Source: Owenia fusiformis
Taxonomy: Eukaryota; Annelida; Polychaeta; Sabellida; Oweniidae
Assembly: GCA_903813345.2 (NCBI GenBank)
Contig: CAIIXF020000002.1
Span: 26,977,223-27,041,222, forward strand
Direction of reading: 5' to 3'
DNA: 64,000 nt
The position numbers were made by a program, and so were the translations under genes. Shown here one piece after another: positions 1 through 64,000 of the stretch. The first letter of the stretch is position 1. The number at the start of each line of letters is the position of its first letter. Below the pieces are notes generated by a model, which did no database searches, was not told the origin of the DNA, and saw only the letters and a list, made by a program, of their open reading frames with translations.

Positions 1-488
1 ACAGAGCTTCAAAGTCATCTTTGAAAATCATTTTTCGCCTCTTGTGTTATTTCAATGGGAGGGTTTTTTTGAAAAATAATTTTGACTTTAAAGACTTATA
101 ACTTTGCTGATCCTGAAGAAAGGTATCAATGTTTTGTTAAATAAAGTTAGCAAATTCAATTGCCTACCTAACTTGTATTTTTGCAAGGACTCGGAGTGAT
201 GGACATTCTGTCATATGACTTGCGGCAAACCCACCATTTCCATTGGTTAACATGGGAATGTCGATTTTCAAAAATATATCAAATTTATCATCAATTTTCG
301 ACCTATTGTAATTGAGGAAAAAAATTGAGAAAATTTGGAGGTATTGGAAATAAAGTCAAATTACGTTTCAATCAATAGAATAAGTATTTCTATCGCAGGT
401 TAAGTAAATAAAAATTCAAACGTAGAGAGGCTTTAACACGTAGTTCAATGGGGGAGCTAAGGTTGCAAAACTTATGGAGGAGAGTGTA
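1..488. other. Unassigned AT-rich DNA left of duplicon A
   Basis: No coding frame, tandem repeat or recognisable element seen. The similarity to the second duplicon starts just after this stretch. Confidence 0.4.
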
Positions 489-2077
489 AGTGTATACAGG
501 CTAAAAAATATATGTTAAACTTCTGTTTGAAGATCACCTAGGAGAAAGATAAAGTCAATAGCTAAAAATAACATTCGATAAAATTACACTAAAAGTCTCA
601 AGACTTAAAATGACATCGTGAGAAGGCATGGTTCTCTTTTAGTTATTTTCTAGTTAGAAAACAGAAACCCCGGGACAGAAAGATTAGATGACTTTCACAA
701 TGTGAAAATGTCAGCCCTCATATGAACTAATAATGCTGTGACTCGATTTCCAAAATTTTGTTTGAAGATTCTGTCTTATTCTATTCTGTCTTATTCTTAT
801 TCTATTATCTTATTCTGATTTTGTTTAAAACAAACATTCTTAAAATGTTGATCTGTTTACTTTTGCAAGTGTACAATAAATATATATTAAGCGTATATTT
901 GACTAAATTCAGGATTTTGAAATTGTCCATTTACAACTTGTTGTTTATTATTGAAAATTAATACTTTGGAACTAATAAAAGCCAACGTTTATGCTCTTTT
1001 AAAATAACAGAGCGTACTATTAACCAAAAAATAATATTTAAAGCTGGACATAAATCTAGGATAGAAAATTATTTTGTTGATTTTTCTGTCAAATGAAGTG
1101 GCTACAGATGTCATTCAGGCATCATATTAGGTTAATACCATATCGCATGATCATTGGCCATTGACCATTGGAAATTTTGTCTGTTTGATTTGTGCTACAC
1201 CTCACATTGACAGAGTGACTAATTATAAAGCAAAAAAATGAGATTATTGACAATTTTATCAATGATCTTGAGCATTTTGCAGAAAGATTCTGACATTTGA
1301 TTTAAAGACGATCAAAAGAATTACCAAATAAGCATAGTTCCGGTTGTGCTAGATTATTCCCCTCAGACATAGGTATGATAACTGGAAGTCGCCAGAACAA
1401 CAAAGGTTGTCTCTGTATGAATAATTAATCTTAACGTTTTTCTTTAATAAGAATAGACAAAAAGGCCACACAGGTTATTACAAACATTAAATTAGATAAG
1501 ATTCAACAATTTACTGTGTTCATATATATGAACCTTCCTCCTTGATCGTATCTATAACAATGGCGGGATCTGTCTTGTAGAGTAAAATGATTTCATCAGA
1601 ATATCATAGTAATTCTAATTGGCCATTTAATTCAATTCATAATATCAATTTTTCTGTGAAAAGTTACGAATTCATAATAACGCAATGTATCTTTTAGAAT
1701 CAATATATTATAGTGAAGCAGAGGGGGGAGTACCCTTTGCATTTGTTTGACTTCACTTCTTAAAAGAGAGCTTCGTCTGTAGTTTAACTAGACTCTGCAC
1801 GCAGGGTAGAGGGGGAGTTGTTTGTCGAATAAATTGAGGACGATTTATCAATCATTTCGCTTATGTTTTTCATCCTAAAAACATCAATACAAATTAAAAC
1901 ATTTTGTTGACTATAAGATTGCACAATATAATCAAAAAAATATATTTGTCATTTTCAAGGATTATCTATGGATTAACACCCAGGTATTTCAATTTTTCAA
2001 ACTTCAAAGGGCTGGGAATCAGCCCATTTCTCTTTGAGAGGAGCACAGCTCTTTGAGATTTTTTTTAAATCAAACGA

Positions 2078-2225
2078 TACAGTTTCCAAATAGATTTTGA
2101 GATAACAGGAAAGTTAATCTTTAATACACACCTTATTTGGATGTTTTGGTTAATATCGCAACCCAAAAAGTTGTGTATTAAAGATTTACACTTTCCTGTG
2201 ATCTCAAAGTCTGCTTGGAACTGTA
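2078..2225. mobile_element. Small palindromic MITE-like element, 148 bp
   Basis: The two halves are inverted copies: TACAGTTTCC at the left and GGAACTGTA at the right, with arms continuing through GAGATAACAGGAAAG / CTTTCCTGTGATCTC. In duplicon B the same element is split by the insertion at 45557-51049. Confidence 0.65.
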
Positions 2226-2474
2226 CCAAGTATTTCATACTATCCTTAAATATGTAATCAAATTTTGATAATACTGAACATTAAAAAGGTTATTAAGGAG
2301 ACAGTGACCCTTGAACAATTCTGTCCAGGCTACTATGTATATCATTAGTATGTAATGTCATTAGTAAACAGTGTCATTATAGTGTGATATCATTAGTAAA
2401 TGCGATGTCATCAGTATGTGTTGTCATAAGTATGTGATATGCAAGAAGATTAGCGTCTCATGAAAACTCGCTAA

Positions 2475-2944
2475 TTTTGTTACCAAAACGAACCGTTTTG
2501 GTAACAAAATGTCGGAACGTCGAAGGTACGATTTTTCTTTTTTCCTTATTCCACGCGTTGTTGGCAGACTCCCCACGACGTTTTTTTCTCACAAACGTAT
2601 ATCCGTATCATAGTACTATGTTATAGAAAGTGTACATGTTTCAGAATCGTCGATTTAATTCGTCACTTAAGTTACATAAACGGTTTGGGTTAAAAGTGCA
2701 GATCTGAACCGTTTTTCGAAAAGCCGTTTATGTAACTTGAGTGAGTAATTAAATCGATGATTCTGTTTTTCTTGAACAAATGATACTGATACACATTTGT
2801 GTAAAAAAATGTCGTAGGAATTCTGCCTACAACGTGTGAAATAAGGAAAAAAGAAAAATCGTTCCTTCGATGTTCCGACATTTTGTTACCAAAACGAACC
2901 GTTTTGGTTGGTAACCGGCGAAATCGAGTGGATCACCAGTGTCT
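2475..2944. mobile_element. Palindromic MITE, family 1, copy 1
   Basis: Near-complete inverted repeat of about 470 bp with arms carrying GTTACCAAAACGAACCG. It is absent at the matching point of duplicon B. The same family is at 29760-30278, where the outer ends are better kept. Minus-strand frame 2690-2881 is a by-product of the arm sequence, not a gene. Confidence 0.75.
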
Positions 2945-4747
2945 TAGGGAGACCAAATATTGCGAGAACGTTAACATTATGCAAACAATAACGACAGGGT
3001 GGCGTATTTATTACCAAAATATGCCTTACCTTTAGGATGATTCAGTTTATTGAATACTTGAATTGAATTGACAAGTTTTTTAGGCTGAAACCAAGTGAAA
3101 TTACCTGGTCTTAACTGAAGGGCTGAATTTAAGCACAAATAAAGTCCTTTGAAGAAGAGTGACTCTATGTGCAAGATAACACTTTTCTTCATTCTATGAA
3201 TAAATAACTGTATTGGAGTGTTTTCACAATCTCATTATGATAGATTTTATTTAAGTTGGAAAATATTATTGGATTTATGTATTCAGAAATATTTTTATCG
3301 TAAAAATTTAAAGTTGACACTCATCTTATTTTATTTAAGATTAACTTTTCAAAAATTGACACTTATCTTATTTTAAATGTTATTGAAAAATGTCGAAACA
3401 TGCGAAGGCTCTTTACAATCAAAAACATGATTTATTAAGTGATACTATTGTGTAAAAACCTCTGGATACGTAACACACCTGTCTTGATTCATAAGGTGCC
3501 AGTTGCTCCAACTTCTTGTTTTATAACACCTAGAAGTCTAAGATGTAAACATACCAGACTTCACCAACTCTACCAAACATCAAAATCGGATTTCATATTA
3601 AACAAAAAAGTATAACAAAGGTTTCACACTCTTGGTGTTAAAAAAACTTAGAACAAAGGGGTTACAACAATTAGTGTGTGCCAAAACCCCAGAAAATCAC
3701 AAAAACCTATGTTGTGGTAGCTTACTATGAAGTGACCCATTATCATTATAGATTGGTCCATCAACTATTCATTTTTACTTGTCTGCACTCAAAAAGGTGA
3801 CACGAAAGGGCTAAACGGCTTGCACCAAGGTGCAACCATCAAAAAGATGAGTTTGATAAAAAATTATTTTTTTCAAGTAATATCAATGGGTATACAATAT
3901 AGGAGGCAAATTTGGTATTGATAAGTATGATAGTCCATTTGCGTGTGGCCATTTTTATAAAAACAATAATTGTGAAGAATTATATATTTCTGACCTGAAA
4001 ATGCCATATTTATTCAAAAGTCATGGTTGTTAATGATAATATTCCTATTTCACCTATTCAATGTTTTCAAAATATTTTAATTACCATTATATTCATTTTT
4101 GGCAAAGTAAATAAATATAGGGCTCACACAAGGATCAACTTTATTTGCAATATTTTCATATTTAGTGATGTTTTGAAAAAATATAAGGTTAAACACAATT
4201 TTATTTGTTAAATGTTTAACAAAATAAACAGAGTGTGTTTATTTCATTGTTTTGACTGAAAAATCGCAATTCATTGCTCTTCCTCTTAGAACGGCAGGGG
4301 ATATACAAGTACATAAACAGTCTTAAAAAACGTTGATCCTTGTGTAAGCCCTACACTTATTTACTTTGCCAGAAACTGATATAATGGTTATTCGGTGGTA
4401 TGAAAATCATTTCAGAGGTAAAATAGGAAGAATGTCTTTGAACTTGGAATAAAAAGCATTATATGGTTAGAAATACCCAATTTTTACCATAATTGTTTTT
4501 AATAATATAACCATACCCTCATGGACTATCTTTACATTTCAATAACCAATGTGCATTATATTTTGCATGTTTTACTGCAATTATTTGTAAAAATATTTTT
4601 AAATCTTACATTTTTGACTGGAAAGTGAAGAGACAATACTCAAATATACTCATATTATTGGTCACATTTGGTTATTTCACCCAAACAGATTCGGGATTTT
4701 TTAGTCCAGGCATATGAAGAAACTAGTGTGAATTAAATGGTCATATT

Positions 4748-4796
4748 ATACAATACAATACAATACAATACAATACAATACAATACAATACAATAC
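4748..4796 (+). repeat. Pentanucleotide microsatellite (ATACA)n
   Basis: About nine to ten uninterrupted copies of the 5-base unit AATAC. Confidence 0.95.
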
Positions 4797-5427
4797 TGAT
4801 CCAATTCAGAATTACTAGAGAAAGTAACTCTCGTGGGTGTTGATTACTGATTGCAGTCATTAAACTAAAGACCTCATATTTGGATGTCCTCTCTTCTGAT
4901 ACGATTTTACAATTCACTTCAAATTGGCAAAGGACCAGGTATAGTATGGCAATTGATATCTGATCGTCATATATTTTACCATGACTACTTTCTCAATATA
5001 AATATGACATTTCTCAAAAACACAATATGTTATCTTTCAAGAAAATTCAACAAAGTGACAAGGTGGAGATCTTATCAATAATATTTCAGATATATTTTCA
5101 AATATTTATATTTTCAATTTCAATTTATTGATACATTCAAGCATTATGTTTACGAATGTTATTAATAACAGGTGGCACCACATTTGATGCTTATACCCGT
5201 ACATATAGTAGTACAATCATGTAGTGTATCATTAAGTTGTCAAGGAATCAAACCAGAATGAAATCATAAAAAATAAGTTGAAAAATAAAGGTTGAGGGGG
5301 ATTCATGATGTTTTTTTCTTTTCAAGTGAAGAAGTTGGATGATATCATTTTTATCACAGGGACTTTACATAAGAAAAATCATATTGTTTTCACAAAAACA
5401 CGTTCAGCCCCAAAACGCCAAATACTA

Positions 5428-6110
5428 ATTAGATATTGAGCTATGACCTTGAAATGATCTTGATCCATAAACATTGACTTATAGATCTCTGGTTATTTTA
5501 TCATTGGTCATTAAATAGACTGTAGCCCCACATTTGCCAACTACTTAGATATTGACCTTGAAATGACCTTGACACCAGGTCACCTAATCATTGGTCGCCA
5601 AAGGTCACAATTGTTCTCAATTGCCTTTAAACTCCAAATTGCGAGATATTGACCTTGGAAGTCACCCTATCATGAGCCGCTAGGGGGCACAGCAGATACC
5701 AGGGCCTTAATACACCAAATACTTAGATACTGATATTTGACCTTGAAATAACCTTGACCTCAGGTCACACATTCATGATTCACAAAGGGTAACCTCAGCC
5801 CAAAAACGCCAAATATTTAGATATTGATGACCTCTAAATGATCTTGACCTATAGACCTTGACCCTGACAACAGGTCACCTAATAATCGGTTGTCAAGGGT
5901 CAGAATTGTTCTCAATTGCCTTAAAACACCAAATTGCTAGATATTGACCTTGAAATTACCTACACCCATTCAGTTGATCTTTACCTCAGGTCACATAATC
6001 ATCGGTTGTGAAGGGTCACACCATCGGCAAAATGTCTTAAAATGCCAACTATCCTAGATATTGATATTTTAAACTTGAAATTACCCAGACTTTTGACCTA
6101 TGTTGAATAC
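5428..6110 (+). repeat. Degenerate minisatellite, about 7 units of ~100 bp, rich in TGACCTTGA
   Basis: Recurring order in each unit: CCAAAT, TAGATATTGA, TGACCTTGAAATGACCTTGA, AGGTCACCTAATCAT and GTCAAGGGTCACAATTG. Units differ by substitutions and indels, suggesting an old array. Lies inside the 3.66-kb foldback element. Confidence 0.75.
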
Positions 6111-7330
6111 ACATTTTATGAACAAAACATAGTACGAAGTTGAAAACTGATCTTTTTGAAATGAAATTGCTGCTGATGTTTCAAAACTAAGGTATCTTTA
6201 TTGCAAAAGTACTATTCAAATTGAATAAGTAAATGTTGCAATGAATGCTCACACATATCTTGTTGTATATCAATCTAGTGCAACTGCTACAGGTATCACT
6301 CTGACACGTATCTGTGAACAAATCAAACTTCTTTGATGTTGATGTAATGCAAATTGGTATCTTTTAATATGACGTCCGTAAGATAAACCATCAATACTAG
6401 GATTGTCAAAACTTGCATTGATAAAATAAATTCCCGTCTCATCACTGTCACACCCATTACTACAAGATGATGCCTCTTAGATCACTGTCTCCAAGCTATA
6501 AACTAAGTGATGCACTATATGCTCGTAATACTTTTTTATTCAAAATCAAAAGTCAATGATACTTTTCCTATTTTACCAGTATTAAATGATTTTTATATAT
6601 CCGAATAACCATTATATACGTTTTTGACAAAGTAAATAATTGTAGGGCTCACACAAGGATCAACTTTTTGAAGACTTTTTCGTACTGGTGTAGACTCTCC
6701 TGCTTGCGAAGCAAGGGCGATGAATTGAGATTTTTCAGTCGAAACAAGAAAACAAACATATAATTGTTTTTTCTTCAACAAATAAAAAATAAAATTGAGT
6801 TTACCTTCGTATTTTTTCAAAACATCACTTTATATGAAAATGCTATGAACAAAGTTGATCCTTGTGTGAGCCCTATAATTATTTACTTTGTCAAAAACTA
6901 ATGAAATGGTTATTGGTATATTTAAAAAACACTGACTATATAAAATAGGAATAATATCCTTGACAACAGTAACTTTTTAATTGAAATCGCATTTTAAGGT
7001 CATAAATATCCAATTTTTTACCATAATTGTTTTTCATAAAATCACCACACCCGAATAGACTATCATTACACATCAATATCAAATTTGCATCTTATTTTGT
7101 ATACTTACAAGTATTATTTTAAAATATGTATATTTTTCAAACTCATCTTTTTGACGGTCGCACCTTGGTGCAAGCCGTTTAGCCCTTTCGTGTCACTATT
7201 TTGACTGCAGACAAGTAAAAATGAATAGATAATAGATCAATCTAAAATGACTATTGGTCAATTCATAGTAAGCTACCACAACATAGGTTTAGCCTAACTA
7301 AGCCACTTAGAAAGCAATTTGGAACACACT

Positions 7331-8362
7331 AAATTAACAGAACTGTATTTTAGATTATCAACTTTGAAGTATTGTGTAGAAATAAAATATAATAAGAAAT
7401 AAAATATTTTCTTTAAGCACCAGCTCCTTTGGTAGGTGTTGATAAAAATATGACAGTTTTGGATAAAATCAAGGGAACAATTTCTCAAAATATCTTTCTG
7501 TAAAGGTAAAATTATCTTCTTTTTACATGTTCAACATTCATTTCGTTTAAAACAACCATTCTTCACCCCCTTCCCCTTTAATTGGGCTTTGTAATTCAAT
7601 GTTCTGTACATGTGTTTTATTGATCTGTTTAAAAGGAGATTTATCTCTGTTTATAGATAATATGATTTAAAACGAATATACAGGGTGTCTCATATGTATT
7701 GACCCCACTCCCAAATAAAATCATACATGTAGCATTGCTACCCTATCATGTTATACACCGTTGTTCGTGAATATGGAATTGGAATATCTACCTTGTTTTC
7801 AGTGTAATTTCAAATTTTAGTGAGATGAGATTTTTCAAATATGTATGCATAAACCGGTCAATATATAACGATGCATTCAGGTCGTTGTTTCATATCAACA
7901 GCTGAAACTGCTGTTACTGGTCCAACGCGTATGCTGACGTCACTCTAAGCCTTTGACAAAAAATACCAAAGATTAACATCAAAGCAGGGTATTATCAATC
8001 GCGAACTGGAAGCTCAGAAAGAAGATACACAACTGTGGAAGGATCGTTTATAGTAAAAATCACTGCTTTTATCATTCAACGGGTAAGGACAATAAAGTAA
8101 GAAGGATTGTTCAATTAGCAAAAATGCTTGACGTAATTAAAATAAGAATCCAATGTTAACGTTTCACCGGGATCAGAAAAAAGATGAAGGAAAAGAAAAA
8201 ACCTCCACAACACTTCATCTGAGATTGAAACAGAAGGGTTTAAAAAACTAACGAAACGAACTAAATTGCCGATTTGGTAATCATTCTTGAAGAAAAGCTG
8301 CTTTGTAGTGGTGTTCTAATTTTTTAGCATTTTGGTATATTTTTAAAAAGACGAACACTTTT
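7331..8362 (+). other. Conserved 5' flank of gene A
   Basis: Matches 55287-56285 almost base for base. Contains a transposon-like terminus, ACAGGGTGTCTCATATG, at about 7680 in both copies, so that insertion predates the duplication. No coding exon recognised. Confidence 0.5.
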
Positions 8363-8397
8363 TATTGGTATCAACAAGCGCATCCTTTTGCTATAAG
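8363..8397 (+). promoter_or_regulatory. Likely core promoter of gene A: inverted CCAAT and TATA-like box
   Basis: ATTGG (reverse CCAAT) near 8364 and TATAAG at 8392-8397 lie about 60-90 bases before the start codon. Both are conserved at the same spacing upstream of gene B (TATAAG at 56314-56319). The spacing would put transcription start near 8420, leaving a 5' leader of about 30 bases. Confidence 0.45.
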
Positions 8398-8451
8398 GAC
8401 CGACTTTCTTTAATAATTATAATTACAAAATTGTACTTCGAAGATTACAAC

Positions 8452-8599
8452 ATGAAACTACTCATGGTAGTGCTGGTTTTGGTCCTCATTGGTTATTGCA
8501 CGTGTGGCCGCTGGAGATTTAGAGGCAACAGAAAACACAAGAGCCACAAAAGCAAAAGCCACAAAAGCATTAAGAGCCACGGGAGTAGTAGTAAAGAGG
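8452..8599 (+). CDS. Gene A exon 1: signal peptide and KSH-repeat N terminus
   Basis: Encodes a start Met, a hydrophobic core (MKLLMVVLVLVLIGYCTCG) typical of a secretory signal peptide, then a basic stretch of about 30 residues in which Lys-Ser-His is repeated (KSHKSKSHKSIKSHGSSSKEG region). It ends with one spare base (phase 1) before a GTAAGA donor at 8600. Gene B has the same exon but is 33 bases (11 codons) shorter, lost entirely from the KSH stretch, so this segment changes length by repeat slippage. His/Lys-rich tails can bind metal or anionic polymers, but no function can be assigned from sequence. Confidence 0.8.
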
Positions 8600-11500
8600 G
8601 TAAGACATGTTTTTCATACATGGAAATGAAACTTGTAAATCAAGAAAATAAATACAGTAATCACAATATATCATTGCGATAAACGAGGCAAATGTGTCTT
8701 GAGCGTACTAAAGATGTACGCCCCTGTAACAATATATGGTTTCATCGTAGGCCTGGTGGAGTGTGAACCACTGGATGCTCCGGTAAACGGCTCCTTACAA
8801 TTGATAAATGGTGAGACTCATGTCGGCACTGTCGCTATCTATTCCTGCGACGAAGGGTCTGTTTTAAGTGGCAATATTACAAGATTATGTCAAAAAGTGT
8901 ACGGACCTGCATCCAGTTCGAGTGACAGTAGTCACAGCCACAGTCACCGCCGCGTTATCGGAGCAGAATGGAGCGGTGATGAACCAACCTGTGAACGTAA
9001 GTTTAAAAGAATGTAATAAATATAGTTGTGTAACAAATAAATACAGTTATCCCAGTAAAACATAGCGATAACCAATTGTGTCTTGAACATTCCAAAAGAG
9101 GTAAATAACAGTATATGCTTTCATCGTAGCCTTATTGGATTGTGAACCATTGGATGCACCGGTAAATGGTTCATTGCAATTGATAAATGATGAAAGTTGT
9201 GCTGTCGCTGTTTATTCCTGTGATGAAGGCTTTGTGTTAAATGGAAATTCCACTAGAGTATGCTTGAGTAGCGTCAACGAAGCGGAATGGAGTGGTAATG
9301 AAGCAATCTGTGAACGTAAGTAATTAAACTGTTATTAAAATAATTGTGTAACAGTAATTACAATATATCATAATAGTCCATGGTAGGAAATCTCTAGGAC
9401 GTCTAATAAAGGAGCTGTTAGCACACTATAGTGCAGCAAAATTTGACCTAATATTAACATACCTATACATATGCTCCCTAATAATTTTTGTTATGACCGT
9501 TTAACATACTTCTGGCTTTTAGGCTGAATTATGCCTGTCATTAGCAGAGGACAAAAAATTACCCAAAACTAAAATCCCCCTTTCTCATTATTTGGAGAAC
9601 ACAATGCGACAGAAAATAATACAAATAGTTTTAAAGTGCCCGATAAACTATAAAATGCGCATGCGTCCAGGTGTTGATAAACTATAAATAGCGAAAATCC
9701 AGGGTTTGTCACCACAAGGTAAGCCAGGACGTGTTGAGAGAACAGCTAGTGTTGATATTGAATTTATATGTAGCCAGATAAGTTTCCTTCTTGAAATTAC
9801 ATATGGTTATTAGCAATACTCTGTAGGTGCTAAATAATAAAATATTTAGAGTATATATGAGAGAAGTTGGTCATTTCGAACCTGTTGAAAAGTTTGTGGC
9901 TCTCGGCTACACCGGGGAATTTACTTCCATGAGTACACACATAAATGTGGGGTTCCCCAAGAGGTACGCGACAAGGTGACCTGGCATCAAATGTGCGACT
10001 AAATGCTACTATCGAGAAGATAAAATAACGAATACGACAATAAGTTATTGCATGTGACAATTCCGAGCCTTCATCTCACTGAAGTATTTTGAAGTGAAAA
10101 TAGGATTTTTGTTTTGATACATGGATTCAGATGAACGTAACTTTATTCTGACAACTAATCAAAACTGAACAAAATTGATTGTACGTAACAGACAATTTAT
10201 TGTTTTACAATGTTTTGATTGGCTAAACGAATGAAACCAACAAATTATGACATGTAAAATGACAATTTTGAAATGTAAAATTTAAAAGTGACAAACACAA
10301 CCTCCCTATCCACTCTTTGGGACCCCTTGTAAATTAGTAATATGTACATGTAGCAGTGGTAGTGTACAGCTTATTATCACACTACGCTTTGTATTCTAAA
10401 GCCTGTTGTTTGTAATAACACTGTTCACTCAACGTATGTTTTGTGTGTGGGCAGTCAACGATAATCATTGTTTTATCCCGGTTATATGACCTCGGCAATT
10501 ATAACAAAACCGCACTAAACGAAAAAACGCAAATAAGAGAAAGCTTTCACACACATATAAAAAATGAACTAGTCTAATCCGCCAGTATAAACTCTGTGCT
10601 ATACGTAGCCGGATCAGGCGCACACTTTAAACATAATTATGACTTAGGTTTCTAAGCTATAAGTTTGAGGTTGTTTTTCTCACTAACACAAAAAAATATG
10701 TAATCAGTGTATTGACGTTTTGTATTGTTTCTCAGATATTATGAGATAATTGTACAAATGAATCACTTTTATATTAGAATGACAAATGCTTAAATTATGC
10801 TAGCTAGTTTTTCACAACATGTGTCCCAGTACTTTTTGAGATATGGACTGTTATTCCGCGGTGAACATTATCATTAAAGGAGGAGGGCCTATTGCTCTTC
10901 CTTGACTAATTGCGAGTGCAGCTGAAATTCTATTTCTTGTGCTTAGATATTGCTCAGTTGCTTATAAAACAACAGTCAAGATTTGGTCGAATTCATGAAT
11001 CAAGCACACTTGTTTAATTACGCTAATTAAACACCAACATTTACGGTAAAATTATAAAAAAAAATACATTATGATAATCCATTTTTGTACGTATTTTTAG
11101 AATAACCGTCTGTGTCTTATAAAATTTATAAAAGTTTGAATCAAAATATTTTCATTTTTGATCCTTTGTGATGAAATACATTTTTCGACCCGAAAGACGG
11201 ACGTTTTTTTCAGCAAATGATCTCCTTAAACATTGCTTCAAATGTTGCTGCGCTATAGTGTGCTACGGATCCTTCATATTCGGTAGTCATATCATGGACT
11301 ATAACGATAAACAAGGCCAATTGTTCTTGAGCTTTCTAGGGATAACCACAGCTAATGCATCTTGAGCTTTCTAAAGAGCTGAATTAAAGTTAATATTTTC
11401 ATCGTAGGCATATTAGAGTGTGAACCATTGGATGCTCCTGGAAATGGTTCCTTGCAATTGATAAACGGTGAAACTTCCAATGGCGCTGTCGCTGTTTATT

Positions 11501-13780
11501 CCTGTGATGAAGGCTTTGTATTAAATGGAAACTCTACAAGAGAATGTTTGAGTAGTGTAACCGAAGCTGAGTGGAATGGGGATGATCCGATCTGTGAACG
11601 TAAGTTAAAAAACCGAAATAAAAAAAGTTGCGTAGCATATAAATACAGTTATCACAGTATAGCATCGCGATAAACAAGTCCCATATGTCCTCAGCTTTCA
11701 AAAACAGATTATATTTTCATCGTAGCCCTAGTGGCGTGTGATCAGTTGGAGGCTCCGGAAAATGGTTCCTTGCAATTGATAAACGGTGAAACTTCCAATG
11801 GCGCTGTCGCTGTTTATTCCTGTGATGAAGGCTTTGTGTTAAATGGAAATTCCACTAGAGTATGCTTGAGTAGTGTTGTCGAAGGAGAATGGAGTGGTGA
11901 TGAAGCAATCTGTGAACGTAAATTATAAAACTGTTATTAAATTGATTGTGCAACAGTAATCACAATATTAACAAATAGATACAGTAAAAACAGTATAGCA
12001 TCGTGAGAAACAAGGTCAGTGTGTCTTGAATTTCTCAAAGTGGTAAATGACAATAACGCAGATGCGAGTAAGTAGTTACCAGTTTCACCACCAGGTGGCT
12101 CGTTCGGGTCCGGTAGCATGGTGGGTATAGTAGAAAGTTCCCTTTAACTTAAATTACATCTGTTTTAGTTGCTCAATTTTCATATAACCCTTTTGTATAT
12201 AATTGTTATGTAAATTAAAATATGTCCAGTAAAAGAAAATGTTATCTGTCCAATCCATGTCTGTTTTTGTGATTTTGTAACATGAGGTCTATGGGGTCGC
12301 ATTTTCAAAAAAAATTAAATTTTCAAAGTTGATATTCAATTTTCGTAACCATATTTCTAGATGTACTTTTACATGTAGATTTCAAATATGACATCACTTT
12401 GACTGAATTTTGAATATCAATGACGTAAATCAAGATTATTTCTTCTCGCATCTAGTCTATTTATATTTTCATTGTAGGCCTATTGGAGTGTGAACCATTG
12501 GAGACACCGGTAAATGGTTCCTTGCGATTGATAAACGGTAAAACTTCCAATGGCGCTGTCGCTGTTTATTTCTGTGATGAAGGGTTTGTATTGAATGGAA
12601 ACTCTACAAGAGAATGTTTGAGTAGCGTAACCGAAGCGGAGTGGAGTGGGGATGAACCGACCTGTGAACGTAAGTTATAAAACTGAAATAAAAATTTTTG
12701 TGTATCTTGCCATTGTATGATACATGTTTCTCGTGTGATTATTTCAGATTCAGCCTTCTTACCCCATAAAGATACGTTCATTATCCCTCATAAAACCTCA
12801 CACGTCTAAGAAGTCACACCGCTATCAACAATACCATACTATATTGTAATCTATTGTTTTATACACAGGAAATTCAGACATGTACACATATTTTATTATT
12901 GAACTGAAATATGAAAAGTATACCGGTATACATACGTATTCGTCTTTGATGAAATACATCAATACCAAGTATTGAGGAATCAGTTATCTATGTTATTTCT
13001 TATGTTACATAACTACGTAGCGTTAGCTTCTATAAATATAACCATACCCGCCGATACACCATACTCATTCTCCATTTACGTAAAGCTGTGGATTGTGGAA
13101 TTCCTACGCGTAGTGTTGACTTTCTTAATATTTCCTACACTACGACAACACTTGGATCGATCGCGAGCTTCAGTTGTCCGGCATGTGAACGACGTCTAGT
13201 TAGTGGGAACGATATCACTTGCCTGCCCGGTGGAGAATGGAGTTGTAGCGAAGCACGTTGTGTAGCCCAGGGTATGTAAGATTCGTGATCCATTTCCAAA
13301 AAGGACAGAAATAATACAAAACATTAGGGATGCCGATCACTGATGGCATTTAGCTATATAAGCTAGACATAAGATGAAGTGTTTACCCTGTATAAAATTG
13401 TTGACGTTCATGGTCAACCCTGTCTCTTCTACCTCTGCGTATAAGAACGATTATTGTAGCACCATCAGCAAAATCTTTAGTTTTGTGTTTTAGTGGCATG
13501 GGCTCCATTTGTGAGTAGACTGTGTACAGATGTTGTCGGAGGGCAAACATTGCTTGTGAAACCTGTTGAAAGATTAGCTGATTGTCAACGTCTTTGTATC
13601 ACTTTGAACCAGTTTGAATGCAAGTCGGTTGAATGGGGTCGTAACACTCAGGCGGGTATTGCTGATGGCATTGCGCTTGATTGCACATTGCAAGGCTTTG
13701 ATTTGTCGGAACCAAATGTGACAACTAGTGATTGTAGGGCAACAGTCTACCGCGAAATTCTCTGTGAGTGGTGTTTCTAA
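8452..13780 (+). CDS. Gene A: secreted multi-sushi (CCP) protein with C-terminal PAN/apple-like domain, 8 exons
   Basis: Proposed exons: 8452-8599, 8751-8996, 9130-9315, 11408-11599, 11726-11917, 12478-12669, 13086-13271, 13494-13780. All introns are phase 1 with GT-AG borders; the summed length is 1629 nt, giving 542 residues plus stop. Order: signal peptide, Lys/His/Ser-rich stretch, six CCP modules, PAN/apple-like domain. CCP modules are extracellular protein-binding units of complement regulators, selectins and invertebrate lectin-like proteins; PAN domains bind protein or sugar. A secreted recognition or binding role is therefore inferred, with no enzyme domain seen. The ATG at 8452 was chosen because it opens a hydrophobic signal sequence and is conserved in gene B. 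The exact 3' end is open: the PAN exon can read to a stop at 13778-13780 or be spliced at a GTGAGT donor at 13764. Upstream DNA is shared with gene B. Confidence 0.82.
8751..8996 (+). CDS. Gene A exon 2: CCP/sushi module 1 with Ser/His-rich insert
   Basis: 82 codons, phase 1-1, acceptor ATCGTAG and donor GTAAGT. The module has the four CCP cysteines: VECEPLDAP, IYSCDEG, RLCQKV and PTCERK, with the conserved Trp in GAEWSGDEP. It is longer than the usual ~60 residues because about 18 residues rich in Ser and His (SSSSDSSHSHSHRR) sit between the third cysteine and the Trp, in the hypervariable loop region. Two N-glycosylation sequons are present, NGS and NIT. Gene B module 1 differs at only about five residues. 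Confidence 0.85.
9130..9315 (+). CDS. Gene A exon 3: CCP/sushi module 2
   Basis: 62 codons, phase 1-1. It carries the CCP signature: LDCEPLDAP, VYSCDEGF, RVCLSS, EWSGNEAICERK. An extra, fifth cysteine appears in NDESC ahead of the second canonical cysteine; the same odd cysteine occurs in gene B module 2, so it is not a sequencing slip. Relative to gene B this copy lacks two residues just after that cysteine. Sequons NGS and NST are present. The following intron is about 2.1 kb and carries a 990-bp insertion. Confidence 0.84.
9636..10625. mobile_element. 990-bp non-autonomous insertion in gene A intron 3, TTTAAA target duplication
   Basis: Flanked by TTTAAA at 9630-9635 and 10626-10631. The matching place in gene B (near 59973) has one TTTAAA and no insert, giving a clean empty site. 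Ends start GTGCCCGAT and finish GGCGCACAC. No transposase frame; the minus-strand frame 9830-10060 has no recognisable family. Confidence 0.65.
11408..11599 (+). CDS. Gene A exon 4: CCP/sushi module 3
   Basis: 64 codons, phase 1-1, acceptor TTTTCATCGTAG, donor GTAAGT. Canonical four-cysteine CCP: LECEPLDAP, VYSCDEGFVLNG, RECLSS, EWNGDDPICERK. Sequons NGS and NST are kept. Its middle is almost identical in DNA to module 4 (exon 5), which lies only 126 bases downstream, implying recent exon duplication or gene conversion. Confidence 0.85.
11726..11917 (+). CDS. Gene A exon 5: CCP/sushi module 4
   Basis: 64 codons, phase 1-1, acceptor CATCGTAG, donor GTAAAT (weaker than its neighbours' GTAAGT). 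Begins LVACDQLEAPENGS rather than the LECEPLDAP of other modules; the rest, VYSCDEGFVLNG, RVCLSS, EGEWSGDEAICERK, is canonical. Two sequons (NGS, NST). The N-terminal part differs from module 3 while a stretch of about 70 bases in the middle is identical to it, a patchwork pattern typical of conversion. Confidence 0.84.
12060..12456. mobile_element. Possible MITE in the intron before CCP module 5
   Basis: AGATGCGAG near 12060 and its inverse CTCGCATCT near 12448 bound a non-coding, AT-rich segment that has no counterpart in the neighbouring short introns. Inverted ends are only about 9-13 bp, so the call is weak. Confidence 0.35.
12478..12669 (+). CDS. Gene A exon 6: CCP/sushi module 5
   Basis: 64 codons, phase 1-1, acceptor TTCATTGTAG, donor GTAAGT. 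Canonical CCP: LECEPLETP, VYFCDEGF (Phe replaces the Ser before the second cysteine), RECLSS, EWSGDEPTCERK. Gene B module 3 shares the same YFCDEGF variant although it lies at the position of A module 3, so modules have been exchanged between positions. Sequons NGS and NST are present. Confidence 0.84.
13086..13271 (+). CDS. Gene A exon 7: divergent CCP module 6 with six cysteines
   Basis: 62 codons, phase 1-1, acceptor TACGTAAAG, donor GTATGT. Sequence starts VDCGIPTRSVDF, as in classical complement CCPs, and contains SFSCPACERRL, DITCLPGGEWSC and ARCVAQ. It has the CCP cysteine and Trp layout but two additional cysteines (PAC and WSC), which may form a third disulfide. It is clearly older than and distinct from modules 1-5. 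The first polypyrimidine stretch upstream is weak, so the exact acceptor could differ by a few bases; phase agreement on both sides supports the one chosen. Confidence 0.75.
13494..13780 (+). CDS. Gene A exon 8: PAN/apple-like domain, possible C terminus
   Basis: Acceptor TGTGTTTTAG; reads VAWAPFVSRLC, ADCQRLC, FECKSVEWG, ALDCTLQGFDLSEP, SDCRATVYREI and then a stop. The cysteine spacing, the FxCxSxxW core and the closing YRE fit the PAN/apple fold, which mediates extracellular protein or carbohydrate contacts. A strong GTGAGT donor at 13764 would give a 270-base phase 1-1 exon like all others, adding unknown downstream exons. Without splicing the protein ends in ILCEWCF, and an AATAAA lies about 410 bases on. 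Both endings are credible from sequence alone. Confidence 0.7.
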
Positions 13781-13799
13781 ATCTATATCTGTATGCGAG

Positions 13800-14500
13800 T
13801 TCATATGTAGTTTACTTTTCGTGCGCACCCATTCCGTACCGTACCATTCCTTTCCATATTCAATTTCTTATGACATATGTCGAAAGAAAAAAACATACCT
13901 TTGGAACTAGTTTCTTTACTTTTAGATTTATTAATTACAAAGAAAACCAACGAGGTTTAAGAATTAGTCTGTCCAACTCTAAAAACACTCAGATTTTTCA
14001 AAATATATGTTACCATCTATGTGTGTCTTCGCGTTTTTCTCACTAATACAATCCGGTTACAACTGTTATATCTTTTAATCTAGATGAAACGATTTAGAAA
14101 ATCACATATTAAAAGTTCAAACTAATTTCTGTTACGCCTTATGCGTCTGGGAATATTAGTTGTTTAACAGTTTGGTGAATGTTATGTTATGTAATAAAAT
14201 AAAATAAATAAGATTTACTGAAAATCGCATTATCAACTTGCTGCATGATGTATTACAATATTTTGTTTTATATAGGTCGTCCATGATGATAAGGTTTAAA
14301 CTACACCCTTATACAATGCAAGTGCACGCTGTTGATAAAAAACTAGATGTAAACTATGATTGACGAAGAGTGCAATAGATTGATTGATTCATTGGATTTG
14401 TAATCTCAATTAAAATACATATATATTCTAAAACTATTTAAAATGTGCAATTGGTTACATAAACTCTACATAGAGGTTCTTGTATGAGTAGCTGTGTAAT
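13800..14500. other. Gene A downstream DNA
   Basis: AT-rich. Frames 13768-14046 and 13728-13910 are shadows of the PAN exon and its 3' flank. Only the candidate AATAAA at 14193 stands out. Confidence 0.4.
14193..14198 (+). terminator. Candidate polyadenylation signal for gene A (AATAAA)
   Basis: AATAAA followed by AATAAAATAAATAAG, about 410 bases past the read-through stop of the PAN exon. It would serve the short 3' form. In AT-rich DNA this hexamer is common, so weight is low. Confidence 0.35.
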
Positions 14501-14880
14501 TTGGTCCATTCTTGATGAGCTTTGATAATTCTTGCTTTGAAGATGTTTCTTTTTCTCGTCTTCGACTCGATAAAGAAACATTATCAAAGCAGGTCAAGAA
14601 TGGGCGGTATTGCACAAGTACGGGTACAAGAGAATTTTTCTCAAATGACGACGCTTGTACTATGCCATATTTTCACCTTTTTATGATAAAACTAATTCGA
14701 AAATAGTTTCAAATTAAGTGATATGCTTAGCAACAAAGCTCCATTGTTATGGGTCAAGAATAGACGGTATTTCACAAGTATGGGTACAAGAGACTTTTTC
14801 TCAAATGACGACTCTGTATGCTTTGCCATATGTTCACCTTTTTTATGATAAAACTAAATCGAAAATAGCTTTCAACAGTC
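14500..14880 (+). repeat. Imperfect direct repeat (two ~118-bp units) with a hairpin
   Basis: 14597-14713 is repeated at 14752-14870 (shared GTCAAGAAT, ACAAGT, GGGTACAAGAGA, CTCAAATGACGAC). Before it TCCATTCTTGATGAGCTTTG pairs with CAAAGCAGGTCAAGAATGG to form a hairpin. Confidence 0.65.
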
Positions 14881-15449
14881 AAGTCAAGTAACTAAGTCAA
14901 CATTCGAAAATAAAAATCTCAAAAATCGTACATCTTTGATTTCCAAAATAATTTGTGAGATGGTTATTAAGATGATAATACACATTTTAACGTATTAATT
15001 TTGAGTACATCTCGAATCCATTCTCAACAAAGCATTATCGAAATAAGTATTCAAAATGTTTGAGTTCGGGATGATAAAAGTACGTTAAGATATACCGCTC
15101 CTTAACATACTCCTTTGGGAACAAGATATAGAATCAAGTGCATATTCTTCTTATTTACTCCCTGACACATGCCAATGAATGTTACATAAGTAAATATCTC
15201 TGTTTTAAATAATTTTGTAAACGTTGTTCTCTACAGGTGCCATTTTGTATAATTAAAAAACAAAATTGAACATTTTGCATTTCTAAATTGATAAGTTTCT
15301 TGGAATACAACTTAACCGTGAACGATTTAAGTCATTAGTAATATTTCCCTTAGTGATCCCATGCTAAATAGACAGTAACTGGGTCAATGTTTTGTGTTCA
15401 ACCTTGTTTTCATGACTTTTAAACATGAGTTGACAATTATGTAGGACTA

Positions 15450-18400
15450 GACTGTGGACTATTCTGTAGAAGTGCTCTAGAAATGCATTCTGCTTTTCAT
15501 GGAAGGTCACACATTCCAACACATTTCAAACAATCTGTATGATTATGTTGGACACTTTCTGGGTAGTTGGACTTTATGTAGGGGTGGCAGACGGCCCTCA
15601 GGCCAATTTATACCCCTACCCCAACAAAACCTTGGGGGTACTTTAATACCACCCAATTAAAAGAATACTAATGCATATCAGATATTCATTGTTTTATAGT
15701 GGGTAGGGCATGCCATGGTTAGTCAGTGCCAGAAATTTCCAATCTCTGACTTATATGGTTACCATGGAAACAGTATTTATATCTCACAATCTTCTCAATT
15801 TGACCCCGTCCAAAATGTGTCCTTTAGTTCTCAAAGTGAAATATTTGCAAATCTGTTTGGATTTTGTGGCTGCCACTTTGTCAAAAGTTGAATTAATATG
15901 TATGTATTCACACTAAAGCACTAAAAACTTGATATAATGATCCCATAAATTAATAATATTTATCACATGTAGTCACACACAACTGCTTTAAGGGAAAAAT
16001 GGGCGTGGCACTTTTTGGTACTTGTGTAATTGTTGCAGCATTAAATGAAAAATACATATTACACTAATAACAATTGACATTTAATTAGCATCTACTAACA
16101 TTGTGTAACATTGTAATATGTTCATTATCATTATAAGATACTTTAAATATTTTATATAAGTGTTATCATGACCTTTCCCTATCATAGGTCATCAATGGTC
16201 AAATTAACTTTTAGTCTTTTAGACTTTTAGAGGTCCTTAGTCTTTTTATTAGTTTGTCAAAGTCGTATTCATTGACTTGTACTTAGAATATGAATGGTTA
16301 CATTGATCAAGAGCTATGAGTTAAAATTGATTAATACATTTGTCAGGGTTAGAGCCATTTTATGCAATTGAAAAGTAATGGACTGTTCCATCCTTTGAGT
16401 ATGATGTTATCTCATGCTGGTGTGATTTGCATACTTGTTATGACTTGGATTAAGTTATATGAACTCATTTATCATAAAACAACCCTTCACTAGTATCTCT
16501 CATAATACCTCTAAATCATCTTCATATTCATGGCCTTAATCGAGAAGGAGGGAGGGGTTACAAACAGAGGGCAATGACAATTTGTACCAGAGCAAGGACA
16601 CTGATCAGCACCAAGCGAAGGCAACGGCCGTAACCTTCGCATCTAAGATGGCAGACAGTAATTGTCGATTTAGATATTTTTTATTTTCATTGAATTAAAC
16701 TACTTTAGTGTTGACATTATGCTTTGACATTTGTACCAAATCGGGCTTAAATGACAGTGGAACTATGGAGTATGATAATTTTTTCATATATCGTGCATGA
16801 GCGCCACATTTCAACGATATCTCACTCCGCTTTAAAAGGGAAGGTAATACTAACTAGTAAAGGGGATGTAGTAAACATGAATAAATGATAGGTGAAACGT
16901 TATGCCCTGCCTTAATACATAACTAAGATTTCTTATTTTCTCGGACAAATGATGTCTCACAATTGACTGACTGATTCTATTATCAATACATCAACATCAG
17001 GTAATGCATGATCTATCCAATGGATTAAAGATAATACTTGATTCTAATATGGCAAAATAAATCATTCCATGTATGAATTGCATAGTGCATCATTTTGCAG
17101 ATATTATATGATGCATTCATTGACTCATGGTTAACAAGGTACGGGTATAACTCCTTTTAGTATTTCGCAATACACATTTCCAAAATGCTGTACCTTCAGT
17201 GATTCCTTCAATATGGATAGTGGTTTGTTATGTTGAAACTTAAAATAATATCTAAACAAATCTGTTTAGTGTATAAGAACAATAAAAGTAAATATGTGTA
17301 ATATCAATTATTATTAGACATATGAATATAACCTAAAATAAGAAATCTTGTTCTCGTATTCCATTTTAAAATTGGTTGAATGATTTTGGCACAGTAGAAA
17401 TGATGACAGTCATAATTTATAACTTATACCTAAGTAACTTAATATTATACGTAATATGCCCTGATGCTGTAACATAAATGATCCTTTATAATCAGGTATG
17501 ACTGAAATTGGACAAGATCTTATAATGTTACAGTTTCCATATAACGTATGTTCCATATTACTACCCCAAATGTCCATACCAGTAGTTAAGTTTATGAGTC
17601 ATAGTCCCTCATAGTTTATGATGGCAAATGCCTATCCTTGTCTAGAATATGTCATTTTATCAATTTTATGAAATGATTGTTACATAAACAAGTATACAAT
17701 TACATGCCCCCCCCCCCCACACTAAAACTCCATTTTCTTTATCAATCTTTCTACTTCTGTTAATATTCTCTGTCCGGAAGCCACGGACTGCGACTCGCGT
17801 AATTCAAAACGAGGTTACAACGCATTATAGCTGAACAATGGCAGTAAGTCCAAACTTAATTTGGAAGGCATGTTAGGATTTGGGGTAGATTATTGGTTTG
17901 GATATTCTACACAATAGCTAGTATGTTCCAGTCGGTGATCAACATATTCATACTCCACCTGCAATGGCATTCTTGGTGCTCGGCTGTCCAATAGTTTAGC
18001 ATGAACACAAATGAATTCGAAATCTGCCACAAAAAATGTAATTTTGTCAATATTTGTCCCTAATATACCGATTTAAACAAAGGAATCAGAAATGACATCG
18101 AATTAATATAATTATTCATGTTCTGTTGTTGCAATTACATCTTGGTGTGATATTTGGTAAGCGGAAAACGTACAATTACATAGAAAATTGGAATTTATAA
18201 TAGTCGCAGTCCATCCATCTGCCCAACGCAGTCCGCGACTCAGTGTTGCTTTATATCTGAAGCTGAGCGCAATCACAGCCAAAGGTAGATAGCACAATGT
18301 GTGTACAGGTGTGGCCGAAATGGAGCAACTTTGGCCAAAAGAAGAGGCTCGATAGAGAGAGCTTTTTAGATGAGTACAACTTTTTTAGTTTCTACACGAT

Positions 18401-18800
18401 CATTATGGAATTTTCAGACAATATCGGAGGTGTGATGAATTTTTATATTCTAAAATATTATTGTTGAATCATGAAACACGCATTTTGTAGAACTTTTTTG
18501 GCGAAGCGATGAAATTCCATCTTATATTTTGTACCGTTTTTCAGTGCGTAAATAGAATGACTTAACGTTTTTTAAGCAGCAAATTAACATATATCGTAAC
18601 CACATAATAAAGCAAAGTCTTATTTTCTGTAAAGAAATCGTGATTCGATCCATGAGAAGTATGTCTTAAAATTGATGAGAAAAATGGTTTCATTTTTTCA
18701 ATATTTTTGAGCGATCTCTTTAGTAGAATTTTACTTGTGTTAGATAGAGGTCGTCTCGCAAAACCATTATGTGCAATTTTCTCTTAAAATTGATTATTTT
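15450..18800. repeat. Left arm of a diverged, large inverted duplication
   Basis: 15450-16215 matches the reverse complement of about 35520-36285; 17777-17802 is identical to the reverse of 33948-33973; 18340-18560 matches the reverse of about 32795-32980. The pairs are co-linear around a centre near 25.7-25.9 kb. Between matched blocks (16216-17776) similarity is weak by eye. No coding exon recognised. Confidence 0.65.
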
Positions 18801-20395
18801 TGGAAATGATTCACTCGACGAAAATTAGATGTCGTTGCATGTCGTCTATGGATGGTCTATTTTTCTTGAGTAATTCCAAGGCCGAGAGAAATACCCCGAA
18901 CGTACCGCGTTCGTAATTTCAATGTTTTCTGCGTTCGGCCTTTTATCGTAAACTGTTCTATCATCAATGAAAAAGAAGGGTGCGCGAACTTTGAATTTAT
19001 TCAGTGTGGGGGTTACCCTTCCCCCTTTTGACATGAAGGCCAGAGCTGAATATGACAGCACATGTTAGTGAATGATTGGTAAGTGAAAACAATCTATCTT
19101 TATAACGGAATATATTCCCTATAGTTAAGTGGATTTCTGGTCACGAAACGTTAAGAAATACTTGATATAGTAACAGTTCAAACAAGGCTTGTCCCCGTCT
19201 GTTTTGATTGTTTGACCGGGAAACCAATGGGGTCTTCTCATCTGCATAATCAAGTCACCTTATATCGCACTATTAGAGCTGGGTAACTGGTAAGCAGAAA
19301 ACACAATCGCCACTTCAAGTACATTTCACTGTTTTTTCTTGCGCTTTTTTCTTAGCTCTCATTTATGTATCATACGTTTAGTCAATCAATTTTTGTAGGT
19401 AACGATTTGAACGGATTGCAATGAAATGACCTTTATGCGGTCTGGCTACGTACGGCCTGTTGATTTCTACGGGGACCGCAGAAATTAACAAATATTGTCA
19501 TTCCGAGTTATAAAATCTACGGCTTCCCTTCACTGATATAATTGGTCTGCGGTCTACTTACGGCCGCTGTGCGACAAATGTGACTGGGGAGTAAATTGAT
19601 CTGCGGTTGACGTAGTCGCCTTTCAAGTTAAGTATTGAGATTTCTATTCTAACCTTCACTTAAGAAACATAACATTAACTAGGATGTGGCTCTGCGGCTG
19701 CTGCAGAAAAACCGAGTGTATTATTTACATACAATAATGTTATCATATATACATGCTGGTTGCCAAAATGTGGCTCTGCGGCTGTGTCGCCGCTGGACAA
19801 TATACAAAAATGTTTATAATGGACAAATGATAAGCTTTCTCGATAATATAGTAATAACAAATCTCATTTCAAAATCAAAAACTTTCCGACCACCTGTAAA
19901 ACCTTTTCTATCTTTAGCATCACAAATTCATTAATGCCCATTATTATTCTGTTGAGAACATAATGCTAAAAATCTTTGAAATCCTCAACAATTGACGTTA
20001 TAAGGAAAAGGTTTGTCCGAAAAGTTTTCATAAACATTTTAAAGACATAGACTTAGTTTATCTCGCCGCTTAGAGCCGAAGTGATCTTATTCACTAATAC
20101 ATACACCGTTCACTCAGTAATACTGCATTTACAATTACCGTTCTATTTTCATAACGTTAAACGACCAAATAGAAATCATTTTCTTGCTAATTCGTACTAC
20201 GTGACTCAAACGCAATAAAATACATTTCTTGTATAGTGATAAGACCTGATACATTTCAATTTATTTTAGTATTCCCACGATTTGTTATGGGGTAATAGCC
20301 TAACATGTTATAAATTGAGAGATTACAAAATATATGCAATTAGCATTTATATCACAGTTAGCTAGAACAACCATTTCGTGACAATTAGCCCACGT
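18800..20395. other. Non-genic DNA with small local repeats
   Basis: The phrase ATGTGGCTCTGCGGCTG occurs twice about 85 bases apart (near 19683 and 19768). No exon with splice sites and no transposon ends recognised. Confidence 0.35.
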
Positions 20396-20520
20396 TATGC
20401 CTGGGTCACATAGGTGTCTGGCCGATTGAGTGTTATGTTCAAAATTGTATTTGTTTGAAACAAAATACTCAATCGGCCGAGGGCCGACCGATGAATCGCA
20501 GCAAATATGAACCTGACATT
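20396..20520. mobile_element. Hairpin MITE, family 2 (GGCCGATTGAGT), copy 1
   Basis: Short palindrome: GGCCGATTGAGTGTT on the left arm and AATACTCAATCGGCC on the right, ends TTATGCCTGGGTCACAT-like. Related copies at 23991-24055 (half), 30971-31092 and 56617-56758. Confidence 0.7.
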
Positions 20521-22303
20521 ATGTAACGTTCCCTTTTTTACAAATACAATGTATCTTGGGCTTTCTTATATTTTGATATTGGTTGCTTATTTTCACGGCT
20601 TGATTGACGCACAATTATTTTGATTGTACGTGCTCATGACAGGTTTAGGCATTATTGGGTGACAACGTCTGTCAAAATATTGCACGTTGGTTGTGTTGAC
20701 GTGATTTATGACTGAATACATATTAAAACTAGTACTGCTTTTGAAAAGTTTTTAAAAAAGTATGGAAGAGTCTAACCTGCTCGTTAAAGATATTGAGTTG
20801 TATTATGTATTGTACACGTAACTACATTAATTGTATGTACCTACATTGTACCACAACGGTGTTGCATGGTGTACTTAGTAATGTTTATGCGCATTAGCAA
20901 TGTCATGAACAAAATTGAGCAGAATGTGATCCCCTCGATTTTTGTGAATTTCTCATGGAAACACTTTCTTAATCTCTCAAGCAACTTTAAGGTAGATGTG
21001 TTTTTTGGGAATTTTTATACAGTCTAATTTTAACGAAGCCACACATTACTTTCAAATATGGACCTCTTTCCAATGTTGTCTACAACTTTCAGTTTTGCAT
21101 AAAGACTGTAGCGAGAAAAGACTGTTGCGAGAAAAGAGTGTGGACAATATTTCTTTTATAAAATGTATGAAAACGAGAAAATCCAGTGACTTACTTTTTA
21201 AAAATAAAAAATAAGTCGGCTACTTTATTTTCCAATTTTTATATATATAAAAATATCCAAAACGTTCACTACGCTCTTTTCTGGTTACCTTTAGTGTACT
21301 CTTTGTGTAAATGTGAAAGATGTAGAGAGCGTATGAAAAATACGCCTCGCACTTTTTGTCAGATTTCAGACATAATTAACTTCAAGGTAATATACAAATT
21401 GGGAAAGAAATTGCCATCAATATATTCCAGAAAAGAAACATATTGATATGGTCTTTGTTGATTGAACATCGTTTAGATAAGTATTGAAACATCACTGAGG
21501 GCGGTCCCAACAAAATCTCTATATGTCAACCTTGCTTGAAGCATCAAATTGATTAATTTGAGTATCGTATAGAGTTCACGGAATGTGTGTGTCAACGATG
21601 GATGCTTTTTGTTTGATACTGTACGTTTATTTCGTACACTCGTATGATTGATATAATCAATAACTTCAAAATACATGCTCATAGAATCTAGAATGTTTTG
21701 TTAATTAGGGGTTAATGTTTAGGACACTAAAGACTAAAAGAGTTTTTATGTTCACAATGATTATACAGTATGTATTACATTCAAGGACAGGTTAACCGAA
21801 CAAGCTCGAACATTTAGCACGCATCAATGAATATGTACGTAACATATAACAACTGAATACACTCCCTGGAGTGAATTGAACTTACACTTGTACAGAATCG
21901 GTTTCCGTGTTCAGCCTCGTACTTGAAGCACAGTTGAATTTAGAAACATATTATAACAAATGCGTCAGGTCTAATAAGTCTCAGCAACGTACCCAAAAGC
22001 AAAAGCGACCGACCCAAGACGGGAAAGGCTATAGTTGTCTGTGATGCTTCTGAAAGCTGGCACTTCACAAATCAAGAGTGAGTATGCCCCCCCCCCCCCC
22101 CCCAATAACGTTTGAAAGGTCGTATAAAGTGCGACCACTCGTACCTCTCATGATATCATGATATACATAATTGTTTTTGGATATTGCTTTTGTGTGGGTC
22201 AAGTAAATTGGAGCATATTGGTTGAGAGTTGTTATCATTGATGCCCTCCATTTATTAATAGGGACGGAATAAGTCACAACAAAACCCCAGATGAAAACGT
22301 CAT
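20521..22303. other. Non-genic AT-rich DNA
   Basis: Includes a C homopolymer of about 18 bases near 22087. Frames in 20996-21446 are AT-rich and lack splice or family support. Confidence 0.35.
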
Positions 22304-22693
22304 AAGGTACAGCTGGAAAGTAACATTTCTATACCTGCACATGTTATTTTCTGGTACAAAATAAAGTATGAAGGCATGTGTCAATTTCCTTGCTTTTTTC
22401 AGGAAAGTATCATTATATTGTCTTCTTTTAGAATATCTGGTAGGAGTTCAATGGGAACTCCAGGACATTCCGATATTTCACACTTTCTATTTTTCTTTCA
22501 AAATTTCAGACAACACAGGAACTATCATTGACCTGTTTCCAGGTTTACTAAAAATAGACAGTGTAATGATCCTTTCCTGAAAAAAGCAAGGAAATACACA
22601 CATGACTTCATACTTAATTTTGTAGCAGAAAATAACATGTGCAGGTATATACTAGCAATTTTTTACCAAAATGTTACTTTCCAGCTGTACCTT
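22304..22693. mobile_element. Palindromic MITE, 390 bp
   Basis: Ends AAGGTACAGCTGGAAAG and CTTTCCAGCTGTACCTT. The arms stay complementary far inward (AGGAAAGTATCATTA against TAATGATCCTTTCCT). Confidence 0.8.
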
Positions 22694-23023
22694 AAACTGG
22701 TCTGTATAGGATTTTTACATAAACTGTTTCAATATGGTCATTTGATTGCTTAGTTTTAAATTCAAAGTAGTCCCAAACATTTCTGTTTTGACTGTAGCTT
22801 CATTCAAGATAGTTGCCGACATTCTTTCGTTTTCGAAAAACTACCGATTTCTGCTAAACTAAGTTGAATAGTACTAATAACGTCATTTCATCTTATTTCC
22901 ACATACTGGTCAAGTCGATATAGTAAATTCTAATACGATACGTGAAGTCACAATAGCTATAACAATTGAATTAATGGTCTTTATTGGAATATGTATGGCC
23001 GCCAAAATTTATAAATACAAAGA

Positions 23024-23231
23024 GTAGTACAATAACGTCATTTCGAAGGGCAATATACTGAAATATTGGATTGAGCGCCGAAGGCCCAAGGTCCAATATT
23101 TTTCTATATTGCTCGCAGAAATGACGTTACTACGAGTATTAACACCGTTAATGAGCAGAGCTGAAATAGCAAGAAAACCTTACGCGCTGAACGATATCTA
23201 ATTTCTTGGGGAAAATTGCCGATTGTAAAAT
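23024..23231. mobile_element. Dispersed repeat, family 3, copy 1 (split by later insertions)
   Basis: Starts with hairpin AACGTCATTTC / GAAATGACGTT, then a segment also found at 53738-53895. Its continuation reappears at about 23645-23760 after two inserted palindromes, and a fragment is at 23935-23990. Confidence 0.55.
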
Positions 23232-23500
23232 GCATTATCCTATACCAAGTAGAGTTTTAGGGAGATAAGTTGGTAATATATATCCCGTATCCTGATTTTG
23301 AGGTTTCCATATCCAGAACCTCCAAATCTCCCGCCATATCTCCCGCTTCGGTGCATATCTTCCCGCTTCCGGTGCATATCTTCCCGCTTCCGGTAATGCA
23401 ATAAAATGACTTTGCATATGAATGATTTGTTTATTTTCACACCTTGTACTATTGAAATGACCATATGCTCCTGAAAACTCTACTTGGTATAGGATAAAGC
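23232..23500. mobile_element. MITE, 269 bp, inserted in repeat family 3
   Basis: Inverted ends ATCCTATACCAAGTAGAG and CTCTACTTGGTATAGGAT. The interior has a 16-base TTCCCGCTTCCGGTGCAT-type motif repeated two to three times. Confidence 0.7.
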
Positions 23501-23517
23501 AGTTATGTACGGTCGAT

Positions 23518-23635
23518 TTGGATATTGGGTTTATCCCTCGTGAGATATGCACATCTACCATCAGTCCCTACGGTCCCTCAGGTAGATATGCATATCTCCC
23601 TCTGGATAAACCCAATATCCAAAACCTCCCAGTAC
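23518..23635. repeat. Hairpin palindrome, ~118 bp
   Basis: GGATATTGGGTTTATCC and GGATAAACCCAATATCC form the stem; a second part, GATATGCACATCTACC / GGTAGATATGCATATC, extends it. Confidence 0.7.
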
Positions 23636-23990
23636 ATAACCCTTATTTATTGACCGGCAATATGGCCCGCCACTATGACGTAACTGCTCATGTTGTAAAA
23701 TAAATGCCTTCTAAACTAGCACTCATAACCCTAGAATAGGACCGGTAAGGTGGTAATAATTGTTTTTCTTGTCTGTCTATCATATTAGAATTGATTTCAT
23801 GATTAATGTCAAATATATGACCTCAGATTTTATTCTGGCAATTGCTACGCGATTTCGGTCTTTTAACAATGAGTAGAATATAATTTTTGGTCATACATTG
23901 CGCCATAAATTATAAAATATCGGTCTTTATTCCTTAAATAAATGCCTTCTAAACTAGCACTTATACCCCTAGAACAGGCCTGGTAATACC

Positions 23991-24055
23991 GTGGTCACAG
24001 TGCTCCGATATTTACTACGATGCCCGGCCGATTGAGTATTTTTATTCAATTCAAT
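23991..24055. mobile_element. Hairpin MITE, family 2, half copy
   Basis: GTGGTCACAGTGCTCCGAT followed by CCCGGCCGATTGAGTATT; the second arm is missing. Confidence 0.5.
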
Positions 24056-24526
24056 ATGTATCTAAGCGCAAAACTAATCATTTATCCGCGTTTATGGTAT
24101 TTTGTGGTTCATGGTATTTCACAAACACAAAGTTGATCATCATTTTTTATTCATAGAATTTATTTTGACATTTCATATCTAAAACATAATATTGTAGTGG
24201 TTCTGGTTATCGAATTATGATATATAACTCGGTATAGGCTTAATATACTTATCTAGATGTAACCAAAATCTTTATAAATCATGTAAAAACTCCTACGTAT
24301 TTAGGAACCCTTATTTTAACAATTTGGATTAGTGTTCGTCTTCGAAAATAAGGACGTCAGCAAGGAAGTATTTTAAGCGATTTTTAAAAAGGCGATTATA
24401 TCCAAGAGGCCTAAATATTGCATATTAGAGCTATATAAATACTGATAAAATTGCTGAATTTTTTTTATATTTCTGACTAACTTTTCTACTGAACGTTGTT
24501 GAGTATTGTGCTGTGAGAATTACAAG

Positions 24527-24793
24527 AATGCACTCTAACAGGAAGGTGGTACTGGATGGAGCCTAAGATGGTTCGCTGTGGTTTAGACATGCACGAAAAT
24601 CTTTTCAAAAGAACCACTTCAAATGTGAACATTTTCATAATATAATACTAAGATACCTTGGCATCAAGGAAGTGCACTCTAACAGGAAGGTGGTACTGGA
24701 TGGAGACTAAGATGGTTCGCCGTGGTTTAGATCTGCACGAAAATCTTTTCAAAAGAACCACTTCAAATGTGAACAGTTTCATTCATAATTTTA
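24527..24793 (+). repeat. Tandem duplication, unit 144 bp, two copies
   Basis: CACTCTAACAGGAAGGTGG begins both units (24531 and 24675) and most of each unit is near identical, so the duplication is recent. ACTAAGATACCTTGGCATCA also recurs near 24648 and 24835. Confidence 0.8.
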
Positions 24794-24859
24794 TTTTGAA
24801 TCGATTTTGACAGTTGGGTAATACACACTGGTACTAAGATACCTTGGCATCACCTAACA

Positions 24860-26400
24860 TGGCTGCTGAACAGAATATATCAATGATATTCATCAAATTA
24901 GAAGCAGCGTCAAGTTCTATATACATGCAACCATAAGTTAATCAAAATAGGATGCAACAAAGGACATTAATGAAGGTTTTGGGGAGGACACTATATCTAT
25001 CCCTGGCATATATCATTGGTTCTGCTATTTCAAATAGGGAGAAAGTCAGTTGAAGATGAATCCAGACAGGAGTGACCAAAAGCTGTAACTTCCCATAGTC
25101 AGATTGATGCAATATACTTATTGAATGAATTCCTATCAGAAAAATTGCAGACATGACTAATTCATTTTATTCATAATGATTTAGAAATGACATTGATTTG
25201 TGACAAGTTTGTGCGCAAACAATTGACTGAGGAACAATTTTCATTTTGATGATTTTGAATTCGATGGTGTCAAATTATTCGAGAAAGATTTGTCTTTTGA
25301 AATCCAAAGTATGTTTTAGGGGAAAAATCAAAATTATGAAAGATATTGAACTTTTTGTAAGTGTAACATATTTTTTTAGACACACTGTATATTACTCAAC
25401 GATCCACACTAAAATAATTAGTTAGATATCTGAAAAAATAAAAAGTTACAGCATTTTTATCAGTACTTATTGAACGCCCTGTAAAACCTCTTCAGTTTGA
25501 TTATCGATGATTTTATTTGTGTCTTATCTGTGTCCGATATTTTTTAATTATTTTTTTTCTTCGACACCATCCTCATTATCTCAAAAGAACATTGGTTGAT
25601 TGAGTTTTAACGAGTTATATTATTTTACAGGCTATACGTATTAACATGTATAAGTTAGTCCAATTCGATCGAATAGGTAGGGTTCTTTGGCAGGAGTTTT
25701 TAGCAGAACCGAGGCCTGTTTGAAATTATGCAAATGTTGTCGGTAATGCATACAAGTTGAAGAGAAGATGGTGTGCACACATACATGTATTACTGTACTT
25801 TCAGGTGCAAGATGACGACGATAACTCTGGCGACAACGATGACTGATGGTGCTCATGATGATGACGACGTTAATACGATTTGTTGCTTGAGGTATATCTA
25901 AATATTGTGATTGTTTGTGTTGAAGTGATGTCTATACTCAAAACGATCTAATGATATTAGGATTATAATACGAAGTGTGAACTCAGAAACTAATTTTTGG
26001 AAATACGTTGTCCTTGAAGCAATCTTTTATCTCTGACAATTGACTCAGGCTAACTCGGATTCATTGCTCTTGTATGTATTTCAATATATTTATGAAAGTG
26101 AAACTTATCTTGAACGTTCACATTGGTTACATCCTAGAGAGTCCTGTATATCTTTCGATATATGTATCTCTAGGGTTTATAAAAATATTTGTCTTTTTCT
26201 ATGTACTCTTCGGTAAATGTATCAAAGTCGTATCAGGTTCAGGTTCAGGTTCAATATAACGAGTGTAACAATGGCGACAACGATGTTGATAGTGTTTATG
26301 ATGAGAAGATATTATTTGGGAAGAGGTATTGAATGTCATTTGTTCGTAGTAATAATTAGTCTTGAAAAGATGCTTTTATATCATGTAGGTAATTATAGCT
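24860..26400. other. Non-genic DNA with two acidic-coding look-alikes
   Basis: GGCGACAACGATG occurs near 25830 and 26270 in similar context, and each could encode an Asp/Asn-rich peptide. The first follows a plausible acceptor (TACTTTCAG) and soon hits a stop. No gene can be built. Confidence 0.3.
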
Positions 26401-26409
26401 TATAAAGCA

Positions 26410-27930
26410 CTGGAACATGTTTGGCACGACAATTGAGTGGAATTAACTAATGAAACATGAAGAGCAGCTAACAACTGTAGATAATAAATAATAAACTGAG
26501 TTTTGCATGACAATTGAACGGAGCTGACTTGTAAAAAATGAAGGTTAGGTTGAAAACATGTAGATAATAGGAAATAAACAGGGTTTGGCATGACAATCGT
26601 GTGGAATTAGCTTTTGAAACATGAAGAGGCGATTGACAACATGTAGAGAAAAAAATAAACAGAATTTGGCATGACAGTTGAGTGGAATTCGCTTTTGAAA
26701 CCTTAAGGGCGGTTGACAACTGTATCTTAATACGAAATAAACCGAGTTTGGCATGGCAATTGAGTGAAGCTTGCTTGTAAAAAGAAAGAAGAGATTGAAA
26801 ACATGAAGAGAATACGAAATAAACAGAGTTTGACATTACTGTTGGGTGGAATTAGCTTGTGAAACATGAAGAGGCGATTGACAACTTGTAGATAAATGAT
26901 GCTTGACAATTGAGTGGAATTAGCTTTTGAAACATGAAGAGGCGATTACCAACTTGTAGATAAATTATGTTTGACAATTGAGTGGAATTAGCTTGTGAAA
27001 CATGGAGAGGCGATTGACAACTTGTAGATAAATGAAATATAAAACGTTTCGCATGACAATTGAGTGGAATTCGCTTATGAAACTTGAGGGGCGGTTGACA
27101 ACTGTATCTTAAAACGAAATAAACCGAGTTTGGCATGACAATTGAGTGGAGCTAGCTAGTAAAAGATAAAGAAGAGATTGAAAATATGTAAATAATACGA
27201 AATGAACAGAGTTTGACATGACAATTGGCAGGAATTAGCTTGCGAAACATGAAGAGGCGATCGTCAACTTGTAGATAAATGAAATAAACAGAGTTTGGCA
27301 TGACAATTGAGTGGAATTAGCATATGAAAAATACGAAATAAAGTGAGTTCGGCATGACAATTGATTGTCGCTTATGAAACCCGAGGGGCGGTTGACAACT
27401 GTATCTTAAAATGAAGTAAACCGAGTTGGGCATGACAATTGAGTGGAGCTAGCTTGTAAAAAATAAAGAAGCGATTGAAAAAATGTAGATAATACGAAAT
27501 AAACAGATTTTGACATGACATTTGGCAGGAATTAGCTTGTGAAACACGAAGAGGCGATTGTCAACTTGTAGATAAATGAAATAAACAGAGTTTGGCATGA
27601 CAATTGAGTGGAATTAGCATATGAAAATTACGAAATAAACTGAGTTTGGCATGACAATTGAGTAGAGCTAGCTTGTAAAACATAAAGAAGCGATTGAAAA
27701 CATGTATATAATACCATGGGCTTTCAACTAGATGATAATACGAAATAAACAGAGTTTGGTATGACAATTGTTTGATTAGCCTTTGAAACAATGCGATAGA
27801 CAACTTGTAGATAAATGAAATAAACAGTGTTTGGCATGACAATATGAGTGGAATTAGCTTATGAAACATGAAGAGTGGTTAAACAATTACTGAAGATAAT
27901 ACGAAATAAACAGAGTTTGACATGACATTT
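26410..27930 (-). repeat. Minisatellite, about 17-18 units of ~85 bp
   Basis: Plus-strand unit: GTTTGGCATGACAATTGAG, TGGAATTAGCTT, GAAACATGAAGAGGCGATTG, ACAACTTGTAGATAA, ACGAAATAAACAGA. Units vary by indels. On the minus strand the units stay open over long runs (LNCHAKL, CLF, HVSKANS phrases), creating overlapping frames that share one repeated peptide; no start, signal or gene context supports a protein. Confidence 0.85.
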
Positions 27931-29759
27931 AAGTGGCTTGTTATTGAAAGAAAGAAAGAATAAGATTAACAACTGCCATGTGGCATGGCATTGCCTCAAA
28001 TAAGAGCGATGAAACCTATATTTTAGCAAAATAACAGAAACCGTACATTTCTTTTCTTGCTTCTATGTTTCAAGTTTCACTAATTCTGAACAAAGCCCAG
28101 ATGACACAAGAAAGCCCGGTTGAATTCACACAATTCTCTCGATCTACATGTACGACAAATCGATCAACTTTACTTTCATGCGGTGAAAACATTACTTTTC
28201 GATGCTTTAGACATATTTAATGTAATAAATAATGACAAACTAGATGAATTACTAGAACTAATTAACTAGTATGTTTGAATAAGCTTTAGCTCTTCCATTT
28301 CATCATGTGAAAAACCATAGGATTTGCAAGCTGTCTTTAAACATGTAGTTCCTGTTTCAAGCTTTATCTTTTCTTGCGATTTTGGATTTAATTGTTTCGA
28401 TTTATGGTACCCCGAGACGATAACAATATCAATAGAATGGGAATATTGGTCATGGATGTTTATATAAGTTATGGGAAATACAACAAGTAACTTGATTATA
28501 TATATTTCTTATATTTCAGATAGGATCGGGTCGAGATTCTGCATATAAAAAAGAATTATTTAATGGAGAGGCATACGTGTTGACATCTTTCTGTGATGAG
28601 CACGGGGATGAGCATGTTATGTGATGTTAGATATGGTATGATTGCACCGCATATTGCTACACTCCAACACAAAACTGTGTCAGTCACATCTTGTCAAAGG
28701 AAAATATTGCCTATCATATCTTACTATCTATCATATGTAAGACAAACCAAGAACTACTTTCTACAAGGAACGCCGTGTTGATATTCTGCATGATCTGGGT
28801 GAAGGTGAAACTCAACAACTCATACCATTCAACATACCACTAACTGGTATCAGTGTGGTAAACATAACAGTAACTTCTGTAATAGACTTTAAAATCAACA
28901 CCTTGAAAATTCCAATAGACTTATAATCAAACTGTATTCATATTTGTGATTTTTCTTTTTTCTATGAACTTTGCATGTAGGTCTCTTCAGACTAGTTCAA
29001 AAATTGAATTATGGGCTCTCATTCCCAGGTAGAGAACATGAACATGTAAACCCCTATTGAGATGACATATGTTTCTGATTGGTCAAAATCGAAAAACAAA
29101 ATGTCGTCCTCAAAACTTTGGAAATACGCTTCGAATAATATTTTTTGTTCATTTTTTGCATGTTGACCAATATCATAACTTTATATTTCACATCAACATA
29201 AATATAGATGTACATAATATGCCTACATGAATTTAACACCACATCAGGGTGTAGATATGCCATATTTTGTCTTCCATGGATAATGAATAAAAATCGTTTA
29301 TCAAAGTTTATCGAGAGTATATGATTTTGACCACTCCAACAAAAATTTTGATATGTCATTAACCTTATCATATTTATATTTATTATAATCATAAAAACAA
29401 TGCTCAATTGTGATTCTTCCAATGTATGAAGACTGTACGATCGCTTCGAAAAGAATTATCTCAAATAGTAACATTCGAGTAGAATGTGTGCATGTAGATG
29501 TGTAAAACTATGCATTAGGTTAGTGTTATAAATCTTTTACTTCTCATAGTAATCAAAAATAATTATCAGATTTTTACAGTGTTTTATATTGCATCATGGC
29601 ATTTACAGACACTCACAAAGTTACCATTGTACAAGTAGCTACGTTAGGCTACACAACGGGGCTTCACAGATGTACTTACGATGGTACTAAAAATAACGCA
29701 TATAGAATACGATAAAGCGCTGAATGTAGACTCAGTTGAGTTATTGTTCGGGGATAATC
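27931..29759. other. Non-genic AT-rich DNA
   Basis: A 122-codon minus-strand frame (29054-29422) has no recognisable domain and AT-driven composition. Nothing else stands out. Confidence 0.35.
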
Positions 29760-30278
29760 ATCACTGGTGATCCACTCGATTACGCTGGTTACCAAAACGA
29801 TTCGTCTCGTTTCGGTAACAAAATGTCTGAACATCGAAGGTACGATTTTTCTTTTTTCCTTATTTCACAGGTTGTAGGCAGAATTCCGACGACATTTTTA
29901 ACACAAACGTGTATCAGTATCATATGTTTAAGAAAATGTACATATTTGCGAACAAATAGTTCAGAAGACAACAGAATCGTCGATTTAATTTCTCACTTAA
30001 GTTACATAAACGGTTTTTTCGAAAAACAGTTCAGATCTGCACTTAAGTGAGGAATTAAATCGACGATTCTGTTGTCTTCTGAGCTATTTTTTCGCAAACA
30101 TGTACATTTTCTAAAACATATGATGCTGATACACGTTTGTGACAAAAAACGTCGTACGGATTCTGCCTACAACGCGTGAAATAAGGAAAAAGAAAAATCG
30201 TACCTTCGATGTCCGACATATTGTTACCAAAACGAACCGTTTCGGTAACCAGCGTAATCGAGCGGATCACCAGTGATC
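29760..30278. mobile_element. Palindromic MITE, family 1, copy 2 (full length)
   Basis: About 519 bp; ends read ATCACTGGTGATCC at left and GGATCACCAGTGAT at right, so the element is its own reverse complement along most of its length. Arms match copy 1 at 2475-2944. Open frames on both strands are mirror images of the same arm. Confidence 0.8.
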
Positions 30279-30618
30279 ATTGTACAACTAAAATTAATTG
30301 AATTCAATTTTTGAATTGTAACAAAATACAATAATAAATGTTAACATATAGAGTATGTTAAATAGCTAATGAGTCCTGATAAATCATGACATCTTATTTC
30401 TTCTCCAGTCCTAAAACTGTGTATCTGTGCCTTTGCTAATTTATATGTGGTTGAATACTGCCTATTATGTAATGGATTGACATTAAGGTAAATGATAACT
30501 ATCACACTTATTGACAGTTATAACACATCTCATCTGATGTGTTCAGATCACAGAATATGCCTAATAAAATCAAAGCAAGTTTCGGTTGAAACAGAAGGAT
30601 GTTTTCGAAATGTAATGA

Positions 30619-30778
30619 GTGGCTATTACACTAGGCCGTGTGGGCTCACCATTCGGAATATCCTGCTTTAAAACTATTCGATTAGTTAACCGTATGTCCA
30701 TGTCTAGCCCTGCCATCTGCAAAACGTATCCATACTGTAGCGAACGGTGAGCCCACGTGGTCTAACGTAACAGCTCCA
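30619..30778. repeat. Hairpin element, ~160 bp
   Basis: TGTGGGCTCACCATTCG and its inverse CGAACGGTGAGCCCACG form near-perfect arms, flanked by the inverted pair GGCTATTACACTAGGCC / GGTCTAACGTAACAGCTCC. Confidence 0.65.
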
Positions 30779-30970
30779 TAAAGTGTTGTAAGATTGAATT
30801 CAATAAAAAAGAAATTATATTGCATAAACGTGAATTTGCATTGTGTTTCTAGTCCTATACATGTATTCCATTAGAAAGTTTTAGAGAACGTCTTCTTTTA
30901 GACGGAATTCATAGACATATACAGTACCATTATACAAGAGATGAGCAGTCTGTAGATATTCGTTAATTGG

Positions 30971-31092
30971 TTATCCCACATTTGCTCCGATTCATTGCCC
31001 GGCGGCCGACAGATTAAATATTCTGGTCAAAACTGAATGCAATTGTCAACAGGATACTCAATCGGCCGGACGCCGGTGTGAAAGAAATGATG
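30971..31092. mobile_element. Hairpin MITE, family 2, copy 3
   Basis: ATTTGCTCCGATTCATTGCC on the left and ATACTCAATCGGCCGGACG on the right arm. It falls at the mirror position of copy 1 relative to the inverted-duplication centre, though both could be independent insertions. Confidence 0.6.
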
Positions 31093-32749
31093 GTCCCCCA
31101 GGGATTATGGTCCCCTTTCTTAACGGCCCTTATTGGCCCAGATTGCGTATAAGATAATGAGGGAAAGAGTTTAGGTCACAATATAAATCAATGGAGAGTA
31201 GTACCATAATTGATAGGACCTCCTACCCGTTTACACCAGGCATTAATGTTTATATCCATCCTTGTATAGATATGCCTTCGTTGTTAATATTGATTCACTA
31301 TTTTATAAATGCCTCGCATCTTATGAACTGTAGCTAGTTTTGAATAGATAAACCCCGGTAAGTTCGTAAAATGCTGCAATTTCAATTAGGGGCAATTCTT
31401 CATATATCTTTTGGACATAAGTTTCAGCCAGTCTAAGAGTTCCCTTTTCAATAATATGTATTATAATAGTCCCGCTTGGAATTTTAATCCTATTTCTGCA
31501 GCAACGCTAACTATACTTTATCTGTAAAATGCCTGTATTTCATATTTATATGATTGTTCCATTGTTTCAGATGGAATTATGATAACAATTTCCATTTGCT
31601 TGAAAAAGATTTATTAAATAAGAAATATTGCAGACCAAAACATTTTGATACATATTTATATGATGAAAATGTTTAACAAACATAAATGACCGTCAATAAA
31701 CTAGAAAAATAAAATAAATGAATAATCTAAGTAGTCCTGAATGGCTTATCACCACTTTCAAGTTATTTATTCCGTGGCACTGGATTTGTTAATTATACTT
31801 CGGATCGTAACTGATTATTTCGGTCATAACATGTCGAATGTCTTTAACTGGTAAATAGGGATATTACGACCTGCCCAGTTCATGTACAACTAACTTACCT
31901 TAAGTTAGTCGACAAGTGAAATGGTTCCAATAAGCGATGTTTCAAAAACATATGATTTTCTATCGTTTTACGTTTTGGCGAGTATAAACTAAAGAGGTTA
32001 CTTCGCTAGAGCTTTTGAGTTCTTCTATTAATTGGTAAAATAGTTGTTTTCTCTTCAAAGTACAGTCAATCGTATATTACATATGAATTGTAAAAAATAT
32101 ATACAATCAAAATCAAAACGTTAACGAACATGTATTCCAAGAACCCAATTTTCTTCAACTTATGATATTACAAGCATCACTATAATCTTACAATTGCCGA
32201 ACAGCACCCATCTGGACATCCTTTTCTTCATTTGATACATATTTTATAATGTAATTTACATTTTGATTGTGAAAATTCTCCCGGCGCAACGTCTGCCGGT
32301 GATCGGTTGGCAGTTGAAAAATACCGTAATCGGTAGGCACCCATAAGGTGAATCTGAACTTATGTGAGCAAAGCATAAACGATAAATTATGATCATAAAT
32401 CATGATACGCAGGTAAACCGAGAATGCGACATAAAGGTACGTTTTAATAAATCCGTAACCCAATATTTTGTAGCTCCCAGTGTGAATAACGTAATGCGTT
32501 AATTTCAGTCAAAATCAAATAATTCGATGGAACAGCATTTCCCTCTATAAACTTATCATCGGTTCAAAACTATAACATAAGGAGTCAAACCTCAGGAATT
32601 CCCGGGGATCTCAGCCCCCCTATACTTTAACATGGACAAATGGATGAATGGAGAAAAAAATATTTCTGATCAGTTAAACAAATATGTGTTCACATTATTT
32701 AAGACTTTAGATAATTAAGGACCTAGAAACAAAATATTTTGTTTCTATA
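31093..32749. other. Non-genic AT-rich DNA
   Basis: No supported exon, tandem array or element ends. Frame 32188-32463 (minus) has no recognisable family. Confidence 0.35.
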
Positions 32750-35700
32750 ATTATATGAAGGGCATTATATTTAACCACAAAGAAAGGGTTAAACCTGAAA
32801 AACGAGTTCATCGATTCGCCAAAAAGGTTGTAGAAAAATCCATTTTGATGATTCAGAAATAATATTTTAGAATATGAAAATTCACCTCATCTCCTAAATT
32901 GTGTTACAATTTTATATTGATCATCGAAATAATAAAAAACTTATACCCATCTAAAAAGCTCTCTCTATCGAGCCTCTTCCTTTAAATATAAAGGGCTATT
33001 TTAATAGACCTACATCGTGTCTCAATCCATTCTGCAAATATATACAAGCTGTCAAATACAGCTGAAATCATGAATTTAAGGTAAAATAGAACATGCTCAC
33101 CTTTCACTTGGTGATTTTTGGTGTAGGGGGGGGGGTGCGGGACTTATTTGGCACCCTTCTATGGAATGAATTATGATACATGCACGAGCGAACGTACAAT
33201 ACCACGAGTGAATATGAGGATATGTCAATCATTTTTTAATTATTAATAATCGAAGTTTCGTCTTGAGTCAATAAGAACAAAGCTCCATAACAGACGCTTT
33301 TGATTGTTAAAAGGCATAAACTACGTTTTGTGAAAAATTGGAAAAATTTTGATTGGTTACAAACATACTGTATTTATTTTGACATAACATGTACTTTCTA
33401 TGAGTATAGAATACAAATTACAATTTCATAAGATGATATACCACTAAGTATCACTTTTTGAAGCGTATTCATCTCAATATAATGATTCTATGAAAAGTTT
33501 AATTGTATATTATCTTGACTGCGTTGCTTAGAATATCAATGGAGGCTGTGTTGCGTTGTGTTGCGTCCACTATGAATGCGCAGTTTGAATCTAATTTTCT
33601 CCTCGTGAACACATTCTATTATCAAATCATTTTCACGAATTATACTCGGAGCCTCAACTAACCTTTAGATATCAGAAACGTGTTAAAACTCCTTTCAAAT
33701 GTATAGTAAATTAAATAATATGAACATATTTTACAGGTAAAATCAGAACTTTGCTACTGTTTTAGCTTGATCTGGACAACTGCTTATTTTCTTATCTACA
33801 GACCAACAGTAGATACAGAGTAATATTTTGGTCACCGATTAGACACTACGATAGCATTTAAAATACCTGGATTTCTCTATTTTGTCGGAAGAAGCAGAAG
33901 GCACTGCCGGATGTCCCTCCATTTTGGCGCTGGGCTGCGGTGTAAAGTTACGCGAGTCGCAGTCCGTGGCTTCGCCCTCGTTTTGCTTATCCCCCGTGAA
34001 TAGGATAGTTCTAGCTATTGCTGTTGTTTTGAAATGTTGACTTTTCTTGGGGAAAAATTGTTTCAATTCTGACAGAAGGCTTTAGCCAATATCATTCAAT
34101 TTATCAATATCCAAAAGCAGAGTTTCGAAATGCACTTTGTTTGTGCCTGTATTTTTATATTTTTTTTACGAGAATCAGAATCTTATTCTACAAAATGGGT
34201 GTTCATGGAAGTAGCACTAATTATTACACCATTGCTATTAATCGTATGATTTGATTGGCTAATTCAGTACCATGGGACTAAAAACACCATAGCGTATTTC
34301 ACAGTTCCCTGAATTATTGGCATATAAAATATGTATCCCTTATTGCCCTGCGTATTGCCCGCCTGGGGATTCTGACAACTGCACCTTCAATGATTTTTGC
34401 AATATGTATTGCCCACATCCCGTAGGTATTGCCCTCCATAGAATGAAATATTTGCTTAATATTTATTACTGTTTCGGGCTAAATATCAATTTTGTTATAA
34501 GCTGAGCAAAACGCCACCTTTAACATGCAGCTAATTCTCCCATCTAACCAACAGAGCCTCTTTTAACATATCAAAATTTAAAAATTGCCACTGATTCAAT
34601 TTATTCAATCAAATCTAAAATGGTAATACCTTTTTACTGCTTCCAACTTCCTTATATTTTATACCATAGGAGTAGGATGTTTGTCTCTTTCAATTGATGC
34701 TTTCACCAGAAACATGGATATCACTAATTTTGATTCATATTTAAAATGGTATGCATGAATAGACCTGTGTATTTTATACCAAGTAGAGACACTTCCCTAG
34801 AGAGTTCTAAATCTCTCTATGTAAACAGCCTAATTCCCCACATCCCTTGTTGACTTTGCTCCCATATTTCCTGTGAAGCTGTGGAACAGTTCTCTTGTTC
34901 TTCACAATATTCCATTTTACTGTAAGTCAATGAATAAGGCCAATTCATATCACTGGCTTCCCTAGGTCATTTAAATGCCTTGCAATTTTTAATCAGCAAT
35001 AAAGAATAATGGGTTAAATTATCAAATAATGAAAAAGTTGCAAATGATGAGATTTACTATATAGCTTTAAAATCTTGCTGAAGTATAGTTTAACTATAGG
35101 TTAACAGGCTAATTTCTCATTGACATAATTTTAAAGAATCTTAAACATTGACTTATTGTTTCAGTGGTCCTTTTAAAGTTCATATATACACAATCTGAAC
35201 AACATCCAGTCTCAAACATAATCTGATTATCATCAAGTTACAAACACAATCTGAACATCATCAAATTCATTGCAAATGCAGGTTTACTTTAATCCAACAG
35301 AATGAATATGGTAAATCAATAGACTAAGTGAAATATGTCAAGTCAATGGTAAACACTAGTATCTAGCCAAACTAGCACAAGTGCTGCCATCTACCTACTA
35401 GTATCAATCCATCTATCCATATACATAGCATCTAATGAGGTCACTACTTCAAGTAAAGCTTTTCCCCTGTCTATGGTAAAAAATAAATGAAACAGAAAAG
35501 TTAGTTTGACACCATTGGTGATGCCCACCTTCTATGGTATAGGGATAAAAGGAAGGTTCATGATGATAACACTTACATAAAATATCTTAAGTATCTAATA
35601 ATGATAATGAACATATTACAATGTTACACAATGTTAGTAGATGATAATTAAATGTCAATTGTTGTTAGTGTAATATGTATTTTTCGCTTAATGCTGCAAC

Positions 35701-36285
35701 AATTACGCAAGTACCAAAAAGTGCCACGCCCACTTTTCCCTAAAAGTAGTTGTGTGTGACTATATTTGATAAATATTATTGATTTATTGGAGCATTATAT
35801 CAACTTTTTAGTGCTTTAGTGTGAATATATACATATTTATACAACTTTTGACAAAGTGGTAGCCACAAATTCCTAACAAATTTGCAAATATTTCACTTTG
35901 AGAGCGAAGGGACATATTTGGGAGGAGGTCAAATTGAGAAGATTTTGAGATATAAATACTGTTTCCATGGTAACCATATAAGTTAGAGATTGGAAATTTC
36001 TGGCACTGACTAACCATGGTATGCCCTGCCTACTAAAAAACTATGAATGTATGACATGCATTAGTATTCTTTTTATTAGGTGGTATTAAAGTACCCCCAA
36101 GGTTTTCTTGGGGTGGGGGTATAAATTGGCCTGAGGGACGTCTGCCACCCCTACATGAAGTCCAACTACCCAGAAAGTGCCCGGCATAATCATACAGACT
36201 GTTTGAAATATGTTGGAATATGTGACCTTCCATGAAAAGTCAGAAGTTACAATTATCAGAGTAGTCCACAGTCTAGACATTTCAT
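32750..36285. repeat. Right arm of the diverged inverted duplication
   Basis: Reverse-complement partner of 15450-18800. The best-kept block is 35520-36285 and carries GGTGGCAGACG and GGTTACCATGG type sequences in inverse. The stretch 33974-35500 holds only weak matches and no gene. Confidence 0.65.
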
Positions 36286-37130
36286 TTTCAAATGTAAGCG
36301 TGTTAACTCCTGTTTTTGCACAATATTTAGCCTTTTATAATGATAGATCTGCATGTACCTCTCAATGAGGCGATACGTTTTTAAATTTAAAGATGTAAGC
36401 TATAAACTCAAACAAAAATTCAAACCACCCGCTATATTATTTTGATTACACAAGACGAAACTTCCACTCCCGGGAAGCACGTTGGTAACACTTTGAAGGA
36501 GGATTATTGAAAAATCGTTGGAATTTTCACAAAAGGTTTCACCCAATTTTGTTGCTTTGTTTAAGCCTCGACTAATATCATACTCAAATCCGATACCGAA
36601 CGACGTCAAGTATTAACAATACACTTTTCGTACATCTCGCTCAAGGCAAGGTTCTGTGATCCAGCAATGTGCATTGGTGTTAAAACACGAATATACCATG
36701 AGCACATGCTTTGAGGATCCGCGTTGTTTGAACCTACCGCCGAGCACACTTATAGATTAAGACCCGTTACACAGTCATGATACCGCCTAGCAAGCTCATT
36801 GCATCATCGGGTCTGCTTTACCCCCGTGAATGTGCATTCCGAAAGAAAAAATTCACAAATATCAACACATTTCATTGAGTAGGATATTACATTCGAAATC
36901 ATAACTTTCAAAATATTTGTTTTAACCAAGAATTATAAGAACTTGAAACATGTTGTTAGTTTTACAAACTGCATATCCTCATTTACGTTCTTTGACAAGG
37001 ATGAATCCATTTGAAAACATGGATTTTCTTGATTATTCTTCAAAACTACCCTTGAAATATAAGTATGTATCTGTGAAAATAGGACCGTGGGTACTGGGCT
37101 CACATGGTGTTGCTCAAAAAACGGATATAA
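36286..37130. other. Unassigned DNA, slightly less AT-rich
   Basis: A minus-strand 69-codon frame (36400-36609, MTSFGIGFEYDISRGLNK...) has balanced composition but no family or splice support. Nothing else recognised. Confidence 0.3.
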
Positions 37131-38155
37131 TTTTTTGCCGATTTTTTGTAACAAAATTATTTCATACAGCTACTCTTTACAAAGACATGGCTTTTCCGAT
37201 GCAGGACACCTGAAATTGTTTGTAAAGCTTAGAAATGGGCCAAAAGTGAATTTTGCGAGACAACAATGGCGACCATTTTGAAAATAGGCGAGATTTTGAA
37301 CCAGGAGGGGAGTTTTTTGTATTGATGTTGAATAAAAATAACTTAAAACTGGAATCCTATCGACAGAGGTTTTAATGCAAATGGTCCAAAAGAGGATACC
37401 GTGAGACAGATGGACAAATCTATGTTAAAGACCAAAATTGGGTATAAAAGGCAGATGGAACGGCCCACAACAGCCAAATATGGCAGTTAAAATGACCAGT
37501 TTAAACAAAATGAGAAATTTTTCAAACTTTTTGCAATAGCAAGATAATTATGATGTGTTATTAGTTCTTATTGTTACAGTGGTTCAAATCAGATTCCTAA
37601 AATGTTATTTAGTGTTTGTGAAATAAGACAATTAATTTTTGTAAATATGCTCTTTAGCATAACTGAAACTTTAAATTTCAGCCAATGAGCATCTCTTATC
37701 TGTCTAAAAGTAAACAAAGATAGCATAAAGCTGTAGCAGACCATGTGGTTCTGTATCTGCTGGACATTTAAACTGACCACATTAGCACTGATTGGCTGAG
37801 CTGTGACAGCTTAATTAATAGCTTCACCCTGGGTGTCTACTTAACAGAAATTTAGGCCTTTAACTAAAATGGCTGAAAATAAAAAATAAAAATACCATTT
37901 TTTGCCGATTTTTTGTAACAAAATTATTACATACAACTACTCTTAACAGTGACATGGCTTTTTACAATGCAAAACACCTGAAATTCTTTGTAATGCTAGG
38001 AAATGGGCCAAAAGTGAATTTTGCGAGACAAAAATAGCGACCATTTTGAAAATAGGCGAGCTTTTGAACCAGGAGTCACAGGGGAGTTTTCTGTATTGAT
38101 GTTGAACAAAAATAATTTAAAACGGGAATCCTATCGACAGAGATTTTATAAAATG
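37131..38155 (+). repeat. Direct repeat pair of ~255 bp about 770 bp apart
   Basis: 37131-37380 and 37898-38155 share TTTTTTGCCGATTTTTTG, GAAATGGGCCAAAAGTG, TTTTGAAAATAGGCGAG and CTATCGACAGAG. Frames in both are repeat by-products. Confidence 0.75.
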
Positions 38156-38164
38156 CCACTATTG

Positions 38165-38222
38165 TTGACGGACGCATGCACGCACGCATATACGCACGCA
38201 CGGACAGACAGACGGACAAGTG
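38165..38222 (+). repeat. Low-complexity ACGC / GACA run
   Basis: Short tetranucleotide-like run GCACGCACGCAT then CGGACAGACAGACGGACA at the end of the second direct repeat; such runs often close non-autonomous elements. Confidence 0.6.
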
Positions 38223-38599
38223 AGTGATTGCAGAAAGTCACCATGTGAGCTAGTAATTTGATATAAATGCATATCGTGTATGATATAATCTTCTATTTTA
38301 ATAGAAACATGGGCAACTGCCACTTCAAAGGTAACACAGGGTGATATTCTAAAATTCTGAGATATGTCAGTATCTCCATTTAAATAATGTAGACATCTTG
38401 GCTTGTTTATTTACTTATGCTAATGTACTGATGCCTATGGGAGATATTCATCATGTCACATGGTCACTCCGGTCTAGCAGTCAGTTTTTTTTGTTTGTTT
38501 TTTATATATGTGATTTATTTCATAGTAAAATAGAATTATTACATACACATGTTGCGGCTTTGCAATGGAGCATTATAAGCCACAATTGAATAATAACAA

Positions 38600-39265
38600 G
38601 ATTTAAAAAAGAAAGTATGACAATGGATTTGCAATAAACAAAAGAATTATTGTGTACAAAATTATACAGTTGGTGGTGGAAGAAATACTTACGCGCTTGC
38701 ACACCTTTGAATAAAAGCTGAGGTGAGCCTTAAAATTTAAATATTAACTTCTTTTGGCAGACTTCTGTCTCCATACAAAAACAATGATAATTTGTCTTGC
38801 TGGTTTTTAAATGCTTGGTAATTAAAATTTAGAAGAGTAAGTGCATCCTCTAAATCTTTAAGATATTGTGATCTAAGGTTACAAGAGAACATGACATGAA
38901 TGGATGTTTCATTGCTATACCCACATTTGCATGTAGGGGATGGTACATTAGTAAAATTGTGGGCGTAAAAATGGGACTGGAAGATCAGATCACAGCGCAC
39001 CTTGTTCAGAGAAATTTCTTGGCTCCTTGTCAAGGAGATCTCTGAGGAATTAATGATATAAGTAGTCATTAATTTTTTCTTTACATTCGATTTTTAAAAT
39101 ATTAAGATTTGGTGATTCTTTAGTTTCGGGTGGGAGAGACTCCCAGTCAATGATGGATTTAAATATGCATGATCTGTTTGAAAATGTTGAGGATTTGATT
39201 GGAATTTGGTAGTCACGGCTTCTTCGTGTTATTGATGGAAGATTTCTAGCAGTCAGTCAGTCTCT
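38600..39265 (-). mobile_element. LINE 3' fragment (C-terminal zinc-knuckle region)
   Basis: The minus strand reads RNLPSITRRSRDYQIPIK, WESLPPETKESPN and, in a second frame segment (38737-39069), LNKVRCDLIFQSHFYAHNF with CKCGYSNETSIHVMFSC. These match the end of non-LTR retrotransposon ORF2 proteins and align with the LINE at 51630-53682 (LNKIRVNRYFKSDLFDHNF, CDCGARETAQHKLLSC). It is truncated upstream and frame-broken; a degenerate copy. Confidence 0.75.
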
Positions 39266-39599
39266 TAGCAGCTTACATGTAGTATTAGACAGTAATATGC
39301 GCTAGCTTTTATCGCACCCTTCCTCCACTTTGGTCTTAGTTGCATTTGAGGGTTATTTTTTTATTTACCGTTTTTCTCGTTTTAATTTGATAGTTAACTT
39401 AGGTTTTAGTTTAGTTTGTGTTATGTACTTTAGTTGCATAGTGGAAGGTGTTGTTTTCAGGTTTTAATTATGTTGGGTTATGTTGTTATGTAATGTTGTG
39501 AAATGTAGCGTAATCTTATGTAATATTATGTATTATTCCATAGTTAGCATTATATTCATAGGATAACATGTGAAAATAAAAACGGTATTTTTGTAATCA

Positions 39600-39893
39600 G
39601 TGGTAAAATATGATATTTTTGACAAATTTTCACTTAACCATAGCATACGGTTTTTTAGCCATGACATACGGCGCCGTATGCGATGGTTTATGGATTTTTG
39701 CTACTTTAGACTCAAAACGAGGCTAAGTGTCAACATCGCCGGATCGTTTGGAAAATTCGAATTAAATCACTTAATTTCCGACGATTCTGATGATGACTTT
39801 AACTATGGAATAAAAATAACATCCTCTATTTGTCCCCGGGAAAAATCGTATTGGAACGTATTAAACTATTTTTGGTTTCTCTGTTATTTTTAA
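39600..39893 (+). other. Unrecognised 97-codon open frame
   Basis: Reads FRLKTRLSVNIAGSFGKF and ISDDSDDDFNYG; mixed composition looks more coding than its surroundings, but there is no family, signal or splice pairing. Could be chance or a decayed gene. Confidence 0.2.
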
Positions 39894-40189
39894 CCTTGGC
39901 CAATTGATAAAAGCATTATCCAAATGTAACATTTTAGAGGAATGTATTATGGAATAAATAGGTTCTTTCTATATATGGTATATTTTTTATGATGCAATAC
40001 ATTTATTCGGCTCCAAAAACTGGTTTATTTGTTTATATTATTTAATATAACTTTTTACTCTGTTTCTGTACTTTAATCCACAAAAATGCATTTTGTTATT
40101 ATGTTATTTGATAACATTTCACTGTGTAACATGTCACGAGACCTTCATGAATTCTAAAAATCAATTGATGTCATGCACAAGTTATCAGC

Positions 40190-40690
40190 TCTAGAAATTC
40201 ATACCATGTACCCTGTGTGAAAATTTGAAGTAAATCTGTCAAGTGGTTTTCCTGGAATCACGATGACAAGATTTATCCAAAAACTTCCAAGATGGCCGCC
40301 AGAATGCAAGATGGCCGCCAAAAAGTTAATCACCTCTAGACTTTCTTACCCCCTAACATGTGTGGAAATTTAAAGTAAATCTGTTTGGTTTTCCTGTGAT
40401 GACAAGATCCATCTTAAAACTTCCAAGATGGCCGTCACAATGCAAGATGGCTGCCGAAAAACTAATGAGGTCTAGGACTTCTTACCATAGAACATGTGTG
40501 TAGTTCATCTGTTACGTGTTTTTCTGGAATCGCGATGCCAAGATTTATCTAAAAAAAATCCAACATGGCCGCCAGAATGCAAGATGGCTGGCGGAAAGTT
40601 AATCAGCTCTAGAACTACTTACCATGTAACATGTGTGAAAATTTGAAGTAAATCCACCTTGTGGTTTTCCTGGAATTGAGAGAACAAGAA
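40190..40690 (+). repeat. Minisatellite, ~3 units of ~165 bp containing AAGATGGCCGCC
   Basis: Each unit has GTGTGAAAATTTGAAGTAAA, TGGTTTTCCTGGAAT, ATGACAAGATTTATC, CCAAGATGGCCGCCAGAATG and a second AAGATGGC. Units differ by substitutions. Confidence 0.8.
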
Positions 40691-40859
40691 AATGAGACAT
40701 CAGAATGCCACCTTGTGTAACCCCATTTTGGTACCTTTTGCCCCTGTTTCTATCATTATAAGAGGTTTTTTTTTATCAGGGAAGTCTGTTCTTTCAAACG
40801 GTACAATCATTTTATGTTGGAAAGTACCGGACAACAAAACCCCTTTTCTAGAGCCCTTT

Positions 40860-41263
40860 TAGATCGGGGACTATTTCGCGAGCTGCAGTATAAAATCATC
40901 AATACTATTTACGCGACAAACTTGTATCTGAAAAGAGAAAAAATTAGGAAAAATGGCGCTTGTGACTTTTGTGGGTAGGAAGAAACTGTTCAGCACCACT
41001 TCTGGAATTGCAAAACGATACAATCTCTCATTAAAAACATGAAAATGTATTGGGGGTCAAAGGGTATAGAATTAAAGGAACAATACGTAATAGTGGGATA
41101 TTTTGGGAACTTACTTTTCAAAGAATTCAATTTTATAATTTTAATTTACAAGTACTATATGGATACGAAGATTTTTAGAAGAGAACCTATATCATACTTA
41201 GGGTTATGGTGTTTAAACTGCTTCTTTATTCGGTACATTAAATATTCCATAAATATCAAATAA
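40860..41263 (+). mobile_element. LINE 3' fragment of a second family (Tx1/L1-like C terminus)
   Basis: Reads FRELQYKIINTIYATN, LKREKIRKNGACDFCG, one in-frame TAG, then EETVQHHFWNCK and on to KYSINIK before a stop. The CDFC...H..WNC pattern is the C-terminal zinc motif of L1/Tx1-type ORF2. It differs from the motif of the LINE at 51.6 kb. A truncated, decayed copy. Confidence 0.65.
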
Positions 41264-42324
41264 AACAAACAATTTACCAAACCTTTACCCAATCTATCGA
41301 ATGTTTTTTTATTTTATCGAATGTAATAATCTGTACAATTTCTATTCGCTAAATCGTTTCACTTGTTCTTTGTGTTGGCATTTACATTTGATATTTATAC
41401 ACAGTGTACATGTATTTGTGTGATGCAGCGAATCTATTTGTTTCAACGCACGTATGATTTAATTAATTATTTGTACATTCGGTATTTACATTATTTATAT
41501 TCGGTAAATACCGAATGCCACATTCGATGAATTTCGTTATTATTCGATACTTTACGAGGCTTTCAGTCACGTGATATATTTGAACGATGAAGAATAGCTG
41601 CGCGGCTTGCAAATCTCGAAGTCACGTGACAAAATATCGAACAACAACGAAATTCGAATATTACTTTATTGCATTTGGTAAATAGCAAATTAGCTTTCGG
41701 TAAAATGCATCAACTATGTCATAGAAAAATAGACCATTTGGTAAATATAGGCAAACCTATTTCGTTAGGGTTCAAATAGAAATTCAATAGTGTGCCTTTA
41801 ATGTGTTACTCTTAAGGAATACCATAACAATTTACGCAAAAAAACATGTCATTTAGCGAATGAAATATGTTATTTAATGCACATGGTATTAAATGATTGG
41901 CTATTTTGAAAACTTAATTTGCTGTAACAAACATATAAACGTTTATACCGAATGGAAAAATGATTTAGCGAATATTAATATTAATATTTCCTATACAGAA
42001 TATATTTGAATTTAATGAATAAAGAAGCAAAAATAATGCCATATAGGGTATCGGGCGTATCTTTCCGAAGGCTCCAAATTGGATAATTATAATTTACTTG
42101 AAACAGCTTTCTCTGCTTTATTTTATGGCATGATTTTTCTTTACATTTATCAACCCAAAAAGCGGGTCAGTTTGTCAAATATGACAATTCTTTTAAGAAA
42201 AATGGTTAGATATGACGCATTAATGATAATGTATGTATGTAAACGCAATCCAGAAAATACTCAATGATGGCAAAGAAACAGTCTTTCTTCCATTGAACAC
42301 TCTATCTACGCACAAAAAATAATG
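41264..42324. other. AT-rich DNA with TTCG-type inverted motifs
   Basis: CGAATTTCGTTGTTGTTCG-like blocks near 41525-41560 and 41640-41660 face each other around two CACGTGA sites. No gene recognised. Confidence 0.3.
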
Positions 42325-43044
42325 TACAGGGTGGTCCAAAAAGGTGAACCCCTGCAACAGGCTATATTTTCCTTAATACTTTAATTTACTTTAATACTAA
42401 TGTATTGCCTCATATTATCACATTTTGTAGAAAAGGGTCTAAAATTTTTGTTGATGCCAACATTTATTCTCAGTCTTAAATTTTCAAGAAATTACAAGAC
42501 TTAAACGAACATGCCTGAAAATTAGATTGTGCAAAATTTTGCCAACGTAATTCATGGACATTGTTGAAACAGCTTTCAGTTAGAGATACAAGTTTAAAAC
42601 CCTTCCATATGACAAATGGACTATTATTTGAGCAGAAAACACATTTCACACTTTCATTGATCATTTTGAAGCAGTTTTAACTGTTCAACAGTTAAGGGGC
42701 ACGTTACCAACACAAATGGATAGAGGGGGGGGGGCAAAGTTGCCCCCTGGGACCAGGAGTCTGAGAAGCCCTTCATCAAATATCTTTAGAAAATCAAAAA
42801 TTGTCAGGGGAAGGGTGTTGATGGGTTGAAGAATCGCGGATGATGAAAATCACATTTTATCCATTTTCAGTAATATTTGGTTAGGGCTTATAATTTCTGC
42901 AAATTTCAAGACTAAGAAAAATGTATGGTACCAACAAAAAATTTAGACCTTCCTCTACAACATGTGAAAATATGAAAGGATTCCTGAAAGTAATAAGGGA
43001 AATATGGCTCGTTGCAGGGGTTCACTTTTTTGGACCACCCTGTA
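42325..43044. mobile_element. Tc1/mariner-type MITE, ~716 bp
   Basis: Inverted ends CAGGGTGGTCCAAAAAGG and its inverse, extended by TGAACCCCTGCAAC / GTTGCAGGGGTTCA, and flanked by TA on both sides, the target of Tc1/mariner elements. No transposase frame inside. Confidence 0.8.
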
Positions 43045-43487
43045 GATTCCTTCATTATTGATTAAGATGTTTAAGAATTAAAGCCTCGACTCGGTGCAAT
43101 TAAGAATGACCATTTTTGAAGGTGTTGCTTTCCAAAATTTGCACAAGATGCTTTGCATCGAGTGTTAGTTTTCGGAAGCAACCCCTGCACTGAATATTGG
43201 GCTTAGATTATTTTCACACATTGTAACATATTTTCTAAGATGTCACTTAAAATATATAAAATCAACAAAAGAACATATTTTCGATGAAACTTTTTGCAAG
43301 GGTCAAATTGGCAAAGCATCAATTCCAATCATCGAGTTTAGTTCTCACCATGACGACAACAATACAATGAATGCGTTTTTGGTTATTCCATGCACTGCTG
43401 TTATGTGAAATACTGTGTTCGTATTGGCTAGATTCCGACACACTTTGAAGCACCCCACCTAGCTATGTGTGAATTTACTCTGTGTGA
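43045..43487. other. Unassigned DNA upstream of the two-exon fragment
   Basis: No exon, repeat or element ends recognised. Confidence 0.3.
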
Positions 43488-43863
43488 ATCACCCTTTTCA
43501 ATCACACATACAGTCTCAAACCAGGTGAGAATATGAAAGACGATGAATTAAAAGAGTATTGTCGCGTGGAACTAATAGAGCGAGACCAGCCGGACCATAT
43601 CTTCATCATGGATGCTTTCCCGCGTATTGGAGTTAGGAAGAAGGTCAATGTTATTTATTTGGATCTCGAATGTAATGCACTTTCATGTATAGATTATTAT
43701 TAAATTTTCCTCACAATTCGTATCTAGGTTTTGCTCATGTACTCATGTACAATTTTAGTATTATTTTTAATTTCAAAATTGTTTTACATTTTCTTTCCAG
43801 GTATCTAAGCCTAAATTGAGGGAGATATGTCAGAAGTTGATTTTGGAACAAATTGATGGTAAA
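43488..43863 (+). CDS. Unrecognised two-exon gene fragment
   Basis: An open frame from 43488 includes a Met at 43533 and reads MKDDELKEYCRVELIERD then DAFPRIGVRKK. A possible donor after RKK (GTCAAT at 43642, weak) pairs with a strong acceptor, TTTTCTTTCCAG at 43800, keeping frame into VSKPKLREICQKLILEQIDG, which ends in a stop (GGTAAATAG) or a GTAAAT donor. Charged, helix-prone, no signal peptide or membrane segment. Acidic and basic residue mix and codon use look coding, unlike the surrounding AT-rich repeats. The frame also continues unspliced to a stop near 43704. No family is recognised; it may be part of a larger gene, a retrocopy remnant, or chance. Confidence 0.35.
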
Positions 43864-46074
43864 TAGAGATTCACAAAACGTCCATTAATGTTACAAGAAA
43901 ATCTGTTACTGGACAGAATATAGCTGTAATGCCATGATGTCCTGGATATCCTCGAGGTAATAAAGTAAAGCCAATAGATCTATGGTTACATTAGATTGTA
44001 TTGAACTTGATAGTAATAAAAGGCTGGGGTGAATCTAGAATGAAAAAGCCTCTTCGAATTTTAAAAGATGAAATGACTGTAAGTGTATACAGACTAAAAA
44101 ATATATGTTAAACAAATGTTTGAAGATCACCTAGGAGAAAGAAAGTCAATAGCTAAGAATAACATTCGATAAAATTACACTAAAAATGTCAAGACTTGAA
44201 ATGCCATCGTGAGAAGGCATGGCTCTTTTTTAGTTCTTTTCGAGTTAGAAAACAGAAACCCCGGGACAGAAAGATTTGATGAGTTTCACAATGTGAAAAT
44301 GTCAGCCCTTGTATGTATTAATAATGCTGTGACTCGATTTTCGAAATTTTGTTTGAAGATTCTGTCTTATTGTATTTAAGAAAACGTGATTTTGTTTAAA
44401 ATAAACATTCTTAAAATGTTGATCTGTTTACTTTTGCAAGTGTACAATAAATATATATTAAGCGTATATTTGACTAAATTTAGGATTTTGAAATTGTCCA
44501 TTTACAACTTGTTGTTTATTATTGAAAATTAATACTTTGGAACTAATAAAAGCCAACGTTTATCCTCTTTTAAAATAACAAAGCGTACTATTAACCAAAA
44601 AATAATATTTAAAGCTGGACATAAATCTAGGATCGAAAATTATTTTGTTGATTTCAGATGTCATGCAGGCATCATATTAGGACGGTTAATACCATATCGC
44701 ATGATCATTGACCCCCGTTTGAACCGCATGTACACTCCCCACGATGAATTTGGAAATACCCATTGCACTTTAAACCCCTGTTTCGTATATTACAGCTTTG
44801 TCTGTTTAAATTGTGCTACACCTCACACTGACAGAGTGACGAATTATAAAGCAAAACAATGAGATTATTGACAATTTATCAATGATCTTGAGCATTTTGC
44901 AGAAAGATTCTGATATTTGATTTAAAAATGATCAAAAAATTTACCAAATAAGCATAGTTCCGATTGTACTAGATTATTCCTCTCAGACATATGTATGATA
45001 ACTGGAAGTCGCCAGAACAACAAAGGTTGTCTCTGTATGAATCTTAACGTTTTTTCAAGTAAAATGATTTTATCAGAATATTATAGTAATACTAATTGGC
45101 CATTTTATTCAATTCATAATATTAAATTTTCTGTGAAAAGTTTCGAATTCATAATAACGCAACGTATCTTTTAGAATCAAAATATTATAATGAAGCATAT
45201 TTTTAAAAGAGTGTGAGTTGTTTGTCGAACAAAATGAGGACGTTTTTTCATGCATTTTGCTTAAAGATCAATACTCAATACACTAAAACATTTTGTTGAC
45301 TATAAAATTGCACAACAAAATCCAAAAATGTATTTCTCATTTTCAAGGATTATTTTAATTTTCAAGGGGCTGGGAATCATTGAAAATCAACGATTTTAAA
45401 TGTAAATGCATGTAAATGCTGTTTTAAATAGGTTCCAGGTATGCCAATAATTTCTCACATTTTGTAAACTGTACATATTTCTCTTTGGGGAATTTTTATA
45501 ATCAAATGGTACAGTTTCAAGCAGCTTTTGAGATAACAGGAAAGTTAATCTTTAAAGGTGCAACAATTGCAGGGGAGCCATTCAATGATTATCGACCAGT
45601 GTCAAAATATATCAAGTTTGGATATTTCATCAACAATCAAGACTAACATATATATTTATTATCTACAATGAAACCCCCTCGATGAACATTAATTCAGCTG
45701 ATATTCCTCTTGAAACGTGGTGAATCTAACAAATCTATAAGTGGGACTCCCTTTATAGAAGCTTTGAACTGAATTTACACTTCTTAATGCTGATATTGAT
45801 AGTTTATCCATACATTTTAAGAAAATAGGTATGTCAAAAAGGATGTCAAGCCAAATATTCGCCTGATAGCTCAGAAAAATAAAAAGGAGTGGTATCGATA
45901 TGGAGAACTTTTTGAACACAAGTTTCTCTTAAACCAGTCATGAAAAAAGTTTAAAAATTTAACACATCGTCAATTTAATGCATGGTCATCTTTTGAATGG
46001 TACCAATATAATTTGAAATACATAAATATACTTTCATCTATTGTTTTAGAAAACACATCAAACACTTGTTTTGT

Positions 46075-47015
46075 TCTTGGTATCATGTTTCCAGAGTGAA
46101 ATAAAGCATCTTTCCGAACCTCATTGGAACAAAACGACATAAACACAACATGTTAAGGTCTCTCAATATTGTAATTGTACAAAGGAAATTTTGATTGATT
46201 TTAAAAAAGTATCTTGTTAATGAAATAAAAGGTTTATCTCAAGTTGATTTTTATGTATTTTGGGGGGATTTTGTTTTAATTTTTTGAATACTTTTTTAAA
46301 AATCAACCAAAAATTCCTTTGTGTCTCTTCCCTTGATCTGCTCAGTTGCTAATTGGACAAAACAAATACAATTTGTGTTGGTGTACATGTAATTGATTTA
46401 TTCAATATTACATAATAATATCAATTAGCAAGTTGGGTAGTCCATATCTGAAGGGAGGTGGAGGGGAATGGGTGGCAACAATAAATGTATATAATAGTCC
46501 ACAATTCCAATAATAAGTATAATACAGTCCATATAATAATATATACTGATAATAATAAAATGATAATAGTTACTTATAATGAAAATAATATTACTGATCA
46601 CAAGTTAAAATATCTGAGACCAGCTATGTGCTAGCATAGACTGATAGAATACAACTGCCCCACGTTGACCAGTGCCTGGGTCTTTGACAGCAGACAACCA
46701 CGTGACCATCATTTCAACCTACTTAATATTTATGAATGTAAGAAAGCAACGATACAGTCGTCCCACAAAGACTTTTATGATGCATAAAAAATATTTGTGT
46801 CTCTTCCCTTGATCTGCTCAGTTGCTAATTGGACAAACAAATACAATTTGTGTTGGTGTACATGTAATTGATTTATTTAATATTACAAAATAATATCAAT
46901 TAGCAAGTTGGGTAGTCCTCCTTTGTATAACTATAATATTGAGAGGTCTGAAAACATGTTGTTTATGCTATTTTGTTCCAACAAGGTTCGGAAAAACATT
47001 TTATTTCATTCTCAA
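46075..47015. repeat. Nested inverted and direct repeats
   Basis: Outer inverted pair: 46075-46195 against 46915-47012 (GAACCTCATTGGAACAAAA / TTTTGTTCCAACAAGGTTC). Inner direct pair: 46318-46442 and 46796-46917 (CTCTTCCCTTGATCTGCTC, GTGTTGGTGTACATGTAATTG). It suggests a foldback element with a later internal duplication. Confidence 0.7.
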
Positions 47016-47079
47016 GAATGGGTAGAAAGGAAAATATTAACACAAGACATTAACATGACAAAATGTCACCACCTAAAAC

Positions 47080-50000
47080 AATTTGGTCAATTTAAAGCAA
47101 GTTGGAAAATACCTTTTGACCTTAAGAAGGTTTGATTTGAACTTCTTAGAACATGTAGATGATTTTGAAAAAAAAATTCGTCAATTTGAAGCAAGTTGAA
47201 AAAATACCTCTTTGACTTTTTTTGACATTGAGAAGGTCATGGAAGGTCAAATGTCAAATGTAAAGTCAGATTTGAACTTTTGAGAACATGTAGATGATTT
47301 TGAAAAAAAAATTAAGTAAATTTGAAGCAAGTTGAAAAAAGACCTTTTTGACCTTGAAAAGGTCATTGAAGGTCAAATGTCAAATCTACAGTCAGATTTG
47401 AACTTCTGAGAACATGTAGATGATTTTGAAAAAAAATTAGTCAACTTGAAGCAAGTTGAAAAAAGATCTTTTTGACCTTGATAAGGTCATTGAAGGTCAA
47501 ATGTCAAATCTAAAGTCAGATTTGAACTTCTGAGAACTTGTAAAAGTCAAATTTGAACTTCTGAAAAGATGTAGATGATTTTGAAAAAAAAAATTAGTCA
47601 ATTTGAAGCAAGTTGAAAACAGACCTTCTTGACCTTTTTTGACCTTGAGAAGGTCATTAAAGGTCAAATGTCAAATCTAAAGTCAGATTTGAATTTCTGA
47701 GAACATGTAGATGATTTTGAAAAAAAAATTAGTCAATTTGAAGCAAGTTGAAAAAATACCTTTTTGACCTTTTTTGACCTTGAGAAGGTCATTGGAGGTC
47801 AAATCTAAAGTCAAATCTAAAGTCATATTTGAATTTCTGAGAACATGTAGATGATTTTGAAAAAAAAATTTAGTTAATTTGAAGCAAGATGAAAAAAGAC
47901 CTTTTTGACCTTTTTTGACATTGAGAAGGTCATTGAAGGTCAAATGTCAAATCTAAAGTCAGATTTGAATTTCTGAGAACATGTAGATGATTTTGAAAAA
48001 AAAATTTAGTCAATTTGAAGCAAGTTGAAAAAAGACCTTTTTGACCTTTTTTGACTTTGAGAAGGTCATTGAAGGTCAAATGTCAAATCTTAAGTCAAAT
48101 CTAAAGTCAGATTTGAATTTCTGAGAACACGGAGATGATTTTTTAAAAAAATTTTAGTCAATTTGAAGCAAGTTGAAAACAGACCTTTTTTGACCTTGAG
48201 AAGGTCATTGAAGGTCAAATGTCAAATCTAAAGTCAGATTTGAATTTCTGAGAACATGTAGATGATTTTGAAAAAAAATTAGTCAACTTGAAGCAAGTTG
48301 AAAAAAGATCTTTTTGACCTTGATAAGGTCATTGAAGGTCAAATGTCAAATCTAAAGTCAGATTTGAACTTCTGAGAACTTGTAAAAGTCAAATTTGAAC
48401 TTCTGAAAAGATGTAGATGATTTTGAAAATGAAATTTAGTCAATTTGAAGCAAGTTGAAAACAGACCTTCTTGACCTTTTTTGACCTTGAGAAGGTCATT
48501 AAAGGTCAAATGTCAAATCTAAAGTCAGATTTGAATTTCTGAGAACATGTAGATGATTTTGAAAAAAAAATTAGTCAATTTGAAGCAAGTTGAAAAAATA
48601 CCTTTCTGACCTTTTTTGACCTTGAGAAGGTCATTGAAGGTCAAATCTAAAGTCAAATCTAAAGTCATATTTGAATTTCTGAGAACATGTAGATGATTTT
48701 GAAAAAAAAATTTAGTAAATTTGAAGCAAGATGAAAAAAGACCTTTTTGACCTTTTTTGACATTGAGAAGGTCATTGAAGGTCAAATGTCAAATCTAAAG
48801 TCAGATTTGAATTTCTGAGAACATGTAGATGATTTTGAAAAAAAAATTTAGTCAATTTGAAGCAAGTTGAAAAAAGACCTTTTTGACCTTTTTTTGACTT
48901 TGAGAAGGTCATTGAAGGTCAAATGTCAAATCTTAAGTCAAATCTAAAGTCAGATTTGAATTTCTGAGAACACGGAGATGATTTTTTAAAAAAATTTTAG
49001 TCAATTTGAAGCAAGTTGAAAACAGACCTTTTTTGACCTTGAGAAGGTCATTGAAGGTCAAATGTCAAATCTAAAGTCAGATTTGAATTTCTGAGAACAT
49101 GTAGATGATTTTGAAAAAAAAAATTAGTCAATTTGAAGCAAAGTTGAAAAAAGACCTTTTTGACCTTTTTTGACTTTGAGAAGGTCATTGAAGGTCAAAT
49201 GTCAAATCTTAAGTCAAATCTAAAGTCAGATTTGAATTTCTGAGAACACGTAGATGATTTTGAAAAAAAATTTTAGTCAATTTGAAGCAAGTTGAAAACA
49301 GACCTTTTTGACCTTTTTTGACTTTGAGAAGGTCATTGAAGGTCAAATGTCAAATCTTAAGTCAAATCTAAAGTCAGATTTGAATTTCTGAGAACACGTA
49401 GATGATTTTTAAAAAAAATTAGTCAATTTGAAGCAAGTTGAAAACAGACCTTTTTTTACCTTGAGAAGGTCATTGAAGGTCAAATGTCAAATCTAAAGTC
49501 AGATTTGAATTTCTGAGAACATGTAGATGATTTTGGAAAAAAAATTAGTCAATTTGAAGCAAAGTTGAAAAAAGACCTTTTTGACCTTTTTTGACTTTGA
49601 GATGGTCATTGAAGGTCAAATGTCAAATCTTAAGTCAAATCTAAAGTCAGATTTGAATTTCTGAGAACACGTAGATGATTTTGAAAAAAAATTTTAGTCA
49701 ATTTGAAGCAAGTTGAAAACAGACCTTTTTGACCTTTTTTGACCTTGAGAAGGTCATTGAAGGTCAAATGTCAAATCTTAAGTCAGATTTGAAGGTCAAA
49801 TGTCAAATCTAAAGTCAAATCTAAAGTCAGATTTGAATTTCTGAGAACATGTAGATGATTTTGAAAAAAAATTTAGTCAATGTGAAGCAAGTTGAAAAAA
49901 GACCTTTTTGACCTTGAGAAGGTCATTGAAGGTCAAATCTAAAGTCAGATTTGAACTTCTGAGAACATGTAGATGGTTTAGAAAAAAAAAATTAGTTAAT

Positions 50001-50840
50001 TTGAAGCAAGATGAAAAAAGACCTTTTTGACCTTTTTTGACATTGAGAAGGTCATTGAAGGTCAAATGTCAAATCTAAAGTCAGATTTGAATTTCTGAGA
50101 ACATGTAGATGATTTTGAAAAAAAAATTTAGTCAATTTGAAGCAAGTTGAAAACAGACCTTTTTGACCTTTTTTGACTTTGAGAAGGTCATTGAAGGTCA
50201 AATGTCAAATCTTAAGTCAAATCTAAAGTCAGATTTGAATTTCTGAGAACACGTAGATGATTTTTAAAAAAAATTAGTCAATTTGAAGCAAGTTGAAAAC
50301 AGACCTTTTTTGACCTTGAGAAGGTCATTGAAGGTCAAATGTCAAATCTAAAGTCAGATTTGAATTTCTGAGAACATGTAGATGATTTTGGAAAAAAAAT
50401 TAGTCAATTTGAAGCAAAGTTGAAAAAAGACCTTTTTGACCTTTTTTGACTTTGAGATGGTCATTGAAGGTCAAATGTCAAATCTTAAGTCAAATCTAAA
50501 GTCAGATTTGAATTTCTGAGAACACGTAGATGATTTTGAAAAAAAATTTTAGTCAATTTGAAGCAAGTTGAAAACAGACCTTTTTGACCTTTTTTGACCT
50601 TGAGAAGGTCATTGAAGGTCAAATGTCAAATCTTAAGTCAGATTTGAAGGTCAAATGTCAAATCTAAAGTCAAATCTAAAGTCAGATTTGAATTTCTGAG
50701 AACATGTAGATGATTTTGAAAAAAAATTTAGTCAATGTGAAGCAAGTTGAAAAAAGACCTTTTTGACCTTGAGAAGGTCATTGAAGGTCAAATCTAAAGT
50801 CAGATTTGAACTTCTGAGAACATGTAGATGGTTTAGAAAA
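47080..50840 (+). repeat. Satellite-like tandem array, ~28 units of ~135 bp, with higher-order repeats
   Basis: Unit order: GTCAATTTGAAGCAAGTTG, GACCTTTTTTGACCTTGAG, AAGGTCATTGAAGGTCAAAT, GTCAAATCTAAAGTCAG, ATTTGAATTTCTGAGAACAT, GTAGATGATTTTG plus an A run. Blocks of several units are repeated: about 47440-48280 again at 48282-49120 (offset ~842), and about 49500-49990 again near 50355-50840 (offset ~855). Minus-strand frames are by-products. Confidence 0.92.
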
Positions 50841-50879
50841 AAATTGAAGTCAGTCTAAACAGTATTTGTTAAGTTATAG

Positions 50880-51004
50880 GAAGTTGTAAGAAATTGTTAC
50901 AGACGCCAACCACCAACCGCCGGACGCCAACCGCCGTCGCAAAAAAACGGAGACCATAACAATATGTCACCACTTTTGGTGGTGACATAAAAAAAAATTT
51001 CTAA
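50880..51004 (+). other. Terminal segment after the satellite: GC-richer run, 23-bp hairpin, CTAA
   Basis: GACGCCAACCACCAACCGCC, then hairpin TGTCACCAC TTTTG GTGGTGACA (about 50965-50987), then CTAA at 51001. A related hairpin is at about 62153-62180. The layout resembles a Helitron 3' end but the match is not conclusive. Confidence 0.4.
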
Positions 51005-51049
51005 ATAATTTTCGCATTAAATTGCTGTCTCTCGAAAGTCCTTGTTGCC

Positions 51050-51560
51050 CCAATACACACTTTATTTGGATGTTTTGGTTAATATCTCAACCTAAAAATT
51101 TGTGTATTAAAGATTTACACTTTCCTGTGATCTCAAAATCTGCTTGGAACTGTACCAAGCAGTTCATACTATCCTTAATGCTATGTATTTTTAAAAGGTA
51201 TTATTTGTGTAAACTTCTATGCTAAAACCAACACGTAAAGGTTATAAAGGTAATGTGAAGGAATATTGTATTATGGATAAACGGGTTGGCAGAGGCGATA
51301 AGTGGAAAATCATGGAAGCAAAATTAAAATGATTTTTCCTTTGAATAAAAAAGATTCCCAATGTTATAACATTTTTTAAAGAATAACGCTTAAAGAAACA
51401 GTGACACTTGCCGGGCTACTATGTATATCATTAGTATGTAATGTCATTAGTATACAGTGTCATTATAGTGTGATGTCATCAGTATATGCGATGTTATCAG
51501 TATGTATTGTCATTAGTATGTGATATGCAAGAGGATTAGCGTCTCATGAAAGCTAATATT
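51050..51560 (+). other. Duplicon B segment matching 2130-2470
   Basis: Continues the small palindrome split by the 5.5-kb insert, followed by repeated GTATGTAATGTCATTAG-type phrases shared with duplicon A. Confidence 0.55.
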
Positions 51561-51629
51561 GTTATAAGCAATTTAAATGTGCATCGCACTTTTCACATTT
51601 ATTTTAGTCATAAATTACGTCAAAATTAC

Positions 51630-53682
51630 GTATTAGACTAAATGGGTCTAATCACCGGGTTTCTAGAAAAATGTCAGGATAACGATGATACAACAGATAT
51701 ATTGACTTTTCCTTCAAAATGGAAAGAAGGAGTTGTTTGTCCTATCCATAAAAAAGATGACAAATCTCTAATAAAAAATTATCGGCCTGTAACTTTACTT
51801 TGTACAATGTCTAAACTTTTTGAAAAAATAGTAAATTGTAAACTGATGACCCTCTTGACATCAAATAACCTAATTTATGAAATGCAATCTGGATTTCTTA
51901 AAGAACACAACACTCAACTCCAACTAACTGCTATAACAAACTACATTCTTCAAAATTTTGAAAATGGTCTCGATGTTCGAGCAATATTTTTGGACATTCA
52001 ATCAGCCTTCGACAAAGTCCCTCATGTACTCCTTCTTCAGAAAATCAAATCCCAAAATCACTAATTGACCTTTTTCAATCTTACCTCACAAACAGAACAA
52101 TTAAAATTAAGATCAATGATGAATTATCTAGGTCAAGTAAAGTCGGTCAAATCAACTCTGGAGTCACCCAAGGCTCAATATGGGGACCGATTTTCTTTTT
52201 GTTATATCTAAATGACATAACAGACGATTTAAACTCTAAATGTTTTATCTATGCGGATGACACGTCACTTTTTTGTCCGGTTGACCCAATAAATCACCAA
52301 ACAGATAGCCAAGTTCTTCAAGATGACTTAATTCATATCCAAATGTGGTCCCAGCAATGGGGACTAACTTTCGCACCACAAAAAAGTCACGAGTTGATCT
52401 TTAAAACAAATAGACCAATTGAGAGAACATATCTTAAGTTTGTTTTCAACGACACTCCAATAGATCAAATTAAACATCATAAGCACCTCGGGCTAATTCT
52501 TGATGAAAAGTTAACTTTCAAAACCCATATTGAATATCTAGAAGGTAAGGTTCAAAAATTATTAAATCCACTTATGGCACTTAAGCATAGATTAAATTCC
52601 AAACACCTGGAAAAAATTTACTCTTCCTTTATCCTGTCACATCTGGACTATTGCGATATCATTTATGACGCTGCTCCAGTTACCAGCCTAGCCCAGTTAG
52701 ACAAGCTACATTATAGGGCAGCTGTTATTTGTTCTGGTGTTATGCAAGGAGCAAGCACAGAAAAAACCCTTGAAATATTAAATTGGGATAATCTTCAAAA
52801 TAGACAGGATGAACATAAATTGCGCGTTATGTTCAAGATTCAAAACAATTCGGCACCATCTTACGTTAAACGGATTTTCGAACGATATAAATCACCTCAG
52901 ACGCGAGTTCTTAGAACAACCAACGACTACAAATTACCAGCCTCAATTAGTAAAAAAATGGAAACGGGAACAGTTTGCTCAATGATAACCTTGTGGAACC
53001 GTCTTCCTAGAGACCATAAGGAAACAAACAGCTTCTCACTTTTCAAAAAAAACAACTAAGCGATCATCTCACTAATAACATGGAACCTACAATTTCAACC
53101 TCCTACATACAGAATCTTGATAGAAAAGACGAAATTATACTAAATAAGATAAGAGTAAATCGATATTTTAAATCCGATCTTTTTGACCATAATTTCTCTT
53201 TCATTAACGATCCATATTGTGACTGTGGAGCTCGAGAGACAGCACAACATAAACTCTTGTCCTGCCCTCTGAGAGAAACAAATGCGCTAGCGGTGGTTAA
53301 ACGTGAACTAAACTTAGATGTTACAAAATACAAAACATTAAAAAATAAGACAAATTTCCTACTTTTTGGCGACAAGGATCTGACAAATGAAAACAATTCC
53401 AAAATCTTTAAGGCAGTTATAAATTTTATTAAACACAATTAAACAATCAAAACAGTAATTCAATTTCAGGGCACCAACGGGGGTACAGGCAGGCAGTAAA
53501 ACAGATTGTATTTAAATTTTATATATTTTTATACTAACTATGAATATGACTCAATAACATTATATTGTATTTAAATTCACTTAAAGCGGCAGTTGAAATG
53601 CCCTTTATGGGCGATTACGCCGTGATTACAATGTAAATTTATTTAATGATTTATAGAAATAAATGAGTATTTATTAAAAAAA
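51630..53682 (+). mobile_element. 5'-truncated LINE (non-LTR retrotransposon) with reverse transcriptase
   Basis: ORF2 C-terminal half in three frame segments. 51642-52064: FPSKWKEGVVCPIHKK, NYRPVTLL, FLDIQSAFDKVPH (RT motifs). About 52060-53059: SGVTQGSIWGPIFFLLYLND, YADDTSLF (intact catalytic Asp pair), HLGLILDEKLTF, LSHLDYCDIIYD. 53080-53442: CDCGARETAQHKLLSC zinc knuckle. Two frameshifts (near 52060, and in an A run near 53050) break it, and no endonuclease is present. It ends in a poly(A) of 11 at about 53671-53681, so it inserted by target-primed reverse transcription. Clade is uncertain (CR1/Jockey-like by eye). It interrupts duplicon B only, so it is younger than the duplication. Confidence 0.88.
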
Positions 53683-53737
53683 AAAAGATATATTGATGAA
53701 CTTGAAATCAATGAGATAATAGTATAAGTGCAAAAAG

Positions 53738-54035
53738 GTCATTTCGAAGGGCAAAATTGAAATTTCACTACATTGCCCGCAGAAATGACGTTATTAGTAT
53801 TATTACCACCGTCAATGACAAGGACTGAAACAGCAAGAAAATCTTACGCACTGAACGATATCTAGTTTCCTGGGGAAAATTGCCGGTCGTTAAATGCATT
53901 CTCGACCGGTCTGAAATGCATTCCTGACCACCACTATGACGTCGCATATTGCTCAGGTCGATATAGTAAAATAAACGCCTTCTAAACTAGCACTAAAACC
54001 CCTAGAACTGCCCCGGCAAGGTGGTAATAATCAAG
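53738..54035. mobile_element. Dispersed repeat, family 3, copy 2
   Basis: Shares GGTCATTTCGAAGGGCA, CGCAGAAATGACGTTA, GCACTGAACGATATCTA and GGGGAAAATTGCCG with 23034-23231, and GCCTTCTAAACTAGCACT with 23704-23740. Lies next to the LINE's poly(A) end. Confidence 0.6.
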
Positions 54036-55286
54036 ATTAGTTCTTTTAGGGAGACCAAACATTGCAAAAACTTCACATTCACGGTGTAAACAATAACGAC
54101 GGGGTAGCGTACTTATATTGAACAATTCTGTCCGGGCTACTATGTATATCATTAGTTTGTAATGTCATTAGTATACAGTGTCATTATAGTGTGATGTCAT
54201 TAGTATATGCGATGTCATCAGTATGTGTTGTCTCTTACCTTTTGGATGATTAAGATTTGATTACTTGAATTGAATTGAATTGACAAGCTTTTTAAGTTGA
54301 AACCAACTGAAATTACCTGGTCTTAACTGAAGTGCTGAAATTTAGGCATAAATGAAGTCCTTTGAATGAGGGTGACTCTATGTGCAATATTTCATTTTTT
54401 TCATTCTATGAATTAACTACTGTATTGGAGTGTTTTCACAGTTTAAAATATCTCATTATGATCGATTTTATTTAAGTTTGAAAATATTATTGGATTTATG
54501 TATTCAGAAATATTTTGATCGTAAAAATTTAAAGTTGACACTCATCTTATTTTATTTAAGATTAATTTTTCAAAAATTGACACTTATCTTATTTTAAATG
54601 TTATTGCAAAATGTCGACACATGCGAATGCTCTTTACAATCAAAAACATGATTTACTAATTCATACTATTGTGTAAAAACCTCTAGATACGTAAAACACC
54701 TGTCTTGATTCGCAATTGCAAGGTGTCAGTTCCTCCAACTTCTTGAATGTATTATAACACCTAGAAGTCTAAGATGTAAACATCCCAGACTTCACCAACT
54801 CTACCAAACATCAAAATCGGATTTCATATTAAAGAGAGAATCAGAGATAGCGAGCAGGCTAAACACAAAATTGTTTCAATTTTAGAATATTTTTGGCTCG
54901 TGTCATTCCTTGTCATGTCTATTTTATAAAAATCACAAAAGTGCATACTTTATTCAAGGAAAACAAAAGATTTTTACAATAATGTATTATTTTTCTATAA
55001 GAATGGTTACCATTCTTATTATTTGGGAGAATTTAAACATTTTTCACTCATTTTTGCACTTTGAATCATTAATAACTTCACCAATTTATAACATATTGTG
55101 AATCTTTTGGGAGATATTGTATTTGATATTGTAAGGAATAGATTGGTAGGTCAATTATGCACGTTGCTTGTAATTTTGTCACCCCCTATAGATATGATTC
55201 TGCCTTTAAACATAAAAGTATAACAAAGGTTTCACACTCTGGGTGTTAAAAAAAACTTAAAATAAAGGGGTTACAACAATTAACAT
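54036..55286 (+). other. Duplicon B segment matching 2945-3672 plus unmatched DNA
   Basis: 54036-54830 follows duplicon A closely. About 54835-55210 has no counterpart there; it is AT-rich with no recognisable gene. Confidence 0.5.
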
Positions 55287-56280
55287 AACTGTATTTTAGA
55301 TTATCAACTTTGAAGTATTGTGTAGAAATAAAATATAATAAGAAATAAAATATTTTCTTTAAGCACCAGCTCCTTTGGTAGGTGTTGATAAAAATATGAC
55401 AGTTTTGGAGAAAATCAAGGGAACAATTTCTCAAAATATCTTTCTGTAAAGGTAAAATTATCTTCTTTTTACATGTTCAACATTCATTTCGTTTAACACA
55501 ACCCTTCTCCACCCCTTCCCCCTTAATTGGGCTTTGTAATTCAATGTTCTGTACATTGATCTGTTTAAAAGGAGGTTTATCTCTGTTTATAGATAATATG
55601 ATTTAAAACGAATATACAGGGTGTCTCATATGTATTGACCCCACTCCCAAATAAAATCATACATGTAGCATTGCTACCCTATCATGTTATACACCGTTGT
55701 TCGTGAATATGGAATTGGAATATCTACCTTGTTTTCAGTGTAATTTCAAATTTTAGTGAGATGAGATTTTTCAAATATGTATGCATAAACCGGTCAATAT
55801 ATAACGATGCATTCAGGTCGTTGTTTCATATCAACAGCTGAAACTGCTGTTACTGGTCCAACGCGTATGCTGACGTCACTCTAAGCCTTTGACAAAATAT
55901 ACCAAAGATTAACATCAAAGCAAGGTATTATCAATCGCGAACTGGAAGCTCAGAAAGAAGATACACAACTGTGGGAGGATCGTTTATAGTAACAAATCAC
56001 TGAGGAAAATAAGGTATGTAGGATTGTTCAAATAACAAAATGTTTGACGTAATTAAAATAAGAATCCAGTGTAAACGTTTCACCAGGATCAGAAAAAAAG
56101 ATGAACGAAAAGAAAAAGCCTCCACAACACTTCATCTGAGATTGAAACAGAACGGTTTAAAAAACTAACGAAATGAACTAAATTACATTGCCGATTTGGT
56201 AATCATTCTTGAAGATAAGCAGCTTTGTAGTGATATTCAGATTTTTTAGCATTTTGGTATACTTTTAAAAAGACGAACGC
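55287..56280 (+). other. Conserved 5' flank of gene B
   Basis: Counterpart of 7331-8362, including the old ACAGGGTGTCTCATATG terminus at about 55617. Near-identity over about 1 kb shows the duplication is fairly recent. Confidence 0.5.
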
Positions 56281-56319
56281 TTTCTATTGGTATCAACAAG
56301 CGTTTCCTTTCACTATAAG
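56281..56319 (+). promoter_or_regulatory. Likely core promoter of gene B
   Basis: ATTGG near 56286 and TATAAG at 56314-56319, conserved in order and spacing with gene A. The start codon follows 55 bases later. Confidence 0.42.
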
Positions 56320-56373
56320 GACCGACTTTCTTAAATAATTATAATAACAAAATTGTACTTCGAAGATTGCAGT

Positions 56374-56488
56374 ATGAAACTGCTCATGGTATTGCTGATT
56401 TTGGTCCTCATTGGTAATTGCACCTGTGGCCGCAGGAGATTTAGAGGCAACAGAAAACACAAGAGCCACGGGAGTAGAAGTGAAGAGG
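56374..56488 (+). CDS. Gene B exon 1: signal peptide and shortened basic N terminus
   Basis: Reads MKLLMVLLILVLIGNCTCG then RRRFRGNRKHKSHGSRSEEG, ending phase 1 at a GTAAGA donor. Same signal peptide as gene A but with a single KSH instead of several. It was found by homology to gene A because it is under 60 codons. Confidence 0.75.
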
Positions 56489-59400
56489 GTAAGATTGTTT
56501 TACATACGTGGAAATGAAAATTGTAAATCAAGAAAATAAATACAGTACTCACAATATATCATTGCGATAAACAAGGCCCGTGTGTCTTTAGCATACTAAA
56601 GATGTACGCCCCTGTAATGCCTTGGTCACATATGCTCCGATCCATCGGCCGGCGCCCGGCCGATTGAGTGTTTTGTTCAATATTGTATTCAATTTTGAAC
56701 AAAATACTCAATCGGCCGGGCGCCGGAGTGAAAATCGGAGCAAATGTGACCAAGGCATAACCCTACTACCACACTTTTTCCACTACGTTCTCGAAAATGG
56801 GCCTCAACTGTGTACGAACGGACTGGACGGAACTTCATGGACTTTCCCGGACGGAGAATGTGATTAAGTATTTTGAATCGATTCAAAATTCGATGGCGAC
56901 CATACCGTTCTGTAATCAGGTCATGATGACCTTCTAGACTAAAGCCCTGTATACACCAATGAGGCAAAATCCCCCTTGCCCCATCGAGTCCCATCTTGCC
57001 CCATCGAATCCCAACTTGCCCCATCTAATCCCACGAAGGACCATGGGACCTTGATGACTTTGCCCCATTGAGTCCCATCGTGCCCCATCGAATCCCAACT
57101 TGCCCCATTGAGCCCCATAAAGTCCTATCATATCCCACGGAGTCCCATAAAGCAAGTCACGTGATACGTCATATGATCGGAATCCCACATTGCCCCATAG
57201 AAAGAATGAGCATGTTCATTAACGATGGGGCAAGATGGGAGTCCGTGGGATTTTGTCCCATCTTGCCTCAACTTGCCCCATCGAGTCCAGCCGAGTCCCA
57301 CGTGGTACTTAATGGAACCTCGTGGGACTCGATGGGGCAAGATTGGGCAAAATTCGATGGAGTCCCACGGACTTCATAGGGCCAAATCCCAAAAGGTCCC
57401 ACGAGGTCCCACGCAATGTTAAGTCTATTGAGGTCCCAACTTGCCCCATCGGTGTATACCGGGCTTAAGGGACGCGTTATACGACGTTGCACCCCGACGT
57501 GGTGCGACCTGAACGAACTGCGAATGAAATGGACGTATTGAAGACTGTTTATGAACGAAGTAGCTAACTATTTTAGACATATTTCCCGACTACAGCCAGA
57601 TTGAGCCCGTTTTACGACGTTTTCGTAGGACTGGCAAGAACAGGTAAGAACTAGTTTGGTGTGATAGGGGGTTAACAGAATATGATTTCATCGTAGGCCT
57701 AGTGGAGTGTGAACCCTTGGATGCTCCGGTAAACGGCTCCTTACAATTGATAAACGGTGAGACACGCGTCGGCACTGTCGTTATTTATTCCTGCGACGAG
57801 GGGTCTGTTTTAAGTGGCAATACTACAAGATTATGTCAAAAAGTGTACGGACCTGCATCCAGTTCGAGTGACAGTAGTCACAGCCACAGTTACCGCCGCG
57901 TTGTTGGCGCAGAATGGAGCGGTGATGAACCAACATGTGAACGTAAGTTAAAAATGTAATAAATAGTTTTGTAACAAATAGGTACAGCTATCCCAGTAAA
58001 ACATATAGCGATAACCACGGCAATTGTGTCTTGAAAAGAGGTGAATAAGAGAAAATGATTTTATTGTAGCCCTATTGGAGTGTGAACCATTAGATGCTCC
58101 GGTAAATGGTTCATTGCAATTGATAAATGATGAAAGTTGTAACAGCGCTGTCGCTGTTTATTCCTGTGATGAAGGCTTTGTGTTAAATGGAAATTCCACT
58201 AGAGTATGCTTGAGTAGCGTCAACGAAGCGGAATGGAGTGGTGATGAAGCAATCTGTGAACGTAAGTAATAAAACTGTTATTAAAATGATTGTGTAACAG
58301 TGATCACAATATATCATAATAGTCCATACATATGAAATCTCTAGGACGTCTAATAAACGAGCTGTTAGCACACTATATTGCTGCAATAGTTGACCGAATA
58401 TTAACATACCTATATATGTCCTTAATCATTTTTGTTGTGACCGTTTAATATACGTCCAGCTTTTAGGCTGAATAATGTCTGTCATTAGCAGAGGTCAAAA
58501 AAACACCCAAAACTAAAATCCCCTTTCTCATTATTTGGAGTACTTAATGTTTTATGACATCACACTGATTTTTGTCTCTGCAACTTTTTTTGGTAGAAAA
58601 TATCATTTTTAGTTCAAAAATGCATAAAAACGTCGGAACTGACTGAATATGTGAAAAATTTATCCATTTAGGCTAGAAAGGGTTAATTTGCCCTACCCCA
58701 AATATGTCTAAATATGCTAGTCTAACTTTGCCACTGTGACGTCACAAATCTAACCTGACTATCTCTGAGTTTATTGATGAAAATGATACGTTTGACAAAC
58801 AGCTTTCATTCCCTATATGGCACACCTTCTACTAAGAGTTGCATCATTGACTAAATCTAAGACAAAGGCCCCGTGTCCCGAGGATTTTGACTGAAATTTG
58901 GCCATTTTCGCCGAAATCTTACTAAATTGCAGTTTCCCTCACACCTGTATTTTGAAATAAATATTGCTACAATGTAGCAATTTAAAAATCACACATGCTT
59001 ACTGTTTCTGTCGACCTGACACGTGTATCTAGCCTGTAAAAAATGAAAAATCGCTACATTGTAGCAATTTCACTGAGATATGGGCCCTGAAAATCATGTA
59101 ATTTTAGCAAAAAATGAAGAAATAACCTGCAATTTTGACGGAATTTCAGAGGGCTTTCTTTCATTCATGACCCTCCACGGGCCTCTTACGACCATTCTTA
59201 TACTCACAGAAGGGTTGAAAGTTATTTCAAATCATTGTTTGCCCTACGCAGAACGAAACAATCGATTCTGTTCTCAAATTCTGCTAGAATATTGGTCTCT
59301 GGCCAACTAGCAGACAATTTTAGGCCTCATATTAAGGTATGAGTACCGTAATCCAACGCCAAATTCGAAAATTCATAACAATACTTTGCACATATGGCGT

Positions 59401-61142
59401 TCGTGACCAACTATAAAACGCTTACCCCCCATAGTGTTATATATTGAAATATACCTGTTCATATAGGGGTTCGATTGATATACATCAAATTATAGGGAGT
59501 CAGGTTACTTTTTGAGATATCAGCGTCCATTTATTGTGACTCGCGTTTGCTACTGTAATAATCTGATCTTATCAAACCATTCATGTAAATATGTCACACC
59601 TGACCACCCTTAACATTCAGGTGATTCATACACATTATATATATATCAGTATCTAACCAGCTAGATAGCAATACAGTAGTACACAGAAAATCTAGGCATC
59701 TTCTGTTATATTATCATCACCACCAGGATCTACTACCAAATATTACCAGTTTATGGAATATTAAAATGGCGACGAGGATGATGACGTTTCCGTCATTCGA
59801 CATCACGCAGACAAATCTTTCTACTGTATACTAGGTACCCTAGACTAACTATACTATGGCGTTATTTAGAACAAAGCCACAAGTTTTTAAATGGACTATA
59901 TAGGGGTCATACCTTTTGGCGGATGGATATGGAACCTCATACCACAATGCGGCAGAAAATAATACAAAATTGTTTTAAATATAAGTATAATTTAGGTTTC
60001 TTAGCTATAAGTTTGAGGTTGTTTTCTCACTAACACAAAAAAATATGTAATCAGTGTATCGACGTTTTGTATTGTTTCTCAGATATTAATGAGATAAATG
60101 GTACAAAATACAAATGAATCACTTTTATATTAGAATGACAAATGCTTAAATGTTGTTTTTCACCATAAAAACGCGATGATTGCCAGCAGTAACGTCGAGG
60201 AAGACTTGTAAGGCGTTCGATTGCATATGCCTCTTATATAGATTAATAAACACACCCTTGGAATATATGAACATTCCAATACCTCTGTTACATTAAATTA
60301 AGATATAAATCTTACCTATTTGAATTATTGTCTTATGTTTTATTAAACATTAACAATAATTTATTGTTTGACGCCTTGCGAAGATATGGATAAATTCTGG
60401 TAAAAAAAATGTTGTAAATTGTAAAAAAATTAATATTTTCACAATCATAAATTACCTAAATATTCCACACACTTTTGAATCTGCTTGGCTCGTATTTGAA
60501 AAATCAAACAAAATCTGAAAAGCACACTTGTATAATTACGCTAATTAATCACCAGCAACGGTAAAATTATAGAAAATTTTTACATTATGATAATCGATTT
60601 TTGTACGTATTTTTAGAATAACCCCCTGTGTCTTATAAAATGTATAAAAGTTCGAATCAAAATATTTACGTTTTTGACCCTTTGTGATGAAAGACATTTT
60701 TCGACCCGAAAGACGGACGTTTTTTCAGCAAATAGTGTTAAAAAAGAATCAAGACACCTCCTTAAACATTGCTTCAAGTGTTGCTGCGCTATAGTGTGCT
60801 ACGGATCCTTCATATTCGGAAGTCATACCATGGACTATAACGATAAAGAAGGCCATTTTTTCTTGAGCTTTCCAGGGATAACCACAAGTACAATGTAATG
60901 CGTCTTGAGCTTTCTAAAGAACTGAATTAAAGTAAATATTTTCATCGTAGGCCTATTGGAGTGTGAACCATTGGAGGCTCCGGGAAATGGTTCCTTGCAA
61001 TTGATAAACGGTGAAACTTCCAATGGCGCTGTCGCTGTTTATTTCTGTGATGAAGGGTTTGTATTGAATGGAAATTCTACAAGAGAATGTTTGAGTAGCG
61101 TAATCGAAGCGGAGTGGCGTGGGAATGATCCTATCTGTGAAC
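56374..61142 (+). CDS. Gene B: paralogous secreted multi-sushi protein, 5' part (4 exons seen)
   Basis: Exons 56374-56488, 57697-57942, 58070-58261 and 60951-61142, all joined by phase 1 GT-AG introns, give about 248 residues: signal peptide, short basic stretch and three CCP modules. Each matches the corresponding exon of gene A closely, and the non-coding DNA around them matches too, so this is a tandem gene duplicate in the same orientation. After 61142 the DNA stops matching gene A's next intron; no equivalents of A modules 4-6 or the PAN exon were found before 64000. The gene may continue beyond the window, may end differently, or may be a partial copy. The reading frames are open in all four exons, which argues against decay. 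Confidence 0.75.
56617..56758. mobile_element. Hairpin MITE, family 2, copy 4 (best preserved), in gene B intron 1
   Basis: 142-bp palindrome: ends ATGCCTTGGTCACAT and ATGTGACCAAGGCAT; stem GGCCGATTGAGT / ACTCAATCGGCC; flanked by TAA on each side. Not present in gene A intron 1. Confidence 0.8.
56940..57468. mobile_element. Foldback element built of GGGGCAAG / CTTGCCCC minisatellite in both orientations
   Basis: Ends TAAAGCCCTGTATACACC and GGTGTATACCGGGCTTA are inverted. The interior is made of ~20-25 bp units (CTTGCCCCATCGAATCCCA type) mostly one way on the left and mixed on the right. It is GC-richer than anything near it. The overlapping frames on both strands here are repeat by-products. 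Confidence 0.75.
57697..57942 (+). CDS. Gene B exon 2: CCP module 1 with Ser/His-rich insert
   Basis: 82 codons, phase 1-1. Same layout as gene A module 1, including the SSSSDSSHSHSY insert between the third cysteine and the Trp. Five residues differ from gene A (for example HSY for HSH, VIYSC for AIYSC). Sequons NGS and NTT. The upstream intron has gained about 1.06 kb of inserted repeats compared with gene A. Confidence 0.83.
58070..58261 (+). CDS. Gene B exon 3: CCP module 2
   Basis: 64 codons, phase 1-1, acceptor TTATTGTAG, donor GTAAGT. LECEPLDAP, NDESC (extra cysteine shared with gene A module 2), VYSCDEGF, RVCLSS, EWSGDEAICERK. Has two residues (Asn-Ser) after the extra cysteine that gene A lacks. 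Confidence 0.83.
58545..59945. mobile_element. 1.4-kb insertion in gene B intron 3 (relative to gene A)
   Basis: Gene A is continuous at 9597-9602 where gene B carries this extra segment. It contains the hairpin ATTGCTACAATGTAGCAAT and a related GCTACATTGTAGC. No clear inverted ends or target duplication, and frame 59080-59310 has no recognisable domain. Confidence 0.45.
60951..61142 (+). CDS. Gene B exon 4: CCP module 3
   Basis: 64 codons, phase 1-1, acceptor TTTTCATCGTAG, donor GTAAGT. LECEPLEAPGNGS, VYFCDEGF, RECLSS, EWRGNDPICERK: a canonical four-cysteine CCP. The upstream flank matches that of gene A module 3, while YFCDEGF matches A module 5. The downstream intron resembles the intron after module 2 rather than that after A module 3. 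Confidence 0.82.
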
Positions 61143-61977
61143 GTAAGTTAAAAAACTGAAATAAAAAAGTTTCGTAGCATATAAATACAGTAATCACAGT
61201 AGCATCGCGATGAACAAGCCCCATATGTTAGTCCACGGTATGAAATTTCTAGGACGTCTAATTAAGGAGTTGGTGGCACCATATCTGCATAATGATATTT
61301 GAGCTTATATTTAGATACCTGCATGTGTCCCGCGTTTTATTTTTGTATAGCCGTGATAAATACGGCGGGCTTTTAGGCCGAATAATGCATGTCATTATCA
61401 GGGGTCAAAAAACGTGTAAAACGTTTTTCGTATTTTTTTCATAATTTAAAGTACAAACATTAAAAGAAAATCACATGAAAATATTTTTAATATATACATC
61501 AAGTTTCTTGGCTATAATTTTGCGGTGTGTGTTCCTTGAAATACCTTATATATAAAAAATCAAGGTTTCAACATTTTATGTCGTTTCGGAGATATTAGTG
61601 AAGCAATCAATATATTGGCACCTTTATTACCTGTGAATAACATATGGTTATAATATGTCAGTTTTTTACTAAATTAGTTGTAATACATTTTGAGATATGG
61701 ACAGCCGTATTCAGGGGTCAATTGCCAATAAAGGGAGACTCGTTGTTCTTCCTTGTCTAATACCGTCTGCGATTGAAAATTGTTGCATATGGTACATGAA
61801 TTGGTTGCTTATATAAGGACCATATCTTCAACATTTGACTACATGGATCTTTAAGAAATGTCGGCAATAATGTAAAAATGAATCGATGTAATGCATCGCA
61901 GTGACAAATATAATTGTTGTTATATTATACTGTTTGTTACACATTAATAAAAAATCAGAATTCTGAAGTAACAAAAC
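61143..61977. other. Intron or downstream DNA after gene B module 3
   Basis: 61225-61400 resembles the intron that follows CCP module 2 in both genes (9360-9560 and 58310-58500), and 61690-61830 resembles 10835-10975. No further exon recognised. Confidence 0.45.
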
Positions 61978-62313
61978 ATGAACGCACAAGTGGAAATGGA
62001 AAAGGCACAGCAACAAATGGAATGTGTTCAAGAGTATACTAATATAAGGGAATATCAAAGCATTAACATGCAAAATGCCAACGCATATTCGTTACATACA
62101 CCGAACGCCGAATATGTACTGTCAATGGACTTTATGTTGGAAACTATAACAATATGTCATACCACTCTTGGTGGTGACATAAGAAACACTAGCAATCCCA
62201 AAGTCAAACGTCTATCAACCCCTCCCGACCCACGAGCTAAGTATAAACATCATTCCCAGACCATTACACCAAGTAGCACCTCATTATACTCGAGTCATTA
62301 CAACACAAATTGA
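61978..62313 (+). CDS. Hypothetical 111-residue tyrosine-rich ORF, tail-like
   Basis: Opens with MNAQVEMEKAQQQMECVQ, followed by closely spaced EYTNI, EYQSI, AYSLH and EYVLS motifs and a Ser/Thr/Pro-rich end (STPPDPRAKYKHHSQ). Several Tyr-x-x-Ile/Leu motifs, one of YxN type, resemble phosphotyrosine docking sites of receptor cytoplasmic tails. There is no signal peptide or membrane segment, and an in-frame stop lies just before the Met, so a tail exon would need an internal acceptor; none with a good pyrimidine tract is visible. It lies about 840 bases after gene B's last seen exon on the same strand. Around codons 56-72 the DNA resembles a repeat end at 50954-50988, which lowers confidence. 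Confidence 0.3.
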   Translation: MNAQVEMEKAQQQMECVQEYTNIREYQSINMQNANAYSLHTPNAEYVLSMDFMLETITICHTTLGGDIRNTSNPKVKRLSTPPDPRAKYKHHSQTITPSSTSLYSSHYNTN

Positions 62314-62910
62314 ATAAAAATACAAATAGTGAGCCAATACTCATAACAATACTAATAGTATATTAGATATACAATATTTAGAATTTGGTCTTAATGCTTT
62401 GAGATAGATATTATAATTCGTTTAACGTTTAAAAGGGTCAGCATCCCACTGCAAACCTAAAGCCTTCAGTTTTAGCAATTTAATTGACAATGCCTAAAAT
62501 AATCCCCACATCCTTCAGCATCTCGAGTACATAAACTTAAACGGTCGCAAAATCCAGAAATTATTTTACAAAAAGGAACACTGTTCATTAAACAAAACAA
62601 AATACCTCAAATAAAAATCAGTGACTATAGCATTTGGATTCACTCGCATAAACCAATCCTCTCATGAAAGCTCTTAATACTAATAATTCGTTTATAAATC
62701 ACAAGTAATATTGCCTAACATAATGCATTCGCGAAAAAGTAACATCTCACATGAAAAATCAAAAACATAATAGCCTCATGAATATACTCACAAACACGAA
62801 TACCTCACATATAAATCGTAACTGATATAACAACTTCTTCAGTATAGTATATTCCTCGCTTATTATGTGGTACTGTATAAAATGAACTAAAAAAAACTCA
62901 TACTCCACAT
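62314..62910. other. AT-rich DNA, no gene seen
   Basis: Low-GC, A-rich strand with loose CTCATGAA / CTCACAT phrases at intervals; no exon or element ends. Confidence 0.35.
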
Positions 62911-63318
62911 CACGCGGTACTAACTTCGACCGTTAATTTGAATTTTTGACATACCAGGTGCTTGAAAATCAAGGATTGCGAGTCTCATACTGCACCGTTT
63001 TTCTTCAAACTTATACCATTAAAAGCAAAACAAAATTGCCTTTCTGTCGGTGCATTACTTGATTGTAAAGAGTCCCTCGTTCACGCGGCGTTTTGGTCCC
63101 CAGCTGTCGGAAGGCCTTCTTACAGCTGGGGACCAAAATGCCGCTGGAAGTAGGATCTCTTATTAAGAGAATAATGTACCATCAGAAAGGGATTTTTGTT
63201 ATGCTTTGAATGGAACAAGTTTGAAGAAAAACGGTGCAGAATGAGACTCATAATCCTTGATTTTCAAACATCCGGTAGGTCAAAAATTCAAATTAACGGT
63301 CGAAGTTAGGACCGCGTG
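62911..63318. mobile_element. Palindromic MITE, 408 bp, CACAT target duplication
   Basis: Ends CACGCGGTACTAACTTCG and CGAAGTTAGGACCGCGTG; arms pair far inward (ACCGTTTTTCTTCAAACTT). CACAT at 62906-62910 is repeated at 63319-63323. A tighter hairpin, TTGGTCCCCAGCTGT / ACAGCTGGGGACCAA, sits at the centre. Frame 62962-63153 is an arm by-product. Confidence 0.85.
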
Positions 63319-63430
63319 CACATAAAAACTTGGATTAATCAAACGTTATAGGATGCGCCTCACATAAAAAAAACAATATAGCATCACAGAGTGCACTATT
63401 TGAAAGGAATACCTTTTATAAAATTTCAAA

Positions 63431-63983
63431 TATTATCACTACTACCCACCTAGTTACACAGACGTATCGTCAGTGTATCATGGCTGAACTACTTCCGGGA
63501 TTTGAATTTGGTAAGATATTTTTATTTCTCGATTTACATCTACTTATAAGTCACGATGTGGATTATAATTTGGCTCGAAGTTATGGGAGATAATCTAGTT
63601 TGAGAATGTGTCGATGGTTTTAGGTTTGGTATGTTAACGAAGACGCATTTCACATATTTAGCCCCTCGCTTTTGTTACACTGACGACCGGCATTAATATT
63701 GCCAATAGTACACTGATATTGGTCGTTCGTCAGTGTAACAAAAGCGAGGGACTAAATACCTGAATTGTGTCTTTGTTAACATATAAAACCTAAAACCATC
63801 GACACATTCTCAAACAAGACTATCTTCCTTAACTTCGAGGCAAATTATTATCCACAACGTGACTTATAAGTAGGTGTAAATCGGGAAATAAAAAAATCTT
63901 ACCGAAACCTAGTCCCGGAAGTAGTTCCGCCATGATACACTGACGATACGTCTGTGTAACTAGGTGGGTAGCAGTGATTATAC
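63431..63983. mobile_element. Long palindromic element, ~553 bp
   Basis: Ends ATCACTACTACCCACCTAG and CTAGGTGGGTAGCAGTGAT, with the arms pairing nearly to the centre, where GTCAGTGTAACAAAAGCGAG and its inverse close the stem. Both arms carry ATGGC-GAACTACTTCCGG followed by a GGTAAG-type site. Confidence 0.85.
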
Positions 63984-64000
63984 AGAATATAGAATGAAGT

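What the first reader, a model, noticed from the sequence alone, without database searches (positions are those of the whole stretch)
489..61240. Recent tandem duplication of a sushi-gene locus, with B diverging after CCP module 3
Two same-strand copies share promoter, exons, introns and old transposon ends. Copy A keeps six CCPs and a PAN exon; copy B shows three CCPs and then unrelated DNA within the window. This is a snapshot of a growing multi-domain recognition-gene family.
Basis: partly seen in the sequence, partly recalled or inferred. Interest (0 to 1): 0.7.

Follow-up and report, generated by a model that had tools for sequence, protein, structure and literature searches.

The report
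Tandem trio of sushi-PAN genes
The window holds the first one and a half of three neighbouring, intact copies of a gene for a probably secreted sushi-and-PAN protein, likely in a marine worm, whose copies have exchanged DNA with each other; it is a neat but ordinary case of gene duplication, with function not shown.

Summary
In the 264 kb around the window there are three same-strand copies: A (gene 8452-14286), B (56374-72196, ending past the window) and C (86343-92554, wholly outside). All three have open frames with canonical splice sites and the same nine exons: signal peptide plus basic tail, six CCP modules, one PAN-like module, three-residue tail. B is not truncated: 'divergence after CCP3' is inserted DNA plus the window edge; its CCP4-6 and PAN exons lie at 65999-71673. 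The copies are mosaics. B is about 98-99% like C from promoter to CCP1, and 97-100% like A from CCP6 to the end of the unit, while other parts differ by 4-9%. Best account: an unequal crossover joined a C-type 5' half to an A-type 3' half to make B, plus local gene conversion. Conversion alone, or a haplotype mis-join, is not excluded. Two dispersed relatives have two CCPs plus PAN, so four CCPs were probably added before the triplication. Function is inferred: a secreted, probably glycosylated binding protein. The family is small: five genes with this PAN exon were found.

The parts
1..488 (.). Right part of a repeat copy (about -391 to 488) inserted at the left edge of unit A; it makes the apparent start of the duplication
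   Evidence: Further copies near -77.8k, -40.7k and 122.7k; unit-like sequence resumes upstream at -1353 to -401
482..44066 (+). Tandem unit A
   Evidence: Collinear with B and, up to 14563, with C
7332..8451 (+). Promoter region and 5' UTR shared by A, B and C
   Evidence: Segment 7332-8660: B:C 98.9%, A:B and A:C 95.2% at aligned sites
8452..8599 (+). Gene A exon 1: signal peptide and basic tail
   Evidence: Open frame, donor GTAAGA, phase 1; signal peptide by inspection and hydropathy
8751..8996 (+). Gene A CCP1, with a Ser/His insert
   Evidence: Pfam Sushi 28.7 bits; splice sites
9130..9315 (+). Gene A CCP2
   Evidence: Pfam Sushi 29.5 bits
11408..11599 (+). Gene A CCP3
   Evidence: Pfam Sushi 39.5 bits
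11726..11917 (+). Gene A CCP4
   Evidence: Pfam Sushi 42.9 bits
12478..12669 (+). Gene A CCP5
   Evidence: Pfam Sushi 41.3 bits
13086..13271 (+). Gene A CCP6, a different CCP type
   Evidence: Pfam Sushi 20.9 bits trimmed, 19.6 in the longer frame; cut-off 20.7
13494..13763 (+). Gene A PAN-like exon
   Evidence: No Pfam hit itself; 44% identical to the L065 exon, which scores PAN_1 30.7 bits; six Cys shared by four aligned relatives
14276..14286 (+). Gene A last coding exon (completes Cys, then Arg-Pro-stop)
   Evidence: AG acceptor and stop conserved in A, B and C
15448..36276 (.). 20.8 kb insertion with about 720 bp terminal inverted repeats and a 3 bp duplication (GAC), present in A and absent from B
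   Evidence: Inverted match 15447-16169 / 36276-35563, 90%; empty site in B at 73351-73353; TIR is a high-copy family
36277..44066 (+). Rest of unit A, 97.0-99.6% identical to B up to 81342 in 500-base windows
44075..64000 (+). Tandem unit B, running on to 81342 outside the window
56374..56488 (+). Gene B exon 1: signal peptide and shorter basic tail
57697..57942 (+). Gene B CCP1
   Evidence: Pfam Sushi 31.7 bits
58070..58261 (+). Gene B CCP2
   Evidence: tblastn 93.7% to A CCP2
60951..61142 (+). Gene B CCP3; CCP4, CCP5, CCP6, PAN and tail follow outside the window at 65999-66190, 70388-70579, 70996-71181, 71404-71673 and 72186-72193
   Evidence: Pfam Sushi 37.8 bits for CCP3

Best explanation
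This is a three-gene tandem array (A, B, C) of a protein with signal peptide, basic tail, six CCP/sushi modules and one PAN-like module. Shown: the three copies have open frames and canonical splice sites, and they are mosaics of one another. Inferred: (1) an ancestral two-CCP-plus-PAN gene gained four CCP exons, the last two as a block (CCP2-3 copied to CCP4-5); (2) the locus duplicated in tandem; (3) an unequal crossover in the CCP region between an A-type and a C-type gene made the middle gene B, with the promoter and N-terminal part of C and the CCP5-PAN end of A; (4) gene conversion patched the middle and the 5' flank, and mobile elements enlarged introns and spacers. Likely action (inferred, about 0.35): a soluble, probably N-glycosylated binding protein whose cationic tail holds it to polyanionic surfaces or matrix, with the CCP rod as spacer and CCP6-PAN as ligand-binding end.
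For: Three copies in order. Nine-exon open models, all introns GT-AG and phase 1. Informative sites fall in blocks: 157 runs against 352.6 +- 10.8 in 5000 shuffles, lowest 311. A:B right differs at 1.00% (91 of 9101 sites, 12800-15447 and 36276-42775), B:C left at 1.34% (47 of 3498, 54376-57875), sums over the windows; p = 0.10, as one crossover predicts. CCP2-5 separate from all CCP1 (98/97); CCP2/CCP4 and CCP3/CCP5 are the closest pairs within each gene. Relatives with SP-CCP-CCP-PAN. 12, 11 and 13 N-glycosylation sequons in A, B and C, tail pI about 12, no strongly hydrophobic stretch after the signal.
Against: The equal-age result depends on where the tracts are cut: with the next B:C window (to 58375) it is 1.00% against 1.53%, p = 0.013; adding the A:B unit end (42796-44066) gives 1.15% against 1.53%, p = 0.079. 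B:C in the 5' flank segments is only 95.1% and 91.4%, where one crossover predicts about 98-99%; later conversion has to be assumed. The A=C block (CCP2 to before CCP3) also needs conversion. The direction of module change rests on two relatives and a midpoint-rooted tree of 189 columns. No transcript and no test of binding.
Confidence: 0.6

Rival explanations
1. Gene conversion alone: three older duplicates overwrote each other in patches (A/B over the 3' 10 kb, B/C over about 4 kb from promoter to CCP1, A/C over CCP2 to before CCP3), with no recent crossover.
For: The nearest neighbour switches several times, including the A=C block (99.4% in segment 'intr3') that one crossover does not explain; tract ages differ at p = 0.013 under one of four cuts.
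Against: It needs two long tracts of similar age, one of about 10 kb that runs to the end of the unit, just where an unequal crossover would put them.
Confidence: 0.22
2. Assembly artefact: only two genes exist, and B is a join of the left half of the C gene of one haplotype with the right half of the A gene of the other; the 1-1.5% differences would be allelic.
For: The A / hybrid / C order is what such a join would give, and 1-1.5% is in the range of allelic differences in marine invertebrates (recalled). If the species is Owenia fusiformis, the assembly was Canu on PacBio reads followed by haplotig purging (PMC9977687, passage).
Against: No N in the 264 kb. In CCP3-CCP4 B differs from A by 6.6-8.6% and from C by 4.4-6.2%, and in the 5' flank from both by 5-9%, too much for an allele of either at 1-1.5%. 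B has large insertions of its own between CCP2 and CCP5.
Confidence: 0.15
3. Functional rival: the proteins are structural parts of mucus, tube or matrix, or act between gametes, and are not immune recognition molecules.
For: Acidic, sequon-rich CCP rod with a basic Lys/Arg/His/Ser tail; CCP1-5 under constraint in A vs C (24 synonymous, 27 nonsynonymous, p = 6e-5).
Against: Nothing specific; CCP6+PAN is less constrained (6 and 32 in A vs C), which could equally mean relaxed constraint or changing ligands.
Confidence: 0.4

Closest known systems
CCP gene clusters with exchange between neighbours, such as vertebrate complement factor H and factor H-related genes (recalled; my one literature search for this gave no paper)
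   Same: One CCP per exon with phase-1 introns, tandem paralogues, hybrid genes by exchange between copies
   Different: Here a C-terminal PAN-like module and a basic tail; no evidence of complement regulation; probably an invertebrate
The two relatives on contig C10 of the same genome (L064, L065)
   Same: Signal peptide, CCP1-type and CCP6-type modules, PAN; CCP1 75-83% identical in DNA to A CCP1, PAN 57% and 44% identical in protein
   Different: Two CCP modules instead of six (apart from a partial CCP6 match in L064); single genes in the 10 kb seen; L065 lacks the intron between signal exon and CCP1
Solved CCP proteins such as complement receptor 1, CR2, CD46, CD55 and factor H
   Same: CCP profile matches: 46 distinct PDB sequences at E up to 1e-5, best complement receptor type 1
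   Different: Similarity is of the module, not of the gene; the PAN profile has no PDB match at E up to 1

Membership tests
CCP/sushi domain (PF00084) | Profile score over the curated cut-off of 20.7 bits | tested here: met
   A CCP1-5, B CCP1 and B CCP3 over it; A CCP6 20.9 trimmed but 19.6 in the longer frame. B CCP2, B CCP4-6 and all C modules not scanned with Pfam; identified by similarity to A
CCP/sushi domain (PF00084) | Four conserved Cys and a Trp before the last Cys | tested here: met
   Invariant in 17 of 17 aligned modules; B CCP6 left out, its protein is identical to A CCP6
PAN/apple domain (PF00024) | Profile score over the curated cut-off of 21.4 bits | tested here: inconclusive
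   A: no hit; C: 19.3 bits; L064: no hit; L065: 30.7 bits
PAN/apple domain (PF00024) | Conserved Cys pattern (pattern recalled) | tested here: met
   Six Cys invariant in 4 of 4 aligned exons
PAN/apple domain (PF00024) | PAN fold | not tested
   No structure prediction was run; no sequence match in the PDB
Regulators of complement activation (factor H type) | Built of CCP modules alone | tested here: not met
   PAN-like exon and basic tail in all three copies
Regulators of complement activation (factor H type) | Binding of C3b/C4b and cofactor activity | not testable with these tools
   Needs protein experiments
Polinton/Maverick (for the 20.8 kb insertion) | Long open frames for polymerase, integrase and capsid proteins (recalled) | tested here: not met
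   Longest stop-to-stop frame in 14000-44074 is 133 aa; frames not scanned against families

The most novel reading that the evidence does not exclude
The array is a shuffling system: unequal exchange in the near-identical CCP exons joins different promoters and N-termini to different CCP6-PAN ends, so that the population carries many chimeric binding proteins with varying module and gene number, and CCP6-PAN changes under selection for recognition.
Probability: 0.12. Interest if true: 0.6.

Novelty: new member of a known kind. Interest (0 to 1): 0.3.

Why it matters
It is a readable case in which exon amplification, tandem gene duplication, exchange between copies and insertion of mobile elements can be told apart in one locus, with two unexpanded relatives as reference. 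It also shows how a window edge plus insertions can imitate a truncated gene. If the array varies between individuals, it would be a test bed for how multi-domain secreted proteins diversify in an invertebrate.

Tried and rejected
Rejected: B as a truncated or decayed copy (complete gene model found). Rejected: a simple two-copy duplication (third copy). Rejected: the 20.8 kb insertion as a Polinton (no long frames). Inconclusive: positive selection on CCP6-PAN (A vs C, p = 0.18 against neutrality; in B vs C the contrast with CCP1-5 gives p = 0.18). Inconclusive: equal age of the two recent tracts (p from 0.013 to 0.37 under four cuts). No PDB match for the PAN profile. An earlier count gave protein lengths one too short; 540, 531 and 531 aa are right.

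Papers: eight answered searches (the last found none). I saw listings only, except passages of PMC9977687 and of PMC11312191 (complement components across phyla; the shown passages do not mention this gene family or a CCP-PAN protein). No title or abstract start in those listings named this gene family; 'Owenia fusiformis' with 'sushi' gave 2 papers, on astacin peptidases and on a hyaluronic acid pathway in mussels.
Full report
OBSERVATION. The self-comparison of the window gives a collinear, same-strand series of matches between 482-12694 and 44075-61412, several with E = 0.0. The tandem duplication is real. To see past the edge I fetched 100 kb on each side; the joined 264 kb hold no N. Coordinates run on in window numbering, so values above 64000 or below 1 lie outside the window.

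THREE COPIES. There are three copies on the + strand: A from 482, B from 44075, C from 81353. C stops matching at 92827. So the unit begins further left, or the remains of another unit lie there.

B IS COMPLETE. B's CCP4 lies at 65999-66190, CCP5 at 70388-70579, CCP6 at 70996-71181, PAN at 71404-71673 and its last exon at 72186-72193. The stretch after CCP3 that looked unrelated is inserted DNA. C's exons are 86343-86457, 87666-87911, 88039-88230, 89333-89524, 89649-89840, 89995-90186, 90843-91028, 91766-92035 and 92544-92551. The three copies give open frames of 540, 531 and 531 aa. All introns are GT-AG and phase 1. These are models by homology; no transcript was available.

THE PROTEIN. Signal peptide (by inspection), a tail rich in Lys, Arg, His and Ser (pI about 12), CCP1 with a Ser/His insert, CCP2-5, a different CCP6, a PAN-like module, then Cys-Arg-Pro-stop. 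Without its first 19 residues the protein is acidic (pI 4.3-4.5), with 34 Cys and 12, 11 and 13 N-glycosylation sequons in A, B and C, and no further strongly hydrophobic stretch. CCP assignment rests on Pfam and on Cys and Trp positions invariant in 17 of 17 aligned modules; B CCP6 was left out because its protein is identical to that of A. The PAN assignment is indirect: A's exon has no Pfam hit, C's is below the cut-off (19.3 against 21.4 bits), L064's has none, and L065's, 44% identical to A's, scores 30.7. All four share six Cys. A profile of the four finds nothing in the PDB at E up to 1.

MOSAIC. In twelve segments present in all three copies I classed the 539 sites at which two copies agree against the third: A=B 209, B=C 203, A=C 127. 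They fall into 157 runs; 5000 shuffles gave 352.6 +- 10.8, minimum 311. B=C dominates from the segment at 3 kb through promoter and exon 1 (B:C 98.9%, A:B 95.2%) to CCP1; A=C from CCP2 to the region before CCP3 (99.4% in one intron segment); B=C again in CCP3 and CCP4; A=B from CCP5 onward (PAN and 3' part 99.7%, against 90.9% for B:C). In 500-base windows A:B is 98.2-100% from 12800 to 42775 outside the insertion and 97.0-98.5% from 42796 to 44066; the window 12300-12799, which reaches outside the match, is 84.5%. B:C is 97.2-99.4% from 54376 to 58375, and 93.8% and 87.9% in the two windows outside. In the 5' flank no pair stands out: A:B 94.1 and 93.7%, B:C 95.1 and 91.4%, A:C 93.3 and 90.9%.

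CROSSOVER OR CONVERSION. One unequal crossover between an A-type and a C-type gene predicts an A-like right half and a C-like left half of B, of the same age. A:B right differs at 91 of 9101 sites and B:C left (54376-57875) at 47 of 3498, p = 0.10 (counts summed from the rounded windows). I first cut the B:C tract at 57875, where A=C sites begin. With the next window, to 58375, it is 61 of 3997 and p = 0.013; with the A:B unit end added, p = 0.37 and 0.079. So equal age is allowed, not shown. The low B:C identity in the 5' flank and the A=C block need conversion in any case. I hold crossover plus conversion to be likelier than conversion alone, because both long tracts lie where one crossover would put them.

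ARTEFACT? A haplotype mis-join would give the same A / hybrid / C order. Against it: no N in the region; B's own differences in CCP3-CCP4 (6.6-8.6% from A, 4.4-6.2% from C) and in the 5' flank (5-9%); and B's own insertions. It is not excluded; reads are needed.

MODULE HISTORY. A genome search with A's CCP3 gave 128 matches at E up to 0.01 (150 of 354 candidates scored); the best 12, and 15 of the best 16, are the CCP1-5 modules of the array, and the outsider among these is on C10. With A's PAN exon 5 of 6 candidates match: A, B, C and two on C10. With CCP6, 13 of 39 candidates match: those five, two on C8 (64%), two on C10 (56%) and four weak ones. These are six-frame searches and lower bounds. 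The two C10 genes (L064, L065, 10 kb each) show signal, CCP1-type, CCP6-type and PAN, plus a partial CCP6 match in L064. In the tree of 17 CCP1-type exons (189 columns, midpoint root), CCP2-5 separate from all CCP1 with 98/97 support; equal-numbered modules of A, B and C lie close together, but the forks of CCP3 and CCP4 are partly unresolved. Within each gene CCP2 is nearest CCP4 and CCP3 nearest CCP5 (in A 88% and 91%, other pairs among CCP2-5 84-86%). C CCP4 looks like a patchwork of CCP3-like and CCP4-like sequence. I infer amplification from one CCP1-type module to five, the last step as a two-exon block, before the gene triplicated.

SELECTION. A vs C: CCP1-5 has 24 synonymous and 27 nonsynonymous differences, below neutral expectation (p = 6e-5); CCP6+PAN has 6 and 32, not above neutral (p = 0.18), but unlike CCP1-5 (Fisher p = 0.003). 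For B vs C the same contrast is 6 and 11 against 7 and 32, p = 0.18. A and B are identical in CCP6+PAN protein. Because the segments have different histories, these tests are only indicative.

THE INSERTION IN A. 15448-36276 is bounded by inverted repeats of about 720 bp, 90% alike. B has the empty site, and the flanks show a 3 bp duplication, GAC. The start at 15448 fits the genome search with the left TIR, in which 36 of 41 rows begin at base 2 of the query; 40 of 41 rows, itself included, are near full length at 96% or more (40 of 394 candidates scored). The longest open frame between 14000 and 44074 is 133 aa.

SPECIES. The genome has 498.3 Mb, with 12 contigs of 32-62 Mb, and matches the annelid erythrocruorin linker family PF16915 in three places over the cut-off, one with a stop inside (restriction to annelids is recalled). 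Owenia fusiformis has 12 chromosome-scale scaffolds and 505.8 Mb (PMC9977687, passage). I take this worm as likely, not shown.

FUNCTION. Nothing here tests function. A secreted, probably glycosylated binding protein is the modest reading; roles in immunity, in matrix or tube, and between gametes remain open. As a finding it is a well-preserved but ordinary tandem array.

Noticed in passing
window 15448-36276: 20.8 kb insertion with about 720 bp inverted ends that belong to a high-copy, young repeat family (40 near full-length TIR copies at 96% or more), with no frame over 133 aa and a tandem-repeat array at 26419-27956 inside.
   Followed up: partly
window 47134-50852: Minisatellite of about 148/276 bp period, 3.7 kb long, in the 5' spacer of unit B.
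   Followed up: no
window 51642-53439: Open frames that look like a LINE reverse transcriptase by eye; not searched.
   Followed up: no
window 62911-63318, 63431-63982 and 29756-30281: Repeats that match their own reverse complement at 84-87%; the first recurs at 93% in L065 5956-6363.
   Followed up: no
L022 907-1113 (94907-95113 in window numbering): A second, 78% copy of the last-exon/3' UTR stretch downstream of gene C.
   Followed up: no
L065 5215-4883 (- strand): This relative has no intron between signal exon and CCP1, though sequence between its later modules remains.
   Followed up: partly
G000 C8:37686227-37699257 and C1:21968790-21980761: Other dense CCP clusters; the C1 one includes one open frame of 2766 aa with many sushi matches.
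   Followed up: no
G000 C8:37530873 and 37622007; C10:29967228 and 30016956: Two pairs of CCP6-type modules (56-64% identical to A CCP6) that have no match to this PAN exon nearby.
   Followed up: no
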